NCBI RefSeq assembly: GCF_900101475.1
Contig: NZ_FMZV01000024.1
Span: 1-59,570 of the forward strand
Reading direction: 5' to 3'
Origin: Ruegeria marina
Lineage (GTDB): Bacteria; Pseudomonadota; Alphaproteobacteria; Rhodobacterales; Rhodobacteraceae
DNA length: 59,570 bases
In this document: positions 1 through 59,570 of the stretch, piece by piece
Layout: every line of letters starts with the position of its first letter
Numbering within the stretch: the stretch's first letter is position 1
Notes under the pieces: generated by a model
Seen by the model: the letters and a program-made list of their open reading frames with translations, nothing else
What the model was told of the DNA's origin: nothing
The model's database searches: none
Made by a program: the position numbers and the translations under genes

Positions 1-852
1 CTGCATCCGGACATCCCGGTCCTTGAAGGCGCCCTCGGCACGTTTCGCCCGGACCTCCATATCGGCCAGGCGGGCCTGCAGCGCCTCGAGCTCGGTGGCG
101 GAGGCCGATTGCAACCGGGCAATCTCTGCTTGTGCCCGGTCCAGCGCCGCGGTCTGTTCCGCCAGCCGACGGTCCGTCTCGTCGGCCCGCGCCCGCATGG
201 CCCGGAACTCCTTGATCAGGCCACTCTGCGTCAGATAGTAGCGGGTCAGACAAATGTCGGTATCTTCCTGGCCGCGCAGCTCGTAACCGGCCTCTTGCAG
301 AAACTGCAGGCAGGTCTCGGCGGTTTCGTCGTTTCTGAACAGGAGGTCCGGGGAGGCGCGCAGGGTCACATGCCGGAAATGGTCGATCAGGGCGCTGTCG
401 ATCAGCCGCCGCAGGATCGCGGCGCTGTCTCCCAGGGCCTCGAGCATGAGGACATGGTCCCCCTTCGCGGGAAGCGCCGCCTTTTCGATCAGCGCTTCGA
501 TCCCGAGCAGGGCCACTTCGGTCATGCCGGTTTCACGCAGGCCAGGCAGCAGCTCATGCAGCTGCCCGGAACTTTGCAGGCTGTTGAACGTGGTGTTGTT
601 CAGGATATGCAGCATCCCGTGGGCCGGGGGCGTGGCGGCACCGGAAATCGCGTAGGGCAGGACCTCGATGCGTTTGTCTTGCCGGGCGAGGCGCCGCAGG
701 GCGGGAAGGTTCGCGGGGCTGGGCTCCACCAGAAGAAACCGGGCCACCGGCAGCGGGAAGTACGCGTCGAGTGCCTCTCCGCGGCCCGCGCCGATGCAAA
801 TGACGGTGTCCGGCGCGGGGTGCCATGGGCTATTGGTTTGTTGCGTTTTCAT
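1..852 (-). CDS. FkbM-like methyltransferase with coiled-coil tail, N-terminal part (continues at base 59570)
   Basis: Probable SAM-dependent methyltransferase acting on a sugar or glycan. The start is ATG at 850-852; exactly 284 codons run to base 1 with no stop. Residues 17-23 read VICIGAG, a SAM-binding glycine loop, followed by VEP at 42-44, the acidic end of strand 2 typical of FkbM-type folds. After about residue 200 the protein becomes a heptad-rich coiled coil containing ELEALQARL. The same frame resumes at base 59570 (feature 59166-59570), again with KAELEALQARL, giving a 418-residue protein if the molecule is circular. It lies 89 bp downstream of the GT2-GT47-GT10 gene and overlaps a sulfotransferase at its far end, so it probably belongs to a glycan-modification operon. 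The exact substrate is unknown; the methyltransferase call comes from motif and length only. Confidence 0.75.
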   Translation of the reverse strand, partial: MKTQQTNSPWHPAPDTVICIGAGRGEALDAYFPLPVARFLLVEPSPANLPALRRLARQDKRIEVLPYAISGAATPPAHGMLHILNNTTFNSLQSSGQLHELLPGLRETGMTEVALLGIEALIEKAALPAKGDHVLMLEALGDSAAILRRLIDSALIDHFRHVTLRASPDLLFRNDETAETCLQFLQEAGYELRGQEDTDICLTRYYLTQSGLIKEFRAMRARADETDRRLAEQTAALDRAQAEIARLQSASATELEALQARLADMEVRAKRAEGAFKDRDVRMQ

Positions 853-941
853 CTGTGCCTTGGGCCTGTCTGCCTTGCCTTGCTATACCGGGTTGACCGG
901 TCATTGCAACGACGGGCTGGCCATCTGGCACCCCCGCAATC

Positions 942-3900
942 TCAAGACGTTTCGATGGCCTTGAGCACAGCTTCGGCAATGCGGTGGCGTTCGGCCAGGA
1001 TGGCCTTGTGATCGACAAGGAGGCTCTGCAGATTTTGCGCGGTCTCCAGCCAGGCCTCGGCCATCTCCGGATTTGGCGTCGTCTCGGAGATGGATTTCGC
1101 CGCTGCGCTGGCCGATTGTCCGAAGGTGTTGATCATGCAGGCCGGGGAAACCAGCTTGTAGATGCCGTGGTTCTCATCGGCGTAATAGGTCGGGATGCCG
1201 CCGACAACGAACGCATCGATGATCTTCTCCGAGATGTAGTGATGCTGATGCGTATTCTCGAAGCTCGACATGACACGGACGCGACCGGTCAGGGCCGCAA
1301 GCTTGTCCAGATGCCAATCGGGAAGATCCTGGCGGGGTTTGTCGCTGTGCCACCCCTTGCCTTCGCGCAGAACGCCCTTGCCCCTGGTTTTTGCCGCGAC
1401 CTCGGAACGATAGCTGCTCAGGCCGTACAGGGCATGATCGGGGAAGGATTTTTCATATTTGTCGCCTTCCCTCTTTTCCGCGATGAAGGCGGCAGAGATC
1501 GGGGCATTGTTCCAGCGGGCCAGCAGGTCGCGGGACGACAGGGCGCTGTTCTGCTTGATCAGCAAGCCATAGCGGGCCAGCAGATCGTTGTCGGTCAGCA
1601 GGAAGTAGGGAATCCGGTCGAAATCGTAGATGGCCGAATTTGAATGGTTGAGGAAGGTATAGGCGACGTCCGTGTCTCCGCATTTGATCTTGCGGGATGT
1701 CGAGGCAAAGCCACCGCTCCACAGGCTGTCCCACAGCGGTTCCTCGGATATGACCATGATCCTGGTCTCCGGGCGTTCCCGGACGAGCTTTCCGAAGAGC
1801 TCGGGGTTCTCCTTGAGATCGAGGTTGAAGCCCGTCATGACGACATCCGCCTTGAACGGGTCTTGTTCCACCCGGATACGTCCGCCGAGAACCTGCTGGA
1901 AGCCCTCGTAGCTCAGGGGTGTGCGGTTGGAATGGCGACCGACGAAGCAGAGTCCGAGACCCGCCTTCCTCATGCGGCGCGGCGCGGCCTTGCGGGTTTG
2001 CTGCGCCTGGGTTTCGGCATGGGAAACGACATTCCGGAAATGCTTCAGGGTCGGATGTTCCGCCGCCAGCGCGTCTTGTGACAACTGGACCATCTGGCCC
2101 AGGAGCGTACTGTCGTCATGCAGCGTTTTCAGCAGGTCGGGCCCTTCCAGAAGAAGATCGCCCGCACAGACCCGCAGAAGCATGACCGCATCTTTCACGA
2201 CAACCTCGGGCCTGTCCGCCATATCGGCGGCCAGCATTTCGCGGAATGTGCCGGAGGTCTGCGGGCCGGCAATGTCGCCGGTATCGGTCACATCCTGTGC
2301 CAGCCGCAGCATCAGCTTCTGGATGTCGTAGACAAAGGCATGGGGGCCGTAGATGAGCCAGAGCTGTTGACCGACCTTGCGCATCTTTTCCAGCCTGGCG
2401 GGATCGGCCGCAATCTCTTCGAGACGCGCGGGCAGGGCGGCGATGGCCTCGGCATCCTCCTTGCAGATCACGGCGCCGGCCTGCCACAGATCCGGGTTGC
2501 CCGGAGGAGCGTAGGTATCGGCCAGGATGACCGGAATCGCACCGGCCCCAAGGGTTTCCCAAAGCCGGATCGAATTGGGGCCGGTCCCCGACGGGCAAAG
2601 CGAGAAGATGCTTTTCGCCATGGAGATCTTGAACTGCTCGGAGGCGGGCTTGTCGATCAGGTCATCGGCATTGCCGCCGGTGCCCTTGGGCTTGATCTGA
2701 TGTTCGTATACCACCTTGTTATAGTGCCAGTTGTCTCGACCGATGATCAGCCCCTTGGGGTGATCCTTCAGCAGGTCGAGAATCCATTCCCTGGCGCGGG
2801 TCATGTAATATTGGTTCGACTTGGCACCGATGAAGGAGAACAGATAGGGCCGTTCGGTGACGGACGGGATCGAGTCGGCTTCGGGGACCTGGACCGGATA
2901 GAGCGGGAAGGGGTGGATCGCGAAACCGCCCGTGTCATGCGTGACCGTCTCGCGATGGGTGGCATGGCTCCAGAAGATGTGGCTGATCCCGGCCTGTTCG
3001 AACAAATGCAGGAACTCGCGCATCTTGATATGCTGGCAGGTCGTGACGCGCAGGGTGCCCTTGGGGAGCTGTCCGATGAACTCCTGGAATTTTCTCATGT
3101 GCAGGCTGGCGTCCATTGCGCCGGTCTGCAGCTTGTCGATCAGGTTGGCCCAGGGATAGGCGACATAGGTGACACCGTCCGGGACGCTGGCCACATCGCG
3201 CATCTGGTGAAAGGCGTGTTGCTCGGTGATGGCCGGGAATTGCCAATCCTTGTCATAGGCAACGATATTGTCGCGGTGCCAGATGATGTCCCCCAGATCG
3301 AAATTCTCGGAGGGATCGGGGATGTTTCCCCGGGCGTATTGCCGGGACGTGTTTTCGTTCGAGGGCAGCGTGTCGGCGGCATCGTCCAGGACCTTGCGGA
3401 TGGCCGCGGACACGAAGGCGTTCCCACCGGCATCCATGATCCTGAGGCGGGGATCGTCGTCATCGGTCGTGACGAAACGATACCGAATGTCGGCTTTCGC
3501 ATGCCCCAGCTTCCCCAGCGCCTGCCGGCGGGTGTCTTCGGGGACGATCATGCCGATTTCCTGCAGATACGCCTCTTGCGCGTCACCGGGCGGCCGGTCT
3601 TCGGAAAGATACGAGGCGGCAAGGGGAAACCGGGCCTGGGTAAGGGAGGCCTTGCCCGCGAACAGGCGCCACAGGTTCCAGTCCCCGGCCAGTTTCATCG
3701 GGGCGATCCTTTCCTTGGGATTGATCGAGGACCACATCCATTTCCGGAAGAACGTGCCGCCGCGCTGGGGGCGGTCCCAATGCACGCCATCGCAAAGCCC
3801 GGCGCGAAGCACCTCTTTGGGCATGGGCGTCGATGACTGCATCGTCGGGATGTCACCGCGCATGACAGCGCTTGCGCCCCCCACCCATGATATCTGCTCC

Positions 3901-4283
3901 GGGGTGAACTGGCCGGCCACGTTGTCGATAAAGGCCAGCGCACCGGGCATCAGGACGTCATCGGTGGTGACCCAGGTCATGAAGGCGTTGGATGGCGGAT
4001 TGAGCGCATCAAACCCCTTGCAGATGGTGTCGTAAAGCCCCGCATCGGGCGTTGAGGAGAAGGTGAAATCCAGTGAGAGACAGCACAAGGGAAACCCCCT
4101 GGAGTTCAGGCGCCGGCGCCACCAGGCCAGGCGTTCAAGCGTGCCGTCCGTCGAGCCCCCGTCCTGGATATGATAGCGGATCGCGAAATCGCCGGATTGC
4201 GTGACGATACTCAGAACCGTTCTGTCGATCGTTGCGCGCGCGTTCAGACAGGGGGTGAGAACATGAAGAGTGCTTTCGGGCAT
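942..4283 (-). CDS. three-domain glycosyltransferase (GT2, exostosin/GT47-like, GT10-like)
   Basis: A cytoplasmic glycosyltransferase of about 1113 residues that probably adds several different sugars. Residues about 5-250 are a GT2 domain with IQDGGSTDGT (nucleotide binding) and WVTTDD (DxD-like). Around 475-620 there is an exostosin/GT47-like domain, with FSFIGAKSN and then LCPSGTGPNSIRLWETLGAG. The C-terminal third (about 780-1110) resembles GT10 alpha-1,3/4-fucosyltransferases: SSFENTHQHHYISEKIIDAF followed by GGIPTYY. The GDP-fucose genes on the same plasmid fit a GT10 activity. The frame also opens at a TTG 12 bases upstream (4295); I prefer ATG at 4283. It heads the minus-strand run that continues with the FkbM methyltransferase and a sulfotransferase. 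The domain families are well supported; acceptors and linkages are unknown. Confidence 0.85.
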   Translation of the reverse strand: MPESTLHVLTPCLNARATIDRTVLSIVTQSGDFAIRYHIQDGGSTDGTLERLAWWRRRLNSRGFPLCCLSLDFTFSSTPDAGLYDTICKGFDALNPPSNAFMTWVTTDDVLMPGALAFIDNVAGQFTPEQISWVGGASAVMRGDIPTMQSSTPMPKEVLRAGLCDGVHWDRPQRGGTFFRKWMWSSINPKERIAPMKLAGDWNLWRLFAGKASLTQARFPLAASYLSEDRPPGDAQEAYLQEIGMIVPEDTRRQALGKLGHAKADIRYRFVTTDDDDPRLRIMDAGGNAFVSAAIRKVLDDAADTLPSNENTSRQYARGNIPDPSENFDLGDIIWHRDNIVAYDKDWQFPAITEQHAFHQMRDVASVPDGVTYVAYPWANLIDKLQTGAMDASLHMRKFQEFIGQLPKGTLRVTTCQHIKMREFLHLFEQAGISHIFWSHATHRETVTHDTGGFAIHPFPLYPVQVPEADSIPSVTERPYLFSFIGAKSNQYYMTRAREWILDLLKDHPKGLIIGRDNWHYNKVVYEHQIKPKGTGGNADDLIDKPASEQFKISMAKSIFSLCPSGTGPNSIRLWETLGAGAIPVILADTYAPPGNPDLWQAGAVICKEDAEAIAALPARLEEIAADPARLEKMRKVGQQLWLIYGPHAFVYDIQKLMLRLAQDVTDTGDIAGPQTSGTFREMLAADMADRPEVVVKDAVMLLRVCAGDLLLEGPDLLKTLHDDSTLLGQMVQLSQDALAAEHPTLKHFRNVVSHAETQAQQTRKAAPRRMRKAGLGLCFVGRHSNRTPLSYEGFQQVLGGRIRVEQDPFKADVVMTGFNLDLKENPELFGKLVRERPETRIMVISEEPLWDSLWSGGFASTSRKIKCGDTDVAYTFLNHSNSAIYDFDRIPYFLLTDNDLLARYGLLIKQNSALSSRDLLARWNNAPISAAFIAEKREGDKYEKSFPDHALYGLSSYRSEVAAKTRGKGVLREGKGWHSDKPRQDLPDWHLDKLAALTGRVRVMSSFENTHQHHYISEKIIDAFVVGGIPTYYADENHGIYKLVSPACMINTFGQSASAAAKSISETTPNPEMAEAWLETAQNLQSLLVDHKAILAERHRIAEAVLKAIETS

Positions 4284-4537
4284 GAAAAGTCCCAATCGAG
4301 TAAGTAATGGATCGGCTAAAAATTAGCAATTCCCGGATGTTTTCAGGACGGGTGGGCAAGGGTTCTACTAGTGGAGTCGATGGTAAAGGACAATCGTTTT
4401 CCGTGCGCGGGAATGGGTGCGGATCGGGCGCATTCATGATCCCCCGGAGGGCTGAACATGAAAGGACGGCACCCGGAAGCAGGCACCGTCTCTGCAGGTC
4501 TTGGCATGTGTGACGTTTTGTACAACGCCGGGGAAAT

Positions 4538-4855
4538 TCAGTCGCCTTCCCCCTGCGGGAGGCTCCAGAGCGGCACGGGCAGCGGACCGTCGAGAGGGGC
4601 CTCCAGCGGAGCGGGAAACAGGGTTTCCCGTGGCGCATCAGCCCCATGCGGCAGGATCAGGGATATATGCAATACGCCTTCGACACGGGTAACGGGGGCA
4701 ACGAACCAGTCGCTTCCGGGGCCGGATGGGACGTGGCTTTCGCCCTCTGCCAGACCGGAAAAGTCAAAGGCGGTATCGTTGACATGCAGGGTATCGCCCT
4801 GGCGTTCCAGAGCGAGTTCCGCATCCTGGCGCATTGGGGAAAAAATAATCAGCAT
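4538..4855 (-). CDS. small hypothetical protein downstream of DUF2793 gene (phage-associated type)
   Basis: A 105-residue protein without a recognisable catalytic motif. It begins MLIIFSPMRQDAELALER and is rich in short beta-like stretches. The ATG at 4855 is preceded by GAGGAGAGAGG, a strong ribosome binding site, which decides this start over an upstream in-frame ATG. It lies 20 bp behind the DUF2793 gene and is clearly co-transcribed with it. As I recall, small proteins with a similar start follow DUF2793 genes in Rhodobacteraceae prophages; I could not check that here. Function unknown. About 250 bases without a gene separate it from the next minus-strand gene. Confidence 0.7.
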   Translation of the reverse strand: MLIIFSPMRQDAELALERQGDTLHVNDTAFDFSGLAEGESHVPSGPGSDWFVAPVTRVEGVLHISLILPHGADAPRETLFPAPLEAPLDGPLPVPLWSLPQGEGD

Positions 4856-4875
4856 TGCCTCTCTCCTCGGCAGAT

Positions 4876-6078
4876 CTAGAACCAGCGCCCGATCCACATC
4901 TTGTCACCGTCGATCTTGGTGATGGTGCCTGCAAAAGCGGCGGGCGACGTGATGATCGCGGCATTGCTATTGGTGCAGATCTGGGTGCCATCTGCCCAAC
5001 GGGTATAGGATCCATTGGCATTGGAGCCGCTCTCGATGACCGCGCCCGTGGGCGAGCCGGCGGTTTGCGAAACCGTGCCCACGAGATTGTTGTGGTGCAG
5101 GATTTCGGTCCAGAACAGGGGGTTGCCGCTGCCGCCGCTGCCGCTTTGGGCCCCTGCCCAGAGGCGGATCGAACTGCTGCCCGTGGTCCGTACCGACAAA
5201 GCCGCCATGCGTTGGGAGCCAAGACCGGGATTGCCGCGCAGCACCAGCAAATTATGGACCCATGCCGCGCTTTCGGGCGCATCTGAAGGGGCGTTGGCCA
5301 CATAGCTGTAAAACCCGGGTTGCAGATTGCGCGCCGCCAGCGCCGTCGTGCCCGTCAGAAGCTGCGATGCGCCCAGGCCGAAGGCCCCGACCGCCATCAG
5401 CCGCCCCGCGGAGGCATCGGTGGCGGTGGATTGCACCGCCGCGCCGGCGACCTGCCCGCTGGTCCGGTCCACTGTCAGGGCTTCGGTCCAGGTGCTGCCG
5501 TCGGCGCTGACCTTGATCGAGAAATCATCCGCCCCGTTGGTGCCCATCTCGGCGCGGCCCGACCACCCGGTCTGGAACAGGAGGCTGGCCGTGTCGGCGT
5601 CGGAGGATTTGTTGACCTTGAGCTGATGGCCGCCGCCGTCATGGGTCAGAAGCGTCGACGGGGCCGAAACCGACAGGCGGTTGCTGGTGTCGAATCCGGT
5701 ATTGATCCCGACCCCTTCAAGCCCGGTCAGGACAGGCAGGGCCGGCGCCTGCCAGGCCGCACCGTTCCAAATCCGCAGATCGCCCTGCGCCTTGCCGACC
5801 GCCAGCCGGCCTTCGGTCAGGGTCTCGAACCGCCAGGTGCCGCCGACCCAGGCGGCCAGGCTGTGCGGCTGCCCCGCCCAGGCTCCGGTCGGCACCGCCC
5901 CCAAGGCCCAGACCTGCCCTTCGGAAGGCAGGGCCGGCGGCGCCGCGGCATCGAATTCCTCGACGGCCAGTTGCACCAGGAGGTCCAGCATCTGCAACGC
6001 TTCGTTATGGGTGACATGTTTCTGGGCCTGCGAAGGCATCAGGTAAGGCAGGCCCAGCCTGGCGGAAAAATCGGACAT
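4876..6078 (-). CDS. DUF2793 domain protein, phage tail-fibre-like
   Basis: A 400-residue structural-type protein. The first 90 residues carry the DUF2793 pattern: LGLPYLMPSQAQKHVTHNEA, then a Trp-rich segment with GQVWALGAVPTGAWAG and WRFETLTEGRLAV. The middle is a beta-rich, Gly/Ser/Thr-rich stalk. The C-terminus (YTRWADGTQICTNS) resembles the tip of phage tail fibres. The ATG at 6078 has GGAGA seven bases upstream, preferred over the earlier in-frame ATG at 6099. DUF2793 proteins are normally found among phage or gene-transfer-agent tail genes, but no other phage gene is present here. It lies between glf and the large glycosyltransferase, so a role in binding the polysaccharide is conceivable but is only inference. 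Confidence 0.8.
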   Translation of the reverse strand: MSDFSARLGLPYLMPSQAQKHVTHNEALQMLDLLVQLAVEEFDAAAPPALPSEGQVWALGAVPTGAWAGQPHSLAAWVGGTWRFETLTEGRLAVGKAQGDLRIWNGAAWQAPALPVLTGLEGVGINTGFDTSNRLSVSAPSTLLTHDGGGHQLKVNKSSDADTASLLFQTGWSGRAEMGTNGADDFSIKVSADGSTWTEALTVDRTSGQVAGAAVQSTATDASAGRLMAVGAFGLGASQLLTGTTALAARNLQPGFYSYVANAPSDAPESAAWVHNLLVLRGNPGLGSQRMAALSVRTTGSSSIRLWAGAQSGSGGSGNPLFWTEILHHNNLVGTVSQTAGSPTGAVIESGSNANGSYTRWADGTQICTNSNAAIITSPAAFAGTITKIDGDKMWIGRWF

Positions 6079-6174
6079 GTGCGGGTCTCCGGATGGCAAA
6101 GGGATCGCCCGCGACTTTCAGCGGATTTCCTTGCCATCTTCGGAATGCGCCGCACGGTGCGTTGCAACACCCGC

Positions 6175-7570
<1,396 letters not shown>

Positions 7571-8608
7571 TTATTCCGCCCGTTTGCGCACCCATCCCAG
7601 GAAGGCGGCATCGGGTTTCCTGAGCCGCGGCGCGCCCGAGCGCGCCCAGACGCCGCGCCAGTCGGCCTCGAGCGCATAGACATCCCGCCCCGGCATCAGC
7701 CGGCGCGCCTCGTCCAGCGCCTGCTTGCTCAGCACCGGCGGGCGGGCGGCGCTCTCGACCAGGCCGCCGCGGGGCGCGAAGCGGATCAGGTCGCCCGGCT
7801 CCTCGACCATCTCGTAATCGGGCAGGTGGCCGGCCTCGATCATGTCGCGCAGCATCTTGCGGAACACCCGCCGGGGTGAGGCCGAGCCGGATTTCTTCAG
7901 CAGCGTCTCGACCGAGACGGTCCAGGACGGCTGCCGCCCGCAATGCTTGCGCGCCAGTTCGTAGATGCGCCGCTCGAGCGGCTTGCGCAGGCGGAAGTAA
8001 TCGCGGGAAAGCGTCAGCACCGATTTCGACAGCACCGCGCGATACAGCCAGTCCGACAGGGTCACCGCGACGCTGACCATGCGCCCGCCACGGGTCTTGC
8101 GCACGATCTCCCAGCCTTCGATCAGGCCGAAGCCGGTGGTGGTCTCGGTCTCGCCGGTGACGATATTGGTGGTGATGCGGGTGCCCGCAAGCCGCTCGAA
8201 CGCCTCGCGCAGGCGGCGATAGGCGTCGCCGCTGGTCTCGCGGTTGGTGGCGGTCAGCAGGTCATGCGCCTTCAGATGCACCGTGCGGCTGACCTGGCGG
8301 CCGGCGTTCAGCGCCGCCATCAGCTGGCTGATGCAGAAGATCAGGATGTCCTTGTCATGGATCGTGGCCAGCCCCCGGACCGAAGGGGTCACCGTGATGC
8401 GGGCGCCGTTGTGCTCGTAATCCAGGATGCGCGGGTCGGGCCGGGTCGCCAGCGAGAAGATCGGGTGCTCCATGCTGGCGATGTCATCCTTGGGGATCGC
8501 ATCGAAAATGTCGCAGACAAAGAAATCGCCCTGCCGCATCCGGTCGGGCAAAAGCCCCCCCGCACCCATCGCGGCCCCGATTGCGGCCTGTGTCCCTGCC
8601 CTGCTCAT
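7571..8608 (-). CDS. repA: replication initiator protein RepA
   Basis: Plasmid replication initiator of the RPA family (PF10134) typical of alphaproteobacterial RepA-type replicons; it binds iterons at the origin. The 345 residues include the family hallmark RQGDFFVCDIFDAIPKDD near the N-terminus, then ASMEHPIFSL, and two winged-helix-like regions (around SQLMAALNAG and FRLRKPLERRIYELARKHCG). The gene is divergent from parAB with the origin between them, the arrangement described for roseobacter RepA replicons. Its start faces a DnaA box 88 bp and iterons 108 bp upstream, so RepA binding there could also repress its own promoter. The compatibility group was not determined; RepA-I is a reasonable guess from the rhamnose-operon cargo. 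Confidence 0.96.
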   Translation of the reverse strand: MSRAGTQAAIGAAMGAGGLLPDRMRQGDFFVCDIFDAIPKDDIASMEHPIFSLATRPDPRILDYEHNGARITVTPSVRGLATIHDKDILIFCISQLMAALNAGRQVSRTVHLKAHDLLTATNRETSGDAYRRLREAFERLAGTRITTNIVTGETETTTGFGLIEGWEIVRKTRGGRMVSVAVTLSDWLYRAVLSKSVLTLSRDYFRLRKPLERRIYELARKHCGRQPSWTVSVETLLKKSGSASPRRVFRKMLRDMIEAGHLPDYEMVEEPGDLIRFAPRGGLVESAARPPVLSKQALDEARRLMPGRDVYALEADWRGVWARSGAPRLRKPDAAFLGWVRKRAE

Positions 8609-8695
8609 CGCCTGTCTGCCGCCCTTGCGGACGTCCTGCTCGCGGTCGGTATCCGACTCGTTTCTTTCGTGGTTTTGGTGACACCCAGCCTAGAG

Positions 8696-8704
8696 TTATC
8701 CACA
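8696..8704 (+). promoter_or_regulatory. DnaA box
   Basis: TTATCCACA, a perfect match to the consensus DnaA box, lies 11 bases before the first iteron. It would let host DnaA assist RepA in opening the origin. Confidence 0.8.
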
Positions 8705-8715
8705 AGCCCGCACAA

Positions 8716-8781
8716 CGGGGGTTCGGAATCGCGCGATCGGGGGTTCGGAGTCGGATTATCGGGGTTTCAGAGTCGGAGAGC
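8716..8781 (+). repeat. three 22-bp iterons
   Basis: Three direct repeats start at 8716, 8738 and 8760 with an exact 22-bp period. The best copy contains GGGGGTTCGGAGTCGG; the third is the most diverged (GGGGTTTCAGAGTCGG). The period of two helical turns puts all copies on one DNA face, as expected for RepA binding sites. Confidence 0.88.
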
Positions 8782-8946
8782 CTGCGAAAATCAGCCAAAA
8801 CACCTTGAAAAATGGTCCTTTTCTCTCTCCAGCCCAGTCCTGTAACTTATGAATAACACAAATCTAACTAGATAAAAAATCGTCCCCGCCCGGAAATTGC
8901 GCTAAAAGGGCACCATCAGCCCCTTAATTTGCTTGGAAAATCCGCG

Positions 8947-8973
8947 TGACATGCGCCTTTTTCTTCCATGTCA
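8947..8973. promoter_or_regulatory. inverted repeat ahead of parA, possible ParA operator
   Basis: Perfect 7-bp arms TGACATG and CATGTCA are separated by 13 bases. The element ends 16 bases before the preferred parA start (8990), so it may be an autoregulatory operator for ParA. Confidence 0.4.
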
Positions 8974-8989
8974 TGTGTTTTTGCGTATC

Positions 8990-10411
8990 ATGACGAAAAC
9001 ACAGCACATCGAGCAATTTCCCATGTCCAAGGACGGCGCCCCCCTGCCCCCCTATTTCAACATCGATCCGGATGCGGCGCTGGCCGAACTGGACTTGCCC
9101 ACAGACACCCAGGGCTTTGCCACCATCGCCGAAGCCTGCACCCGCGGCCGCGCCGACCTGGCCAGCCGGGGCATGAACGAGGAAGGCCGCAAGACGCTGC
9201 GTCTGTTTTCGACCTGGGAGATCACCCGTTACCTGATCCCCGTGGCCCAGGCCCATTTCCGCCGCGTGCTCAAGCAGAACCCCGACCTGCCGCAGGGCCG
9301 CTCGGAAACCGAGGGCGGCGCCAAGTGGTTCACGCTCGACGAGGTGCTGCGGCTCAGGGCGCATTTCGGGGCGCAGGGATCGAAGGCCAAGAACTACCTG
9401 CCCTACCGGCCCGCGGGCCAGCCCGCGAAACTGGTGGCGGTGGCCAATTTCAAGGGCGGCGTGGGCAAGACCAGCACGGCAGCGCATCTGGCCATGTCGG
9501 CAGCGCTGGATGGCTACCGGGTGCTGGTGATCGACCTCGACAGCCAGGGCTCGATGACTTCGATCTTCGGTGGCCGGGTCGAGGATGAATGGCAGACCGC
9601 CTTTCCGCTGCTGGCGCGCCATTACGGCGAATACCTGCGGCTGGAGAACCAGCGGCGGCTGGACCGCGGCGATGCCCCGCAGCCCCTGGACGAGGCGCTG
9701 AACGCGGCGATGAAGATGACCGCGCGGGATGTGATCCAGTCGACCCACTGGCCCAATATCGACCTCATCGGCGCGCAGCTGAACCTTTACTGGGCCGAGT
9801 TCCAGATCCCGGTCTGGCGCATGGCCGCGCGCGGCTGGAAACTGTGGGACGCGCTGACCGACCGGCTGGCGGCCGACGGGGTGCTGGACGACTATGACCT
9901 GGTGTTCATCGATACGCCGCCGGCGCTGGGATATCTCACCATCAACGGGCTGGCGGCGGCGGATATCCTGCTGGTGCCGCTGGGGGCCTCGTTCCTGGAA
10001 TTCGATTCCACCGGGCGCTTCTTCGACATGCTGCATTCCACCTTCGCCAGCATCGAGGAGGGCGAGAATACCGCCGCACGCGCCCTGGGGCGGCCCGAGA
10101 TGGCCTTTGAATGGGATGCGGTGCGCGCGGTGGTGACCCGGTTCGACGGGGCGCAGCAGGGCGAACTTTCGGCTCTGATGCAGGCTTATTTGGGCAAGAC
10201 GCTCAGCCCGCACCGGCAGGATTTCACCGCGCTGATCGGCCAGGCGGGCGAGCGGGTGCATGGCATCTACGAGGCCGATTACCGCGATTTCAACCGCGAA
10301 ACCTATGCCCGCGGCCGCGAGACCTTCGACGCCACCTATGCGGCGTTCAAGCGGCTCCTGCTGGGGGTCTGGCGGCGCGACGAGCTGGCGGCGCAGGCGG
10401 CGGCGGAATGA
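8990..10411 (+). CDS. parA: plasmid partition ATPase ParA
   Basis: Partition ATPase that moves ParB-bound plasmid copies over the nucleoid. The protein is 473 residues from ATG 8990. An N-terminal helix-turn-helix-like region (about 50-130, with RKTLRLFSTWEITRYL) is followed by the deviant Walker A FKGGVGKTSTAA at about 154-165, then VLVIDLDSQGSMTS and the Walker B-like YDLVFIDTPPALGY. The large size with a DNA-binding N-terminus indicates a type Ia ParA that represses its own operon. The frame extends to ATG 8933, but that would place the inverted repeat at 8947-8973 inside the gene; ATG 9023 is another option. No start has a strong ribosome binding site. parB follows after 34 bp. Confidence 0.95.
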   Translation: MTKTQHIEQFPMSKDGAPLPPYFNIDPDAALAELDLPTDTQGFATIAEACTRGRADLASRGMNEEGRKTLRLFSTWEITRYLIPVAQAHFRRVLKQNPDLPQGRSETEGGAKWFTLDEVLRLRAHFGAQGSKAKNYLPYRPAGQPAKLVAVANFKGGVGKTSTAAHLAMSAALDGYRVLVIDLDSQGSMTSIFGGRVEDEWQTAFPLLARHYGEYLRLENQRRLDRGDAPQPLDEALNAAMKMTARDVIQSTHWPNIDLIGAQLNLYWAEFQIPVWRMAARGWKLWDALTDRLAADGVLDDYDLVFIDTPPALGYLTINGLAAADILLVPLGASFLEFDSTGRFFDMLHSTFASIEEGENTAARALGRPEMAFEWDAVRAVVTRFDGAQQGELSALMQAYLGKTLSPHRQDFTALIGQAGERVHGIYEADYRDFNRETYARGRETFDATYAAFKRLLLGVWRRDELAAQAAAE

Positions 10412-10445
10412 CAGGGCCTGACAAGGGCAAACCGGAGGAGCAGAG

Positions 10446-11516
10446 ATGGCAAAACGCAAGCGACTGAGCCCGGCACAACCGGTGTTTCTGGATGGTCCGG
10501 TCCCCGGTCAGCGGGCGCCTGAAACCAAGTCGATGCCGCTCTCGACCGCGCCCATCGCGCAGGTGGCGGGCGATGCCTCGGCCCGGGCCGCGCTGGACGA
10601 GATGAGCCAGGCCATGGCCGCGGCGCGGGCGCAGGGCCGGATGATCGAGCTTTTGCCGCTCGATGTCATCGACGAACGCCATCTGGTCCGCGACCGGCTG
10701 GAGCAGAACGAGGAAGAGATGGCGGCGCTGGTCGACAGTCTGCGGGCGCGCGGCCAGCAGATGCCGGTCGAGGTGGTCCCCCTGCCCGATCCCGCCGGCG
10801 GGCGCACCCATGGCCTGATTTCGGGCTGGCGGCGCCTGACTGCGCTGCGCAGACTCTACAAGGAGACTTCAGACCCTAAGTTCGCAACCATCCGCGCCAT
10901 GGTGATCGCGCCGGAAACTGCCCAGGACGCCTATGTGGCAATGGTCGAGGAAAACGAGATCCGGGTGAACCTCAGCCATTACGAACGCGCCAGGATCGCG
11001 GTGCGGGCGATGAAGGAAGGGGTCTATCCCAGCCAGCGCGCCGCCTTGCAGGGGCTTTTCGGCAATACCACCCGCTCGCGCCGGTCCAAGATCGGCACCT
11101 TCATCCTGCTGGTCGAGGCGTTCGACGCGGTGCTCTATTTCCCCTCGGCGATTTCCGAGAAGCTGGGCCTGGCGCTGGCGCGCGAGATGGTGCGGGATCC
11201 GGGCTTTGCCGATGCGCTGAAGGAGCGTCTTGTGTCCAGTCCGCGCGACAGCGCCGGGGCCGAGATGCAGATCCTGTCGCGGGCGCTGGCCGAGCGGCAG
11301 ATGCCGCCGGCGCCGGTGCCTGATCCGGTCCTGCCGGAACGGCCCCGGCTGCGCTCGACCGCGCAGAACCCGGCCTCGGGCGAACGGATCGTTACCCGGA
11401 TCACCAAAGGTATCGAAATGCGCTTCACCCCCGATCAGCGCCGCATCGAACTGGTGGGCGAAGGGGTCTCGGATCGTCTGGCCGAGATGCTGGAGGACTG
11501 GCTGAAATCCCTCTGA
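10446..11516 (+). CDS. parB: plasmid partition protein ParB
   Basis: Centromere-binding CTPase partner of ParA, 356 residues, with GGAGGAG just before the ATG. The ParB/Srx-type domain (about 70-170) includes LRARGQQMPVEV, then SGWRRLTALRRL and VEENEIRVNLSHYERARIAV, the conserved ParB boxes. A helix-turn-helix follows (SQRAALQGLF and onwards). The C-terminus, with EMRFTPDQRRIELVGEGVS, is probably the dimerisation part. A perfect palindrome 66 bp behind the stop (11583-11604) is the likely binding site. The spacing of 34 bp to parA shows one operon. Confidence 0.96.
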   Translation: MAKRKRLSPAQPVFLDGPVPGQRAPETKSMPLSTAPIAQVAGDASARAALDEMSQAMAAARAQGRMIELLPLDVIDERHLVRDRLEQNEEEMAALVDSLRARGQQMPVEVVPLPDPAGGRTHGLISGWRRLTALRRLYKETSDPKFATIRAMVIAPETAQDAYVAMVEENEIRVNLSHYERARIAVRAMKEGVYPSQRAALQGLFGNTTRSRRSKIGTFILLVEAFDAVLYFPSAISEKLGLALAREMVRDPGFADALKERLVSSPRDSAGAEMQILSRALAERQMPPAPVPDPVLPERPRLRSTAQNPASGERIVTRITKGIEMRFTPDQRRIELVGEGVSDRLAEMLEDWLKSL

Positions 11517-11582
11517 TCCGCTTTGTCAGGGTCTTTGCCGGGCCGCAAATTCTCCAAGATATCCGCATCCCGCCTCGCCATC

Positions 11583-11604
11583 AATGTTTCGCGCGCGAAA
11601 CATT
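11583..11604. promoter_or_regulatory. parS centromere site
   Basis: A perfect 22-bp palindrome whose inner 18 bases read TGTTTCGCGCGCGAAACA. It closely resembles the general bacterial parS consensus (TGTTTCACGTGAAACA) with a longer GC centre, and it lies directly behind parB. The rest of the 285-bp gap (11517-11801) shows nothing else. Confidence 0.85.
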
Positions 11605-11801
11605 TCATTAACGAACCGGCCAGCCGCGAGGACCGGGACTTCGCGCAGGAACTCGGGGGCGAGGCGACATCGAATTCCGCCTGCGGGGTCGTCCTGTCAA
11701 TCGCAGAGCCGACCTCATTTGCCGTGCCGGGCTGCTCTTCCCGGTGTGGTTACATTCATTCGATCCCGTCCGCGTTGCAATGGCCGCCGGACCGGGGCCG
11801 G

Positions 11802-12803
11802 TCAGATCCCGTAATAGTCGCGATACCAGTCGACGAACCGTTGCATCCCGCTGGCGAGGGGGGTGTGCGCCAACGCCCCTGTCAGGTCCCGCAAGAGCCG
11901 CGTTTCGGCCCAGGTGGCGGGCACGTCGCCGGGCTGCATCGGCAGCATGCGCATCCGGGCCGCGCACCCGCAGGCGGTCTCGATGGCGCGGATGAAATCC
12001 ATCAGCTCGATGGGCTGGCTGGCGCCGATATTGACCACCCGGAACGGGGCGACGGGGCTGAGACTGTCGTGGTCGCCCACCGGCGCGGAGCCCGGCACCG
12101 CCTCGGCCAGGCCGAGGATCGCGGCCACCAGATCGTCGATATAGGTGAAGTCGCGCCGCATCCGCCCGTGGTTGTAGACCTCGATCGGCTCGTCCCGCAG
12201 GATGGCGCGGGTGAATTTGAAATAGGCCATGTCGGGCCTGCCCCAGGGCCCGTAGACGGTGAAGAAGCGGAACATGGTCACCGGCAGGCCGTAGAGATGG
12301 GCATAGGAATGCGCCATTGCCTCGTTTGCCTTCTTGGTGGCGGCATAGAAGGACATCTGGGTATCGGCCCGGTCGGTCTCGGCATAGGGCATGTCCGCGT
12401 TGGCCCCGTAGACCGAGCTGGTCGAGGCCAGCAGCATATGCGCGGGCGGGTGGGCGCGGGCGGCTTCAAGCAGCTCGTAGGTGCCCAGCATATTGGCCTC
12501 GACATAGTCGCGCGGCGCTTCGATGGAATGGCGCACGCCGGCCTGGGCGGCCAGGTGGAGCACCCGCTCGGGGCGGTGGGTGGCGAACAGCTCGGCCAGC
12601 AGGCCGGGCTGTTCGAGCTTGCCGGTCACGGGCGTGAACTGCGGCCAGGGTTCCAACTCTGCCAGACGCGCCCGCTTGAGGGCAGGGTCGTAATAGGCAT
12701 TGAGGGAATCGAGCCCTACCACGCGCCAACCTGCCCGCAGCAGGCCGAGGCTCAGATGGTATCCGATGAAGCCGGCCGAGCCGGTGACGAGAGCAGTGCG
12801 CAT
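11802..12803 (-). CDS. UDP-glucuronate 4-epimerase (NAD-dependent, LspL/CapI type)
   Basis: Extended short-chain dehydrogenase that should interconvert UDP-glucuronate and UDP-galacturonate. The 333 residues start with the NAD loop TGSAGFIG at 7-14. The catalytic set is STSSVYG and SFYAATKK (YxxxK), followed by FRFFTVYGPWGRPDMA, a stretch characteristic of UDP-glucuronate epimerases rather than GalE. Its substrate would come from ugd at 51288-52463. It is transcribed alone, away from parB, and an AT-rich inverted repeat sits about 70 bp upstream. A different uronate or hexose substrate cannot be excluded. Confidence 0.9.
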   Translation of the reverse strand: MRTALVTGSAGFIGYHLSLGLLRAGWRVVGLDSLNAYYDPALKRARLAELEPWPQFTPVTGKLEQPGLLAELFATHRPERVLHLAAQAGVRHSIEAPRDYVEANMLGTYELLEAARAHPPAHMLLASTSSVYGANADMPYAETDRADTQMSFYAATKKANEAMAHSYAHLYGLPVTMFRFFTVYGPWGRPDMAYFKFTRAILRDEPIEVYNHGRMRRDFTYIDDLVAAILGLAEAVPGSAPVGDHDSLSPVAPFRVVNIGASQPIELMDFIRAIETACGCAARMRMLPMQPGDVPATWAETRLLRDLTGALAHTPLASGMQRFVDWYRDYYGI

Positions 12804-12874
12804 GCGGTGTGCCTAGCCATTTGCGCGCCTTGCCGCAAATCATTTTGCCGGTTGGATGAGGCCGGGAAACTGAT

Positions 12875-12895
12875 TTGATAATAGAAAATTATCAA
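12875..12895. promoter_or_regulatory. AT-rich inverted repeat upstream of the epimerase gene
   Basis: Perfect 8-bp arms TTGATAAT and ATTATCAA with a 5-nt loop, in an unusually AT-rich pocket between the RTX gene and the epimerase gene. It is placed like an operator or promoter element of the epimerase. Confidence 0.35.
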
Positions 12896-12998
12896 TGGTA
12901 ATTTGCGAAAACCGGGTGAGACCAGGTAATGATCGGAATGTCCCCATATTGCTCACAAGGCCGTTTCATTCCTGTATCGAAAGGATAAATTCTGTCCT

Positions 12999-15900
12999 TC
13001 AATCAAACAGGAAGTCGCCCGCGGCCAGCTGGGCCAGCATGATCCCCTCGAGGATCAGCAGGTTGCCCGCCTCGTCCGTCAGCGCGGTCCCATCGGCGAC
13101 AGGGGCCAGGTGATGTGCCCGCAGGTCGGCGAAATCCGCAGCCCAGCCCTGCCCGCGCAGATCGATCCTGTCGACACCGGGGGCAAAGCCCGTGACCCGG
13201 TCGCGGCCTGTGGAAAACACGATCTCGTCGGCCCCGTCGCCGCCAAGGATCAGGTCGTCGCCGGCGCCGCCATCGATCAGGTCGTCGCCCTCGGCGCCAT
13301 GGATCGTATCCTGGCCCGCGCCGCCCCGCAGCGTATCCTGCCCGGTGCCGCCAAAGATCAGGTCGTCGCCGGCGCCGCCATCGGCCAGGTCGTCACCCGC
13401 GCCGCCGCCGAGGTGGTCGTCATCCGCGCCGCCCAGCAGCGTGTCGTTGCCTGCGGCCCCCCACAATTCGTCGCGGCCCGCGCCGCCCGAGAGGTGGTCA
13501 TCGCCCCAGAAGCCGCCCAGCGTGTCGTTGCCGTCGCCGCCGTCCAGCCTGTCGTGATCGTAGGAACCCCAGAGCTGATCCTCGCCCGCGCCGCCCGAGA
13601 GACTGTCGTTGCCCCAGGAACCGCCCAGCGTGTCGTTGCCGTCGCCGCCTTCGGCAGTGTCGTCGCCGCGGGCGGTATAGATCGTGTCGGCGCCGCCATC
13701 GCCGCCGAGACTGTCGTTGCCGTCGCCGCCGCCCAGCAGGTCGGCCCAGCCGCCGCCCAGCAGGGTGTCGTCGCCGTCGCCGCCATAGAGCGTATCGCGG
13801 CCGCCGAATCCCAGCAGCGCGTCATTTCCCGCGCCGCCCAGCAGCAGGTCGGGATCGCTGCCGCCGAACAGGGTGTCGTCGCCGCCCCAGCCCCGGACCG
13901 TGTCGAGCCCGTCGCCGGACAGCAGGAAATCGCGCCCCGGGCTGCCGTCGATCCGCCGGTTGCCGGCGGGCGTGGTTTCGGGGATGACCACGTCGCCCGA
14001 TCCGGCGGCGTTCAGGGTCTCCTGGCTGCCCAGCCGGTCCACATAGCGCAACCGCACCGAAATCCGCGCGCCGACATCCATCGCCGACAGCCCGTAGCTG
14101 GCGCCGGTGGCGCCGGCGATCGCCACCCCGTCGCGCAGCCACTGGTAGCTGAAGACGCCCAGGCCGTCGGCGTCGCTGAGCCCGTCGGTGCGGACCCAGA
14201 GCCTCTGGCCCTGGCCCAGCCAGCCCTCGATCCGCAGACCGCCCTGGGGCAGCGTGTTGGTGCTGATTCCCAGCAGGGTGACGGTGGTGCCGTCCCCCAG
14301 GGCGATCACCCGGTCCGCTCCCTGCTGATACGAGGTGATCTGTGCCTGTTCCGCCGCTGTCAGGGGCGAGAAATCGAGCCGGTCCTCGGACGGGTCGAAA
14401 TCGGTGATCGTGTCGGCGCCGCCGCCGGTGGCGATCACGAATGTATCGGCGCCCGCGCCGCCGCTGATCTCTTCGTTGAGATAGGTACCGGCGATCCGGT
14501 CGTCGCCGGCGCCGCCGGTCAGGGTTTCGGGTCGTCCGGGGGCATGCAGGCCGACGGGAAAGTGATCGGCGCCGCCGAACCTGCCGCCGGGCCAGACATC
14601 GCCCGGCTCGAGCGGGCGGCCAGCGTCCAGCCGGATCTCGGTCTGGCCGTGGAAGATCCGCGCGCCTTCGGGACGGGTCTCGAAACGCAGCTGGGCGGGG
14701 CTGCGCAGGAAGGGCAGGGCGCTCAGGTCGAGCCGGTCGAGGCCCGGTTCGAAATCGAAGATCCGGTGCAGGTCGAGGCTTTCGCCCAGCACGAACAGAT
14801 CGGCCCCTTCGCCGCCCCACATGTCGGTGCCCGACTGGCCCGAGACCAGGGTGTCGTCGCCGGCCTGGCCGATCAGCCGGTCGCGCGCGCCAGTTGCCGA
14901 GGCCAGGATCAGGTCGTCCCCGGCGGTGCCCGCATGATCGGCGCCGGTGGTGGCGGTGTCGCGGATCACCGGGCCGAGCCTGCCGAGGTCTATGGCGAGG
15001 CGGGAGATCCCTGCCGAGACCTCGCCGGTGACGAAGATGTGCAGCGTGTCGCCCAGGCGCAGGGTTTCGATGGCGGTGATATCCGCAAGCCCCAGTCCGG
15101 TGTCGTGCACCAGCGTGGCCGCATGGACCAGCCGCCCGCCGGGCAGCAGGGCGAACAGGCTGAGGCCGTCGTCGCCGCCGCCGGCGATCACGAAGGCATG
15201 GCCGCCGGTCTCGATCGCGGCCAGCGCCTGGACCGCCCCGAAGCGGGTTGCGGCGGTATCGATCAGATGGTCGGTGGCGGTCAGCCCGCCATCGGCCGCG
15301 AGCCGGAGCACGCTGAGCGACTGGCTGCCCGCGGCCGCGACGATGACGAAGGTGCCGCCATGCGCCTCGATCACCGCCAGCGCCGAGGGCGCGGTCATGC
15401 CCAGCCCGTCGACCGCGCCGGAACTGTCGCGCTGCTGCAGCGCGCCGCTGACCGGGTCGATCCGGTAGCTGGTGACGGCGGCCGGGCCCTGGCCGCCCGC
15501 GGCCAGCAGCAGGAACCTGCCGCCGCCGGCCTGCACGCTGGCCAGGCAGACGCCGTTGCCGGCATCGACTGCCATCCCGGCCAGGCCCGGAATGGGGGCA
15601 AGCGCTCCGGTGCCGGCAAAGCCGCGGAGCAGCCCGGCGCCGGCATCGACCGTGTACCAGGCGGTGCCGCCCGCGCCGATCGGGACCATCGCCAGGGCGC
15701 TGACCGTGCTGCCGGTGCCGGGCAGGCCGATCTGGGTCAACGCCTCGGGCGCCCCGGCGCCATCGAGGGTGACGCCGGCCAGCCGTCCGGTGGTGCCCGA
15801 GGCCAGATAGAGCCGGGGCCCGTCCGCACCATCGAAGGCGAGCAACCGGCCGGAGCCTGCCCCGGCGGTGGTGGCCGCGAAGATCACCGAGCCGAGCGGC

Positions 15901-16070
15901 GCCGGACTGCCGCCATCCGGCGCCAGCCGATGGGCGCTGATGCCGCCATGGGGGCCGGTCAGGGCATAGAGAACCGGACCTCCGGGCCCCTCGACGATGG
16001 CCAGGTCGCGCAGGTCCGCATCCAGCACCGCCACCCCCGTGGACAGCCGCCCCCGTAGTTCAGGCACCAT
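12999..16070 (-). CDS. beta-propeller/RTX calcium-binding protein, predicted type I secretion substrate
   Basis: An extracellular protein of 1023 residues. Residues 1 to about 370 form repeated hydrophobic beta segments rich in LAI, VIAAAG and AVQALAAI, resembling a beta-propeller. Next come scattered GGAGDD-type RTX turns, an Ig-like stretch near SYQWLRDGVAIAGATGASYG, and then a dense array of nonapeptides of the GGxGxDxLx type that bind calcium and fold outside the cell. The last 50 residues, ending ILEGIMLAQLAAGDFLFD, look like a type I secretion target. There is no Sec signal peptide. GGAGGG eight bases before ATG 16070 decides that start over an upstream GTG at 16079. No HlyB/HlyD/TolC genes are on this molecule. 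Likely role: adhesion or matrix structure (inference). Confidence 0.88.
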   Translation of the reverse strand: MVPELRGRLSTGVAVLDADLRDLAIVEGPGGPVLYALTGPHGGISAHRLAPDGGSPAPLGSVIFAATTAGAGSGRLLAFDGADGPRLYLASGTTGRLAGVTLDGAGAPEALTQIGLPGTGSTVSALAMVPIGAGGTAWYTVDAGAGLLRGFAGTGALAPIPGLAGMAVDAGNGVCLASVQAGGGRFLLLAAGGQGPAAVTSYRIDPVSGALQQRDSSGAVDGLGMTAPSALAVIEAHGGTFVIVAAAGSQSLSVLRLAADGGLTATDHLIDTAATRFGAVQALAAIETGGHAFVIAGGGDDGLSLFALLPGGRLVHAATLVHDTGLGLADITAIETLRLGDTLHIFVTGEVSAGISRLAIDLGRLGPVIRDTATTGADHAGTAGDDLILASATGARDRLIGQAGDDTLVSGQSGTDMWGGEGADLFVLGESLDLHRIFDFEPGLDRLDLSALPFLRSPAQLRFETRPEGARIFHGQTEIRLDAGRPLEPGDVWPGGRFGGADHFPVGLHAPGRPETLTGGAGDDRIAGTYLNEEISGGAGADTFVIATGGGADTITDFDPSEDRLDFSPLTAAEQAQITSYQQGADRVIALGDGTTVTLLGISTNTLPQGGLRIEGWLGQGQRLWVRTDGLSDADGLGVFSYQWLRDGVAIAGATGASYGLSAMDVGARISVRLRYVDRLGSQETLNAAGSGDVVIPETTPAGNRRIDGSPGRDFLLSGDGLDTVRGWGGDDTLFGGSDPDLLLGGAGNDALLGFGGRDTLYGGDGDDTLLGGGWADLLGGGDGNDSLGGDGGADTIYTARGDDTAEGGDGNDTLGGSWGNDSLSGGAGEDQLWGSYDHDRLDGGDGNDTLGGFWGDDHLSGGAGRDELWGAAGNDTLLGGADDDHLGGGAGDDLADGGAGDDLIFGGTGQDTLRGGAGQDTIHGAEGDDLIDGGAGDDLILGGDGADEIVFSTGRDRVTGFAPGVDRIDLRGQGWAADFADLRAHHLAPVADGTALTDEAGNLLILEGIMLAQLAAGDFLFD
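13200..13960 (-). repeat. RTX nonapeptide-coding array
   Basis: A continuous tract of 27-bp units encoding GGxGxDxLx turns. The plus strand shows recurrent GTCGTCGCCGGCGCCGCC-like blocks. Some units carry Trp (LGGFWGDD, LSGGAGRDELWG), matching the array in the M10 protease. Confidence 0.85.
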
Positions 16071-16380
16071 GGCCCGCACCCTCCGATATCACTCACCGGA
16101 ACCCGGTCTGCCTGTCCGTGCCGTCCTGGAGCGGTCGGAAACCGGGCAAAATCTGGGCGCTTGTCTCGAATGCGAAATGTGTTGGTTAACAGGAGCTTGC
16201 GCCACCGTACGCGGTGGTAGGGCCGCCTTCATCCGGGGCGGGCCGTTTCGCCGCGAAGCCTTTCCCGACGGGGCCTTTCACGCCCGATACCCGGCCTGCC
16301 CCGGCGGCGTTCGCGCAGGGCGGAACCATCTCGTCCGCAACGAGGTACCGGAGGTCCGCTTTCGGGCCGGTTGAACCGGG
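16071..16380. other. intergenic region upstream of the RTX gene
   Basis: About 310 bases without a convincing gene on either strand. It should hold the RTX promoter. The only structure I note is a short inverted repeat with arms CCACCG/CGGTGG and a TACG centre near 16202-16217. Confidence 0.4.
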
Positions 16381-17064
16381 TCAGGCCTGGCGCTGGACCG
16401 CGGGTTCGGGGAAGGGGCGAAAACCGCCCTGACCCGCCCGCAGCCTGGCCATGCCTTCGGCATTGACCTCGTCGAGCCGGTTGTAGAGCGCATAATCCTC
16501 GGCATAGAAGGTGCGCATTTCCTCCAGCAGATCCTGGGGAATCCAGCCGGTGTCGGTGCGCTGGCTGACATTCTTGCGGGGCAGGGGATCGTCGATCTTG
16601 AGCAGAGTGCAGATCTCGGCGAACATCTCGCTGACCTTGTGATAGGGGATGATCACATCCGCCAGCAGGTCGCCGTCGGGGGTGGTGAACATGTTGCGCT
16701 GCAGGTGCTTCTGGCCGTTGCCGAAGCGGATGTTCCAATCCGCGCGGGCCCAGAAATCGGCAAAGCTCATGTCGGCAGGCAGCGGGCTTTCGACCTTGTT
16801 TCCCGACCGGTAACGGTACCAGGAACCGATCCACTCGATCGGGTCGCGCATCACCCCGAACTTGAAGTAGCTTTCGGGCCGGTGATGCGGGTTGCGGAAC
16901 ACCACCGGATAGGTGCGGATCCCCTCGTAAAGCGAGGTATGCTTGCGGCGCGGGTCGCCGGCGCGGACGATGTCGGAATAGCGCATGAGCGCGGCTTCGA
17001 TCGAGGTCGAGGCCGTCTTGGTATTGGCGACGAAGATGAATTTCTTTCCAAAACCAATCTGCAT
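16381..17064 (-). CDS. PAPS-dependent sulfotransferase (carbohydrate type)
   Basis: Transfers sulfate from PAPS to a sugar hydroxyl. The 227 residues match the chondroitin/dermatan-type family: the 5'-phosphosulfate loop FVANTKTASTSIEAAL is at about 9-24 and the 3'-phosphate motif GVMRDPIEWIGSWYRYR is near residue 80. AGAGG eight bases before ATG 17064 favours this start; an in-frame ATG at 17082 exists. It stands alone on the minus strand between the RTX gene and the divergent double GT2. It is one of three sulfotransferases on the plasmid. No PAPS synthesis gene is present, so PAPS must come from the host. The acceptor is unknown. Confidence 0.87.
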   Translation of the reverse strand: MQIGFGKKFIFVANTKTASTSIEAALMRYSDIVRAGDPRRKHTSLYEGIRTYPVVFRNPHHRPESYFKFGVMRDPIEWIGSWYRYRSGNKVESPLPADMSFADFWARADWNIRFGNGQKHLQRNMFTTPDGDLLADVIIPYHKVSEMFAEICTLLKIDDPLPRKNVSQRTDTGWIPQDLLEEMRTFYAEDYALYNRLDEVNAEGMARLRAGQGGFRPFPEPAVQRQA

Positions 17065-17544
17065 GTAATCTGCCTCTGCCAATCCGACATATGGGGTCTT
17101 TGTCCGGTAGCCTTCTAATCATTTCTGCCGGCAGGGAACAATCACTTTCGGACCTGCGGGGCCGGGTGCACCTGTCAAGTTTCCGAACCCGGAAGGCGAG
17201 GCGCCTGGATTGTTGTGGCGCGCCGGTTCGGCCGAGTGCGCCTTTCCCGACCAGGCCCCGCAGATCGCGGGGCACGGGGTTTTCCGCATTGAGTACAAAC
17301 CCGCCGACCCCGGTGCAAATGGTGCCGGAGGGCTTGGGCGAAGCGGGGTCCGACGTTGACAAGACTGGACTCCTGCGCAAGCCGCAGTGCAGAAGGAACA
17401 GGATGCGCGAGTTGCTGCCCATGCTCTGGCTTGACGGGTTGGAAACCGGCCGGCAGGGGAGAGGCGCTTGAAACTACACGGGAACTGTTCAAACGATGGG
17501 ATGCCACTCTCCAGAACGGACCGTTGCAGGAGCGGCCGGTCCCG
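17065..17544. other. divergent promoter region between sulfotransferase and double GT2
   Basis: About 480 bases in which I see no supported gene. It contains an inverted repeat with arms CCCCGC/GCGGGG at 17256-17272. Promoters for both flanking genes must lie here, but no clear -35/-10 pair stands out. Confidence 0.4.
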
Positions 17545-19467
17545 ATGAGCAGACCTGACATGTCCCCGCCCACGCTATCGGTCATCGTGCCGGTCCATGA
17601 TGTGCAGGATCATATCGGTTCCTGCCTGGAGAGCCTGAAGGCCCAGACCCTGACCGATTTCGAGGCGATCGTGGTTGATGACGGTTCGACCGATGACAGC
17701 CCCGCGCGCCTGCGCGCCGCCATCGGCGGAGATCCCCGGTTCCGGGTCGTGCGCCAGGAAAACCGGGGCCTGTCGGGCGCGCGCAACACGGGGCTCGACC
17801 TGGCCCGGGGCGCGGTGATCGGCTTTCTCGACGGCGATGACCGGTTCGCGCCCGAGTTCCTGTCGCGGATGATGGCGGCGCTGGAGGAGAGCGGCGCCGA
17901 CTGGGTCGCCTGCGGCCTGCGCAACATCCACTCCGATGGCCACTGCGACAGCCATTCCGCCCTGCATGATGCGCCCGCCCTGGCCGCCGGGGACACCCCC
18001 CGGCTCTGGCCGCTCGAGGACTGGGAGCAGGTGATCGCGCATTTCCCCTCGGCCTGGAACAAGCTCTACCGGCGCGACCTGATCGCGGGGCTGCGGTTCG
18101 ACGAGGGCACCTGGTTCGAGGACCACGCCTTTTACCTGCGGGCGGCGGCGCGCACGCGGGCGCTGCTGCATCTGCCCGAACCGCTCTACTGGCAGACGCG
18201 CGGGCGGGCGGGGCAGATCACCGGCAGCGACAGCGAGCGCATCTTCGAACAGTTTCCGGTGCTCGACCGGGCCGCCGGGATCATGGCCGGGCCGGAGAAG
18301 CCCGGCGGCGATGCGGCGCTGGCGCGGTTGGCGCACCGGCTGATCTGGGAACGGTCGACCCAGGTGCGCGACCCGGAGCGCCGCGCCCGGTTCCTCGCCA
18401 CCGCCCGGGACTGGCTGGCGGCGCGTGGCCTGCCATCCGCACCCGACATGGCCCTGCCGCGGGACTGGGCGCTGGAACTGGCGGGCGGCGTGGCCCTGAG
18501 CCTGGTCCTGCCCTGGGATGGTCAGGCGGAGCCGCTGGCCGACACCCTGACAAGCGACCTGCCGCCGGGCAGCGAATTGCTGATCGTGGCCGATGACGCC
18601 GCCACCGCCCAGGCCGGGGTCGGGATGGCCCGCGCCGCGGGGGTTGACGGCGTGCGCGGGTTGGTCGCAGCGGAACCGGGCCGGGGGCCGGGGCCGGCCC
18701 GCAACGCCGGGCTGGCGGCGGCGGCGGGGGCGCTGGTGGTCTTTGTCGATGCCGGTGACCGGCTGATGCCGGGGGTGCTGGCGCAATGGTGCGAGGCCAT
18801 GCTGCGCGCCGAGGCCGACATGGGCCTGTCGCAATTCCGCATCGGCCTGCGCGAGGGGCATGTCCATTCCGGGGTGCATGACGCGGAGCTGTTTGCGGAA
18901 CTGCCGGCCGCGACCGGCCCGCTGGAAATGACTCCGGCCCGGGCGCTGGCGCTGCATTGCCACCCCAGCGCCAAGATCTTCCGCCGCGCCTTCCTGCTGG
19001 AACGGGACCTGCAATTCGGCGCCGGCGCCCTGGAGTGCTGGCCGCTGGTGCATGGCGCGGCGCTGGCCGCGGGGCGGGTGCTCTATTTCCCCTGGCCGGG
19101 ATGCGAAAGTGCCGAGGACGATGCCGGGCGCAGCCTGTGGCGCAGCCCGGTGCCCGCCACCGCCCTGGGCGAGACGCTGGATGCCTGCGCCGCGCTCTGG
19201 CCCCGGCTGGGCGATGCGCCGCTGCCGCCGGGCTGGCAGCGGCGGCTCTGGGCGCGGGCGCTGTGGGAGGCGCTGACCTTCGGCCACCGGGACCGGGTGG
19301 CGCGGATGCGGTTTCTGCTCTCGGCCGCGCACCAGATCCGCCGCCGCGGCCTGCACCGGATGCAGGGGCCGCTCGATCCCTATGTCTCGCCCCGGATCGA
19401 GGGGCTGATGCGGCTGTGGCGCAGCCCGGGTCAGCCGGTTGCATCCCGGGGCCGGGCCGGGCAATAA
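17545..19467 (+). CDS. glycosyltransferase with two GT2 domains
   Basis: A cytoplasmic glycosyltransferase of 640 residues. The first domain begins TLSVIVPVHDVQDHIGSCL and carries VVDDGSTDDS (nucleotide binding), RGLSGARNTGLD and FLDGDDRF (DxD) within residues 8-100, a standard active GT2. The second, about 315-420, repeats the fold in degenerate form: LSLVLPWDGQ, GPGPARNAGLAAA and VFVDAGDRLMPG, where the acidic DxD is DAGD. It may be bifunctional or have one catalytic and one structural half. ATG 17545 has AGGAG 12 bases upstream; the frame is open further but without GT2 homology, and ATG 17560 is an alternative. It is followed after 42 bp by the 1400-residue glycosyltransferase and very likely shares its transcript. 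Confidence 0.88.
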   Translation: MSRPDMSPPTLSVIVPVHDVQDHIGSCLESLKAQTLTDFEAIVVDDGSTDDSPARLRAAIGGDPRFRVVRQENRGLSGARNTGLDLARGAVIGFLDGDDRFAPEFLSRMMAALEESGADWVACGLRNIHSDGHCDSHSALHDAPALAAGDTPRLWPLEDWEQVIAHFPSAWNKLYRRDLIAGLRFDEGTWFEDHAFYLRAAARTRALLHLPEPLYWQTRGRAGQITGSDSERIFEQFPVLDRAAGIMAGPEKPGGDAALARLAHRLIWERSTQVRDPERRARFLATARDWLAARGLPSAPDMALPRDWALELAGGVALSLVLPWDGQAEPLADTLTSDLPPGSELLIVADDAATAQAGVGMARAAGVDGVRGLVAAEPGRGPGPARNAGLAAAAGALVVFVDAGDRLMPGVLAQWCEAMLRAEADMGLSQFRIGLREGHVHSGVHDAELFAELPAATGPLEMTPARALALHCHPSAKIFRRAFLLERDLQFGAGALECWPLVHGAALAAGRVLYFPWPGCESAEDDAGRSLWRSPVPATALGETLDACAALWPRLGDAPLPPGWQRRLWARALWEALTFGHRDRVARMRFLLSAAHQIRRRGLHRMQGPLDPYVSPRIEGLMRLWRSPGQPVASRGRAGQ

Positions 19468-19509
19468 CCACGGATACGCGCCGGCCATCGCTGAGGACCC
19501 CGTTTCATA

Positions 19510-22500
19510 ATGCTGACCTTTTCCGCCCTGACGCCCGCGCGCTTCGCCTATCGCGCCGATTTCTCGCACGACCCTTTCGCCAATATCTCCTTTTTCGACG
19601 CCGCGCGCGAAGAGATCCTGTTTCATCTCTCGCTGCGCGCCGAGGAGGGGCTTGCGGTCTGCAACCGGCGCGGCGCCGCGCTGGCGGACTGGCACCGCGA
19701 GATTCCGCGGCGGGTGCGGCTGGGTCGGCAGGCGCTGGTCGAGATCGCCTTTGCCGTGCCACGGCTGGCGGTGCGGCTCGACGGGCAGGAGATCTTCACC
19801 TTTGGCGGGCCGCTGCGGCGGGGCCGGTTCCCCGATCTGGCCGGGATTGCGCAGGTGGATTTCCAGGGCGGGCTGATTCCGGCAAGCCTTGACATGGATG
19901 TCAGCCATCCAGGGGTCGACCGGGGCCGGCTGCACCTGAACGGGCGGTTGGAACTGCGTGCGCCCCGGCCCGCCGGGGCCACGGGGTTCCGGCTGGAAAT
20001 CCCCGAAACAGGGTCTGATTTTCCGATCTTCCCCGACCTGCCCGGCACCGGTCTGCGCGCCGCGCTGCCGGGGCGGATCTGGGCCGGCCTGGACGCCGGG
20101 GTGCCCTTGCGGGTCCGGCTGCTGGCCGACGGGCGGGCCGTGGACGAGATCGTGCTGACACCCGAGGACCTGCTGGCCCGGGTTGTGCCGCTGCTGTCGC
20201 GGCCGGGGCTGGCGGGGGATCCGGGGCTGGCGGCGCTGGTGGCTGAACATCTCCGCTTCGCCGGGCTGGAGGCGCGGTTCGACCCGCTGGCCCGATCGGG
20301 GTTGGCGCGTCTGGGCGGCGCGCTGGGATTCGCGCGTTTCCTGCAGTCCGGCGGGGGGGCGGCAACCGCGCCGGCCCCGGCCCCGGTTCCGGACAATGCC
20401 GGGGCCGAGGTGGCCCTGATCGCGGCCAAGGCCGAGGCAGAAGCCGAGGCGGCCCTGACCGCGGCCAAGGCCGAGGCGGAAGCCGAGGCGGCCCTGACCA
20501 CCGCGCTGGCGGCCGCGGCCCCGGCCCTGCGTGCGCTTGAACCCGGCGGCGATCCGGCACGGGCGCTGGCCGCGCTGGCGCCGCCTCCGGGCAAGGGACG
20601 GCTCTATTTCTACATCGCGTTGACCGAACCCTTCTGTCTCAAGGGCTGTTTCGACGCCCTGCGCGACCACGCGCTGGCCACGGGAGCGACCGGCGAGGCC
20701 GGCGGGGGGCTGGAGGGGCTGGAGCCCTCGCCCGACGACGCCTGGTTCAATTCCGGGCTGCTGCCCTGGCTGTTGCGGGCGGACCGGGCCGAAACCCTGC
20801 GTGACGTGATGTGGCGGCTGGAGAACGCGCGCAAGGGCTGGATCATGACGCCACCGCTGGCCTGGGCCGTGGCGCAGACGCTGGCGGCGCGCACGCTCAA
20901 CGAGAAGACCCGCGAGGAGATCCTGTACAGCTTCCTGCATTTCCTGCGCAAACGCGGCGCCCGCTATTGGGAGCGCACCTCCTGCGTGGCGCTGATCGGC
21001 ACCGCGCTCGACCTGCTGGAGGCCCGGGACAGCCTGTCGGATTACATGCGCAAGGATCTGGAACGGATCCTGCTGCAGGTCTACGGCCTGTCGCGCCCGT
21101 TCTGGGATATGGTCGCGGCCCGGGATATCGCCCTGCCCCCCGCCCTGGCGGCAGCGCGGGACGGGTTTGCCGCGCTGGACGACGGGGCGGCGACCCCGGC
21201 GGTACGGGAGGCGGCCCTGCGCCTGTTCGACCAGGCCGACTGCGCCGAGGCGCCGCGGATCCGCCGCGACCTGTTCGGCCCCTCCGGGGTGGCCGGAGAG
21301 GCGGGAGGGGCGCCGGATGCGGCGGCCCTGGCCCGGACCGGGCTCGATATCGGCGAGGCCGCGCTCAGGCACCTGGCCGCGCCGGGCGGCGCCCTGCCCC
21401 CGGTGCTGGCCGACGCCGCCCGCCTGGCCCTGCCCGGCTGCTATACCCGGGTGCCCCGCGCACCCTATGCCGGCGTGCAGGAGCGCGCCGCCCGCACCGC
21501 CGCCGTCCTGCTGGCGCAGGCCCGGACGGGAACGGATCCGGTCGACGGGCTGGCCCCGCTGCTGCCCGACCTGATGGTGCTGAGCGGCCGCCGGTCGCAG
21601 CAGCTTGGCCTTGGCCTGGGGGTGGCCCTGCTGGCCGGGCTGCGCCAGACCGGGGCCACCGGAGCTGCCGACTGGCTGGAATGGGCCCTGGCCGACATGC
21701 TGCGCGAGCTGACCACGAACGCCAGGGTCACCAGCGCCGCCCCTCGGCTGGAGCTCGATCCGGTCACCGGCCAGCCCCGGCGTCTGCGTCCCGGGGAAGA
21801 GGCGCCGGAACTCGATCTCGAACCGGTCCCCTCGCTGACCGATCTGGCGCGCGCCCCGGCCGTGGCGCAGCCGCTGCGGCGGCTGCATCCGGCCCCGGAC
21901 AGCCCGCTGGCGGGGCTGGCGGCGGCGGCCCGGTCCGCCGCGCTGCCCGCACCGCATCCTGCCCTGCCCGAGGACAATCCCCTGTTCGACACGCTGGTGA
22001 CGGTGTTCTCGTGCAAGCCCAATCTCGCCACCCGCATACCGGCGCTGCGCGCGGCATGGCTGGCGCGGCTGGCGGAACTGGGCGTGCCCTACGTGATCGT
22101 CACCGGCGACGGCGACGGCACGCTGTCGGGCGATGTGCTGGCGCTGGATGCGCCGGACGATTACGAGGGCCTGCCGCAAAAGACGCTGGCCACCATCGCC
22201 TGGGTCCGGGCCAACACCGGCTTTGCCCATATGTTCAAGATCGACGACGACTGTTTCCTGAACGCCGATGCCTTCTTTCACGGGCTGAGCTACCGGAAGG
22301 CCGATTATTACGGCCGCACCCTGACCCGGGGCGTCGGCCAGATGGACCGCGCCTGGCATACGTTGAAATCCGGCTCGGACCGGGGCCGGTTCGAACTGGA
22401 CAAGTCGCCCGAACCTTCGGCCTATTGCGATGGCGGTTCGGGCTATGCGCTCAGCCGCACCGCGATGGAGGCCGCGCTCGCCGCCGCGGCCAGCCCCGAG

Positions 22501-23712
22501 GGACAGGCGCTGATCGGCGCCTCGTTCATGGAAGACAAGCTGCTGGGCGATCTTCTGTCGCTGGCGGGGATCCGCCCGGAAAACACCGATTACCGCATCG
22601 CCGTCCGCCGCCGCGAGGCGCCGGGCGGGCGCACGGTGGCGCGCTGGGAAAACGGTTTCTACCCCAGCCGGGCCAATCCGGTCGCGCTGATCCACCTGGA
22701 CGACGCCGCCGACCAGGCCACCGCCGCCGCGGCGCTGGCCTCCGATGCGCTGATCCCGAACAAGATCTGGCCCAGCTACCAGCCCGCGCGGCTGGGGGCG
22801 GACAGCAACGCGCTGGAGATGATCACGGGGCCCGAACGGCTGGTGGCGGCCCGCGAGGCGCCGGTGGCGGTGGTCGCCTGCATGCGCAACGAGATGTTCA
22901 TGCTGCCCTCCTTCCTGGCGCATTACCGCCGGCTGGGGGTCGAAAGCTTTCTGATCGCCGACAACTGTTCCGACGACGGCACCCTGGAATACCTGGCCGA
23001 GCAGCCCGATGTGGCGCTGTTCTCGGTCGATACCGCCTACAGCAAGTCGCGCTATGGCGTGGCCTGGCAGCAGGCGCTGATGGCCAACCTGCGCCCGAAC
23101 CGCTGGTCGCTGGTGGCCGATGCCGACGAGTTGCTGGTCTGGGAGCGCGAGCCGCGCCAGACCCTGCCCGGTCTGCTGGGGCAGGACGCTTTTGCCGCGG
23201 CCGATGCCGTGCGGGTCTTCATGCTCGACCTCTATCCCGAAGGCTCGCTCTCCGAGGCGACATTCGCCAGCGGCGATCCGTTCTCCGAAACCGGTCATAC
23301 CGACAGAATGCCCTTTTTAGAGACATCATACGGGCGCGGCCCCTATTCCGACAGCCCGACCTGGACCAGCGCCGTGCGGCACCGGCTGATCCCCGGATCG
23401 CGGGCGGAACTGTTCGTCGCGCAGAAGATGGCGCTGCTGAAATACAGCCCCTTCATGCGGCTGTCGGCGGGGCTGCACTATGTCTCCGGCACCCGGCCCG
23501 CCGCGCGCGAGCTGATCTTCGGCCATTTCAAGTACAATGCCGATTTCCGCCGCAAGGCCCAGGCCGAGGTGGCGCGCGGCCAGCATTTCAACGATGCCGA
23601 GGAATACCGGAAATACCTCGCCCTCGTTTCCGAGGGGCGCGATGTGATCTTCGATGCCGATGTCTCGGTCCCCTGGCAGGATTGTGCCTTCGTCAAGGCG
23701 CGGCTGGGCTGA
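19510..23712 (+). CDS. 1400-residue fusion: galectin-like domain, GT31-like and GT2-type glycosyltransferase domains
   Basis: A very large glycan-assembly protein. Residues about 5-125 resemble a galectin carbohydrate-recognition domain: the FHLSLR, AVCNRR and WHRE stretches keep H39, R43, N52, W61 and E64 in galectin order, followed by VEIAF...LAVRLDGQEIFTF. Residues about 300-340 are an Ala/Glu-rich helix with a tandem repeat, followed by a long helical region. A GT31-like galactosyltransferase domain lies at about 820-1000 with QKTLATIAWV, HMFKIDDDCFLN (DxD) and AYCDGGSGYALSR. The last part, from about 1120, is a GT2-like (Glyco_tranf_2_4 type) domain: VVACMRNEMFMLPSFLAHYR, then DNCSDDGTLEYL and VADADELLVWE. 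Its last 20 bases overlap convergently with the GT4 gene. Domain calls are from motifs; linkages are unknown. Confidence 0.85.
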   Translation: MLTFSALTPARFAYRADFSHDPFANISFFDAAREEILFHLSLRAEEGLAVCNRRGAALADWHREIPRRVRLGRQALVEIAFAVPRLAVRLDGQEIFTFGGPLRRGRFPDLAGIAQVDFQGGLIPASLDMDVSHPGVDRGRLHLNGRLELRAPRPAGATGFRLEIPETGSDFPIFPDLPGTGLRAALPGRIWAGLDAGVPLRVRLLADGRAVDEIVLTPEDLLARVVPLLSRPGLAGDPGLAALVAEHLRFAGLEARFDPLARSGLARLGGALGFARFLQSGGGAATAPAPAPVPDNAGAEVALIAAKAEAEAEAALTAAKAEAEAEAALTTALAAAAPALRALEPGGDPARALAALAPPPGKGRLYFYIALTEPFCLKGCFDALRDHALATGATGEAGGGLEGLEPSPDDAWFNSGLLPWLLRADRAETLRDVMWRLENARKGWIMTPPLAWAVAQTLAARTLNEKTREEILYSFLHFLRKRGARYWERTSCVALIGTALDLLEARDSLSDYMRKDLERILLQVYGLSRPFWDMVAARDIALPPALAAARDGFAALDDGAATPAVREAALRLFDQADCAEAPRIRRDLFGPSGVAGEAGGAPDAAALARTGLDIGEAALRHLAAPGGALPPVLADAARLALPGCYTRVPRAPYAGVQERAARTAAVLLAQARTGTDPVDGLAPLLPDLMVLSGRRSQQLGLGLGVALLAGLRQTGATGAADWLEWALADMLRELTTNARVTSAAPRLELDPVTGQPRRLRPGEEAPELDLEPVPSLTDLARAPAVAQPLRRLHPAPDSPLAGLAAAARSAALPAPHPALPEDNPLFDTLVTVFSCKPNLATRIPALRAAWLARLAELGVPYVIVTGDGDGTLSGDVLALDAPDDYEGLPQKTLATIAWVRANTGFAHMFKIDDDCFLNADAFFHGLSYRKADYYGRTLTRGVGQMDRAWHTLKSGSDRGRFELDKSPEPSAYCDGGSGYALSRTAMEAALAAAASPEGQALIGASFMEDKLLGDLLSLAGIRPENTDYRIAVRRREAPGGRTVARWENGFYPSRANPVALIHLDDAADQATAAAALASDALIPNKIWPSYQPARLGADSNALEMITGPERLVAAREAPVAVVACMRNEMFMLPSFLAHYRRLGVESFLIADNCSDDGTLEYLAEQPDVALFSVDTAYSKSRYGVAWQQALMANLRPNRWSLVADADELLVWEREPRQTLPGLLGQDAFAAADAVRVFMLDLYPEGSLSEATFASGDPFSETGHTDRMPFLETSYGRGPYSDSPTWTSAVRHRLIPGSRAELFVAQKMALLKYSPFMRLSAGLHYVSGTRPAARELIFGHFKYNADFRRKAQAEVARGQHFNDAEEYRKYLALVSEGRDVIFDADVSVPWQDCAFVKARLG
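20413..20490 (+). repeat. 39-bp tandem repeat inside the large glycosyltransferase gene
   Basis: Two copies (20413-20451 and 20452-20490) differ at two positions, and nine bases of a third copy follow. Each encodes ALTAAKAEAEAEA, an alanine/glutamate helix probably acting as a linker that could change length by slippage. Confidence 0.85.
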
Positions 23713-25216
23713 GTTCAGGGGCGGTTTCGCCTTTGTAGAGCCTGTTCAGCTCGTCCAGATGCAGGTCCATCCGCCGCGGCGGCCGGGCGCCCTGCCAATA
23801 GGCGTGCCAATCCACCTCGCCGGCCAGAAGCGCCCGGATCCGGTCGCTGAAGGCCGCCGTGTCGCCGGCGGCAAAGACCATCGCGGGACAGTTCGCCAGT
23901 TCGCGCGCGCCGCCCATGTCGCTGGTCAGCAGCGGGATGTGGCGGGCATGCATCTCGATCGCGACCTGGGGCAGGTTGTCCTCCCACAGGGCGGGGATCA
24001 GGCCCACATCCACATCCGCCAGCAAAGCGTCCAGCTGGTCGTGGCTGTAGCCGTTGACATGGCGCAGCCCCGCCAGCCTGGGCCGCAGCGCCTCGAGCCG
24101 GGCCAGCGCGGCAGGCGGTCCGGGCAGGGCGGCGATCGTCAGGCGCAGGCGCGCCACCAGATCATCGGGCATGGATTCGAGCGCGTCGAGCAGGAAGAAG
24201 AACCCCTTGTCCCGGCGCATGTACCCCAGAAACCCCAGTGTTAGGGTCTGGTTTTCACCTGATGGCATCGGCTTTGGCCGGGTCTGGTCGTAAAGGGCCG
24301 CGTCGCGCGCGCCGATATAGCTGGTGCGCAGGATCGCGGAGGAGATGCCATAGGATTCGGCGATCTGCCGCACCCGGTCCGAGACGCACAGGACCAGGTC
24401 GCAATGCGCATTGATCCGCTCGGTCATGCCGGCCCGGCGGGCGGCGAATCCGCCCGGATCGGGCCGCACCGCCGCCGGAACAGGTGCGCCCCGCAGCCGC
24501 CGGCCGAGCCAGCCCGCCGCCCGGGCGCCGCGCCCGCCCACCCGCATGGCCTGGCGGAAGATCAGGTCGAAGGCTCGCGTGCCCGGCCTGATCCCGGCAC
24601 ATTTCAGGTGATAGGCCAGCCCGTTGGCAAGCCGGACCAGGCGTTCGTCCGGCTTGTGCGGCAGGCAGGCGCCGCATTTGGCGCCGCCTTCGAAATCGGT
24701 GCAGGCGGCGCGCTCCTGGTGCCACAGGTTCACCTGCGGGCAGACCGGGTAATAATTGTGCAGCGACAGGATCACCCGGGTCCGCGGCCAGCGCGTCTTG
24801 AGCGTCAGCACATCGGCGGGCAGCCCTTCGAGATTGTTGAAATGGATCACGTCATAGGGGCCGGTGCGTTCGATGAAATCGAAGAACGCGGCCTGGGTGG
24901 CGGGCTCCTCCAGCTGTGCGGGGTTGCCGAAGGAATGATGCGCCGGCGACAGCACACCGGAATTGACGATCTCGTAGCGCCGGTCGCGGTCCTGTTCGGG
25001 GCCGTGGCGCACCCGTTCCCAGCGCAGCCCCCGCCGTCCGAGATCATAGGAGATGCCCGAGGACAGGAAGACCGCATCGGCCCCTTCGGCGGCCAGCGCC
25101 GCCATCAGGTTGCGCTGATAGACCGTGACCCCGCCGCCGCGGCGCTCGTCGTCCAGGTAATCGACCCAGTTGTAATAGAGGATGCGCCGGGGCGGCTCCG
25201 TCGCGCCGCCTGTCAT
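23693..25216 (-). CDS. GT4 family glycosyltransferase
   Basis: A retaining GT-B transferase of 507 residues. The N-terminal half has ILYYNWVDYLDDERRGGGVT and a nucleotide-sugar fold with VILSLHNYYPVCPQVNLWH. The C-terminal half carries LGFLGYMRRDKGFFFLLDAL and the GT4 donor-site pattern VDVGLIPALWEDNLPQVAIE. The start is ATG 25216, which overlaps the sulfotransferase stop as ATGA and implies translational coupling; longer frames only read into that gene. It is the last gene of the kpsE-kpsT-sulfotransferase run, so it should act on the exported chain. The Cys-rich insert CTDFEGGAKCGACLP might bind a metal. Donor sugar unknown. Confidence 0.88.
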   Translation of the reverse strand: MTGGATEPPRRILYYNWVDYLDDERRGGGVTVYQRNLMAALAAEGADAVFLSSGISYDLGRRGLRWERVRHGPEQDRDRRYEIVNSGVLSPAHHSFGNPAQLEEPATQAAFFDFIERTGPYDVIHFNNLEGLPADVLTLKTRWPRTRVILSLHNYYPVCPQVNLWHQERAACTDFEGGAKCGACLPHKPDERLVRLANGLAYHLKCAGIRPGTRAFDLIFRQAMRVGGRGARAAGWLGRRLRGAPVPAAVRPDPGGFAARRAGMTERINAHCDLVLCVSDRVRQIAESYGISSAILRTSYIGARDAALYDQTRPKPMPSGENQTLTLGFLGYMRRDKGFFFLLDALESMPDDLVARLRLTIAALPGPPAALARLEALRPRLAGLRHVNGYSHDQLDALLADVDVGLIPALWEDNLPQVAIEMHARHIPLLTSDMGGARELANCPAMVFAAGDTAAFSDRIRALLAGEVDWHAYWQGARPPRRMDLHLDELNRLYKGETAPELSPAAP

Positions 25217-25980
25217 GCCCCGATCTCCCGCCCCAGCCAGCCCTTGCGGCCGAGCGCGGTGAAATAGGCCCGGATCGGCTCGGGGTCCTCGAACCGGTCG
25301 AGAATGGTGTCGCTGCCCTGTTTCACCAGCGGGCTTGCCATGTCCGCATCTTCGTCCAGGCCGAGGAATCCGCACAGCCGGGCGTTGAAGTCCGGTTCGA
25401 ACATCTCGCGGTACTCCACCGCCATGCGGTGATGCGGCAGCTGTTCGAACCATTGCGAGAACAGATAGTCATAGGTCTCGAACTCGTGCCAGTACTGGCT
25501 GATCTGAAAGGTGCCGGCCTTGATCCGTTCGCTGACATGCGTGTCGGCCTCGACCTGGGCCCAGCGTTTGCTCTTGTCGGCCTTGATCAGCGAGGCGACC
25601 TGCGCCAGCTTGTTCTGCCGGTGCACATAGATCAGCTTCAGATCCTCCTGATCCGGCAATTCGCTGAGAATGCGGATATTGTGTCCGATCATGTATTTGT
25701 AGCCGACCGCCGCATGCGGCCCGCCGGCATGTTCCTTGAAGAACTGCCGCGCGAAATAGCGCGGCGCCCTGTCGCGGGCCAGCAGGGCGGGCCGGGTCCG
25801 GTCTTCCTCCCTCGCACCGATGATCGCATAGGGGTTGAACTGCTCGCCGGCGCAGGTGATGCGCGGGTGGGAATTGAGCAGGGTCATCAGGTAGGTCGTC
25901 CCGCTGCGGGGAAGCCCGATGATCAGGAACCGTGTCTGCCTGTCTGCGCCTGTCTTTTCTGTCATGTCACTCGGTATCAT
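25213..25980 (-). CDS. PAPS-dependent sulfotransferase
   Basis: 255 residues of the sulfotransferase fold. The 5'-phosphosulfate loop FLIIGLPRSGTTYLMTLLN is at about 18-36, and the 3'-phosphate region lies near IYVHRQNKLAQVASLIKA, the Arg/Ser positions of bacterial carbohydrate sulfotransferases such as NodH/Stf0 types. It begins 13 bp after kpsT (ATG 25980; ATG 25965 is an alternative) and overlaps the GT4 gene by 4 bp. Placement between the ABC export genes and a glycosyltransferase is strong context for sulfation of the exported polysaccharide before it leaves the cytoplasm. The acceptor position is unknown. Confidence 0.9.
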   Translation of the reverse strand: MIPSDMTEKTGADRQTRFLIIGLPRSGTTYLMTLLNSHPRITCAGEQFNPYAIIGAREEDRTRPALLARDRAPRYFARQFFKEHAGGPHAAVGYKYMIGHNIRILSELPDQEDLKLIYVHRQNKLAQVASLIKADKSKRWAQVEADTHVSERIKAGTFQISQYWHEFETYDYLFSQWFEQLPHHRMAVEYREMFEPDFNARLCGFLGLDEDADMASPLVKQGSDTILDRFEDPEPIRAYFTALGRKGWLGREIGA

Positions 25981-25993
25981 ATCTCTTCGGGGG

Positions 25994-26647
25994 TCATTGC
26001 ATCACCTCGAGGTGCAGTGCAATCGCCTCTTCGAGGTCGTCGAAATAATAGAGCTTGCCCTCGACCAGAACCGCGCCCGCCTCGCAAAACTGCCGCAACT
26101 CGGCCATGGCATGGCTCACCATCAGCGCGCCCGCGCTTTTCATCCGCTCGCGGAACACCGCCTGGCTCTTGCGCTTGAAGGCGGCATCGCCCACCGCGGT
26201 CACCTCGTCCACAAGGTAGGTGTCGAAGGGGATGCCCATCGAAGCGCCGAAGGTCAGCCGCGAGCGCATGCCCGCCGAATAGCTGCGCACCGGCATGTGG
26301 AAATGTTTTCCCAGTTCGGCGAAATCCTCGACAAAGGCCAGGAGCCCCTCGGTATCGACCCCATAGATCCGGGCCAGGAAGCGCACGTTCTGCGCCCCTG
26401 TCAGCTCGCCGTGGAACGAGCCGCCGAACCCCACCGGCCAGGAGATCGACCCGTTGCTGGAGACCCGGCCGCTGTCGGCGCGCATGGTGCCCGCGACGAT
26501 CTGCAACAGCGTCGACTTGCCCGCCCCGTTGCGCCCCAAGAGCGCCACCGATTTGCCGGAGGGCAGGGTCATGTCGATCGCATCCAGCACGATCTTGCGC
26601 TCGCCCCGCACGCGGAAGCTCTTGGTGAGATGCTCGAAACGGATCAT
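25994..26647 (-). CDS. kpsT: capsular polysaccharide ABC transporter, ATP-binding subunit
   Basis: ATPase that powers export of a finished polysaccharide across the inner membrane with KpsM. The 217 residues have Walker A LLGRNGAGKSTLLQ at about 36-49, the signature SYSAGMRSRL (variant of LSGGM), and Walker B TYLVDEVTAVGD. The short length without a C-terminal sugar-binding domain matches KpsT/BexA/CtrD capsule exporters, not Wzt O-antigen exporters. It lies 18 bp behind kpsE and is followed by a sulfotransferase. The partner kpsM is not adjacent in this operon; it is divergent from kpsE. Confidence 0.95.
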   Translation of the reverse strand: MIRFEHLTKSFRVRGERKIVLDAIDMTLPSGKSVALLGRNGAGKSTLLQIVAGTMRADSGRVSSNGSISWPVGFGGSFHGELTGAQNVRFLARIYGVDTEGLLAFVEDFAELGKHFHMPVRSYSAGMRSRLTFGASMGIPFDTYLVDEVTAVGDAAFKRKSQAVFRERMKSAGALMVSHAMAELRQFCEAGAVLVEGKLYYFDDLEEAIALHLEVMQ

Positions 26648-26665
26648 CGCGGTTATCCCGGCGGC

Positions 26666-28117
26666 TCAGCCACGATCGCGGATACTGTAATAGACCAGCG
26701 CCAGGATCGACCAGAGCATCACGAAGAACAGCCCCGCCAGGCCGATCAGCACGAAGCGGCGCGGAAACTCGGAGTCGTCGGCCAGCGTCGGGTCGATATA
26801 GGTGGCCAGGTAGCGGCTTTGCCGGGCGGCATTGGCGCGCGCCAGGTCAAGCGCGGTCAGCGCCGCGCGATAGGTCTCCTCGGCGAATTTCATGTCCACC
26901 GTCAGGCTTTCGAATTCGGCCAGCAGCGAGGGATAGTCCTCGCCCACCGCGCCGGTCTCGGTGCTGCTGCTGGCAAAGGTCTGCCGTTCGATGGCGATGC
27001 GCTCGCGGATCACCTCGATCATCCGTTCGGCATTGGTCACCCGCGGGTCGCTGGCGCTGACCGTGTCGCGCAGCAGATCGTATTCGATCAGCGCCGTGGC
27101 CAGCTGCTGCTGCAGGTTGTTCATCACCCCCATGCGCCCCTGCAGATCGGCGACCGGATCGACGATCCGGGTCCGGGTCCGGAACCGGGTCATCTCCTCG
27201 CGGGCCAGCTTGAGCCGGGCGATCGCATCGTCCAGATCGGCCCGGGCATAGCGCAGCGCGTCCTCGCGCGCCTGGACGTTCAGGTCGTTGATCAGCTCCT
27301 GGCTCAGCCGCACGATCTCGGCGGCGATGGTCCGGGCGGTCTCGCGGTCGAAGGCCAGCACCCGCACCTCGGTCAGCCCGCTGGAGCGATCATAGGAAAT
27401 CCGCACGACCCGCTGCCAGTACCAGACCAGATCCTCGAGCGTGGCATCGGGCCAGATGGTGAACAGGAAGTCGCGCGGCCAGCCGGCGGAATAATGCGCC
27501 CTGAGATCGACCATGGAGTCGATCTCCTCGACGATTTCCTGGCTCTGGATGAATTCGTAGAGGATGTCGCTGTCCGAGGCGGTATTGGCGCCGGCCAGCT
27601 GGGCCAGCCCGCCCAGCATTTCCGAGGCCGCCTCGCCCTCGTCGGAGCGCACGATGAAGCCGGTGGTCGAACTGTACTGGTCGTCGGCGACGACCCACAG
27701 ATAGAAGGCAAGCGCCAGCAGCGGCATCAGGACAAGCAGGCCAAAGCTTGCCATCAGGCCCCAGTGCCGCCGCTTCACGGTGGCGGGGCTGGCGACGGGG
27801 CGCACCACTACCGTGGGCTGCTGCCACTGGCCCTGGCCCTGACCCTGGGGCTTCGGTGCTTGTGCGCCTTGAGGCTTTGGCGCTTGCGCGGCTGGATTAT
27901 TTGGCGCTTGCGCGCCGGGGCCTTGCGGATTTGGCGTTTGCGCGCCCTGGGGCTTTGGCGCTTGCGCGGCTGGACTATTTGGCGCTTGCGCGCCGGGGGC
28001 GGCCGCGGGTTTCTGATCCGGCTTCGGTTGTGCTGCCTGGGCCGCCTGTGCCGGGGCGTCCTTCTGCCCGGTGGCACCCGGCTCCGCGGAAGGTACAGCC
28101 TGAATAGTCTTTGTCAT
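26666..28117 (-). CDS. kpsE: capsule export inner-membrane protein, KpsE/CtrB/BexC type
   Basis: Polysaccharide co-polymerase-like protein that bridges the ABC transporter and the outer-membrane channel. The 483 residues begin with a cytoplasmic segment very rich in Pro, Ala and Gln (about 20-100). A transmembrane helix follows near WGLMASFGLLVLMPLLALAF (119-138), then a long periplasmic coiled-coil region with FIVRSDEGEAASEMLGG, and a second membrane helix near the C-terminus (VLIGLAGLFFVMLWSILALV). The ATG at 28117 is chosen because upstream codons lack family resemblance. It heads the minus-strand kpsE-kpsT-sulfotransferase-GT4 operon and is divergent from kpsM across 91 bp, so both may share control. 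Confidence 0.92.
   Translation of the reverse strand: MTKTIQAVPSAEPGATGQKDAPAQAAQAAQPKPDQKPAAAPGAQAPNSPAAQAPKPQGAQTPNPQGPGAQAPNNPAAQAPKPQGAQAPKPQGQGQGQWQQPTVVVRPVASPATVKRRHWGLMASFGLLVLMPLLALAFYLWVVADDQYSSTTGFIVRSDEGEAASEMLGGLAQLAGANTASDSDILYEFIQSQEIVEEIDSMVDLRAHYSAGWPRDFLFTIWPDATLEDLVWYWQRVVRISYDRSSGLTEVRVLAFDRETARTIAAEIVRLSQELINDLNVQAREDALRYARADLDDAIARLKLAREEMTRFRTRTRIVDPVADLQGRMGVMNNLQQQLATALIEYDLLRDTVSASDPRVTNAERMIEVIRERIAIERQTFASSSTETGAVGEDYPSLLAEFESLTVDMKFAEETYRAALTALDLARANAARQSRYLATYIDPTLADDSEFPRRFVLIGLAGLFFVMLWSILALVYYSIRDRG
27842..27997 (-). repeat. 78-bp tandem duplication in kpsE (Pro/Ala/Gln-rich)
   Basis: Two adjacent 26-residue units, residues 41-66 and 67-92 of KpsE, differ at only a few positions (both start PGAQAPN and contain PAAQAPKPQGAQ). 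The repetitive sequence forms a flexible N-terminal arm not usual for KpsE. Confidence 0.85.
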
Positions 28118-28208
28118 GGAAACCCGTCTCGGTATAAGGCCGTCATAAATCTTGTTGGAACTCGTACAGAATTGCGAAGGGTAATAACAGCATGACAAGG
28201 CCCCGTCC

Positions 28209-29024
28209 ATGACGCCCGATCTGCCCTCGGACCTTCCCCGGGGCCGGGTCCGGCCCAACCGCCGCTTTGCCACGGTGCGGACGGTGATGGCGTTGATGCT
28301 GCGCGAGATGTCGACCCGCTACGGCCGCTCGCCCGGCGGCTATCTCTGGGCGGTGCTGGAGCCGCTGGGCGCGATCCTGATCCTGGGGCTGGCCTTTTCC
28401 CTGATCATGCGCACCCCGCAGCTGGGCAACAGTTTCATCCTGTTCTATGCAACGGCCTATCTGCCCTTCAACCTGTACCAGAGCCTGTCGCTGCTGGTGG
28501 CGCGCTCGATCACCTTTTCCAAGCCGCTGCTGAAATATCCTGCCGTCACCTGGGTTGACGCGATCCTGGCCCGGTTCCTGCTGAACCTGCTGACCGGGGT
28601 GCTGGTGACCTATCTGCTGCTGACCGGAATCCTGGCGGTCAGCGACACCCGGACCGTGATCGAACTGGGCCCCGTTGTCGAGGCGATGGCGCTGGCGGCC
28701 CTGCTGGGGCTGGGGCTTGGGGTTCTCAACTGCCTGCTGATCGGCATGATCCATGTCTGGGATCTGGTCTGGTCGATGGCCACCCGGCCGCTGTTCCTGG
28801 CCTCGGGCATCTTCTTCCTCTACGAGGACCTGCCGCAGTTTGCCCAGGATATCCTGTGGTTCAATCCGTTGATCCACATCTCCGCGCTGTCGCGGTCCGG
28901 CTTCTACCCGATGTATTCACCGCAGTATGTTTCGGTGCCCTATGTGCTCTTCTTCAGCCTGATACCCCTGGTCCTGGGGCTTCTGCTTCTGAGCCGCTAT
29001 CACCGGGATATCCTGAACGCCTGA
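28209..29024 (+). CDS. kpsM: capsular polysaccharide ABC transporter permease
   Basis: ABC-2 type membrane permease forming the inner-membrane channel for the polysaccharide. The 271 residues contain about six hydrophobic helices (for example LEPLGAILILGLAFSLIM and LLNLLTGVLVTYLLLTGILA). The N-terminal amphipathic region has MLREMSTRYGRSPGGYLWA, which is strongly conserved in KpsM/BexB/CtrC. ATG 28209 fits the family start. The gene is divergent from its partners kpsE and kpsT, an unusual split. Its 3' end overlaps the convergent GT2 gene by 71 bp, so transcription from either side could interfere. Confidence 0.94.
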   Translation: MTPDLPSDLPRGRVRPNRRFATVRTVMALMLREMSTRYGRSPGGYLWAVLEPLGAILILGLAFSLIMRTPQLGNSFILFYATAYLPFNLYQSLSLLVARSITFSKPLLKYPAVTWVDAILARFLLNLLTGVLVTYLLLTGILAVSDTRTVIELGPVVEAMALAALLGLGLGVLNCLLIGMIHVWDLVWSMATRPLFLASGIFFLYEDLPQFAQDILWFNPLIHISALSRSGFYPMYSPQYVSVPYVLFFSLIPLVLGLLLLSRYHRDILNA

Positions 29025-30027
29025 CCGGCCCCGCCGGGCCCGCCAGCGCCAGCACCGCCGCATGCGGCAGATCGGTGCGCCGGCGCATCCCGTCGGCGAT
29101 CGCCCGGCCCATCAGCCGCAGGAAGGCGCGGCGCTCGCCCCTGTGATGGCGCGTCTTGAGCAGCCATTTCGGCAGGATGGCAAGACAGGCGGGCAGGAAC
29201 AGCCAGCCCGCCGCCATCCGGTAGAGCATCAGCAGGTTGCGGTGATAGTAATAGGCCTTCCACAGCGGCAGGAAGCGCCCGCGCTGACCTTCGAACGTGC
29301 TCAGATCGTGTTCGAACCGCACCGAAGGCTCGAACCCGATCCGCCCGCCGGCCCGGGTCAGCCCCAGCGTATAGAGCCCGTCATCGCCATAGATGAAAAG
29401 CTGCGGATCGGGATAGCCGATCCGCGCGATCGCCTGGCGCGAGATGAAGAAGCCGACAAACGAGGTCACGTCGATCTGCATCCCGGGCCCGTCGTAATCG
29501 GCGGGCTGGACGTGAAACCCCGACCGGCCGCCGCCCAGCAGCGTGCGCAGGAACTCGCGCCGGTGCCAGAACGGGTTGCGCGACGGGCGGTTCATCTCGC
29601 AGATCTCGCCGCCGGGAAAATAGACCGCCGCCGCCACCGCATCCCAGCGGTCCCCGGGCAGGGCGTGAAAGGCCGCCAGCCCGCCGGGCGCGGGACGGCC
29701 GTCGTCATCGGTCAGCAACAGCCAGTCGGGCGCATGGGCTGCGACCGCGTGGCGCATGCCCCGTTCGAACCCGCCGGCCCCGCCGGTATTGATCTCGTTC
29801 CGCAGCACGTCGAGCCGGGGGTCGTCCTGCCCTGCCAGCCAGTCGGCGGTGCCATCGGTCGAGGCATTGTCGACCACCACCAGCGCCGCCAGATGTCCGG
29901 GCGCGGCCTCCAGCAGCCGGGCCACGGTTGCGCGCAGCTTCTCGAGCCGGTTGTAGGTGACCACCACCGCGACAAGACGGCGCGGCGGGAGAGCGGAAGA
30001 GGGGGCGGCTGGAACGGTGGACTGCAT
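28954..30027 (-). CDS. GT2 glycosyltransferase, galactofuranosyl/rhamnosyltransferase-like
   Basis: About 357 residues. It has the GT2 entry VAVVVTYNRLEKLRATVARL, VVVDNASTDGT, then NEINTGGAGGFERGM and LLLTDDDGRP. The NTGGAGGF box before the DxD occurs in galactofuranosyl- and rhamnosyltransferases such as GlfT1-type enzymes. A hydrophobic patch (GWLFLPACLAILPKW) near the C-terminus suggests membrane association. Start ATG 30027 precedes the GT2 fold by 17 residues; the frame continues upstream to 30114 without resemblance. Both UDP-Galf (glf) and dTDP-rhamnose (rml) are made on the plasmid, so either donor fits. Its 3' end runs 71 bp into kpsM on the opposite strand. Confidence 0.88.
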   Translation of the reverse strand: MQSTVPAAPSSALPPRRLVAVVVTYNRLEKLRATVARLLEAAPGHLAALVVVDNASTDGTADWLAGQDDPRLDVLRNEINTGGAGGFERGMRHAVAAHAPDWLLLTDDDGRPAPGGLAAFHALPGDRWDAVAAAVYFPGGEICEMNRPSRNPFWHRREFLRTLLGGGRSGFHVQPADYDGPGMQIDVTSFVGFFISRQAIARIGYPDPQLFIYGDDGLYTLGLTRAGGRIGFEPSVRFEHDLSTFEGQRGRFLPLWKAYYYHRNLLMLYRMAAGWLFLPACLAILPKWLLKTRHHRGERRAFLRLMGRAIADGMRRRTDLPHAAVLALAGPAGPVRRSGYPGDSGSEAEAPGPGVSG

Positions 30028-30265
30028 GAGAGGCAAAACACATAAATGCCCTCGCATGTCAAACCCTGCGCCCCCGCCTTGCGCTCCCATGTCGCCCGCC
30101 GCGGTCTTGCCCATGTCGGATTCATCGGGAAAGATAGGCGTCGAAAAGACTCAAGCAGAAGCGGGTGCGGGTCAGCCCTTTCGAAACAAGGGATGGTCGT
30201 AAGGGGATTTTACAGGTCTCTGTGATAGCCGTCTGCGGAATATCAAAGACCGGGAGCCTCGTTCC

Positions 30266-32776
30266 ATGTGCCAGATCTGTACTTCGTTCCGACCATTCGA
30301 TCCCGCATGCGGCTATGCCGCGCTGTCCGCCGAGCCGCTGAACGCCGTGCCCGCGGTGTCGGTCTCGATCAGCCAGAGCGTGGAGGGGACCCCGGCGGAG
30401 ATCGCCGATTACATGGTGAACGGGTACTGGGCAGGTCTCGGTCAGGGGCCGCGCGCGCCGGAGCTGGGAAGCGGCAACAGCCTGACCGTCGATCTCGGCG
30501 GGCTCGATGCCGCCCGGCAGGCGGTTGCCCGGGCCGCGCTCGAGGCCTGGTCGGATGTGACCGGCATCACCTTCGTGGATTTCGTTCCCCAGCCGCTGGC
30601 GCAGGTGAGCGAGAACGGGGATGCCGCCGCCGGGGTCTCCACCACCGCGCAGGTCGCGCCGGGAGAGCGGTTCAACGGCACGCTGGGCGGGGCGGACAAC
30701 AGCGACTGGGTGCGCCTCGACGTGACGAATGGCACGAACTATACCATCACCCTGACCGGCATCAGCCTGTCCGACCCGCTGCTGGTGCTGCGGGACGTCA
30801 ACGGTGCTGCCTTGCTCACCGTCGATGACGTGGCCCCCGGCAATCCGGATCCGGTGATGAGCTTCACCGCCACCGGCGACGGGTATTTCTTGCTCGACGT
30901 GCAGGCCGCGGATGGCGGTGGCGGCAGTTATGCGCTGGACGTGGTCAGCGGCACCGGCGGTAGTGGCGCGCAGATCACTTTCCGCTCCGACATGCCCGGC
31001 TCGATCACCAATGCCAGCGTCTCCGGCCAGACCCAGCTGTCGGCCGAGGTGAACATCACCCAGAACTGGGGCAACGGCATCCTGAGCTACGACAACTACA
31101 CCTTCATGACCTATATCCACGAGATCGGTCATGCACTGGGTCTGGGGCATCCGGGTCTCTACAACGCCGACGCCGTCTATGGGCAGGACGAGGTCTTTGC
31201 CAATGACAGCTGGCAGATGTCGGCGATGTCCTATTTCAACCAGACCGAAAACACCTCGATCATTGCCAGCCGGGCGGTGGCGGTCACCCCGATGCTGGCC
31301 GATGTCCTGGCCATCCAGCAGATCTATGGCACCCCGACGACCCTGCGCAGCGGCGATACCGTCTATGGGGCGGGCACCAACCTGACCGGCTATCTCGGCG
31401 ATCTGTTCCGGCTCTGGTCGGGCGAGGCGGCGGCCGACCCGGCGCTGTTCCGCGACAATCCCTTCGCCTTTACCCTGGTCGACAGCGGCGGCACCGACAC
31501 CGTGGATATGAGCTTTGTCACCGCGGCGCAGCGCATCGACCTGCGCGCGGGGCATTTCTCGGATGTGGACGGGCTGATCGGCAACATGGGCATCGCCTTC
31601 GGCACCGTGATCGAGAACGCGGTGGGCGGGTCCGGCAACGATACGCTGACCGGCAATGCCGCCGACAACCGGCTGACCGGCGGGGCGGGCAACGACCTGA
31701 TCCAGGGCGGTGGCGGAACCGGCGACCGGGCGGTCTATGCCCTGGCCATGGCCCAGGCCACGGTCACCCGGCAGGGCGACGCGACCGTCGTGTCCTCGGC
31801 GCTGGGGACCGACACGCTGACCGGCATCGAATACCTGGTTTTCTCCGATCAGACCCTGGCGCTCATCGGCAGCACCACCGAACCCACCGGCGGCAACGAC
31901 ACCCTGACCGGCACCGAAGGCGACGATCTGATCTCGGGGTTTGCGGGCAATGATTCGATCCTGGGGCTGGGCGGCAACGACACGCTCTATGGTGGTCCGG
32001 GGGGGGACACGCTCGACGGTGGCGCGGGCAACGACCTGCTTGGCGGGACCACGGAAAACGACCTGCTGCTGGGCGGCTGGGGCAACGACCAGGCCTATGG
32101 CGCGGCGGGCGACGACACGATCCGGGGCGGTGGCGGCAGCGACACCCTGGGCGGCTCGGCCGGCAATGACCAGATCCATGGCGACGACGGCAACGACGGG
32201 CTCTGGGGCTCGTTCGGGGACGACACCATCGAAGGCGGCGCCGGGGCGGACACGCTGGGCGGCTTCTGGGGCACGGATTCGCTGAGCGGCGGCGCCGGCA
32301 ATGATGAGCTCTGGGGCGCGGGAGGCAACGACACGCTCGACGGCGGCGACGACGACGACCGCGTCGGCGCGGGGGTCGATGACGACCGCGTTTCGGGCGG
32401 CGCCGGCAACGACCAGGTGTTTGGCGGGCTGGGCAATGACACGGTGTTCGGCAATGACGGCAACGACACGTTGTACGGTGCGGCGGGCGACGACGTGATC
32501 GACGGGGGGCTGGGCAGCGACGAGATGTATGCCGGGCCGGGCACCGACCGGATCATCTTCTCGGCCGGGCAGGACACGGTATTCTTCTTTTCCGCCACCG
32601 AGGACCGGGTGGACCTGTCCGGCGTGGCCGCGATCACCGGTTTCGCCGACCTGACCGCCAACCACCTGGCCGAGGTCAACGGCAGCGCGGTGATCACCGA
32701 CGGGCTGGGCAATGCGCTGAGGCTGGACGGGATCGCCGCCGCCGCCCTCGGGGCCGAGGATTTCCTGTTCCAGTAA
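30266..32776 (+). CDS. M10 family (serralysin-like) RTX metalloprotease
   Basis: A secreted zinc protease of 836 residues. The zinc motif HEIGHALGLGH, followed by a Met-turn in MSYFNQTEN, is diagnostic of metzincins of the serralysin branch. A PPC-like beta-sandwich (about 120-235, with NSDWVRLDVTNGTNYTITL) is inserted between the first half and the core of the protease domain. After a few GGSGND turns, a dense GGxGxDxLx array (about 530-760) binds calcium. The C-terminus, ending LRLDGIAAAALGAEDFLFQ, matches that of the RTX protein at 12999-16070 and should direct type I secretion. GGGAG lies before ATG 30266. A hairpin with arms GGGGCC/GGCCCC follows at 32794-32810. Substrate unknown; matrix or self-processing roles are inference. 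Confidence 0.92.
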   Translation: MCQICTSFRPFDPACGYAALSAEPLNAVPAVSVSISQSVEGTPAEIADYMVNGYWAGLGQGPRAPELGSGNSLTVDLGGLDAARQAVARAALEAWSDVTGITFVDFVPQPLAQVSENGDAAAGVSTTAQVAPGERFNGTLGGADNSDWVRLDVTNGTNYTITLTGISLSDPLLVLRDVNGAALLTVDDVAPGNPDPVMSFTATGDGYFLLDVQAADGGGGSYALDVVSGTGGSGAQITFRSDMPGSITNASVSGQTQLSAEVNITQNWGNGILSYDNYTFMTYIHEIGHALGLGHPGLYNADAVYGQDEVFANDSWQMSAMSYFNQTENTSIIASRAVAVTPMLADVLAIQQIYGTPTTLRSGDTVYGAGTNLTGYLGDLFRLWSGEAAADPALFRDNPFAFTLVDSGGTDTVDMSFVTAAQRIDLRAGHFSDVDGLIGNMGIAFGTVIENAVGGSGNDTLTGNAADNRLTGGAGNDLIQGGGGTGDRAVYALAMAQATVTRQGDATVVSSALGTDTLTGIEYLVFSDQTLALIGSTTEPTGGNDTLTGTEGDDLISGFAGNDSILGLGGNDTLYGGPGGDTLDGGAGNDLLGGTTENDLLLGGWGNDQAYGAAGDDTIRGGGGSDTLGGSAGNDQIHGDDGNDGLWGSFGDDTIEGGAGADTLGGFWGTDSLSGGAGNDELWGAGGNDTLDGGDDDDRVGAGVDDDRVSGGAGNDQVFGGLGNDTVFGNDGNDTLYGAAGDDVIDGGLGSDEMYAGPGTDRIIFSAGQDTVFFFSATEDRVDLSGVAAITGFADLTANHLAEVNGSAVITDGLGNALRLDGIAAAALGAEDFLFQ

Positions 32777-32793
32777 CCGCGACGGCGGCGGTT

Positions 32794-32810
32794 GGGGCCT
32801 GCGCGGCCCC
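32794..32810 (+). terminator. hairpin behind the M10 protease gene
   Basis: Arms GGGGCC and GGCCCC with a 5-nt loop, 17 bases after the stop codon. There is no T-run, so terminator activity is uncertain. Confidence 0.35.
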
Positions 32811-32830
32811 GCCTGCCGCCGGCTGCCCGC

Positions 32831-32966
32831 TCAGGCGCGGGCGCAGACATCCTCGCCCAGATAGCGGCCGGTCTGCACTTCGATCGGAACCATCGGCACC
32901 TTGCCGGGGTTTTCCATCCGGTGCACCGCGCCGATGATCAGGCTTTCGTACCAGCCCGGGGGCGGT
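32831..32966 (-). pseudogene. manC remnant with internal in-frame deletion
   Basis: Only the extreme C-terminus of a mannose-1-phosphate guanylyltransferase/isomerase is left. It reads GWYESLIIG, then AVHRMENPGKVPMV and VQTGRYLGED before a TGA at 32831-32833. Compared with the intact manC at 52537-53958, the bases equivalent to 52660-52830 (171 bp, 57 codons) are missing; the junction falls on a CGCC that is present at both ends of the missing part. A further seven codons are lost near the end. A 44-base stretch is identical to the intact gene. There is no start and no ribosome binding site, so it cannot be functional. Confidence 0.88.
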
Positions 32967-32989
32967 GTTCCTTGCCGCAAGAAATGCAC

Positions 32990-33019
32990 AAAAAAAGAAC
33001 AGGCCGAAACGGCCTGTTC
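32990..33019 (-). terminator. Rho-independent terminator of the yjbHFE operon
   Basis: On the minus strand, a perfect 10-bp stem (GAACAGGCCG/CGGCCTGTTC) with a TTT loop is followed directly by seven T. It lies 33 bases behind the yjbE-like stop. Confidence 0.92.
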
Positions 33020-33052
33020 CCTGGTGTTTCAATCCATCGGAACCGATGGAGA

Positions 33053-33388
33053 TCAGGACCCGCTGGTGGTGGTCGTGGTCGTGGTGGTCTCGTCGTCGCT
33101 GGCAACCGCCGCGATGATGACCACACCGGCGATGATGCCTGCCGCAGCGCCTGCGCCCAGCGTACCGCCGACCAGGCCGCCGCCAGTGGCTCCACCCTGC
33201 ACGGCGCCGGCATAGGCCGGGTTCACGGTTCCCGGAGTGCACCAGACCTTCAGGCGGCCATCTTCCAGATATTCCGCGCGAGTGACGTCGCAGATATTGG
33301 CAGCGCGCGCATCGGAAAGTGCATCGGCCGAGACCATTGCGGGAATCGTCATTGCGCAAGCGGCAAGAGCGACAATCATCTTTTTCAT
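33053..33388 (-). CDS. yjbE: YjbE/GfcA-like small exported protein
   Basis: 111 residues. A signal peptide (MKKMIVALAACAMTIPAMVSA) is followed by a soluble stretch with two Cys (ICDVTRAEYL, VWCTPG), then a glycine-zipper helix (GATGGGLVGGTLGAGAAAG into IIAGVVIIAAV) and a threonine-rich tail (DDETTTTTTTTSGS). The Thr-rich tail and membrane helix recall E. coli YjbE/GfcA, the small first member of the exopolysaccharide yjb/gfc operons. Here it is the last gene, after yjbH and yjbF. AGGGG precedes ATG 33388. A strong terminator follows. The homology call rests on composition and neighbours; the sequence is short. Confidence 0.75.
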   Translation of the reverse strand: MKKMIVALAACAMTIPAMVSADALSDARAANICDVTRAEYLEDGRLKVWCTPGTVNPAYAGAVQGGATGGGLVGGTLGAGAAAGIIAGVVIIAAVASDDETTTTTTTTSGS

Positions 33389-33520
33389 AATCAAACCCCT
33401 TTTGGCTGAACTTGGCCTCGTTGTAGACCAGATCATGTACCTTTTCAACGCGCCCTGCGCGCCTGTCCACTGAAAAGCGGCACTTTTTCGCGCTTTGTCC
33501 CCGGGTTGTTTCCGAATTGC

Positions 33521-34192
33521 CTATGGCGCAAGCTGTCTCAGCCGCAGATACCCCAGATAGGGGCCCGCCCATTGCCGGGATTGCCGCACCAGGCCGGCGC
33601 GTTCGTCGACCCAATAATCGTTGATTGCTTCGCCTCCCGAACCGCTGCAGGTCTGCTGCAGGTGGCGAGTCGGATAGCGGCGTTCGACGATTTCGATCGT
33701 CTCGGTCCCCAGGTCGGCCAGCTCGCAGACCAGCGCCATGCGCTGCGCCTCTTCGTCGCCACCGCGAATCAGCATCACATGCGCGCCGCCCCCCGAGGGA
33801 CCCGGCCCGCCGCCGACGCGCACCTCGCTCGACAGGACATCGCCGCCCAGGCCCCGGGTGGCCACCAGCACCCCGTTGCGCAGGGCGATGGTGGAATTGT
33901 CTCCGGTGCGCCAGACGGTAACCTGTCCGGCCGCGCCGTCGTCGCGTTCGGCGTTGACATAGAGATAGGCCGCCGCGTCGCGCGCCTCGACCGTCACCTC
34001 CAGCGCCGCACCCTCCAGCGCGTCGAGCTGGGCCCGGGTCACCGGCGGCAGGCCGGCATCGGGAGGCCCGAGCCGCTGCCGGATCAGCCCGGCCGTGTTG
34101 TTCAGCACCTGCACCTGCAGCGGCGCTTCCTCGGTGCCGCTGGAGCAGGCCGCCAGCAATAGGAGCAATCCGAAAGAGGCCAGCCGCTTCAT
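33521..34192 (-). CDS. yjbF: YjbF/GfcB family lipoprotein
   Basis: A 223-residue outer-membrane lipoprotein with lipobox LLAAC (Cys16). The mature part includes LNNTAGLIRQRLG, TVWRTGDNSTIALRNGVLVATRGLGGDVLSSE and the late WAGPYLGYLRLRQ, patterns of the YjbF/GfcB family (PF11102), which works with YjbH in exopolysaccharide secretion. ATG 34192 overlaps the yjbH stop as ATGA, giving translational coupling and deciding the start. A 132-bp gap separates it from the yjbE-like gene. Confidence 0.9.
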   Translation of the reverse strand: MKRLASFGLLLLLAACSSGTEEAPLQVQVLNNTAGLIRQRLGPPDAGLPPVTRAQLDALEGAALEVTVEARDAAAYLYVNAERDDGAAGQVTVWRTGDNSTIALRNGVLVATRGLGGDVLSSEVRVGGGPGPSGGGAHVMLIRGGDEEAQRMALVCELADLGTETIEIVERRYPTRHLQQTCSGSGGEAINDYWVDERAGLVRQSRQWAGPYLGYLRLRQLAP

Positions 34193-36372
34193 TCCCAGAA
34201 CCCCGCCCATTGATCGGTCAGCGCCTTTTGATGCGCCTTGCGCACCTCGCCGTAAAGCCGCCCCGGCACCGTTAGCCGCGCGCCGCCGTCGCGCTGGATC
34301 GGACGGATCACCGTGCCCATGCTCTTGCGGCTCGGCTTGCCCAGGAACCAGCCGAGCGGCATCGAGAAGCGGATGCCCTTGTCAAAGGAGCCCTCGCCGA
34401 ATTCGGCGGCCGAGACATTGGTCAGGGTAAAGAAGGCCCCCACCGACCAGCCGTTGGCAAAGATCCGGTCCATCGCAAAGGTCGCCCCCACATCGCCGGC
34501 AAGGTAACGGCCCACGTCGACCTGCCCGTGCAGCCCGTTGCCGAAATCCATGTAGGCCGAGGCATGGCCGGTGAAGACCCGGTAATCCCGGAAGCCCAGC
34601 CGCTGGTTGTAATCGCGCTTGAGCGCATAGTTCAGCTCGACCCCCAGCCCCAGCAGGCTGTTCACCGGCTTCCACAGGAGCTCGGTGGAAAGCCCGCCGT
34701 AGCCATATTCGAAATAGCCCGCCGTCACCCGCGCATAGAGATCCTCGCCCGGCTGCCAGTAGCGCGCCACGTAGAGATTGTTCAGCGTGGTGCCGTATTG
34801 TGCGTAAAGCGCCTGATCGGTGCGCACCGGCGGCAGTGCCGAGGTCGACACCCGCCCGTCCTTGAGATTGCCGGCGAGACGCTGGAAGACCCTTCCCGAG
34901 ATCACCCAGCCCGGCGCCGGCTGGTAGGTGGCGCCGAAATCGAGACCGACGTCGATGCGCACCGGCTGCTGCGGGTCGAAATAGGCCGGCGCGAAATAGG
35001 GCGCCACCGACCAGCTGAAATCGGGATAGAGCTCACGCCCGAACACGGCCGTCTCCGCGGGCGGTCCCGCCGCCCCGATGCCGGCCACGGCCAGGATCGC
35101 CTCCGGCGCCTCGGGGTCGAACTCCAGCGCCTCCAGATCCGAGCGCCGGAGGGTGACCCGCGACAGGCTCAGCCCGCGCGACACCAGCACCAGGTCGAAG
35201 GTCTCGACCGAGGGCGGCATCACCCGCGCCAGGGCGCGCGCCGCCCGGCCGATGGCAATCGCATTCGACATGTAGCGCGTGTTGCGGAACCGCAGCTCGG
35301 CCCGGGCGGCGCTGACATCGAGGCTTTCCAGCACCAGCCCGTCATCCTTCAGGATCGGTCCCAGCAGCGAGCGCAAGAGCGGCGCCGGTTTCGCCTCCGC
35401 CCAGCTGGTGTTCCAGGCCTCGGGGTTGGTGGCCCGGTCGGGCCGCACCGCGACCGGCTGCGGCGCGGGCACCGTCATCGGCATCGGCGGCTGTTTCGGG
35501 TTCAGCTGGATCTGGGCGCTGAGGCCGAACTCGGAGCCGTAAAGGTAATAGGCGCCCAGCCGGGTCCGCGGGCTGGCCTGCCACTCGACACCGAAGTTCA
35601 CCGGCGATTTCTTCCGGAACACCGAGGTGGTCCGGGTCTCGGTCACGTAATCGTCCGAGGAATATTCCAGCTTCAGCGCCCATTTCTCGTCCACCTGCCA
35701 TTCGAGACCGCCGAACAGCGCCATCGGACCGCGGAACCACTGGTCATAGGACAGCTGGCCGCCTGTATTGGCCGGGTCATAGGGCGGCCGGTTGCCGAAA
35801 CCGCCGAAGGACCCGAAGGACCCCAGCCGCCCCCATCCCAGGCCGGCGCTGAGCTTCAGCCGTCCGGGCAGGCGCGAGGCCCCCATGGGCGGGGTCTGGA
35901 ATGTCTTTGTCGCGACCAGATATTCGGCCGCATAGATGCCGGTGCCGGCGAAATCCTGCAGGCCAAGGGTGATCTGCGGCCGGTAGCGGCCTTCCTGCGC
36001 CAGCCGGAAGCGCACGTCGAAACCGCGGTCGTAATAGGTGGGAAAACCGTTCAGGTTCCAGTTGCTGATCGAGTTGTAGCGGAAGCTCGCCGACATCCAG
36101 GGCGTCGGCTGGAAGGTCAGCGTATAGCGCCCCTGGCCGCCGAAATAGCTGACCGTGGTGGTGAACTGCCCGTCGGGCAGCATCTCGCCCGAGGGCATGT
36201 CGATCACCCCCGGCACCCCGTAGAAGTTCAGGCTGGGCTGCGGCAGGGTCCGGAAATGCGGGGTCGTGGGCCCGTCCTGCCCCTGCGGGGCATCCTGGGC
36301 TGTCCCCGGCAGCGCGGCCATGCAGATCGCGGCTGCCGCCGCCAGCATCCTGCCTGTCATCCTGTTCTTCAC
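34189..36372 (-). CDS. yjbH: YjbH/GfcD family outer-membrane exopolysaccharide protein
   Basis: About 727 residues, the usual YjbH (PF06082) size, predicted as an outer-membrane beta-barrel. A signal peptide (LAAAAAICMAALPGTAQ) is followed by SLNFYGVPGVIDMPSGEMLPDG, the defining N-terminal block of the family. Alternating amphipathic strands follow, such as YTLTFQPTPWMSASFRYNSI and RYRPQITLGLQDFAGTGIY, down to GYFEYGYGGLSTELLW and FFTLTNVSAAEFGEGSFDKG. The frame opens at GTG 36372 with AGGGG upstream; ATG 36360 is an alternative, and both keep the signal peptide. First gene of the yjbH-yjbF-yjbE operon. Confidence 0.92.
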   Translation of the reverse strand: MKNRMTGRMLAAAAAICMAALPGTAQDAPQGQDGPTTPHFRTLPQPSLNFYGVPGVIDMPSGEMLPDGQFTTTVSYFGGQGRYTLTFQPTPWMSASFRYNSISNWNLNGFPTYYDRGFDVRFRLAQEGRYRPQITLGLQDFAGTGIYAAEYLVATKTFQTPPMGASRLPGRLKLSAGLGWGRLGSFGSFGGFGNRPPYDPANTGGQLSYDQWFRGPMALFGGLEWQVDEKWALKLEYSSDDYVTETRTTSVFRKKSPVNFGVEWQASPRTRLGAYYLYGSEFGLSAQIQLNPKQPPMPMTVPAPQPVAVRPDRATNPEAWNTSWAEAKPAPLLRSLLGPILKDDGLVLESLDVSAARAELRFRNTRYMSNAIAIGRAARALARVMPPSVETFDLVLVSRGLSLSRVTLRRSDLEALEFDPEAPEAILAVAGIGAAGPPAETAVFGRELYPDFSWSVAPYFAPAYFDPQQPVRIDVGLDFGATYQPAPGWVISGRVFQRLAGNLKDGRVSTSALPPVRTDQALYAQYGTTLNNLYVARYWQPGEDLYARVTAGYFEYGYGGLSTELLWKPVNSLLGLGVELNYALKRDYNQRLGFRDYRVFTGHASAYMDFGNGLHGQVDVGRYLAGDVGATFAMDRIFANGWSVGAFFTLTNVSAAEFGEGSFDKGIRFSMPLGWFLGKPSRKSMGTVIRPIQRDGGARLTVPGRLYGEVRKAHQKALTDQWAGFWE

Positions 36373-36493
36373 CCCGGCGCCCCTGCCTGTCGTTCCTTGC
36401 CGCCCTTAGATCACGAAGCCGGGGCGGCGATCAATCGTATTGGCAATGGTCGCGGCTGACCGGGCCGCCATGCGTGACCCGAAAGCCCCGGGT

Positions 36494-38368
36494 TCAGGAG
36501 GTCTTGCGGCTGTCTTCCCAGATTCTGTAGCCCTCGACCCAGCGCAGGATCACCTGCCTGGCCGCCACCGCATCGCTGGCCGCCAGCGCCTCGCGCAGTC
36601 CGCGCATCACCGCGGCCACCTCGATTTCCGACAGCCTCTCCTCCTGCGCGCAGAAGATCTTCTGGTGCCGGGTGCCTATCAGGTTCCGGCTCAGCGTCAG
36701 CTCTTCCTCCAGCTTCTCGCCGGGGCGCAGGCCGATGATCTCGATCTCGATATCGCCCTCGGGATTGTCCGCGTCGCGCACCGTGTAACCGGCGCGCTGG
36801 ATCACCTGGCGGGCCAGTTGCATGATCGGCACCGGCGCGCCCATGTCGAGCACGAAGACCTCGCCGCCGCGGGCCTCGGCCCCGGCCCTGAGCACCAGTT
36901 GCACCGCTTCCTGGATGGTCATGAAAAAGCGCTTCACCCGCGGATCGGTCACGGTGACCGGCCCGCCGCGGCTGATCTGGTCCTGGAACAGCGGCACCAC
37001 CGAGCCCGACGAGCCCAGCACGTTGCCGAAGCGCACCATGGCAAAGATCGTGCCCGTGTGGCGGGTGGCGAGGTCCTGCACCACCAGCTCGGCCAGCCGC
37101 TTGCTGGCCCCCATCACGTTGGTCGGGCGCACCGCCTTGTCGGACGAGATCAGGATGAACCGCTCCACCCCCAGCGCCGCCGCCTCGCGCGCCAGCGTCT
37201 GGGTGCCGAACACGTTGTTGGCCAGCCCCGCCAGCGGATTGGCCTCGACCAGCGGCACATGCTTGTAGGCCGCCGCGTGCAGCACCACCTGCACGCCATG
37301 CTCGGTCAGCACCTTGCGCACCTGGCGCGGGTCGGTGACCGAGCCCAGCACCGGCACCACCTCGATGCCGCTGTCCTCGGCCAGCTGTTCAAGCTCCTGA
37401 TGCACGGTATAAAGCGCCAGTTCGCTCAGCTCGTAGAGCACCAGCTTGGCCGGACGGCAGGTCAGCACCTGCCGGCAGAGTTCCGACCCGATCGAGCCGC
37501 CCGCCCCCGAAACCAGCACCACGCGCCCGGCATAGCTGTCGCAATCCGCCTCCAGGGCGACCTGGTGCGCCGCCCGGCCCAGGAAATTCTGCGGCGCCAC
37601 CGGGGTCAGCTTGTCCACCAGCGCCTCTTCACCGATCAGCTGCGCGAAGGAGGGCAGCGCCTGCACCTCGAGCCCCATCTGCTGCAGCCGCTTGATGATC
37701 TGGGCCTGTTTCGGCTGGCTCTGCGAGGGCATCGCCAGCAGCACCCGGCCAATGCCGCGGGCCTTGACGATCTCGGCGATGCGGGCCGGCGGGAACACCG
37801 GCAGGCCCATCAGCATCACCCCCTGCAGCGAGGTATTGTCGTCGACGAAAGCGACCGGGTCGATGCGTTCGTGCGATTTCAGCGCCTGCGCCAGCTGGGT
37901 GCCGGTGGTGCCGGCCCCGTAGATCAGCACCCGGCGCCGCGGCTGCGCCCGCCGGTAGATCGCCACCACGATCTGGTAGAGCACCACCCGGGCCGCGACC
38001 AGGAACAGGAAATAGCTGATCCCGAACATCACATGGGTGCCCGGCGGCAGGTCCAGCCCACTGACCCCGGTCAGCAGCGCCGAGGCGCCCGCCACCAGCA
38101 ACGCCAGCACCGCGGTCAACCCGACCGCATGCCCCTCATAGGCATTGAGCTGGATATGCGGCAGGCCCAGCCAGAGCGCCAGCCCGGCGGCGATCGCCAT
38201 CAGATAGGGCAGCACCGGCAGGGTCAGGACCAGCGTTTCGAGCGGCATGGTCGGCAGGGCCTGCACGGTATAGGTGAACAGCAGGGCAACCGGGATCAGC
38301 GCCAGGTCGATGGCCAGGAACACATAGGCTTTCTGCTTGCGGGTCAGCGCGCTGATCAGTCTGAACAT
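36494..38368 (-). CDS. membrane-bound nucleotide-sugar 4,6-dehydratase (WbpM/CapD/PglF type)
   Basis: A 624-residue inner-membrane enzyme that makes UDP-4-keto-6-deoxy-hexoses, for example from UDP-GlcNAc. Four hydrophobic helices occupy the first 130 residues. A first Rossmann unit (LIYGAGTTGTQLAQAL) is followed by the catalytic SDR unit with VSGAGGSIGSELCRQ, AAAYKHVPLVE, ISSDKAVRPTNVMGASKR (the MxxxK in place of YxxxK that marks this family) and RFGNVLGSSGSVVPLF. The start at ATG 38368 has AAGGGGG upstream; the open frame to a TTG at 38377 is less likely. It stands 258 bp behind galE. It could supply the primer sugar for the PF02397 transferase at 40650-41267. Confidence 0.95.
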   Translation of the reverse strand: MFRLISALTRKQKAYVFLAIDLALIPVALLFTYTVQALPTMPLETLVLTLPVLPYLMAIAAGLALWLGLPHIQLNAYEGHAVGLTAVLALLVAGASALLTGVSGLDLPPGTHVMFGISYFLFLVAARVVLYQIVVAIYRRAQPRRRVLIYGAGTTGTQLAQALKSHERIDPVAFVDDNTSLQGVMLMGLPVFPPARIAEIVKARGIGRVLLAMPSQSQPKQAQIIKRLQQMGLEVQALPSFAQLIGEEALVDKLTPVAPQNFLGRAAHQVALEADCDSYAGRVVLVSGAGGSIGSELCRQVLTCRPAKLVLYELSELALYTVHQELEQLAEDSGIEVVPVLGSVTDPRQVRKVLTEHGVQVVLHAAAYKHVPLVEANPLAGLANNVFGTQTLAREAAALGVERFILISSDKAVRPTNVMGASKRLAELVVQDLATRHTGTIFAMVRFGNVLGSSGSVVPLFQDQISRGGPVTVTDPRVKRFFMTIQEAVQLVLRAGAEARGGEVFVLDMGAPVPIMQLARQVIQRAGYTVRDADNPEGDIEIEIIGLRPGEKLEEELTLSRNLIGTRHQKIFCAQEERLSEIEVAAVMRGLREALAASDAVAARQVILRWVEGYRIWEDSRKTS

Positions 38369-38636
38369 CCGGGCCAACCCCCTTGCTCAAATGCATTTCC
38401 CGGGCCGCGCGGGGCGCAACCCAAATCACCGGTGCCGGCCCTGCCCGGGCGCAGTGTAAAAGGCGTAAAAACCGTGCGGCCGGAACGCTGCCTCAGAAAC
38501 CCTGTCCTCATCCCTATCCCAATTGTTCGGATTTGCAAAACGCCGAATGGCGAAAAACCGTCTTGCGCCGCCGGCTTGCGGGATTTCGCCGATAGATGCG
38601 CCACTCTGCCGCGTCGGCGGCGCCGCGAACCTGTCC

Positions 38637-39620
38637 TCAGCTCTGGTATGCGCCGTTCTGATGCCAGCGCCAGGCGTCGGCGATCATGCTGGCCATGTCC
38701 GAGCGCGCGGGCCTCCAGCCCAGTTCGGTCAGGGCGCGCACCGAGCCCGACACCAGCTTGGTGGCGTCCCCCGCCCGCCGGGGCCCCTCGCGCATCGGCA
38801 CCGGGCGATTCGTCACCACCCCGGCATGGTCCAGCACCTCGCGCACAGAGAAGCCGGTGCCGGTGCCGAGGTTGAACGCCCGGCTGGGCTTGCCGCTCTC
38901 CAGCCATTTCAGCCCCAGCACATGGGCGTCGACCAGATCCATCACATGCACGTAGTCGCGGATGCAGGTGCCGTCGGGCGTATCGTAATCGGTGCCGTGG
39001 ATGGTCAGCGCGTCGCGCTTGCCGTCGATCGCGTCGAGGATCAGCGGGATCAGGTGCGTCTCGGGGCGGTGGAACTCGCCGACCTCGCCCTCGGGGTCGG
39101 CGCCGGCCACGTTGAAATAGCGGAAGATCACGTGGCGCAGCCCGTGCGCGGCCTCGAAATCGCGCAGCATGTCCTCGATCGCGCGCTTGCTGGCGCCATA
39201 GGCATTGAGCGGCAGCTGCGGCGTGTTCTCGTCCAGCACCACGTTGTCATGCTCGCCATAGGTGGCGCAGGTCGAGGAGAAGACGAAGTCGGAACAGCCC
39301 GCATCCACCGCCGCCTGGATCAGGTTGAGCGAGCCGGTCACGTTGTTCGACCAGTAGCGGCCCGGCTCGGTCATCGCCTCGCCCACCTGGCTCAGGGCCG
39401 CGAAATGCATCACGGCAACGGGCCGGTAGGCGGCAAAGACCTCGTCCAGCCGCGCCCGGTCCATCAGGTCACCCTGTTCGAAGGGGCCGAATTTCACCGC
39501 GTCGCGCCAGCCGGTGACAAGGCTGTCGTAGGTGACCGGGACATAGCCCGCGCCGGCCAGGACCTTGCAGGCATGCGAACCGATATAACCGGCACCGCCG
39601 GTCACCAGTACATGGGCCAT
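38637..39620 (-). CDS. galE: UDP-glucose 4-epimerase
   Basis: Interconverts UDP-glucose and UDP-galactose. The 327 residues have the NAD loop VTGGAGYIGSHACK at the N-terminus, then FAALSQVGEAM, SSTCATYG and YGASK (YxxxK), followed by FRYFNVAGADPEGEVGE, the standard GalE order. It starts 16 bp after the galU stop, so the two are co-transcribed. The product feeds glf and galactosyltransferases on this plasmid. A chromosomal copy is likely, making this a dedicated polysaccharide supply gene (inference). Confidence 0.96.
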   Translation of the reverse strand: MAHVLVTGGAGYIGSHACKVLAGAGYVPVTYDSLVTGWRDAVKFGPFEQGDLMDRARLDEVFAAYRPVAVMHFAALSQVGEAMTEPGRYWSNNVTGSLNLIQAAVDAGCSDFVFSSTCATYGEHDNVVLDENTPQLPLNAYGASKRAIEDMLRDFEAAHGLRHVIFRYFNVAGADPEGEVGEFHRPETHLIPLILDAIDGKRDALTIHGTDYDTPDGTCIRDYVHVMDLVDAHVLGLKWLESGKPSRAFNLGTGTGFSVREVLDHAGVVTNRPVPMREGPRRAGDATKLVSGSVRALTELGWRPARSDMASMIADAWRWHQNGAYQS

Positions 39621-39636
39621 TGTCTCTGGACCCCGC

Positions 39637-40530
39637 TTATTCCGCCGCTTTCGAGGTCTGCATCACCTCGCCCAGATACCGGCTGAGGTCGTCGCGCAGA
39701 TCGTCGCGCGCCAGCGCGAAGGCCACCGTCGCCTGCAGGAATCCCGCCTTGGACCCGCAATCGAAGCGCTGGCCGCGGAACCGGTAGCCATAGACCGGGG
39801 TGCCGGCCTCGATATCCTCGGCGATGGCGTCGGTCAGCTGGATCTCGCCGCCGGCGCCCTGTTTCATCTTGTTGAGGTTCCGCAGCACCGAAGGGCCGAG
39901 GATATAGCGGCCGATCACCGCCAGGTTCGACGGCGCGGTGCCGGGCGCGGGCTTTTCCACCATGCCGCGGGCGGAGACGACCGAGCCCATGTCCTCGGCC
40001 ACGTCGAGCACGCCATAGGCGCTGGCCTTCTCCGGCGGCACCTCCATCGCGGCGACCATGTTGCCGCCGGTCTCGGCATAGGCCTCGACCATCTGCTGCA
40101 GACAGGGCCGTTCGGCGGCGATCACGTCATCGGGCAGCATCACCGCGAAGGGTTCGTTGCCGATCAGCCGGCGCGCGCACCAGACCGCGTGGCCCAGCCC
40201 CAGCGCCTTGTGCTGGCGGATATAGGCGATGGCGCCGCTGTCCATGTTGGTGGTCTTGAGGATGTCGAGCAGGTCGGTCTTGCCCTTCTTGCGCAATTCC
40301 TGCTCGAGAATCGGGTTGTGGTCGAAATAGTCCTCGAGCGCGGATTTCCCGCGCGAGGTGACGAAGATGAATTCCTTGATCCCGGCGGCCCGCGCCTCGT
40401 CGATGGCATATTGCACCAGCGGCCGGTCGACCAGGGTCATGATTTCCTTGGGAACCGATTTGGTGGCCGGCAGGAAACGGGTCCCCAGCCCGGCAACCGG
40501 GAAAATCGCTTTGGTGACCTTGCGCGTCAT
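39637..40530 (-). CDS. galU: UTP-glucose-1-phosphate uridylyltransferase
   Basis: Makes UDP-glucose from UTP and glucose-1-phosphate, the entry point to UDP-Gal, UDP-Galf, UDP-GlcA and UDP-GalA here. The 297 residues show the nucleotidyltransferase start KAIFPVAGLGTRFLPATKS, then VPKEIMTLVDRPLVQYAIDE, LGHAVWCAR, MLPDDVI and the late FDCGSKAGFLQATVAFAL, all typical of GalU. It precedes galE by 16 bp and follows the sugar transferase after 119 bp, in the same direction. Confidence 0.97.
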   Translation of the reverse strand: MTRKVTKAIFPVAGLGTRFLPATKSVPKEIMTLVDRPLVQYAIDEARAAGIKEFIFVTSRGKSALEDYFDHNPILEQELRKKGKTDLLDILKTTNMDSGAIAYIRQHKALGLGHAVWCARRLIGNEPFAVMLPDDVIAAERPCLQQMVEAYAETGGNMVAAMEVPPEKASAYGVLDVAEDMGSVVSARGMVEKPAPGTAPSNLAVIGRYILGPSVLRNLNKMKQGAGGEIQLTDAIAEDIEAGTPVYGYRFRGQRFDCGSKAGFLQATVAFALARDDLRDDLSRYLGEVMQTSKAAE

Positions 40531-40649
40531 GATCTATCCTCAAAACATAAAAATCAGCTGTTTACCCCCGAGGGGTCGCTTGCCCCTTCTTAATCCCGAA
40601 AGCCGTACCAGCGCAATGTCAATGGCCGCCCGGCGGCCAAACCGCGCGG

Positions 40650-41267
40650 CTATCCGCGACCCCGGCGAAACAGGTTTCCGATTGTCTGGAACACGAGGTC
40701 GAAATCGTAGCACATGTTGCGACGACGCTGGTAGATGAGGTCGAGCCGCGCCTTGGCCGGCACGCAGATGCGGGAATAGACCGCGTCCGTCTCCTCGGGC
40801 GTGGCGCAGCGCGCCAGGAGCGCCGCCTCGTGCCTGTGATAGACGATCGAGGCGAGTCCGGTGACGCCGGGCCGCGATTGCAGCACCTTGCCATAGATCT
40901 CGGGGTAGCGTTCGACATATTCCCGGAGCGGCGGGCGCGGACCGACGAAGCTCAGGTCGCCCCTGAGGATGTTCCACAGCTGCGGAAACTCGTCGAGCCG
41001 CTTCGACCGCAGCCAGGCGCCGGTGGGGGTGATGCGGGCGCGCTTGTCGCCGCCCGAAACGCCGCTGTCTTCCCCGACCACGCTCATGGTCCGGAGCTTC
41101 CACAGCATGAAGGGGCGGTCCACCCCCTTCATCCGCTCGGCCACGTAGAAGACCGGGCGCCCCTCGCGCAGCAGCAGCCAGAGCAGCAGGCCCAGCAGGA
41201 CCGGGCCCAGCACCACCACGAGCAGGGACGCGAAGAACAGGTCGAACAGCCGTTTGCTCCAGGTCAT
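40650..41267 (-). CDS. undecaprenyl-phosphate sugar phosphotransferase (PF02397)
   Basis: Probable initiating transferase that loads the first sugar-phosphate on undecaprenyl phosphate. 205 residues. A single N-terminal hydrophobic segment (LFDLFFASLLVVVLGPVLLG) is followed by the conserved MLWKLRTM, DEFPQLWNILRGDLSFVGPR and RPGVTGLASI blocks. The short form without extra N-terminal helices matches WcaJ-C/PglC-like enzymes. ATG 41267 overlaps the upstream SDR stop as ATGA. Its presence implies a lipid-linked glycan, unlike the Kdo-linked kps capsules. Confidence 0.94.
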   Translation of the reverse strand: MTWSKRLFDLFFASLLVVVLGPVLLGLLLWLLLREGRPVFYVAERMKGVDRPFMLWKLRTMSVVGEDSGVSGGDKRARITPTGAWLRSKRLDEFPQLWNILRGDLSFVGPRPPLREYVERYPEIYGKVLQSRPGVTGLASIVYHRHEAALLARCATPEETDAVYSRICVPAKARLDLIYQRRRNMCYDFDLVFQTIGNLFRRGRG

Positions 41268-42109
41268 GCAGAACTCTCCCGCCATTGCCGCACCAGGGTC
41301 TGCGGCAGGCTATCCGCCGCGTCGAACGAGGTGAAGGCCGCCAGCCGCGCCGTCGCCAGATGCACCTCGGGGATGGTGCCGTCCTGCGCCGGGCGCGGGG
41401 TCCAGGCCAAGCCCGCCGCATCCAGCAGCGCCCCCATTTCGACGGTGCCGGGCGCGGCCAGGTTCAGAACCGGCGGCAGGCCGGGCGCCTGCATCAGTTC
41501 CGCCAGCACCCGCGCCAGTGTCGCGGGCCCGATATAGCTGCGCCGGGGGGTGCTGCCATCCGCGAACCGGTCCAGCTCGAACCCGGGCCGCCAGCCGCCC
41601 AGGATGGCGTCGAGCCCGGCGATATTGCCGATGCGCAGCGAGGTGACCGCGACCCCCAGCCGGGCCCCGAGTTCGGCGCCCTGCGCCTCCATCCGGGCCT
41701 TGGCCGCGCCATAGGCCGATTGCGGCGCGGACGGCCGGTCCTCCTCGAGAAGGCCGGGCCGGTTGCCGTAGACCGCCGCCGAGGAGGCCAGCAGAACCCG
41801 CGCGCCCGAGACCGCGCCGAGACGAATCGCCGCCTCGGCCAGCCGCAGATTGTCCGCGAGATCGGCCCCGCGCGCCGCCTGCGCATGGGTCACGCCCGCA
41901 AGGCACAGGATCGCCGCCCGGTCCCGCGCGGCCGACGCGGCTGCGGCGATATCGCGCAGCGGGTCGAAGACCGCCCAGTCTCCCTCGGCCCCGGGCGGAC
42001 GGGACCGGCCCTGCCACAGCACCCTGTCCCCCTGCCCGGCCCAGAAATGGCGCAGCACGCGGCCGATGCGGCCGGTCGCTCCGAGGACCAGAAGGGCGGG
42101 AAATGGCAT
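41264..42109 (-). CDS. NAD-dependent epimerase/dehydratase family protein
   Basis: An extended SDR of 281 residues. The loop LVLGATGRIGRVLRHF at 7-22 binds NAD(P). Later ASSAAVYGNRPG and SAYGAAKARME give the Ser and YxxxK catalytic residues, and LRIGNIAGLDAILGG follows. It is probably a sugar-nucleotide reductase or epimerase; in other clusters such genes sit next to a PF02397 transferase and modify the primer sugar (4-keto reduction). It overlaps that transferase by 4 bp. It would be the logical reductase for the WbpM-like 4-keto product, but this is inference. Divergent from the Wza-like gene across 87 bp. Confidence 0.85.
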   Translation of the reverse strand: MPFPALLVLGATGRIGRVLRHFWAGQGDRVLWQGRSRPPGAEGDWAVFDPLRDIAAAASAARDRAAILCLAGVTHAQAARGADLADNLRLAEAAIRLGAVSGARVLLASSAAVYGNRPGLLEEDRPSAPQSAYGAAKARMEAQGAELGARLGVAVTSLRIGNIAGLDAILGGWRPGFELDRFADGSTPRRSYIGPATLARVLAELMQAPGLPPVLNLAAPGTVEMGALLDAAGLAWTPRPAQDGTIPEVHLATARLAAFTSFDAADSLPQTLVRQWRESSA

Positions 42110-42196
42110 GACGCTCTTTGTTCAGGTTGACGGGTAGTCCTACGCCAGTATCTTGCGGGCACCAAAAATCAAGGCGTTTTCCCACAGGCGGTCTTC

Positions 42197-43324
42197 ATGC
42201 GGCACATTCTGATATTTCTCCTGCTGGCCAGCATCGGCCTGCTGCCCGCCGCCTGTTCCCGCAGCCGCCTTCCCGGCGGCGCTCCGGTCAGCGAGGAGAT
42301 CCTGAAGCAGGCCGATGCGGAAAACGCCGAATTCGCCCTCTACCGGGTCACCCGCGCCTTCCTGCCCACCGTCGCGCAATGGCCCGCGACAGGAACGCAG
42401 GAAAGCCTGCACTGGATCGGCTCCAGCCAGGGGGCCAAGACCCAGATCATCCAGCCCGGCGACAAGCTGACGCTGCGGATCTGGGACAGCAACGCCAATT
42501 CGCTGCTGACCGGGCTCGAAGAGAAAAGCGTCCAGCTGCAGGATGTCACCGTCGCCGCCAACGGGACGATCTTCATGCCCTATGTGGGCAATATCAGTGT
42601 CATCGGCCTGACCCCGGACCTGGCCCGCGAGGAATTGCAGGCCATGCTCGAGACCATCGTGCCCTCGGCGCAGGTGCAGCTGTCGATGCTGGAAGGGCGC
42701 AACAACTCGGTCGACCTGGTCAGCGGCGTGGCCCAGCCCGGCACCTATCCGATGCCCGACCGCAACTATACTGTGATGGGGCTGATCTCGGCCGGCGGCG
42801 GCCTCAGCCCGACGCTGAACAACCCGCAGATCCGGCTGGTGCGCGGCGGCGCCATCTATGGCACCTCGGTCGATGCGCTGCTGAACAACCCCGGTTACGA
42901 CACCCTGCTCCGGGGCGGCGACCGGGTCTTCGTCGAAGAGGACGAACGCTATTTCCTGTCCTTCGGCGCCACCGGCCGCGAGGCGCTGCACATCTTCACC
43001 AAGGACCGGCTCTCGGCCATGGACGCGGTGTCGATCTCGGGCGGGTTGCAGGACAACAAGGCCGACCCCAAGGGCATCCTGGTGCTGCGCGAATACCCGG
43101 CCGAGGCCGTGGCGGCCGGCAACCGCGGCCCGCGCCACCCCCGCGTCGTCTTCTCGCTGGACCTGACGACCGCGGACGGGCTGTTCTCGGCCCGCAGGTT
43201 CCAGATCAACCCCGACGACCTGGTGATGGCCACTGAATCGCCGATCAACGACGTGCTGACCGTGTCGAACATCATCGGCAACTTCGTCGGTGTCTTCAAC
43301 GCCACCGCAAGAATCGGCAACTGA
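42197..43324 (+). CDS. outer-membrane polysaccharide export protein (Wza/GfcE/KpsD-like)
   Basis: 375 residues forming the outer-membrane channel for the polysaccharide. A hydrophobic leader ends in a lipobox-like PAAC (Cys20), so it is probably a lipoprotein. The poly_export domain follows (QIIQPGDKLTLRIWD, VAANGTIFMPYVGNISVIGL), then SLBB-like beta-grasp units (SGVAQPGTYPMPDRNYTVMG and HIFTKDRLSAMDAVSISGG). Its expected partners are KpsE for the ABC route and YjbF/YjbH, all present. It converges with a GT4 gene, and a perfect hairpin containing both stop codons lies between them. Confidence 0.92.
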   Translation: MRHILIFLLLASIGLLPAACSRSRLPGGAPVSEEILKQADAENAEFALYRVTRAFLPTVAQWPATGTQESLHWIGSSQGAKTQIIQPGDKLTLRIWDSNANSLLTGLEEKSVQLQDVTVAANGTIFMPYVGNISVIGLTPDLAREELQAMLETIVPSAQVQLSMLEGRNNSVDLVSGVAQPGTYPMPDRNYTVMGLISAGGGLSPTLNNPQIRLVRGGAIYGTSVDALLNNPGYDTLLRGGDRVFVEEDERYFLSFGATGREALHIFTKDRLSAMDAVSISGGLQDNKADPKGILVLREYPAEAVAAGNRGPRHPRVVFSLDLTTADGLFSARRFQINPDDLVMATESPINDVLTVSNIIGNFVGVFNATARIGN

Positions 43325-43343
43325 TCCGGGAGATCCCGGATCA
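43322..43343. terminator. bidirectional hairpin at the convergent wza-like/GT4 junction
   Basis: A perfect inverted repeat with 9-bp arms TGATCCGGG and CCCGGATCA around AGAT. The outer TGA on each strand is the stop codon of the gene on that strand. There is no T-run, but the position suggests shared termination or 3'-end protection. Confidence 0.6.
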
Positions 43344-44594
43344 GCCCGGCAGCGGGATCCGCCTGGCTGCCGGCACCAGCCCGTTCATCTGCCGGATGTG
43401 CTCGGGCAGGCAGCGGGTGAGGAAATCGTATTTCTCCACCACATGCGCCCGCGCGGCCGGACCCAGATGGGCATAGGCGCCGGGGTTGGCCAGCACGTCG
43501 ATCACCTGGTCGGCCAGGGCGCCCGGGTCGAAGAAATCGACCAGCAGCCCGGTTTCGCCATGGGCGATGGCCTCGCGCACGGGGGCCACGTCCGAGGCCA
43601 CCACCGTGGCCTGCATCGACATCGCCTCGAGCAGCGACCAGCTGAGCACGAAGGGCATGGTCAGGTAGATGTGGCAGCGCGACAGCTGCACGATCTCGCA
43701 GAATTTCGGATAGGGCACCTGGCCAAGGAAATGGGTGCGGCTCCAGTCCACCTCGGCGCCGACCTCGGCCTCCATCTCGGCCCTGAGACCGCCGGGGTGC
43801 TTGCTCTTGCGCCCGTAGGAGACCGAGTTGCCCCCCAGCACGATCACCCGCGCCCTGGGGCGTTCGCGCAGGATCTTGGGCAGCGCCCGCATGAAGATGT
43901 GAAAGCCGCGCGTATGTTCGAGATTGCGCGCCAGGTAGGTGAACACCTCGTCGTCGCGGGTCAGCGGCCGCTCCAGCCGGCCGAGGCCGAGGCTGATGCC
44001 GGGATCCGCGCGCAGCCGGTCGGTGCGGATACCGTCGTGGCAGGTATAGAATTTCTCGTGAAACCGCGCCGGAAAGGTATCGCGCTGCCAGGCGGTGGGC
44101 ACATGGCCCAGATCCACCTCCTCGATGCTGGAAAAGGGCACCGTGTTGCGCGCCCTGAGCAGAAAGGGGCTGTGTTCGCTGGGCGGGTCCTCGGGGTCGA
44201 ACCCCACCGGCCCGCCCCGGTTGAGATAGAAATATTCGAAGAACCCCAGCACCGGCACATCGGGCAGCACGTCCTTGATGAACAGCAATTCGCCCCAGCC
44301 GGTATGACCGACGACGAGGTCGGGGCGGAACCCTTCCTCGCGGTCGAGCTGGCGGATGGCCATCGCGGCGCCGAATCCGGCGCCGGCCGCCTCTTCCCAG
44401 GTCTTGGACAGGCCATAGGCGTTCTCGGCGGGTTTGTGATGGGGCTTGTAGACCACCGACTTGACCCCGGGGATCCTGGGGGCCGGGTTGCGCTGGGTCA
44501 GGAACACCAGTTCGTTGCCGCCCCGCGCCGCCAGCCATTGCACCAGTTCACGGTACTGGCCCGGCATGTTCTGATGGACAAAGAGAATTTTCAA
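43341..44594 (-). CDS. GT4 family glycosyltransferase of the rhamnose operon
   Basis: A 417-residue GT-B transferase. The N-terminus [20 protein letters not shown] is followed by [18 protein letters not shown], and the C-terminal donor domain has [13 protein letters not shown] and [20 protein letters not shown] with the GT4 ExxxxxxxE spacing (LLEAMS to VREAI). It is the last gene of rmlCBDA and overlaps rmlA by 4 bp, so dTDP-L-rhamnose is the likeliest donor. This is inference from context. Confidence 0.88.
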
Positions 44595-45460
44595 CGGATC
44601 AGCCTTTCCAGATAGGCGCCATAGGCGTTCTTGGCAAACAGCGCCGCGCGGGCGCGCACCTGGGCCGCGTCGATCCAGCCCGCCTCATAGGCGATCTCTT
44701 CGAGACAGCCGGTCTGCAACCCCTGCCGCTCTTCCAGGGTGCGCACGAAATTGCCGGCATCGAGCAGGCTGGCATGGGTGCCGGTGTCGAGCCAGGCATA
44801 GCCGCGGCCCATGGTCTCGACCCTGAGCCGACCCTGTTCGAGATACATCTGCAACAGGTCGGTGATCTCGAGCTCGCCCCGCGCCGAGGGCCGCACCTCC
44901 CGCGCCTTCTCGGGCGCGCTGCCATCGAGGAAATAGAGCCCGGTCACCGCATAATTCGATGGCGGCACCTTCGGTTTCTCGACGATCCGGCGGGCGATGC
45001 CCGCCTCGAATTCCACCACGCCATAGCGCTCGGGATCGGCCACGTGATAGCCGAAGACGGTCCCGCCGACCGTTTGCGCACCGGCCTGCGCCAGCAGTTT
45101 CGGCAGGCCATGGCCGAAGAAGATATTGTCGCCCAGCACCAGCGCGCTCGGGGCGCCGGCCAGGAATTCCTCGGCCAGGATATAGGCCTGCGCCAGCCCG
45201 TCGGGGCTGGGCTGGACCACGTAGCTCAGCGCGATGCCCCACTGGCTGCCATCGCCCAGGGTGCGGATGAACTGCTCCCGGTCCTGCGGCGTGGTGATGA
45301 CGCAGATCTCGCGGATGCCCGCCAGCATCAGCACGCTGAGCGGGTAATAGATCATCGGCTTGTCATAAAGCGGCAGCAGCTGTTTCGAGACGGCCATGGT
45401 GATCGGATAGAGCCGGGTGCCGCTGCCGCCCGCCAGAATGATGCCCTTGCGCCCGCTCAT
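44591..45460 (-). CDS. rmlA: glucose-1-phosphate thymidylyltransferase
   Basis: First enzyme of dTDP-L-rhamnose synthesis (dTTP plus glucose-1-phosphate). 289 residues with the nucleotide site [16 protein letters not shown], then [20 protein letters not shown] and [17 protein letters not shown], and the mid-protein [16 protein letters not shown] and [12 protein letters not shown], matching RmlA at full length. It overlaps rmlD upstream and the GT4 gene downstream by 4 bp each, so the operon is translationally coupled. Confidence 0.97.
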
Positions 45461-46308
45461 GCCAATGCTCCCAGATCGTCCAGTATCTCGTGCAGCCCCT
45501 GCCGCCAGTCGGGACGCCTAATGCCGAAAGCCGCCTCCAGTGCGGCGCAATCGAGGCGGGAATTGAGCGGCCGGCGCGCGGGCGTCGGATATGCGCTGCC
45601 GGGAATATCGGCCACCTCGCAGGCGATCCCCGCCTGCGCGAATGTTTCGCGCGCGAAATCGGCCCAGCTGACATCCGGGGCGCCCGCGAAATGATAGGTG
45701 CCGGACTTGCCCGGATCCGCCGCCAGCTGCCGCGCGATCTCCAGGCAGGCCGCCGCGAGGGCGCGGGCCGGGGTCGGCCCGCCCAGCTGATCGGCCACGA
45801 TCGAGAGCCGGTCCCGTTCCCGCCCCAGCCGCAACATGGTCTTCACGAAATTCGACCCATGCGCGGAAACCACCCAGGAGGTGCGCAGGATCACATGCGG
45901 CCCGCCCGCCGCCCGCACCGCCTGCTCGCCGGCCAGCTTGGAGCGGCCATAGGCGTTCACCGGCCCCGCCGGATCCTGCGGCCGCCAGGGCGCCGTGCCA
46001 CGGCCGTCAAAGACGTAGTCGGTGGACAGATAGACCAGCGGCAGCCCGCGCGCCGCACAGGCCCGCGCGATGGCGCCGGGCGTGTGCGCATTGACGGTGG
46101 TGGCAAGCTCCTCCTCGCTTTCTGCCCGGTCCACGGCGGTATAGGCGGCCGCGATGATCACCGCCTGGGCGCCGGTATCCTCCACCCGCGTGACCGGATC
46201 ACGGGGATCGGTGAAATCGGCCCGGTCGCGGCCCAGGCAAACCGTGCCGGGATGCCGCGCCAGTTCCCGGCCCAGCTGGCCTGTCTCTCCGAACACCAGC
46301 ACGCTCAT
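45457..46308 (-). CDS. rmlD: dTDP-4-dehydrorhamnose reductase
   Basis: Last step of dTDP-L-rhamnose synthesis. From ATG 46308 (GGGAGG seven bases upstream) the protein is 283 residues: [13 protein letters not shown] for NAD(P)H binding, [21 protein letters not shown] and YGRSKLAGE (YxxxK), then [19 protein letters not shown]. All are RmlD hallmarks. The upstream extension to 46596 only reads back through the rmlB end. The DNA for DFARET carries an 18-base match to the plasmid parS (45641-45658). Confidence 0.97.
45641..45658. promoter_or_regulatory. partial parS-like sequence inside rmlD
   Basis: Eighteen consecutive bases are identical to the left 18 bases of the 22-bp parS palindrome at 11583-11604. 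The inner 14 bases TTTCGCGCGCGAAA remain a perfect palindrome. It may bind ParB weakly, or be chance in a codon run for FAR. Confidence 0.35.
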
Positions 46309-46355
46309 GCCGCGCCTCCCGCTTCTTTCTGGTCCGAAATACTCCCGCCGGAGGC

Positions 46356-46378
46356 GAGATTTTTCGACGAAAAATCTC
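46356..46378. repeat. palindromic hairpin between rmlB and rmlD
   Basis: Perfect 11-bp arms GAGATTTTTCG and CGAAAAATCTC around a single A, ending exactly before the rmlB stop codon. With the adjoining CCGCCGGAGGCG it resembles an intergenic repeat I associate with Rhodobacteraceae genomes. It could process or attenuate the operon mRNA. Confidence 0.6.
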
Positions 46379-47431
46379 TCATGCCCCGACCCCCAACCGC
46401 TGGCCCACGCCGTCGCGGCCCTGCAGGGCGCGCCACCAGCTCTCGTTGTCCAGATACCATTGCACGGTGCGCCGCAACCCTTCCTCGACCGTGACGCTCG
46501 GCCGCCAGCCCAGTTCCCCGCGGATGCGGCCGGGGTCGATGGCATAGCGCGCGTCATGCCCCGGACGGTCGGCGACAAAGGTGATCCGATCGGCATGGGG
46601 CGCCCCGTCGGCGCGCGGATGCAGAGCGTCGAGAATGCCGCAGAGGGTTTTCACCAGCTCCAGATTGCTGCGTTCGTTTTCGCCGCCGATATTGTAGCTG
46701 CGCCCCACCCGCCCCTTTTGCACCACCAGCAAAAGCGCCTCCGCATGATCCTCGACATAGAGCCAGTCGCGGATGTTCGAGCCGTCGCCGTAGATCGGCA
46801 GCGGCCTGCCCGCCAGCGCGTTGAGGATGATGACCGGGATCAGCTTCTCGGGGAAATGATAGGGGCCGTAATTGTTCGAGCAATTGCTCAGCACCACCGG
46901 CAGGCCATAGGTCTCGTGCCAGGCCCGCACCAGATGGTCCGAGCTGGCCTTGGAGGCCGAATAGGGCGAGCGCGGATCGTAAGGCGTGTCTTCGGTGAAC
47001 CTGGCCTCCGGATCGGCGGGCAGGCTGCCATAGACCTCGTCGGTCGAGATATGGTGGAACCGGAACGCCGCCGGCCTGCCCGCCTGCACCCAGTATTTCC
47101 GCGCCGCCTCCAGCATGTTGAACGTGCCGGTCACATTGGTTTCGATGAAAGTGCCCGGCCCGTCGATCGAGCGGTCCACATGGCTTTCGGCGGCCAGGTG
47201 CATCACCGCATCCGGCTGATGGGCCGCAAACACCGCATCCAGCGCCGCCCGGTCGCGGATATCAGCCTCTACAAAGGCATAATCGGGGTGGTCGGCGACG
47301 CTGGCCACGTTGTCGAGACAGGCGGCATAGGTGAGCGCATCGAGATTGACCACCGCGTGCCCGTCGGCAATGGCCCGGCGCACCACCGCCGAACCGATGA
47401 AGCCCGCGCCCCCGGTGACAAGGATCTTCAT
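46379..47431 (-). CDS. rmlB: dTDP-glucose 4,6-dehydratase
   Basis: Second enzyme of the rhamnose pathway. 350 residues: [20 protein letters not shown] (NAD loop), [27 protein letters not shown] with the catalytic Asp/Glu, [15 protein letters not shown] (YxxxK) and [18 protein letters not shown]. These are all RmlB signatures. The ATG overlaps the rmlC stop by 4 bp. A 70-bp gap with a hairpin follows before rmlD. Confidence 0.97.
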
Positions 47432-47988
47432 GCCGCGCCCTCGCAGACGAAGGGGCTGTCGAACTCGGCCAGCGCCGGGGCAGCGGCGTCCTTGTCGCTC
47501 AGCACCGGATCGCCGGCAAGCCCCCAGTCGATGCCGCAGCTGTCCCAGCGCACCGCGCCGTCACAGTCGGGCGCGTAGTAATCCGTGCATTTATAGCAGA
47601 TCTCGGTATCCGCCTCGCGGGTGACGAACCCGTGCAGGAACCCGGCCGGAATCCAGAGCTGGCGGCCATTCCCGGCGCTCAGCTCGGTGCCGAACCACTG
47701 GCCATAGGTGGGGCTGCCCTTGCGGATGTCGACCGCCACGTCGAAAAGCCGCCCCCGCCCGCAGCGCACCAGCTTGCCCTGGGCATGAGGCGGGGCCTGG
47801 AAATGCAGCCCGCGCAGCGTGCCGGCACGGGCCGACACGGAATGATTGTCCTGGACGAAATCGATCTCCAGCCCGAGCCCGGCCAGCCGCGCCTTGTTCC
47901 AGCTTTCGCTGAAAAACCCGCGCTCATCGCCGAACCGGGCGGGGGTGAGGATCAGCACTCCGGAAAGCGGGGTTGTCTCTAGTTGCAT
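47428..47988 (-). CDS. rmlC: dTDP-4-dehydrorhamnose 3,5-epimerase
   Basis: Third enzyme of the pathway, a cupin epimerase of 186 residues: [40 protein letters not shown] (with the catalytic His region), [20 protein letters not shown] and IPAGFLHGF. The start ATG 47988 fits the family; the open frame continues upstream without resemblance. It heads the rmlCBDA-GT4 operon, whose promoter must lie in 47989-48286. Confidence 0.96.
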
Positions 47989-48286
47989 GGCTTCTGCTCT
48001 TTGTGCCTGACTGTTTCTTCGGGTTCTAGCATCCGAAGCGGCCCCTGTCAGGCAATCCCGCATCAGGCCGGCACCAAAGCGTGCTGCGCAAGATACATCT
48101 CGGGCGGCCGGCAACCGCCGATCGTCGGGGTTCCGGGGCACCGGGACCGATGACGGATGCGCCCGGAACGTGTCACGACACCGAACAATCCCTGGACACG
48201 CGCAAGAAAGGCGGGCCTGAAAGGCTCGACAATAAGAAGTTTCTTGGGCATAGCTTGTGATGAAAATCGCAAGTTACTAAGCGCCT
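47989..48286. other. divergent promoter region of the rml operon, with a possible gene remnant
   Basis: Just under 300 bases between rmlC (minus) and the hypothetical gene at 48287 (plus). On the minus strand a 62-codon frame from ATG 48251 begins MPKKLLIVEPFRPAFLARVQ, which looks like the start of a real protein (glycosyltransferase-like first strand), but the rest is unconvincing and there is no ribosome binding site. It may be a truncated gene. No clear promoter motif stands out. Confidence 0.3.
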
Positions 48287-48871
48287 TTGGAAAACGTGCC
48301 ACACATCATCGAAGAAGTTTCCTCTCGAGGCTTTGCCAATCTCGCACAATCTGTTCTTCCCGAAATGGCGGTGAACGATGCGCCTCTCGTGGATGGCATC
48401 TATTTGAGCTGGGATCAGGAGGAAGGAGATGTGCAGGTTTCGCTGCCGCCTTCCGGGGACGACCTGTTGCATATCAGCGCCCGGGTCGGGGGTCAGCCGC
48501 GCTGGTTGTGCCTGAATATCGCGCTTGGCGAGACCGCATTCGAACCGGGCGCGGTTTTCGGCGTGGTTGCAGGCTTGCAGGGATGTGCGGGCGAGACCCT
48601 TCGGATGTTCGTTCGAACGTCCCGGGAGGGCGAGACCACCGATACTCCGCTGAGCGAGGAAATTGCCGGTTCCCGCGAAGCAACCGTGCAGGTCACCATG
48701 CACCGGTTGACGGCGTCCGAAGGGCTTGTCGGCGCGCCGGGCTTTCACACGTTGGTCGTGGATCTGCCCTTTCATGATTTCGACCTGGTTCTGCACGACA
48801 TGCATCTGTTTGTTCTGCAATCCGGAAAAGCACTTGGGGTGATGCCGACGACACTTGGAAATTTCACCTGA
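48287..48871 (+). CDS. hypothetical protein, non-ATG start
   Basis: Up to 194 residues, not recognised. An in-frame TAA at 48278 limits the start to TTG 48287, GTG 48296 or an internal ATG at 48365; all lack a strong ribosome binding site. The protein has alternating hydrophobic strands (GIYLSWDQEEGDVQVSLPP, LLHISARVGGQPRWLCLNIA, TLRMFVRTSREGE, VQVTMHRLTA, GFHTLVVDLPFHDFDLVLHD), suggesting a soluble beta-sandwich, perhaps sugar-binding. No signal peptide. It leads a plus-strand trio with a coiled-coil protein and a fucosyltransferase-like protein, placed between rmlC and ugd. A role in glycan assembly is inferred only from this. Confidence 0.6.
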   Translation: MENVPHIIEEVSSRGFANLAQSVLPEMAVNDAPLVDGIYLSWDQEEGDVQVSLPPSGDDLLHISARVGGQPRWLCLNIALGETAFEPGAVFGVVAGLQGCAGETLRMFVRTSREGETTDTPLSEEIAGSREATVQVTMHRLTASEGLVGAPGFHTLVVDLPFHDFDLVLHDMHLFVLQSGKALGVMPTTLGNFT

Positions 48872-49051
48872 CAAGGGGCGTGGATGCTGTGATATCCGGC
48901 GGACAAGTGCAGGGTCGCTGTTTGGTTCGGTGGATCTTTCGAAGGAAAACGCGCGTCCCAGGCGCCCGGGAGAAGCGCGGCCGCTTGAGACCCTGGCAAG
49001 ATCGGAATGCCAATTCGGAAGATCGCCCATACGGGAAAGGTGTGTGAAGGA

Positions 49052-50266
49052 ATGAAAGATACGGTGTCGGCTGTCACCCTTGGGGACGAAGCGGCTCTTC
49101 GCATCCTGGAGACCATTTTGCGCAGTGGATCGCCCGCGCTGCAGATCGGGAAATCCGACACGGTCGCCGCCGCAATCGCGGCCCGTGCCGACCGGCCTGC
49201 CCTGGTGATCGTGCCGTCCTTTGTCGACACCCTGGCCCAGGGGCTTGGCGGCGGCACACCCGCGACGCAGGCCATTGCGGACTGGATCGATACCACCGAC
49301 GCCTTTCTGGAGGAATTGAAACCGGTCTGGCGGGAGATCCTGCTGATCGACCAGGAGGCCCTGAGACAGGCGCCGGATCTGGTTGCCCAGGAGCTTGGAT
49401 CCCGGCTTGGCATCCTCTGCACGGGAGACGCGGTCAAAGAGGAGAAGCCCGGTTCCGGGGACAGCCTGTTCGTCATTCTCGCAAGATATGTCCTGGAAGA
49501 AGATCCCGCCGCGCGCGCGCGCGCGGAACAGTTGGCTTCCCTGACCCTGGGCCACGAATGGCTCGCGCGGCCCGATACTGCGGCGGTAGAGCGGATTTGC
49601 GAGGCCCTGACCGCCCGGGACAGGGCCATTGCGGAGCTGCGGGAACAGTTGGAGACGGCTCAGGCCGGGCAGGCCGCGGCCGAAGAGGATTGCGAACGCC
49701 TGCGCACCAGCGTTTCGGAATTGCGCAACCAGGTTGCGGAGACCGCCGACACCGGCAAGGCCGTGGCCGAGGCGCAAGAGACCCTCGCCGGGGAAGTGTC
49801 CCGCCTGGAGGCCGACCGGGCGGCGTTGCGCCGGAAGCTTGAAGAGGCCCTTGCGCAGGCAGACGCATTCCGGGCCGGGCAGGCCGCGGCCGAGGAGGAT
49901 TGCGAACGCCTGCGCACCAGCGTTTCGGAATTGCGCAACCAGGTTGAACGGGATGTTCTGGAGCATCATCTGGCGCGAAATGCCGCGCAGGCCCATGAAC
50001 GCGCGCTGGAGCATGTCAAAGCCCTGGGCCGCCAGCGCGAGGCGGTTCTGGGATGCGAGATCCTTGCTCTGGGACGGCAAAACAGGGCTGAGCGGAACTC
50101 CGTGAAAGAGATGAGCGTGGACCGGGGCAGGTTGGTCGAGCAGCTGGAAAATCTGCAGGCCTCTCTGGAACAGGCGCGGGACGAGCTGACCCGCATCTAC
50201 AACTCCAAATCCTGGAAGGCGGTCAACGCGATGCGCGCCGCACGGCATGGCTTTAAAAAGCAATGA
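49052..50266 (+). CDS. coiled-coil protein of glycan cluster, with internal duplication
   Basis: 404 residues from ATG 49052 (419 if ATG 49007 is used; neither has an ideal ribosome binding site). The N-terminal 140 residues form an alpha/beta domain (DRPALVIVPSFVDTLAQGLG, LKPVWREILLIDQEALRQ) I do not recognise. From about 190 to 385 it is a coiled coil rich in Glu, Arg and Leu, including two copies of AAAEEDCERLRTSVSELRNQ. The end reads ELTRIYNSKSWKAVNAMRAA, a motif found at the ends of coiled-coil linkers in glycosyltransferase and methyltransferase proteins. It could scaffold the fucosyltransferase-like protein, whose start it overlaps by 4 bp. Size and layout recall the FkbM/coiled-coil protein at the window edges. 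Confidence 0.7.
   Translation: MKDTVSAVTLGDEAALRILETILRSGSPALQIGKSDTVAAAIAARADRPALVIVPSFVDTLAQGLGGGTPATQAIADWIDTTDAFLEELKPVWREILLIDQEALRQAPDLVAQELGSRLGILCTGDAVKEEKPGSGDSLFVILARYVLEEDPAARARAEQLASLTLGHEWLARPDTAAVERICEALTARDRAIAELREQLETAQAGQAAAEEDCERLRTSVSELRNQVAETADTGKAVAEAQETLAGEVSRLEADRAALRRKLEEALAQADAFRAGQAAAEEDCERLRTSVSELRNQVERDVLEHHLARNAAQAHERALEHVKALGRQREAVLGCEILALGRQNRAERNSVKEMSVDRGRLVEQLENLQASLEQARDELTRIYNSKSWKAVNAMRAARHGFKKQ
49663..49946 (+). repeat. 74-bp direct repeat within the coiled-coil gene
   Basis: Copies at 49663-49736 and 49873-49946 differ by one base (GAA against GAG). They are 210 bp apart, start to start, so the frame is kept and the 24-residue coiled-coil block recurs after 70 residues. 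Confidence 0.9.
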
Positions 50267-51156
50267 TGTTTCCTGCGCTGCCGAACGCCGCGGCCAGGCC
50301 ACGGCTTTTCATCGATGCGCAGCATGGGCTGGCGAACCGGTTGCGGGCAATTGCCTCGGCGGCCTCTGTCGCGATGTCGGCCGGGTACGAGTTGGTGGTC
50401 ATCTGGCGCGCGGATCATCATTGCGGATGCCTGATGTCGGATCTGTTCGACTATGCCGGCCCGGTGATCGGCGATGACAGGCTTGCGGACCTGTGCCGGC
50501 GCCATGCCGCGCGGGTCTTCAACTATATGGAGGTCGAGCCCGGGGCCTGCTTTCAGGAACCGATCCTGATCGATCCGGGTTCGGCCCGATCCGGCGACGT
50601 CTATATCCGCTCCGCATATACATTGAACAGTCCGCGGCGGCGTTTGGATGTCGAACAGGGGTTCCTGTTCGACCTGAAACCGTCGCAACCGGTTCTGGAA
50701 CTGGTTGCAGAGGTTCCCCACCCAAATAGCGTGTCGGCCCACATCCGTATGGCCACGGGGCCGGGATATGACCATCTGGCGCACGAGGCCTCGGACAATT
50801 GGCCCGAGCATCGGCACCGGGAAATTGCACATTGGCGCGCCAAGAGCCATTCCAGCCGCTTCATTGCCCGGATCGATGCCCTCATCGAAGAGGGTGGAGT
50901 GTCCTCGATTTTCCTCGCGGCGGACCTTGCCGAAACCTACACGCTGTTTGCCGGGCGCTATGGATCGCGCTTGCGGACATTGCCGCGCGCGCTCTACGAC
51001 CGTTCAGAGCGGCAGTTGCAATATGCGCTGGCCGACATGCTGTTGCTGACGGCCTCCGACCGGTTCCTGGCGAGCACCTGGAGTTCATACTCCGATATCG
51101 CAAGCCGGCTGATCGCGGGAAGAGTCCCGGTCGAACGCAGCGGCATCGATTTCTGA
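50263..51156 (+). CDS. fucosyltransferase-like GT-B protein
   Basis: 297 residues. The start RLFIDAQHGLANRLRAIASA, then AGYELVVIWRADHHCGCLMSDLF, matches the GLxNRLRA entry of bacterial O-/NodZ-type fucosyltransferase-like proteins. Near the end, LADMLLLTASDRFLASTWSS and YSDIASRL match the donor-site D-x-S-x-F-x-S-x-WSS region. HIRMATGPGYDH in the middle is the expected acidic/basic acceptor region. GDP-fucose is made by gmd and fcl on the plasmid. ATG 50263 overlaps the upstream stop as ATGA. Fold call moderately sure; donor is inference. Confidence 0.72.
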   Translation: MMFPALPNAAARPRLFIDAQHGLANRLRAIASAASVAMSAGYELVVIWRADHHCGCLMSDLFDYAGPVIGDDRLADLCRRHAARVFNYMEVEPGACFQEPILIDPGSARSGDVYIRSAYTLNSPRRRLDVEQGFLFDLKPSQPVLELVAEVPHPNSVSAHIRMATGPGYDHLAHEASDNWPEHRHREIAHWRAKSHSSRFIARIDALIEEGGVSSIFLAADLAETYTLFAGRYGSRLRTLPRALYDRSERQLQYALADMLLLTASDRFLASTWSSYSDIASRLIAGRVPVERSGIDF

Positions 51157-51170
51157 AACATCCGAATGCC

Positions 51171-51187
51171 GTCAGGAAAAACCTGAC
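51171..51187 (+). terminator. hairpin behind the fucosyltransferase-like gene
   Basis: Perfect arms GTCAGG and CCTGAC with an AAAAA loop, 14 bases after the stop and in the convergent gap with ugd. There is no T-run, so it is a weak or Rho-assisted terminator at best. Confidence 0.4.
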
Positions 51188-51287
51188 CCGCCGCCGCGGC
51201 CGGAAATCGGGGATTTCGACGCGCCAGGCGGTGCCGGATGGCCCCCTTGTATCGTCCGAAACGCTCGGGAGCCTTTTGCGCAGCGCC

Positions 51288-52463
51288 TCAGTCGGAGCCG
51301 AAGAGATCGCGGGTGAAGATCTTGTCCGAGACATCCGCCAGATCCTCGGTGCGGCGGTTCGCGATGATCACATCGGCGCTGCGCTTGAACTCTTCCAGGT
51401 CGCGCACGACCCGGGACCCGAAGAATTGCTCTTCTTCGAAGCGGGGTTCAAAGACGATCACCTCGATACCCTTGGCCTTGATCCGCTTCATGATGCCCTG
51501 CGTGGCGCTTTGGCGGAAATTGTCCGACCCGGCCTTCATCACCAGGCGGTAAACCCCCACGCAGCGCGGTTGCAGCGCCAGGATGCTGTCGCTGATGAAA
51601 TCCTTGCGGGTCCGGTTGGCATCGACGATGGCGCGGATCAGGTTCTGGGGCACCTCGGAATAGTTGGCCAGAAGCTGTTTGGAATCCTTGGGCAGGCAAT
51701 AGCCGCCATAGCCGAAGGACGGGTTGTTGTAATGGGTGCCGATCCGCGGATCCAGAGCGACGCCCTCGATTATCTGGCGGGTATCGAGCCCATGGCTCAG
51801 CGCATAGCTGTCAAGCTCGTTGAAATAGGCCACGCGCATGGCGAGGTAGGTATTGGCAAAAAGCTTGATCGCCTCGGCCTCGGACGAGTCTGTGAACAGC
51901 ACCGGCACATCCGGCTTGAGCGAGGCATCGCGCAACAGGTCGGCAAAGAGGCGGGCGCGTTCGGATTTCGCGCCGACGATGATCCGCGAGGGGTAGAGGT
52001 TGTCGTGAAGCGCCTTGCCTTCGCGCAGGAACTCGGGGCTGAACACGATCCGGTCGGTCCCCAGTTCCGCGCGGAGACTGGCGGTATACCCCACCGGGAT
52101 GGTCGACTTGATGATGATGGTGGCGGTGTCGTTCAGCGCCAGCACGGTCTTGACCACCGCCTCGACCGAGGAGGTGTCAAAGAAATTGGTGTTCGGGTCG
52201 TAATTGGTCGGTGTGGCCACGATCACGAAATCCGCCCCGCCGAACGCGGTGGCCGCATCGGTGGTGGCGGTCAGGTTCAACGGCTTTTCGATCAGGTAGC
52301 TTTCGATATCCGCATCGACGATGGGACATTTGCGATCATTGAGCATGTCGACCCGGGCCTGGTCGATGTCCAGGGCAACAACCGGGTTCTTCTGGGCCAG
52401 AAGCACGGCGTTGGACAGGCCGACATAACCGATACCGGCAACGGCGATTTTGATTTCAGACAT
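51288..52463 (-). CDS. ugd: UDP-glucose 6-dehydrogenase
   Basis: Oxidises UDP-glucose to UDP-glucuronate with two NAD. 391 residues, the length of the E. coli-type enzyme. NAD loop [20 protein letters not shown], then [43 protein letters not shown] and [14 protein letters not shown] with the catalytic Cys. It ends the gmd-fcl-hydrolases-manC-ugd run, 73 bp behind manC. UDP-GlcA can go to the 4-epimerase at 11802-12803 to give UDP-GalA. Confidence 0.95.
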
Positions 52464-52536
52464 GGCAAACGGGCTTTCGCGATCATCGGGAAAAGACAGT
52501 CACCCCGGCTATGGGGATGGTCGTGGGACAGGGGGC

Positions 52537-53958
52537 TCAGCTGCGGGCGTAGATGTCTTCGTAGCGGATGATGTCATCCTCGCCCAGGTAACTGCCGGTC
52601 TGCACCTCGATGAGCACCATCGGCACCTTGCCGGGGTTTTCCATCCGGTGCACCGCGCCCAGCGGGATATAGACCGACTGGTTTTCGGTGAGCAGCCTGA
52701 CCTCGTCATCCACCGTCACCTTCGCGGTGCCCTCGACCACGATCCAGTGTTCCGAACGGTGGTGGTGGCTCTGCAGGCTGAGCGAGGCGCCGGGATGCAC
52801 GACGATGCGCTTGACCTGGAAGCGCCCGCCGATGATCAGGCTTTCGTACCAGCCCCAGGGGCGGTAATCGCGCGGCAGCTGCACCGCCTGGCTGACGCCC
52901 TTGGCCTTGAGCGCGGCCACGGCTTCCTTGACGCGCTGCGCCTGGGACTTCGGCGCCACCAGCACGGCGTCGGACATGGATACGACCATCATGTCCTCGA
53001 GGCCGATGCCCACCAGCTGCTGACCCGGCGTTTCCGAGCGCAGCAGCGTATCGCGGCAGTCGATCGCGGTGGCCTCGTCGGAACAGACATTGCCCGCCGC
53101 GTCGGGGCCGCTTACCGCCCAGACCGCGTCCCAGCCGCCCAGATCGGACCAGCCGGCGCCAAAGGGCATGACGGCCAGGTTGTCGGCCTTTTCCATGATC
53201 GCATAGTCGATCGAGATGTCTTCGGCTCCGGACCAGGGCGCGGCGGCAAGCCGGGTAAAGCCGAGATCCGTACCGGCGCCTTCCAGCGCCGCGGACACGG
53301 CCTCGACCAGGGCGGGCGCATGGGCGCGGTAGGCGGCCAGGATGGCTTCAGCCGTGAACAGGAAGATGCCGGCGTTCCAGAGATAGGTGCCGGCGGCGAG
53401 CATTTCGGCAGCGCGGGCCGCATCGGGTTTTTCGACGAACCGGGCCAGGCTTTGCGGGGCGTTGGCCTGGGCATCGGCCCCGGCGGCCAGTTCCAGATAG
53501 CCATAGCCGGTTTCGGCCCGCGTCGGGGTGATGCCGAAGGTCACCAGATCACCCGCCTGCGCGCGCGGCGCGGCTGCGACAACCGCGGCGCGGAAGGCCT
53601 CCGGGTCGGGGATGACGTGATCTGACGGCGCGACCAGCATCAGCGCCTGCGCATCGCGCTCGGCCAGCCACAGCGCGGCAGCCAGGACAGCGGGGGCCGT
53701 ATTGCGCCCTTCGGGTTCGATCAGGATGCCTTGGGGCGCCTGTTCGACCTGCGCCAGCTGTTCGGTGACGATGAAGCGGAACGGCTCGCCGGTCAGCACC
53801 ACGGGGGCCGCGAAGCCCTCGCCCGAGAGCCGTTTGGCCGAGGCCTGGAACAGACTTTCCTCGCCCATCAGCCTGGCGAACTGCTTGGGGTAGGATTTGC
53901 GCGACAGCGGCCAAAGCCGGGTGCCGGAACCGCCGCAGAGAAGGATGGGGGTGATCAT
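52537..53958 (-). CDS. manC: mannose-1-phosphate guanylyltransferase/mannose-6-phosphate isomerase
   Basis: Bifunctional enzyme making GDP-mannose. 473 residues. The N-terminal nucleotidyltransferase has PILLCGGSGTRLWPLSRKSY, PKQFARLMGEESLFQASAKR, LVAPSDHVI and FVEKPDAARAAEML. The C-terminal cupin isomerase (about 370-470) has RPWGWYESLIIG, VHPGASLSLQSHHHRSEHW and AVHRMENPGKVPMV. GDP-mannose then feeds gmd and fcl. A deleted copy of its C-terminus lies at 32831-32966. No phosphomannomutase gene is present, so mannose-1-phosphate comes from the host. Confidence 0.97.
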   Translation of the reverse strand: MITPILLCGGSGTRLWPLSRKSYPKQFARLMGEESLFQASAKRLSGEGFAAPVVLTGEPFRFIVTEQLAQVEQAPQGILIEPEGRNTAPAVLAAALWLAERDAQALMLVAPSDHVIPDPEAFRAAVVAAAPRAQAGDLVTFGITPTRAETGYGYLELAAGADAQANAPQSLARFVEKPDAARAAEMLAAGTYLWNAGIFLFTAEAILAAYRAHAPALVEAVSAALEGAGTDLGFTRLAAAPWSGAEDISIDYAIMEKADNLAVMPFGAGWSDLGGWDAVWAVSGPDAAGNVCSDEATAIDCRDTLLRSETPGQQLVGIGLEDMMVVSMSDAVLVAPKSQAQRVKEAVAALKAKGVSQAVQLPRDYRPWGWYESLIIGGRFQVKRIVVHPGASLSLQSHHHRSEHWIVVEGTAKVTVDDEVRLLTENQSVYIPLGAVHRMENPGKVPMVLIEVQTGSYLGEDDIIRYEDIYARS

Positions 53959-53996
53959 TTCCGGAGAACTTTCTTGATTGGAGCCGTCATTGGAAT

Positions 53997-54953
53997 TTAT
54001 GTCTTTGTCGTGAGAAGATGGGCAAGGTATCCACGGCGTTCAGATGTGTCCACATCTCCCTTGAGGAGTGCCGTTTGTGGTATGTCGGGCAGCTGCTCTA
54101 GCAAAATGGACGTGGCAGTGAATGGTTCAAATTTGTTCAGACCAAATCGTTCATAGTAACAAAACTGATCATAGCAATTGGCGATCCGCTCCCCACCGTC
54201 ATATGTCAAACGGATCATTCCGGAACGGGGGCCCATCAGAAAAGTTGCGCCGGATATGATCTCCGGGGTTTCGAGTTTTAGTTCCAGTGGTTTGCCGGGG
54301 GTGAGTTCAACACAGTTGACTTCGTATCCAGAACGCCGAAACAGTCGGGACGCAGCTCCAGCACACAGGAGGTCATGGGCCAACAGGGCACCATACTGAT
54401 GATGGTTTGCAGTTTCAAAGTTCGGCGAAGGCACGCGCAAATCGCGGGAGAGCAGCTCTTGCAAGGCAAGGCTGTAAACTTTTATCCCCTCTTCTGACGG
54501 ATGTACAAAATCACGCAGAAGCCCTGTTACTTTCTTGATTTGTACGATTGGGAAATCGTGCTCATGGCATATTTTTTCATGCATATCGTACAGCCAATCA
54601 TTGCTGTAATCTACATCGTTCCGTGGCAAATCCAAAAAAGCGACCTTGGCTTTCAGCCGCGCACAGCACCCCAGGAGCGCATTGAGGGATTTCAGATGAT
54701 CGCCGGCTCCGAATTTCAATTGACGAAAACCCGCCGTTGACAGCTCCAGAATGACAATATCAGGCCGATATGTCTCCATTATTGAGTCGAAGAGATGCCT
54801 GAGATCGTGCGGGTGAATGCCGCCGATTGCAGCCTTTTGTATATCAAAGATATTTTCAAGATTATGCTGGGCCGCCCCGACAAAGCCGGGTGTTTCAGCG
54901 GTAACGCTAAAGCCAACCACCAAAACTTTCTTCAAAGGCACTGGAGTGTTCAT
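53997..54953 (-). CDS. SGNH/GDSL-like hydrolase, low-GC gene
   Basis: 318 residues. The opening KKVLVVGFSVTAETPGFV has the Gly-x-Ser nucleophile position. Next, RPDIVILELSTAGFRQ resembles block II-III, and RDFVHPSEEGIKVYSLALQE gives the DxxH-type catalytic pair. A C-terminal beta domain of about 110 residues follows. No signal peptide is seen, so it acts in the cytoplasm or is exported otherwise. It overlaps the alpha/beta hydrolase gene by 4 bp. The DNA here is visibly AT-richer than its neighbours, a sign of transfer. An esterase acting on acyl groups of the polysaccharide is plausible. Confidence 0.72.
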   Translation of the reverse strand: MNTPVPLKKVLVVGFSVTAETPGFVGAAQHNLENIFDIQKAAIGGIHPHDLRHLFDSIMETYRPDIVILELSTAGFRQLKFGAGDHLKSLNALLGCCARLKAKVAFLDLPRNDVDYSNDWLYDMHEKICHEHDFPIVQIKKVTGLLRDFVHPSEEGIKVYSLALQELLSRDLRVPSPNFETANHHQYGALLAHDLLCAGAASRLFRRSGYEVNCVELTPGKPLELKLETPEIISGATFLMGPRSGMIRLTYDGGERIANCYDQFCYYERFGLNKFEPFTATSILLEQLPDIPQTALLKGDVDTSERRGYLAHLLTTKT

Positions 54954-55834
54954 TGCGCAATTCTAGAATTTTTGAGCAAGGTCAGCTTTTCGAGAATTTC
55001 CGGCACCAGTTCGGGCGGCTCGCCGACCGCGTGCCCACGATCATCCTCAAAGAAGATAAGGGTGCTATTTTTCAAATATGGAGATTCCCATTTCCCGTTT
55101 TTCTTCTCGAAAATCTTCGAAAAGTGTTCATCCATATGATGAGGATCGCATGTGTTTTGAACATAAACGATACGGGATTCGCTCATGATATTGCTTCTTG
55201 CGATAACGGAGTTGCGGTACGAATGCTTGACGGCAAATTCCTTTTTCGTCATTCCGTCGAAGAAAACATCCAGATATCGCTTGAGGGCATTGCCTTCAAA
55301 GCTGGTCAGAAGAATTTGGGGATTGATCGTTACCGCCTGCGCTTCTGGTATCTCTACCAAGGCGCGCAAGGTGGCGAACCCTCCGCCAGAACTGCCGTAA
55401 AAAACGATATCCTCGACTGAGGTTTCAAGATTTTGCGCGACACGTCTTACGATATTGGCGATGTCATGGTTGATGTCTCGGGCCCTGGTTCCAATGTACC
55501 AGCCAAGCCCAAGGTCTTCTGTTTTCTTCAACAGGGGATCAGAGATATATAATGTATGTCCCGGAAAATTATTGTGCCAACTCCAGCGCTGAAACGCTGG
55601 CAACGGTGTTTGCGCCCGATGTACGAAACCTGAGAAGAAGACAAAGAGCGGCGTTCCGGCCGGGACTTGATCTTTCTTGAAAAATGCCAAGTCAAAATCG
55701 ATACCATCAACATCCACCGTATAAAGCCCGGATGAGCGTATGGCTGTGGCTGACGAAACCGTTTGCCGCTGTAGATTCTTTATGCTCTCTCCAGATACCT
55801 TGCCGCTGGAGTTATTGAATTTTTCTTTCTTCAC
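54950..55834 (-). CDS. alpha/beta-hydrolase-fold protein, low-GC gene
   Basis: 294 residues, GTG start at 55834 with GGAG nine bases upstream. A strand TPLFVFFSGFVH precedes the nucleophile elbow FYGSSGGGFATLRAL (GxSxG). NTCDPHHMDEHFSK may hold the acid residue, and DDRGHAVGEPPE the catalytic His. The INPQILLTSF segment after the elbow recalls capsule-cluster hydrolases of the XcbB/Asp2-like kind. No signal peptide. Coupled to the SGNH-like gene by an ATGA overlap; the pair has the lowest GC of the plasmid and looks acquired as a unit. Substrate unknown; deacetylation or transacylation of sugars is a guess. Confidence 0.7.
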   Translation of the reverse strand: MKKEKFNNSSGKVSGESIKNLQRQTVSSATAIRSSGLYTVDVDGIDFDLAFFKKDQVPAGTPLFVFFSGFVHRAQTPLPAFQRWSWHNNFPGHTLYISDPLLKKTEDLGLGWYIGTRARDINHDIANIVRRVAQNLETSVEDIVFYGSSGGGFATLRALVEIPEAQAVTINPQILLTSFEGNALKRYLDVFFDGMTKKEFAVKHSYRNSVIARSNIMSESRIVYVQNTCDPHHMDEHFSKIFEKKNGKWESPYLKNSTLIFFEDDRGHAVGEPPELVPEILEKLTLLKNSRIAQ

Positions 55835-55956
55835 AATCGTTTACTCCGACCTTATTCCAGAGCTTCGTTATAAGGTTGGGCGCAGTCAGAGATCACAACC
55901 CATACGAAGCGGAATTAATTCGTTCGACATCTCTCCCGCGGGTGCCTGGATATTGG

Positions 55957-56925
55957 TTACATCCGCAAATCTTCAGACTTCTTGAACCACTCATAGGTTT
56001 CCTCGATCCCTTCGCGCAGGCCCACGCGGGCCTTCCAGCCCATGTCGGCCAGACGCGAGACATCCATCAGCTTCTTCATCGTGCCGTCGGGTTTGGACGG
56101 GTCGTTGCTGATCTTGCCCTGAAATCCCGTCACCTTCGCCACCATATGCGCCAGGTCCAGGATCGAGATATCGGTGCCGGTGCCCACGTTGATATGGCTC
56201 AGCATCGGTTCGGTGTTGGCCTCGTAGGTCGCCTTGTCCAGTTCCAGCACGAAGAGGCTCGCCTCGGCCATGTCGTCGACATGCAGGAACTCGCGCATCG
56301 GCTTGCCCGAGCCCCAGATCACCACCTCTTCCAGCCCGTCGCGCGCGGCCTCGTGGAAGCGGCGGATCAGCGCGGGCAGGACGTGGGAATTCTCGGGGTG
56401 GAAATTGTCTCCGGGGCCATAAAGGTTGGTCGGCATGACCGAGCGGTAATCGGTGCCATGCTGCCGGTTGTAGCTTTCACAGAGCTTGATGCCGGCGATC
56501 TTGGCCACCGCATAGGGTTCGTTGGTGGGCTCCAGCACGCCGGTCAGCAGCGCGTCTTCCTTCATCGGCTGCGCCACGGCGCGGGGATAGATGCAGGAGG
56601 ACCCCAGTTGCAGCAGACGCTGCACGCCGGCGGCAAAGGCCTGATGGATCACGTTGCATTCGATCATCAGGTTTTCATAGATGAAATCCGCCGGATAGGT
56701 GTTGTTGGCGTGGATGCCGCCCACCTTGGCCGCCGCCAGGATCACCACATCCGGCTTTTCGGCCTGCATGAAGTCGCGCACGGCGGCCTGGTTGGTCAGG
56801 TCCAGCTCGGCATGGGTGCGGGTGAGCAGCTCCAGCGCTTCACCGGCTTCCTTGCGGGCCTGCAGGCGGCGCAGGATCGCGCCTCCCACCATGCCGCGAT
56901 GACCTGCGATATAGATTTTCTGCAT
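55957..56925 (-). CDS. fcl: GDP-L-fucose synthase
   Basis: Epimerase/reductase that turns GDP-4-keto-6-deoxymannose into GDP-L-fucose. 322 residues with [14 protein letters not shown] at the NADP site, [42 protein letters not shown] (YxxxK) and [20 protein letters not shown], all Fcl signatures. It starts 16 bp behind gmd. The hydrolase pair sits between it and manC, breaking the usual manC-gmd-fcl set. Confidence 0.97.
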
Positions 56926-56941
56926 GGGAGGCGCCTTTCAC

Positions 56942-58066
56942 TCAGCCGTTTTCGAGCGAGACCGGCAAGTCATAGCCATGCAATTTGAGCAGGGCGTGAC
57001 GCTGGGCCACTTTCAGATCCTCGGCGACCATTTCGGCACACATTTCCTGGGTGGTGATTTCGGGCACCCAGCCCAGCTTGGCCTTGGCCTTGGCCGGATC
57101 TCCCAGCAGGGTTTCCACCTCGGCAGGACGGAAATACCGCGGATCGACGCGTACGATCACATCGCCCACCTTCAGCGCCGGGGCCTTGTCGCCCTCGATG
57201 GCGGCAACGGTGGCTATCTCGTCCACGCCTTCGCCCGAAAATTCCAGCGTCATGCCCAGCTCGGCCGCCGACCAGGTGATGAACTCGCGCACCGAATACT
57301 GCACGCCGGTGGCGATGACGAAATCCTCGGCCACGTCCTGCTGCAGCATCATCCACTGCATGCGCACATAGTCCTTGGCATGCCCCCAGTCACGCAGCGC
57401 ATCCATGTTGCCCATGTAAAGGCAGGTCTCGAGCCCCTGGGCGATATTGGCCAGCCCGCGGGTGATCTTGCGGGTCACGAAGGTTTCGCCGCGGCGCGGG
57501 CTTTCGTGATTGAACAGGATGCCGTTGCAGGCATACATGCCATAGGCTTCGCGATAGTTGACCGTGATCCAGTAGGAATAAAGCTTGGCCACCGCGTAAG
57601 GCGACCGCGGATAGAAGGGCGTGGTTTCCTTTTGCGGGATTTCCTGGACCAGGCCGTAAAGTTCGGAGGTCGATGCCTGGTAGAAACGGGTCTTGTCCTC
57701 GAGACCGAGAAACCGGATTGCCTCGAGCAGGCGCAGCGTGCCGATCCCATCGACATCCGCAGTGTATTCCGGGGCTTCGAAGCTGACGGCCACATGGGAC
57801 TGGGCCCCCAGGTTGTAGACCTCGTCCGGCTCCACTTCGCGCATGATGCGGGTCAGGTTGGAGGTGTCGGTCAGATCGCCGTAATGCAGTTTGAACCTGG
57901 CGTTGTCGACATGCGGATCCTGATAGATATGATCCACCCGGGCGGTGTTGAACAGCGAGGCGCGGCGCTTGATGCCGTGTACTTCGTATCCCTTGGCAAG
58001 CAGAAACTCGGCGAGATACGAACCATCTTGTCCCGTCACGCCGGTAATCAGAGCTTTTTTCGTCAT
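56942..58066 (-). CDS. gmd: GDP-mannose 4,6-dehydratase
   Basis: First committed step to GDP-L-fucose. From ATG 58066 the protein is 374 residues, the family length: [58 protein letters not shown] and [18 protein letters not shown]. All are diagnostic for Gmd. The frame continues upstream to 58120 without resemblance. It heads the gmd-fcl-hydrolases-manC-ugd run; its promoter should lie in the 149 bp before the sulfotransferase stop at 58216. Confidence 0.97.
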
Positions 58067-58215
58067 TTCAATTATTCCATCAAACACAGTGGAGGGCCGA
58101 CGGTGCGCTCTGAGGTCCATCCGTGGTCTTCAGATAACAGCTGGCGGGAACCCGTACATGTTACGGGGTGCCTAGCAAATGGCTGGAGAGCCCGCAAGGC
58201 AGTACAATGTCCGGG

Positions 58216-59169
58216 TCATGTCATGGGCAGGACGGAGCCCGCGGGGTCGGGATCATATCCCAGCCGATCGCACAGTTCGCGGTAACAGTCCGGCATGGCG
58301 GCCTCGAACTGGCTGCGCAGGGCCTCGGTCAGGGGGCGGCGCGGTCGCTGCACGATACTTGCGGACTTCCGGCCGCTGTCTCCGGTCAGGTGGATGGCGG
58401 GCAGGAAATCCTGCCAGCGCGGCTCGAATTCCAGCGCCAGGCACTCTGTCATCCGCCGACATTCCAGGTCGGGATGCTGTGCGAAGCGTTCATAGTGGAA
58501 GATTTCCAGCCCGCGATAAGCGTCGAGAAAGCGGAGATAGCACCGCGCATAGCCTTCGAGCGTGTCTGTCAAACCGCGTGCCCAGCCATTGTGCCGGAGG
58601 GAGGCATAGGAATCCAGGGGATGGCGCACCGTAAGCAGGGCGCGGGTCTCGAACCGGCCCGAGACGATGTCTCGCATCAGCGGACGGTCGCCGGGATCCG
58701 CAAACTCGCAGAAATGGGAATGCGTATGATCGCGTATCACCAGGTGACGCCCTTCGCCTTGCGTGGCGCGGTGCAGAACGTCCAGCTGTTGCAGGAACAT
58801 CTCGGTGATCGTGTCCTGCCCGGGCGGAGTCCGGTTCTGGCGGGCCAGGTGGATCAGGTCGCTGGGGGCAAAGCCGGGAGAGATGCGCCTGTTCGTGCTG
58901 AAGGGATCGACTTCGCTCAGAAGCATCGTGTTGGGCTGGCTGGCCAGCGCCCGGGACATCAATGTTCCCCCGGTACAGGCGAAATGGTGGATCAGGCGAA
59001 GCGGCTGACGGGCCGTGGCCTGAATCCGGGTGACCTGGCGCTGGCATTGCGCCAGCAGGCCCTCCAGCGCTTCGTCCGAGGCCCCGTCCAGGCTGTCTGC
59101 CGGCATGATCGGGTCGAGCAGGGCCAGGGTGTCTTCCAGAAAGCCTTGGAGATCGGGGCGGTCGGTCAT
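58216..59169 (-). CDS. sulfotransferase-like protein
   Basis: 317 residues. After an N-terminal helical segment, LIHHFACTGGTLMSRALASQ (about 59-78) occupies the place of the 5'-phosphosulfate loop, in a variant form. Later, RALLTVRHPLDSYASLRHNG is the 3'-phosphate motif (R-x9-S). This suits a PAPS sulfotransferase of divergent type. ATG 59169 overlaps the stop of the FkbM/coiled-coil gene as ATGA. It is the third sulfotransferase on the plasmid and ends the GT2-GT47-GT10, methyltransferase, sulfotransferase operon that crosses the window edges. Acceptor unknown. Confidence 0.8.
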   Translation of the reverse strand: MTDRPDLQGFLEDTLALLDPIMPADSLDGASDEALEGLLAQCQRQVTRIQATARQPLRLIHHFACTGGTLMSRALASQPNTMLLSEVDPFSTNRRISPGFAPSDLIHLARQNRTPPGQDTITEMFLQQLDVLHRATQGEGRHLVIRDHTHSHFCEFADPGDRPLMRDIVSGRFETRALLTVRHPLDSYASLRHNGWARGLTDTLEGYARCYLRFLDAYRGLEIFHYERFAQHPDLECRRMTECLALEFEPRWQDFLPAIHLTGDSGRKSASIVQRPRRPLTEALRSQFEAAMPDCYRELCDRLGYDPDPAGSVLPMT

Positions 59170-59570
59170 GGCTTCTTGCCACGTTTCTTGCCACGTTTCT
59201 TGGGGCGGGGGTCCAAAGGCGTTTCCAGAAGCGTGGGCCGGTCCGGGCCGGTGTCGCTCCGGGAAGGGAACTGTTCCTGCCGGGCGGAGGCATCCAGCAG
59301 ATGCAGATATTTCGATGCGATGGACAGGCGGGACGTGACCTGCGTCAGCAGCGCATCCACCTTGTTTTTTTCCGTCTGCAGGGTCTCGAAGCGCTGTCTC
59401 AGATGCATCAGGTCCGATTGCGTCATGGCCTGGCTGCGCAGGGCGATGCCGAGTTCGCCCTCCTTTGCCTCCAGACGGGCCTGCAGCGCCTCGAGCTCGG
59501 CCTTGTGGGCCCCGGCCTGTGCGGCGGTCTCGGCGCGGGCGGTTTCCAGCGCGGCCTGAGCCTCCTGCAT
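59166..59570 (-). CDS. C-terminal part of the FkbM-like methyltransferase/coiled-coil protein (joins 1-852)
   Basis: The last 134 residues of the gene that starts at 852 and runs through base 1, if the molecule is circular. The ATG at 59568-59570 is then an internal Met, not a start: the frame from 852 meets base 1 at a codon boundary. This part continues the coiled coil (KAELEALQARLEAKEGELG) and then has a helical stretch with SRLSIASKYLHLLDA. It ends in a very basic tail, PRPKKRGKKRGKKP, that might contact acidic glycan, lipid or nucleic acid. It overlaps the sulfotransferase start by 4 bp. Confidence 0.85.
   Translation of the reverse strand: MQEAQAALETARAETAAQAGAHKAELEALQARLEAKEGELGIALRSQAMTQSDLMHLRQRFETLQTEKNKVDALLTQVTSRLSIASKYLHLLDASARQEQFPSRSDTGPDRPTLLETPLDPRPKKRGKKRGKKP

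Follow-up and report, generated by a model that had tools for sequence, protein, structure and literature searches.

Biofilm plasmids, for which Michael 2016 is said to be the founding paper, are already known as determinants of attachment in roseobacters. In P. inhibens, rml mutants of the 65-kb plasmid were reduced in attachment, as reported in PMC11481893. The RepA biofilm plasmids, taken as this plasmid and Phaeobacter pGal_F69 (the latter compared over the first 49,900 of its 68,752 bases), have in common with the locus described here a RepA/ParA/ParB replicon, rml operon, Wza, YjbF/YjbH, KpsM/T/E-type exporter, Glf, Gmd/Fcl/ManC, a UDP-glucose/GDP-mannose dehydrogenase with an epimerase, calcium-binding and M10-type proteins, and a DUF2793 protein. 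Outside this class, the synechan (Xss) locus of Synechocystis is also a bacterial exopolysaccharide locus and has two sulfotransferases; its polymer contains rhamnose, little fucose, sulfate and almost no uronate, according to PMC13125312, and we liken it to our locus by description. Salipiger mucosus A3T, placed in the roseobacter clade by a listing, secretes an exopolysaccharide in which fucose makes up 13.4% of the carbohydrate and sulfates were measured at 0.9% w/w, rhamnose not being among the sugars listed in PMC2953402; here the likeness is to the predicted composition of the polymer. A search of the open literature with limited terms found no sulfotransferase tied to a roseobacter polysaccharide or plasmid; in PMC3230580, one sulfotransferase figures among genes of two algal-bleaching bacteria, with no tie to a polysaccharide.

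The window, i.e. the whole stretch of 59,570 bp from Ruegeria marina analysed here, is an entire contig and very probably, as judged from its sequence, a complete RepA plasmid, circular and of the biofilm type known from roseobacters (Table 1). Circularity is strongly supported by a single in-frame ORF that spans the contig ends (852 to 1, continuing 59570 to 59166); the two ends themselves share no overlap as long as 15 bases. As in the biofilm plasmids, a RepA replicon (RepA 78% identical to that of pGal_F69) with ParA and ParB stands on a separate molecule, with a full rml operon and polysaccharide export genes. Since this class is already known for attachment, the surface-polymer part of the original prediction is not new. 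The sulfate genes distinguish the window from pGal_F69: three sulfotransferases (A, B and C, at 25213, 16381 and 58216) are found here against one gene of sulfotransferase family 2 in the compared stretch; KpsT is followed by sulfotransferase A and a glycosyltransferase here, by glf in pGal_F69; and no 58216-type sulfotransferase, GT47 or fucosyltransferase-like gene was seen in those first 49,900 bases.

Table 1. Features of the window, with strand and the match or observation behind each assignment.
Feature	Position	Strand	Basis
End-spanning ORF, N-terminal two thirds	1..852	-	in-frame junction
Exostosin-domain glycosyltransferase (GT47) heading the fucose/sulfotransferase row	942..4295	-	Pfam Exostosin_GT47 52.1 bits
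UDP-galactopyranose mutase Glf	6175..7293	-	Pfam GLF 253.1 bits
RepA replication initiator	7571..8608	-	Pfam RPA 337.7 bits
ParA	8933..10411	+	Pfam AAA_31 102.5 bits
ParB	10446..11516	+	no Pfam match; matches annotated ParB of three related plasmids, 231-364 bits
Nucleotide-sugar epimerase/dehydratase, candidate UDP-uronate 4-epimerase	11802..12803	-	no equivalog cut-off reached among the 25 models listed
Sulfotransferase B	16381..17082	-	Pfam Sulfotransfer_2 23.3 bits, cut-off 22 (narrow pass)
Two large glycosyltransferase ORFs	17356..19467 and 19510..23712	+	Pfam GT2, Glyco_tranf_2_4, Galactosyl_T
Glycosyltransferase	23693..25216	-	weak NCBIfam glycosyltransferase matches
Sulfotransferase A, between KpsT and glycosyltransferase	25213..25980	-	Pfam Sulfotransfer_3 46.7 bits, cut-off 27
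KpsT-type ABC ATPase	25994..26647	-	Pfam ABC_tran 51.8 bits; best NCBIfam model TagH, under cut-off
KpsE/BexC-type inner-membrane export protein, start uncertain	26666..28117	-	TIGR01010 205.1 bits, cut-off 437.5
KpsM-type ABC permease	28209..29024	+	Pfam ABC2_membrane 58.7 bits; NCBIfam KpsM 69.5 bits, cut-off 300
GT2 glycosyltransferase	28954..30114	-	Pfam
YjbF	33521..34210	-	Pfam 97.7 bits
YjbH	34189..36372	-	Pfam 681.7 bits
NDP-sugar dehydratase/epimerase, GalE, GalU, sugar-1-P transferase, further epimerase, Wza-like export protein (42197..43324, +)	36494..43324		Pfam/NCBIfam
rmlA, rmlD, rmlB, rmlC (dTDP-rhamnose)	44591..47985	-	four NCBIfam equivalog cut-offs passed
Coiled-coil protein	49007..50266	+	overlaps start of the 50263 gene by 4 bases
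Fucosyltransferase-like protein (NodZ/POFUT/FUT8 fold), unannotated	50263..51156	+	model and fold search
Nucleotide-sugar dehydrogenase, probably UDP-glucose 6-dehydrogenase (ugd)	51288..52463	-	TIGR03026 335.3 bits, cut-off 189.8; PRK15057 628.8 bits, cut-off 757
ManC mannose-1-P guanylyltransferase/mannose-6-P isomerase	52537..53958	-	TIGR01479 588.4 bits, cut-off 372.95
Possible SGNH/GDSL-type hydrolase, G+C 0.495	53997..54953	-	no match itself; L008 homologue Lipase_GDSL_2 30.6 bits, slightly under cut-off 32.9
Putative hydrolase-like protein, G+C 0.473 (low)	54950..55834	-	weak XcbB/CpsF similarity, NCBIfam 25.8 bits, far under cut-off 125
Fcl, GDP-L-fucose synthase	55957..56925	-	NCBIfam NF047922 513.7 bits, cut-off 500
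Gmd, GDP-mannose 4,6-dehydratase	56942..58120	-	NCBIfam TIGR01472 575.7 bits, cut-off 415
Sulfotransferase C, divergent	58216..59169	-	predicted fold, profile search, invariant columns
End-spanning ORF, C-terminal coiled-coil part	59166..59570	-	in-frame junction

Sulfotransferase A also matches Pfam Stf0 (30.5 bits), and the NCBIfam models for trehalose 2-sulfotransferase and NoeE far under their cut-offs. Its stop codon is overlapped by the ATG of the 23693 glycosyltransferase (ATGA, read directly). The ABC export that had been predicted holds: permease and ATPase are recognised by Pfam and KpsE by similarity to TIGR01010, the NCBIfam KpsM and KpsE models staying below cut-off. The Kdo-linker enzymes KpsC/KpsS have no counterpart at the locus (PF05159 is without match anywhere on the plasmid), so that we do not class the ABC module as a group 2 capsule; PF05159 however matches ORFs of 450 and 668 aa on another contig of the same genome (C27), from which KpsC/KpsS could act. 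One of two putative sulfation modules emerges from this gene order, an ABC exporter followed by a sulfotransferase with its coupled glycosyltransferase.

This coupling recurs in relatives. Counting only the loci of an unselected family sample, to avoid selection bias, 9 of the 15 strong homologues of the 23693-type glycosyltransferase (>450 bits, a cut set after the scores had been seen) have a sulfotransferase immediately upstream in the same orientation; this neighbour is absent in the other six (one miss being at a contig edge) and in all three weaker homologues (181-201 bits). The nine adjacent sulfotransferases come from two families, four from one and five from the other, with no mutual phmmer match at E 1e-5. 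Including the window and selected plasmids, adjacency reaches 14/19 (window, L002, L003, L004, L006, L008, L116, L118-L124, L126, L130-L133), with L002, L003 and L004 found via sulfotransferase A, L006 via DNA similarity to the region and L008 via sulfotransferase C; L125 (contig edge) and L117 (the same stretch as L006) were left out, and L120 was counted by hand, its glycosyltransferase ORF being over-extended across the sulfotransferase and missed by the script. A KpsT gene is directly followed by a sulfotransferase in 4 of 7 unselected loci with the 23693-type glycosyltransferase versus 1 of 78 loci without it, and in 8 of 11 when the window and plasmids L003, L004 and L006 are added. Plasmids of Sulfitobacter W027 and D7, Palleronia LCG004 and Tropicibacter oceani show the same arrangement, sulfotransferase directly before the 23693-type glycosyltransferase, the sulfotransferase of T. 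oceani being of a different family; a giant glycosyltransferase adjoins on the opposite strand (one gene further in Palleronia, where no KpsM/T/E is annotated within the 49.9 kb covered). The sulfate genes of the plasmid look like an exchangeable add-on.

Sulfotransferase C, without match in Pfam or NCBIfam, is by its predicted structure a divergent sulfotransferase-like protein. Its AlphaFold model (pLDDT 86.9) finds only sulfotransferases among the first 21 Foldseek matches in the PDB; 14 of these matches reach E<=0.001, with modest TM-scores for the best (about 0.4 to 0.6, as for the 50263 model below). A 24-sequence profile of its family reaches the CurM sulfotransferase at 7e-5, and the relative in Leisingera M527 scores 24.8 bits with Sulfotransfer_3, slightly under the cut-off of 27. 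The loop IHHFACTGGT and the residues R182-x-P184-x-x-S187 are invariant in the 24 sequences; taking them as P-loop and 3'-phosphate site, the protein has the predicted fold and both sites of a PAPS-dependent sulfotransferase. Sulfotransferase B, divergently oriented from the large glycosyltransferases, has no NCBIfam match, and a profile of its relatives retrieved no sulfotransferase from the PDB, only four matches, all unrelated helical proteins. The three sulfotransferases of the original prediction are retained, A clearly and B narrowly by Pfam, C only by predicted fold; judged by gene order, they do lie in three separate transcription units.

As the contig is very probably circular, sulfotransferase C is part of a row extending past the contig end into 852 to 1 and 4295 to 942: nine minus-strand genes, none more than 122 bases from the next, i.e. 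GT47, coiled-coil protein, sulfotransferase, gmd, fcl, two hydrolase-like genes, manC and ugd. The end-spanning coiled-coil ORF shares 4 bases with the start of the sulfotransferase gene; its N-terminal two thirds resemble the protein encoded ahead of the sulfotransferase in Leisingera M527, whose plasmid has the order sulfotransferase-gmd-fcl. A promoter and terminator scan of 51000-59570 gave nothing better than shuffles.

Of the 17 family loci of sulfotransferase C, 12 hold at least one of gmd, fcl, GT47 or a fucosyltransferase-like gene, against 4 of the 79 control loci; for a wider set the figure is 19 of 25 (GT47 homologues in 8 of 25); none of the four is present at 5/17 and 6/25 loci, some of them on short contigs. 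ManC and Ugd are not enriched around sulfotransferase C. The two sets overlap (at least two contigs, of 17,317 and 25,919 bases, are common to both), loci are unequal in length and p-values ignore shared ancestry. The control consists of the 80 KpsE loci scoring best after our own, down to E 6.6e-72, the weaker G111, G013, G016, G147 and G008 and paralogues of about 25% identity being left out; one locus (L057) itself has sulfotransferase C and was moved out, leaving 79. Both modules occur together in 3 of 344 genomes besides our own, with 0.89 expected (p = 0.05, only suggestive, kinship being ignored), and in all three on one contig.

The gene at 50263 did not figure in the original prediction. 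Its product has no Pfam or NCBIfam match and nothing of note came from a sequence search against the PDB, but its model (pLDDT 85.7) matches fucosyltransferases in all of the best 50 of 75 PDB matches at E<=0.001, with NodZ at the top (5e-10). From this model the protein is fucosyltransferase-like, with a predicted fold of the GT23/65/68-like class.

The sugar-nucleotide supply is only partly as had been predicted. The dTDP-rhamnose set is complete. For GDP-fucose, Gmd, Fcl (best PDB matches: GDP-fucose synthetase chains, E 8e-133) and ManC/PMI pass their cut-offs, but the phosphomannomutase-family genes lie off the plasmid, on contigs C43 and C14. A complete UDP-galacturonate set could not be upheld: the dehydrogenase falls short of its best equivalog, and the candidate epimerase, located outside the region for which the set was claimed, has as best PDB match 5u4q (367.7 bits), named dTDP-glucose 4,6-dehydratase. 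APS kinase is present twice in the genome, one copy fused to ATP-sulfurylase; as it is also found in 12 of 14 control genomes, the supply of PAPS is not specific.

We estimate at about 0.6 the probability that the genes carried by the plasmid produce an acidic surface polysaccharide and attach sulfate to it. Gene content, and the fact that relatives repeatedly have sulfotransferases linked to genes for glycosyltransferases, export and fucose, support the predicted plasmid-borne programme, and the sulfotransferase and fucosyltransferase calls together with the fucose-gene linkage make a sulfated, fucose-containing coat likely. The plasmid would supply dTDP-rhamnose, GDP-fucose (with the off-plasmid phosphomannomutase) and probably UDP-glucuronate; the chain would be built in the cytoplasm by glycosyltransferases including GT47 and the NodZ/POFUT-like 50263, and sulfated prior to export by the three PAPS-dependent sulfotransferases, with PAPS from enzymes encoded elsewhere in the genome. 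Sulfotransferase A and its coupled glycosyltransferase would act on the chain leaving via the KpsM/T/E-type exporter, C on the fucose-containing part and B with the adjoining large glycosyltransferases, so that the modules may feed one coat with a role in attachment. Against this count the position of 58216 and 16381 on the margin of known family models or outside them, the missing adjacencies (6/15, 3/3), the lack of ManC, Ugd and RmlB enrichment and the modest TM-scores.

To two or three separate glycans on one plasmid we give slightly less than even odds: rml/Wza/YjbFH would make an unsulfated rhamnose biofilm matrix, and a sulfated, capsule-like glycan would come separately from the ABC block together with the fucose/sulfotransferase row. 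Wza/YjbH and KpsM/T/E are distinct export types, pGal_F69 combines rml and Wza/YjbH with a different sulfotransferase, and rmlB is not commoner around 58216-type sulfotransferases than in the control (3/25 vs 14/80; 4/17 vs 13/79). Rhamnose, fucose and uronate in one polymer, as originally predicted, is not sustained, since the three blocks can be separate pathways. The likeness to ulvan or fucoidan and the algal mimicry suggested there find no support in this analysis. On the other hand such blocks occur together on small plasmids of several genera, and in the 50 window ORFs that were scanned Pfam recognised neither a flippase nor a Wzy-type polymerase, so that the ABC exporter is the only recognised inner-membrane exporter here. 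We consider it unlikely that the sulfotransferases have another kind of target, such as a small molecule, a lipid or a signal of lipooligosaccharide type. NodH and Stf0 are sulfotransferases with such targets, and the Stf0 match of 25213, its matches far under cut-off to the trehalose 2-sulfotransferase and NoeE models, and the closeness of the 50263 model to NodZ point that way; nevertheless no nodABC-like or trehalose-synthesis family appears among the matches of the scanned proteins, and all three genes sit among glycosyltransferase and export genes, two being linked to them in relatives. That these are sulfotransferase folds devoid of sulfation activity is improbable: family scores are weak or absent for 58216 and 16381, but the residues that we assign to P-loop and 3'-phosphate site do not vary across the aligned sequences (24 for C, 8 for A and 5 for B).

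Starting from the sulfated coat, a wider and rather speculative proposal is that coat sulfation in roseobacters is a plasmid-borne exchangeable trait: unrelated-looking sulfotransferases would swap before the same glycosyltransferase, a second operon, for fucose sulfation (GT47, sulfotransferase, Gmd, Fcl, fucosyltransferase), would add to it, and strains might alter their sulfate pattern by swapping plasmid parts, affecting attachment, phage adsorption or algal contact. With its replaceable sulfotransferase place, the idea lends itself to a direct test by deleting genes in tractable marine strains. Biofilm plasmids help decide the attachment of roseobacters to surfaces and algae; a sulfated fucose coat, if true, would link sulfur metabolism to this attachment, would offer a genetic explanation for the sulfate measured in a roseobacter exopolysaccharide, and would give sulfated fucose polymers of bacteria a defined genetic origin.

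On the plasmid, KpsE, KpsT, sulfotransferase A and the 23693 glycosyltransferase follow one another in this order, the last two overlapping as ATGA (see the table for coordinates). Homologues of this glycosyltransferase (E ≤ 1e-40) occur in 19 of the 345 genomes of the family sample, own included, and we examined the neighbourhoods of all 18 non-own loci, 15 of them strong (over 450 bits) and three weaker. Directly upstream and on the same strand, a sulfotransferase accompanies nine of the 15 strong homologues: a family A protein at four loci (L120, L122, L123, L132), and at five (L116, L117, L121, L126, L131) a member of a second family, first met in Tropicibacter. Leaving out L120 and L132, whose start codons are ambiguous, the spacing is a 4-base overlap in L116, L122, L126 and L131, and at most 20 bases in L117, L121 and L123. 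The adjacent sulfotransferase is missing in six strong homologues (L118, L119, L124, L125, at a contig edge, L130 and L133) and in all three weaker ones. By phmmer at E 1e-5 the two families do not match each other; the second is assigned to sulfotransferases by profile search (PDB 3rnl, 2e-7) and by record annotation, one member having a sub-threshold Pfam match (21.4 bits versus 27) and the Tropicibacter member none. Since one family replaces the other at the coupled position, these gene orders argue that sulfation itself, not one particular protein, would be what is kept there. As a control, a sulfotransferase lies directly downstream of KpsT in 1 of 78 loci without a 23693-type glycosyltransferase; where that glycosyltransferase is present, the figure is 4/7 for unselected loci and 8/11 when the window and the plasmids L003, L004 and L006 are included. 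Sulfotransferase A is itself rare (8/345 family genomes at E ≤ 1e-30, own included), and a relative of sulfotransferase B is also found near the giant glycosyltransferase in four loci (window, plasmid L002, L120 and L131).

Features of the plasmid discussed in the text
Feature	Position	Strand
DUF2793 protein	4876-6099	
Epimerase (11802)	11802-12803	-
First RTX-repeat protein	12999-16079	
Sulfotransferase B	16381-17082	-
Glycosyltransferase 23693	23693-25216	-
Sulfotransferase A	25213-25980	-
KpsT	25994-26647	-
KpsE	26666-28117	-
Second RTX-repeat protein	30266-32776	
Coiled-coil protein	49007-50266	
Fucosyltransferase-like gene (50263)	50263-51156	+
Hydrolase-like pair	53997-55834	
Sulfotransferase C	58216-59169	-
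End-spanning ORF, resumed part	59570 to 59166	-

The window is the entire contig C38 (59,570 bases, in a genome of 4.99 Mb and 51 contigs). One minus-strand ORF (852 to 1) exits it in frame at position 1 and resumes at the other end; both parts match a single 486-residue protein of Leisingera sp. M527, in its N-terminal and C-terminal regions respectively, the C-terminal match being weak (44 residues, E 0.001). The contig ends share no exact overlap of 15 bases or more. Their joining in frame makes this very probably a closed plasmid with gene rows across its ends, and a circle opened at an arbitrary point is the simplest reading. RepA, ParA and ParB are encoded, RepA sharing 78% identity with the RepA of plasmid pGal_F69 from Phaeobacter, and the DNA of 16000-40000 matches 99 records of a plasmid collection (58 Phaeobacter, 13 Leisingera, 5 Sulfitobacter, plus others). 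RepA biofilm plasmids of roseobacters are a known class, and the window very probably falls in it. Over the 49,900 of its 68,752 bases covered, pGal_F69 carries rmlABCD, a Wza-like protein, YjbH/YjbF, a KpsM/T/E-type exporter, glf, gmd/fcl/manC, a UDP-glucose/GDP-mannose dehydrogenase with an epimerase, calcium-binding and M10-type proteins, a DUF2793 protein and a sulfotransferase-family-2 gene (38.6 bits). For the native 65-kb plasmid of P. inhibens, a passage of PMC11481893 describes reduced attachment of rml mutants. Relatives of the window's DUF2793 protein occur in 15/80 KpsE loci and 5/17 sulfotransferase C loci. Both large proteins of the table contain RTX calcium-binding repeats, the second also M10-type peptidase and PPC regions; they are possible matrix proteins.

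Around the circle runs a single minus-strand row of GT47, coiled-coil protein, sulfotransferase C, gmd, fcl, two hydrolase-like genes, manC and ugd, with intergenic gaps of -4 to 122 bases; the Leisingera M527 plasmid has the same order of sulfotransferase, gmd and fcl. We compared 25 loci, from a sulfotransferase C search of titled genome contigs, with 80 control KpsE loci: gmd is present in 10/25 versus 2/80, fcl and GT47 each in 8/25 versus 1/80, the 50263-type gene in 9/25 versus 1/80, and the coiled-coil protein in 17/25 versus 1/80, that one locus (L057) itself carrying sulfotransferase C. For ManC, Ugd and RmlB this comparison shows no enrichment. In the family sample sulfotransferase C occurs in 18/345 genomes, own included, and the 17 non-own loci, set against 79 controls, give gmd 6 versus 2, fcl 5 versus 1, GT47 4 versus 1 and the 50263-type gene 5 versus 1. 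At least one of these four is found in 12/17 family loci versus 4/79 controls, and in 19/25 of the first set, the two sets having at least two contigs in common. The hydrolase-like genes, which overlap each other by 4 bases, have a G+C of 0.47 and 0.50 versus 0.60-0.68 for the rest of the row, and are perhaps a recent insertion. The two coiled-coil proteins (one being the end-spanning ORF) overlap by 4 bases the starts of the 50263 gene and of sulfotransferase C respectively, and are possible partners of these sugar-modifying enzymes.

The 50263 gene, absent from the original prediction, has no Pfam or NCBIfam match, and genes related to it are repeatedly neighbours of sulfotransferase C. Searched against PDB, its predicted model (pLDDT 85.7) has 75 matches with E ≤ 0.001, the best 50 of which are all fucosyltransferases, NodZ first; judging from this fold, the protein would supply the transfer step for GDP-fucose.

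Of the three sulfotransferases predicted, A and B are above the Pfam cut-offs, B by a narrow margin. Sulfotransferase C matches neither Pfam nor NCBIfam, and its assignment comes from an IHHFACTGGT loop and R-x-P-x-x-S, both invariant in 24 aligned relatives, and from a confident predicted model whose PDB matches with E ≤ 0.001, fourteen in number, are all sulfotransferases. PAPS can be made, because the genome has two copies of APS kinase, one of them fused to ATP-sulfurylase; the enzyme is widespread (12/14 control genomes). Besides, divergent KTGTT-type sulfotransferase-like proteins are seen in L007 and many KpsE loci: in 28/80 of the latter, phmmer with eight sulfotransferase seeds picks up one ORF or more, several of these weak ORFs lacking a recognisable P-loop and the few searched against Pfam giving no match. 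A limited literature search returned nothing on sulfotransferases of such plasmids, which is weak evidence of absence.

Complete sets for three activated sugars had also been proposed. That for dTDP-rhamnose stands, all four Rml enzymes being above curated cut-offs. For GDP-fucose, ManC, Gmd and Fcl are likewise above theirs, the identity of Fcl versus other reductases being backed by PDB matches to GDP-fucose synthetase; phosphomannomutase is absent from the plasmid, two PMM-family genes lying elsewhere in the genome. Candidate genes for UDP-galacturonate are present, the dehydrogenase falling below its equivalog cut-off and the epimerase reaching none among the models listed, so that this supply is a guess. 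Capsule_synth (KpsC/KpsS-like) ORFs lie not on the plasmid but on contig C27, where a Poly_export-domain export protein is their neighbour (L141); on contig C14 a kdsA-KpsE-KpsT set adjoins a PMM-family gene (L143). These two loci form a second capsule-type system, separate from the plasmid's.

The exporter-side and fucose-side modules share one contig in the window and in three other family genomes (G050, G142, G178), and are direct neighbours in L008, a Rhodobacteraceae MAG; from the genome counts alone the linkage is no more than suggestive (p 0.05). Rhamnose and uronate may enter the same polymer as fucose or separate ones, and the proposed algal mimicry finds no support past analogy. A section of PMC2953402 gives a measured exopolysaccharide with fucose and sulfates for Salipiger mucosus, of the roseobacter clade, and part of PMC13125312 presents synechan, a sulfated polymer from a bacterial locus with two sulfotransferases. 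The most economical reading, to which we give a probability of roughly 0.6, is that the plasmid would encode a sulfated, fucose-containing surface polysaccharide.
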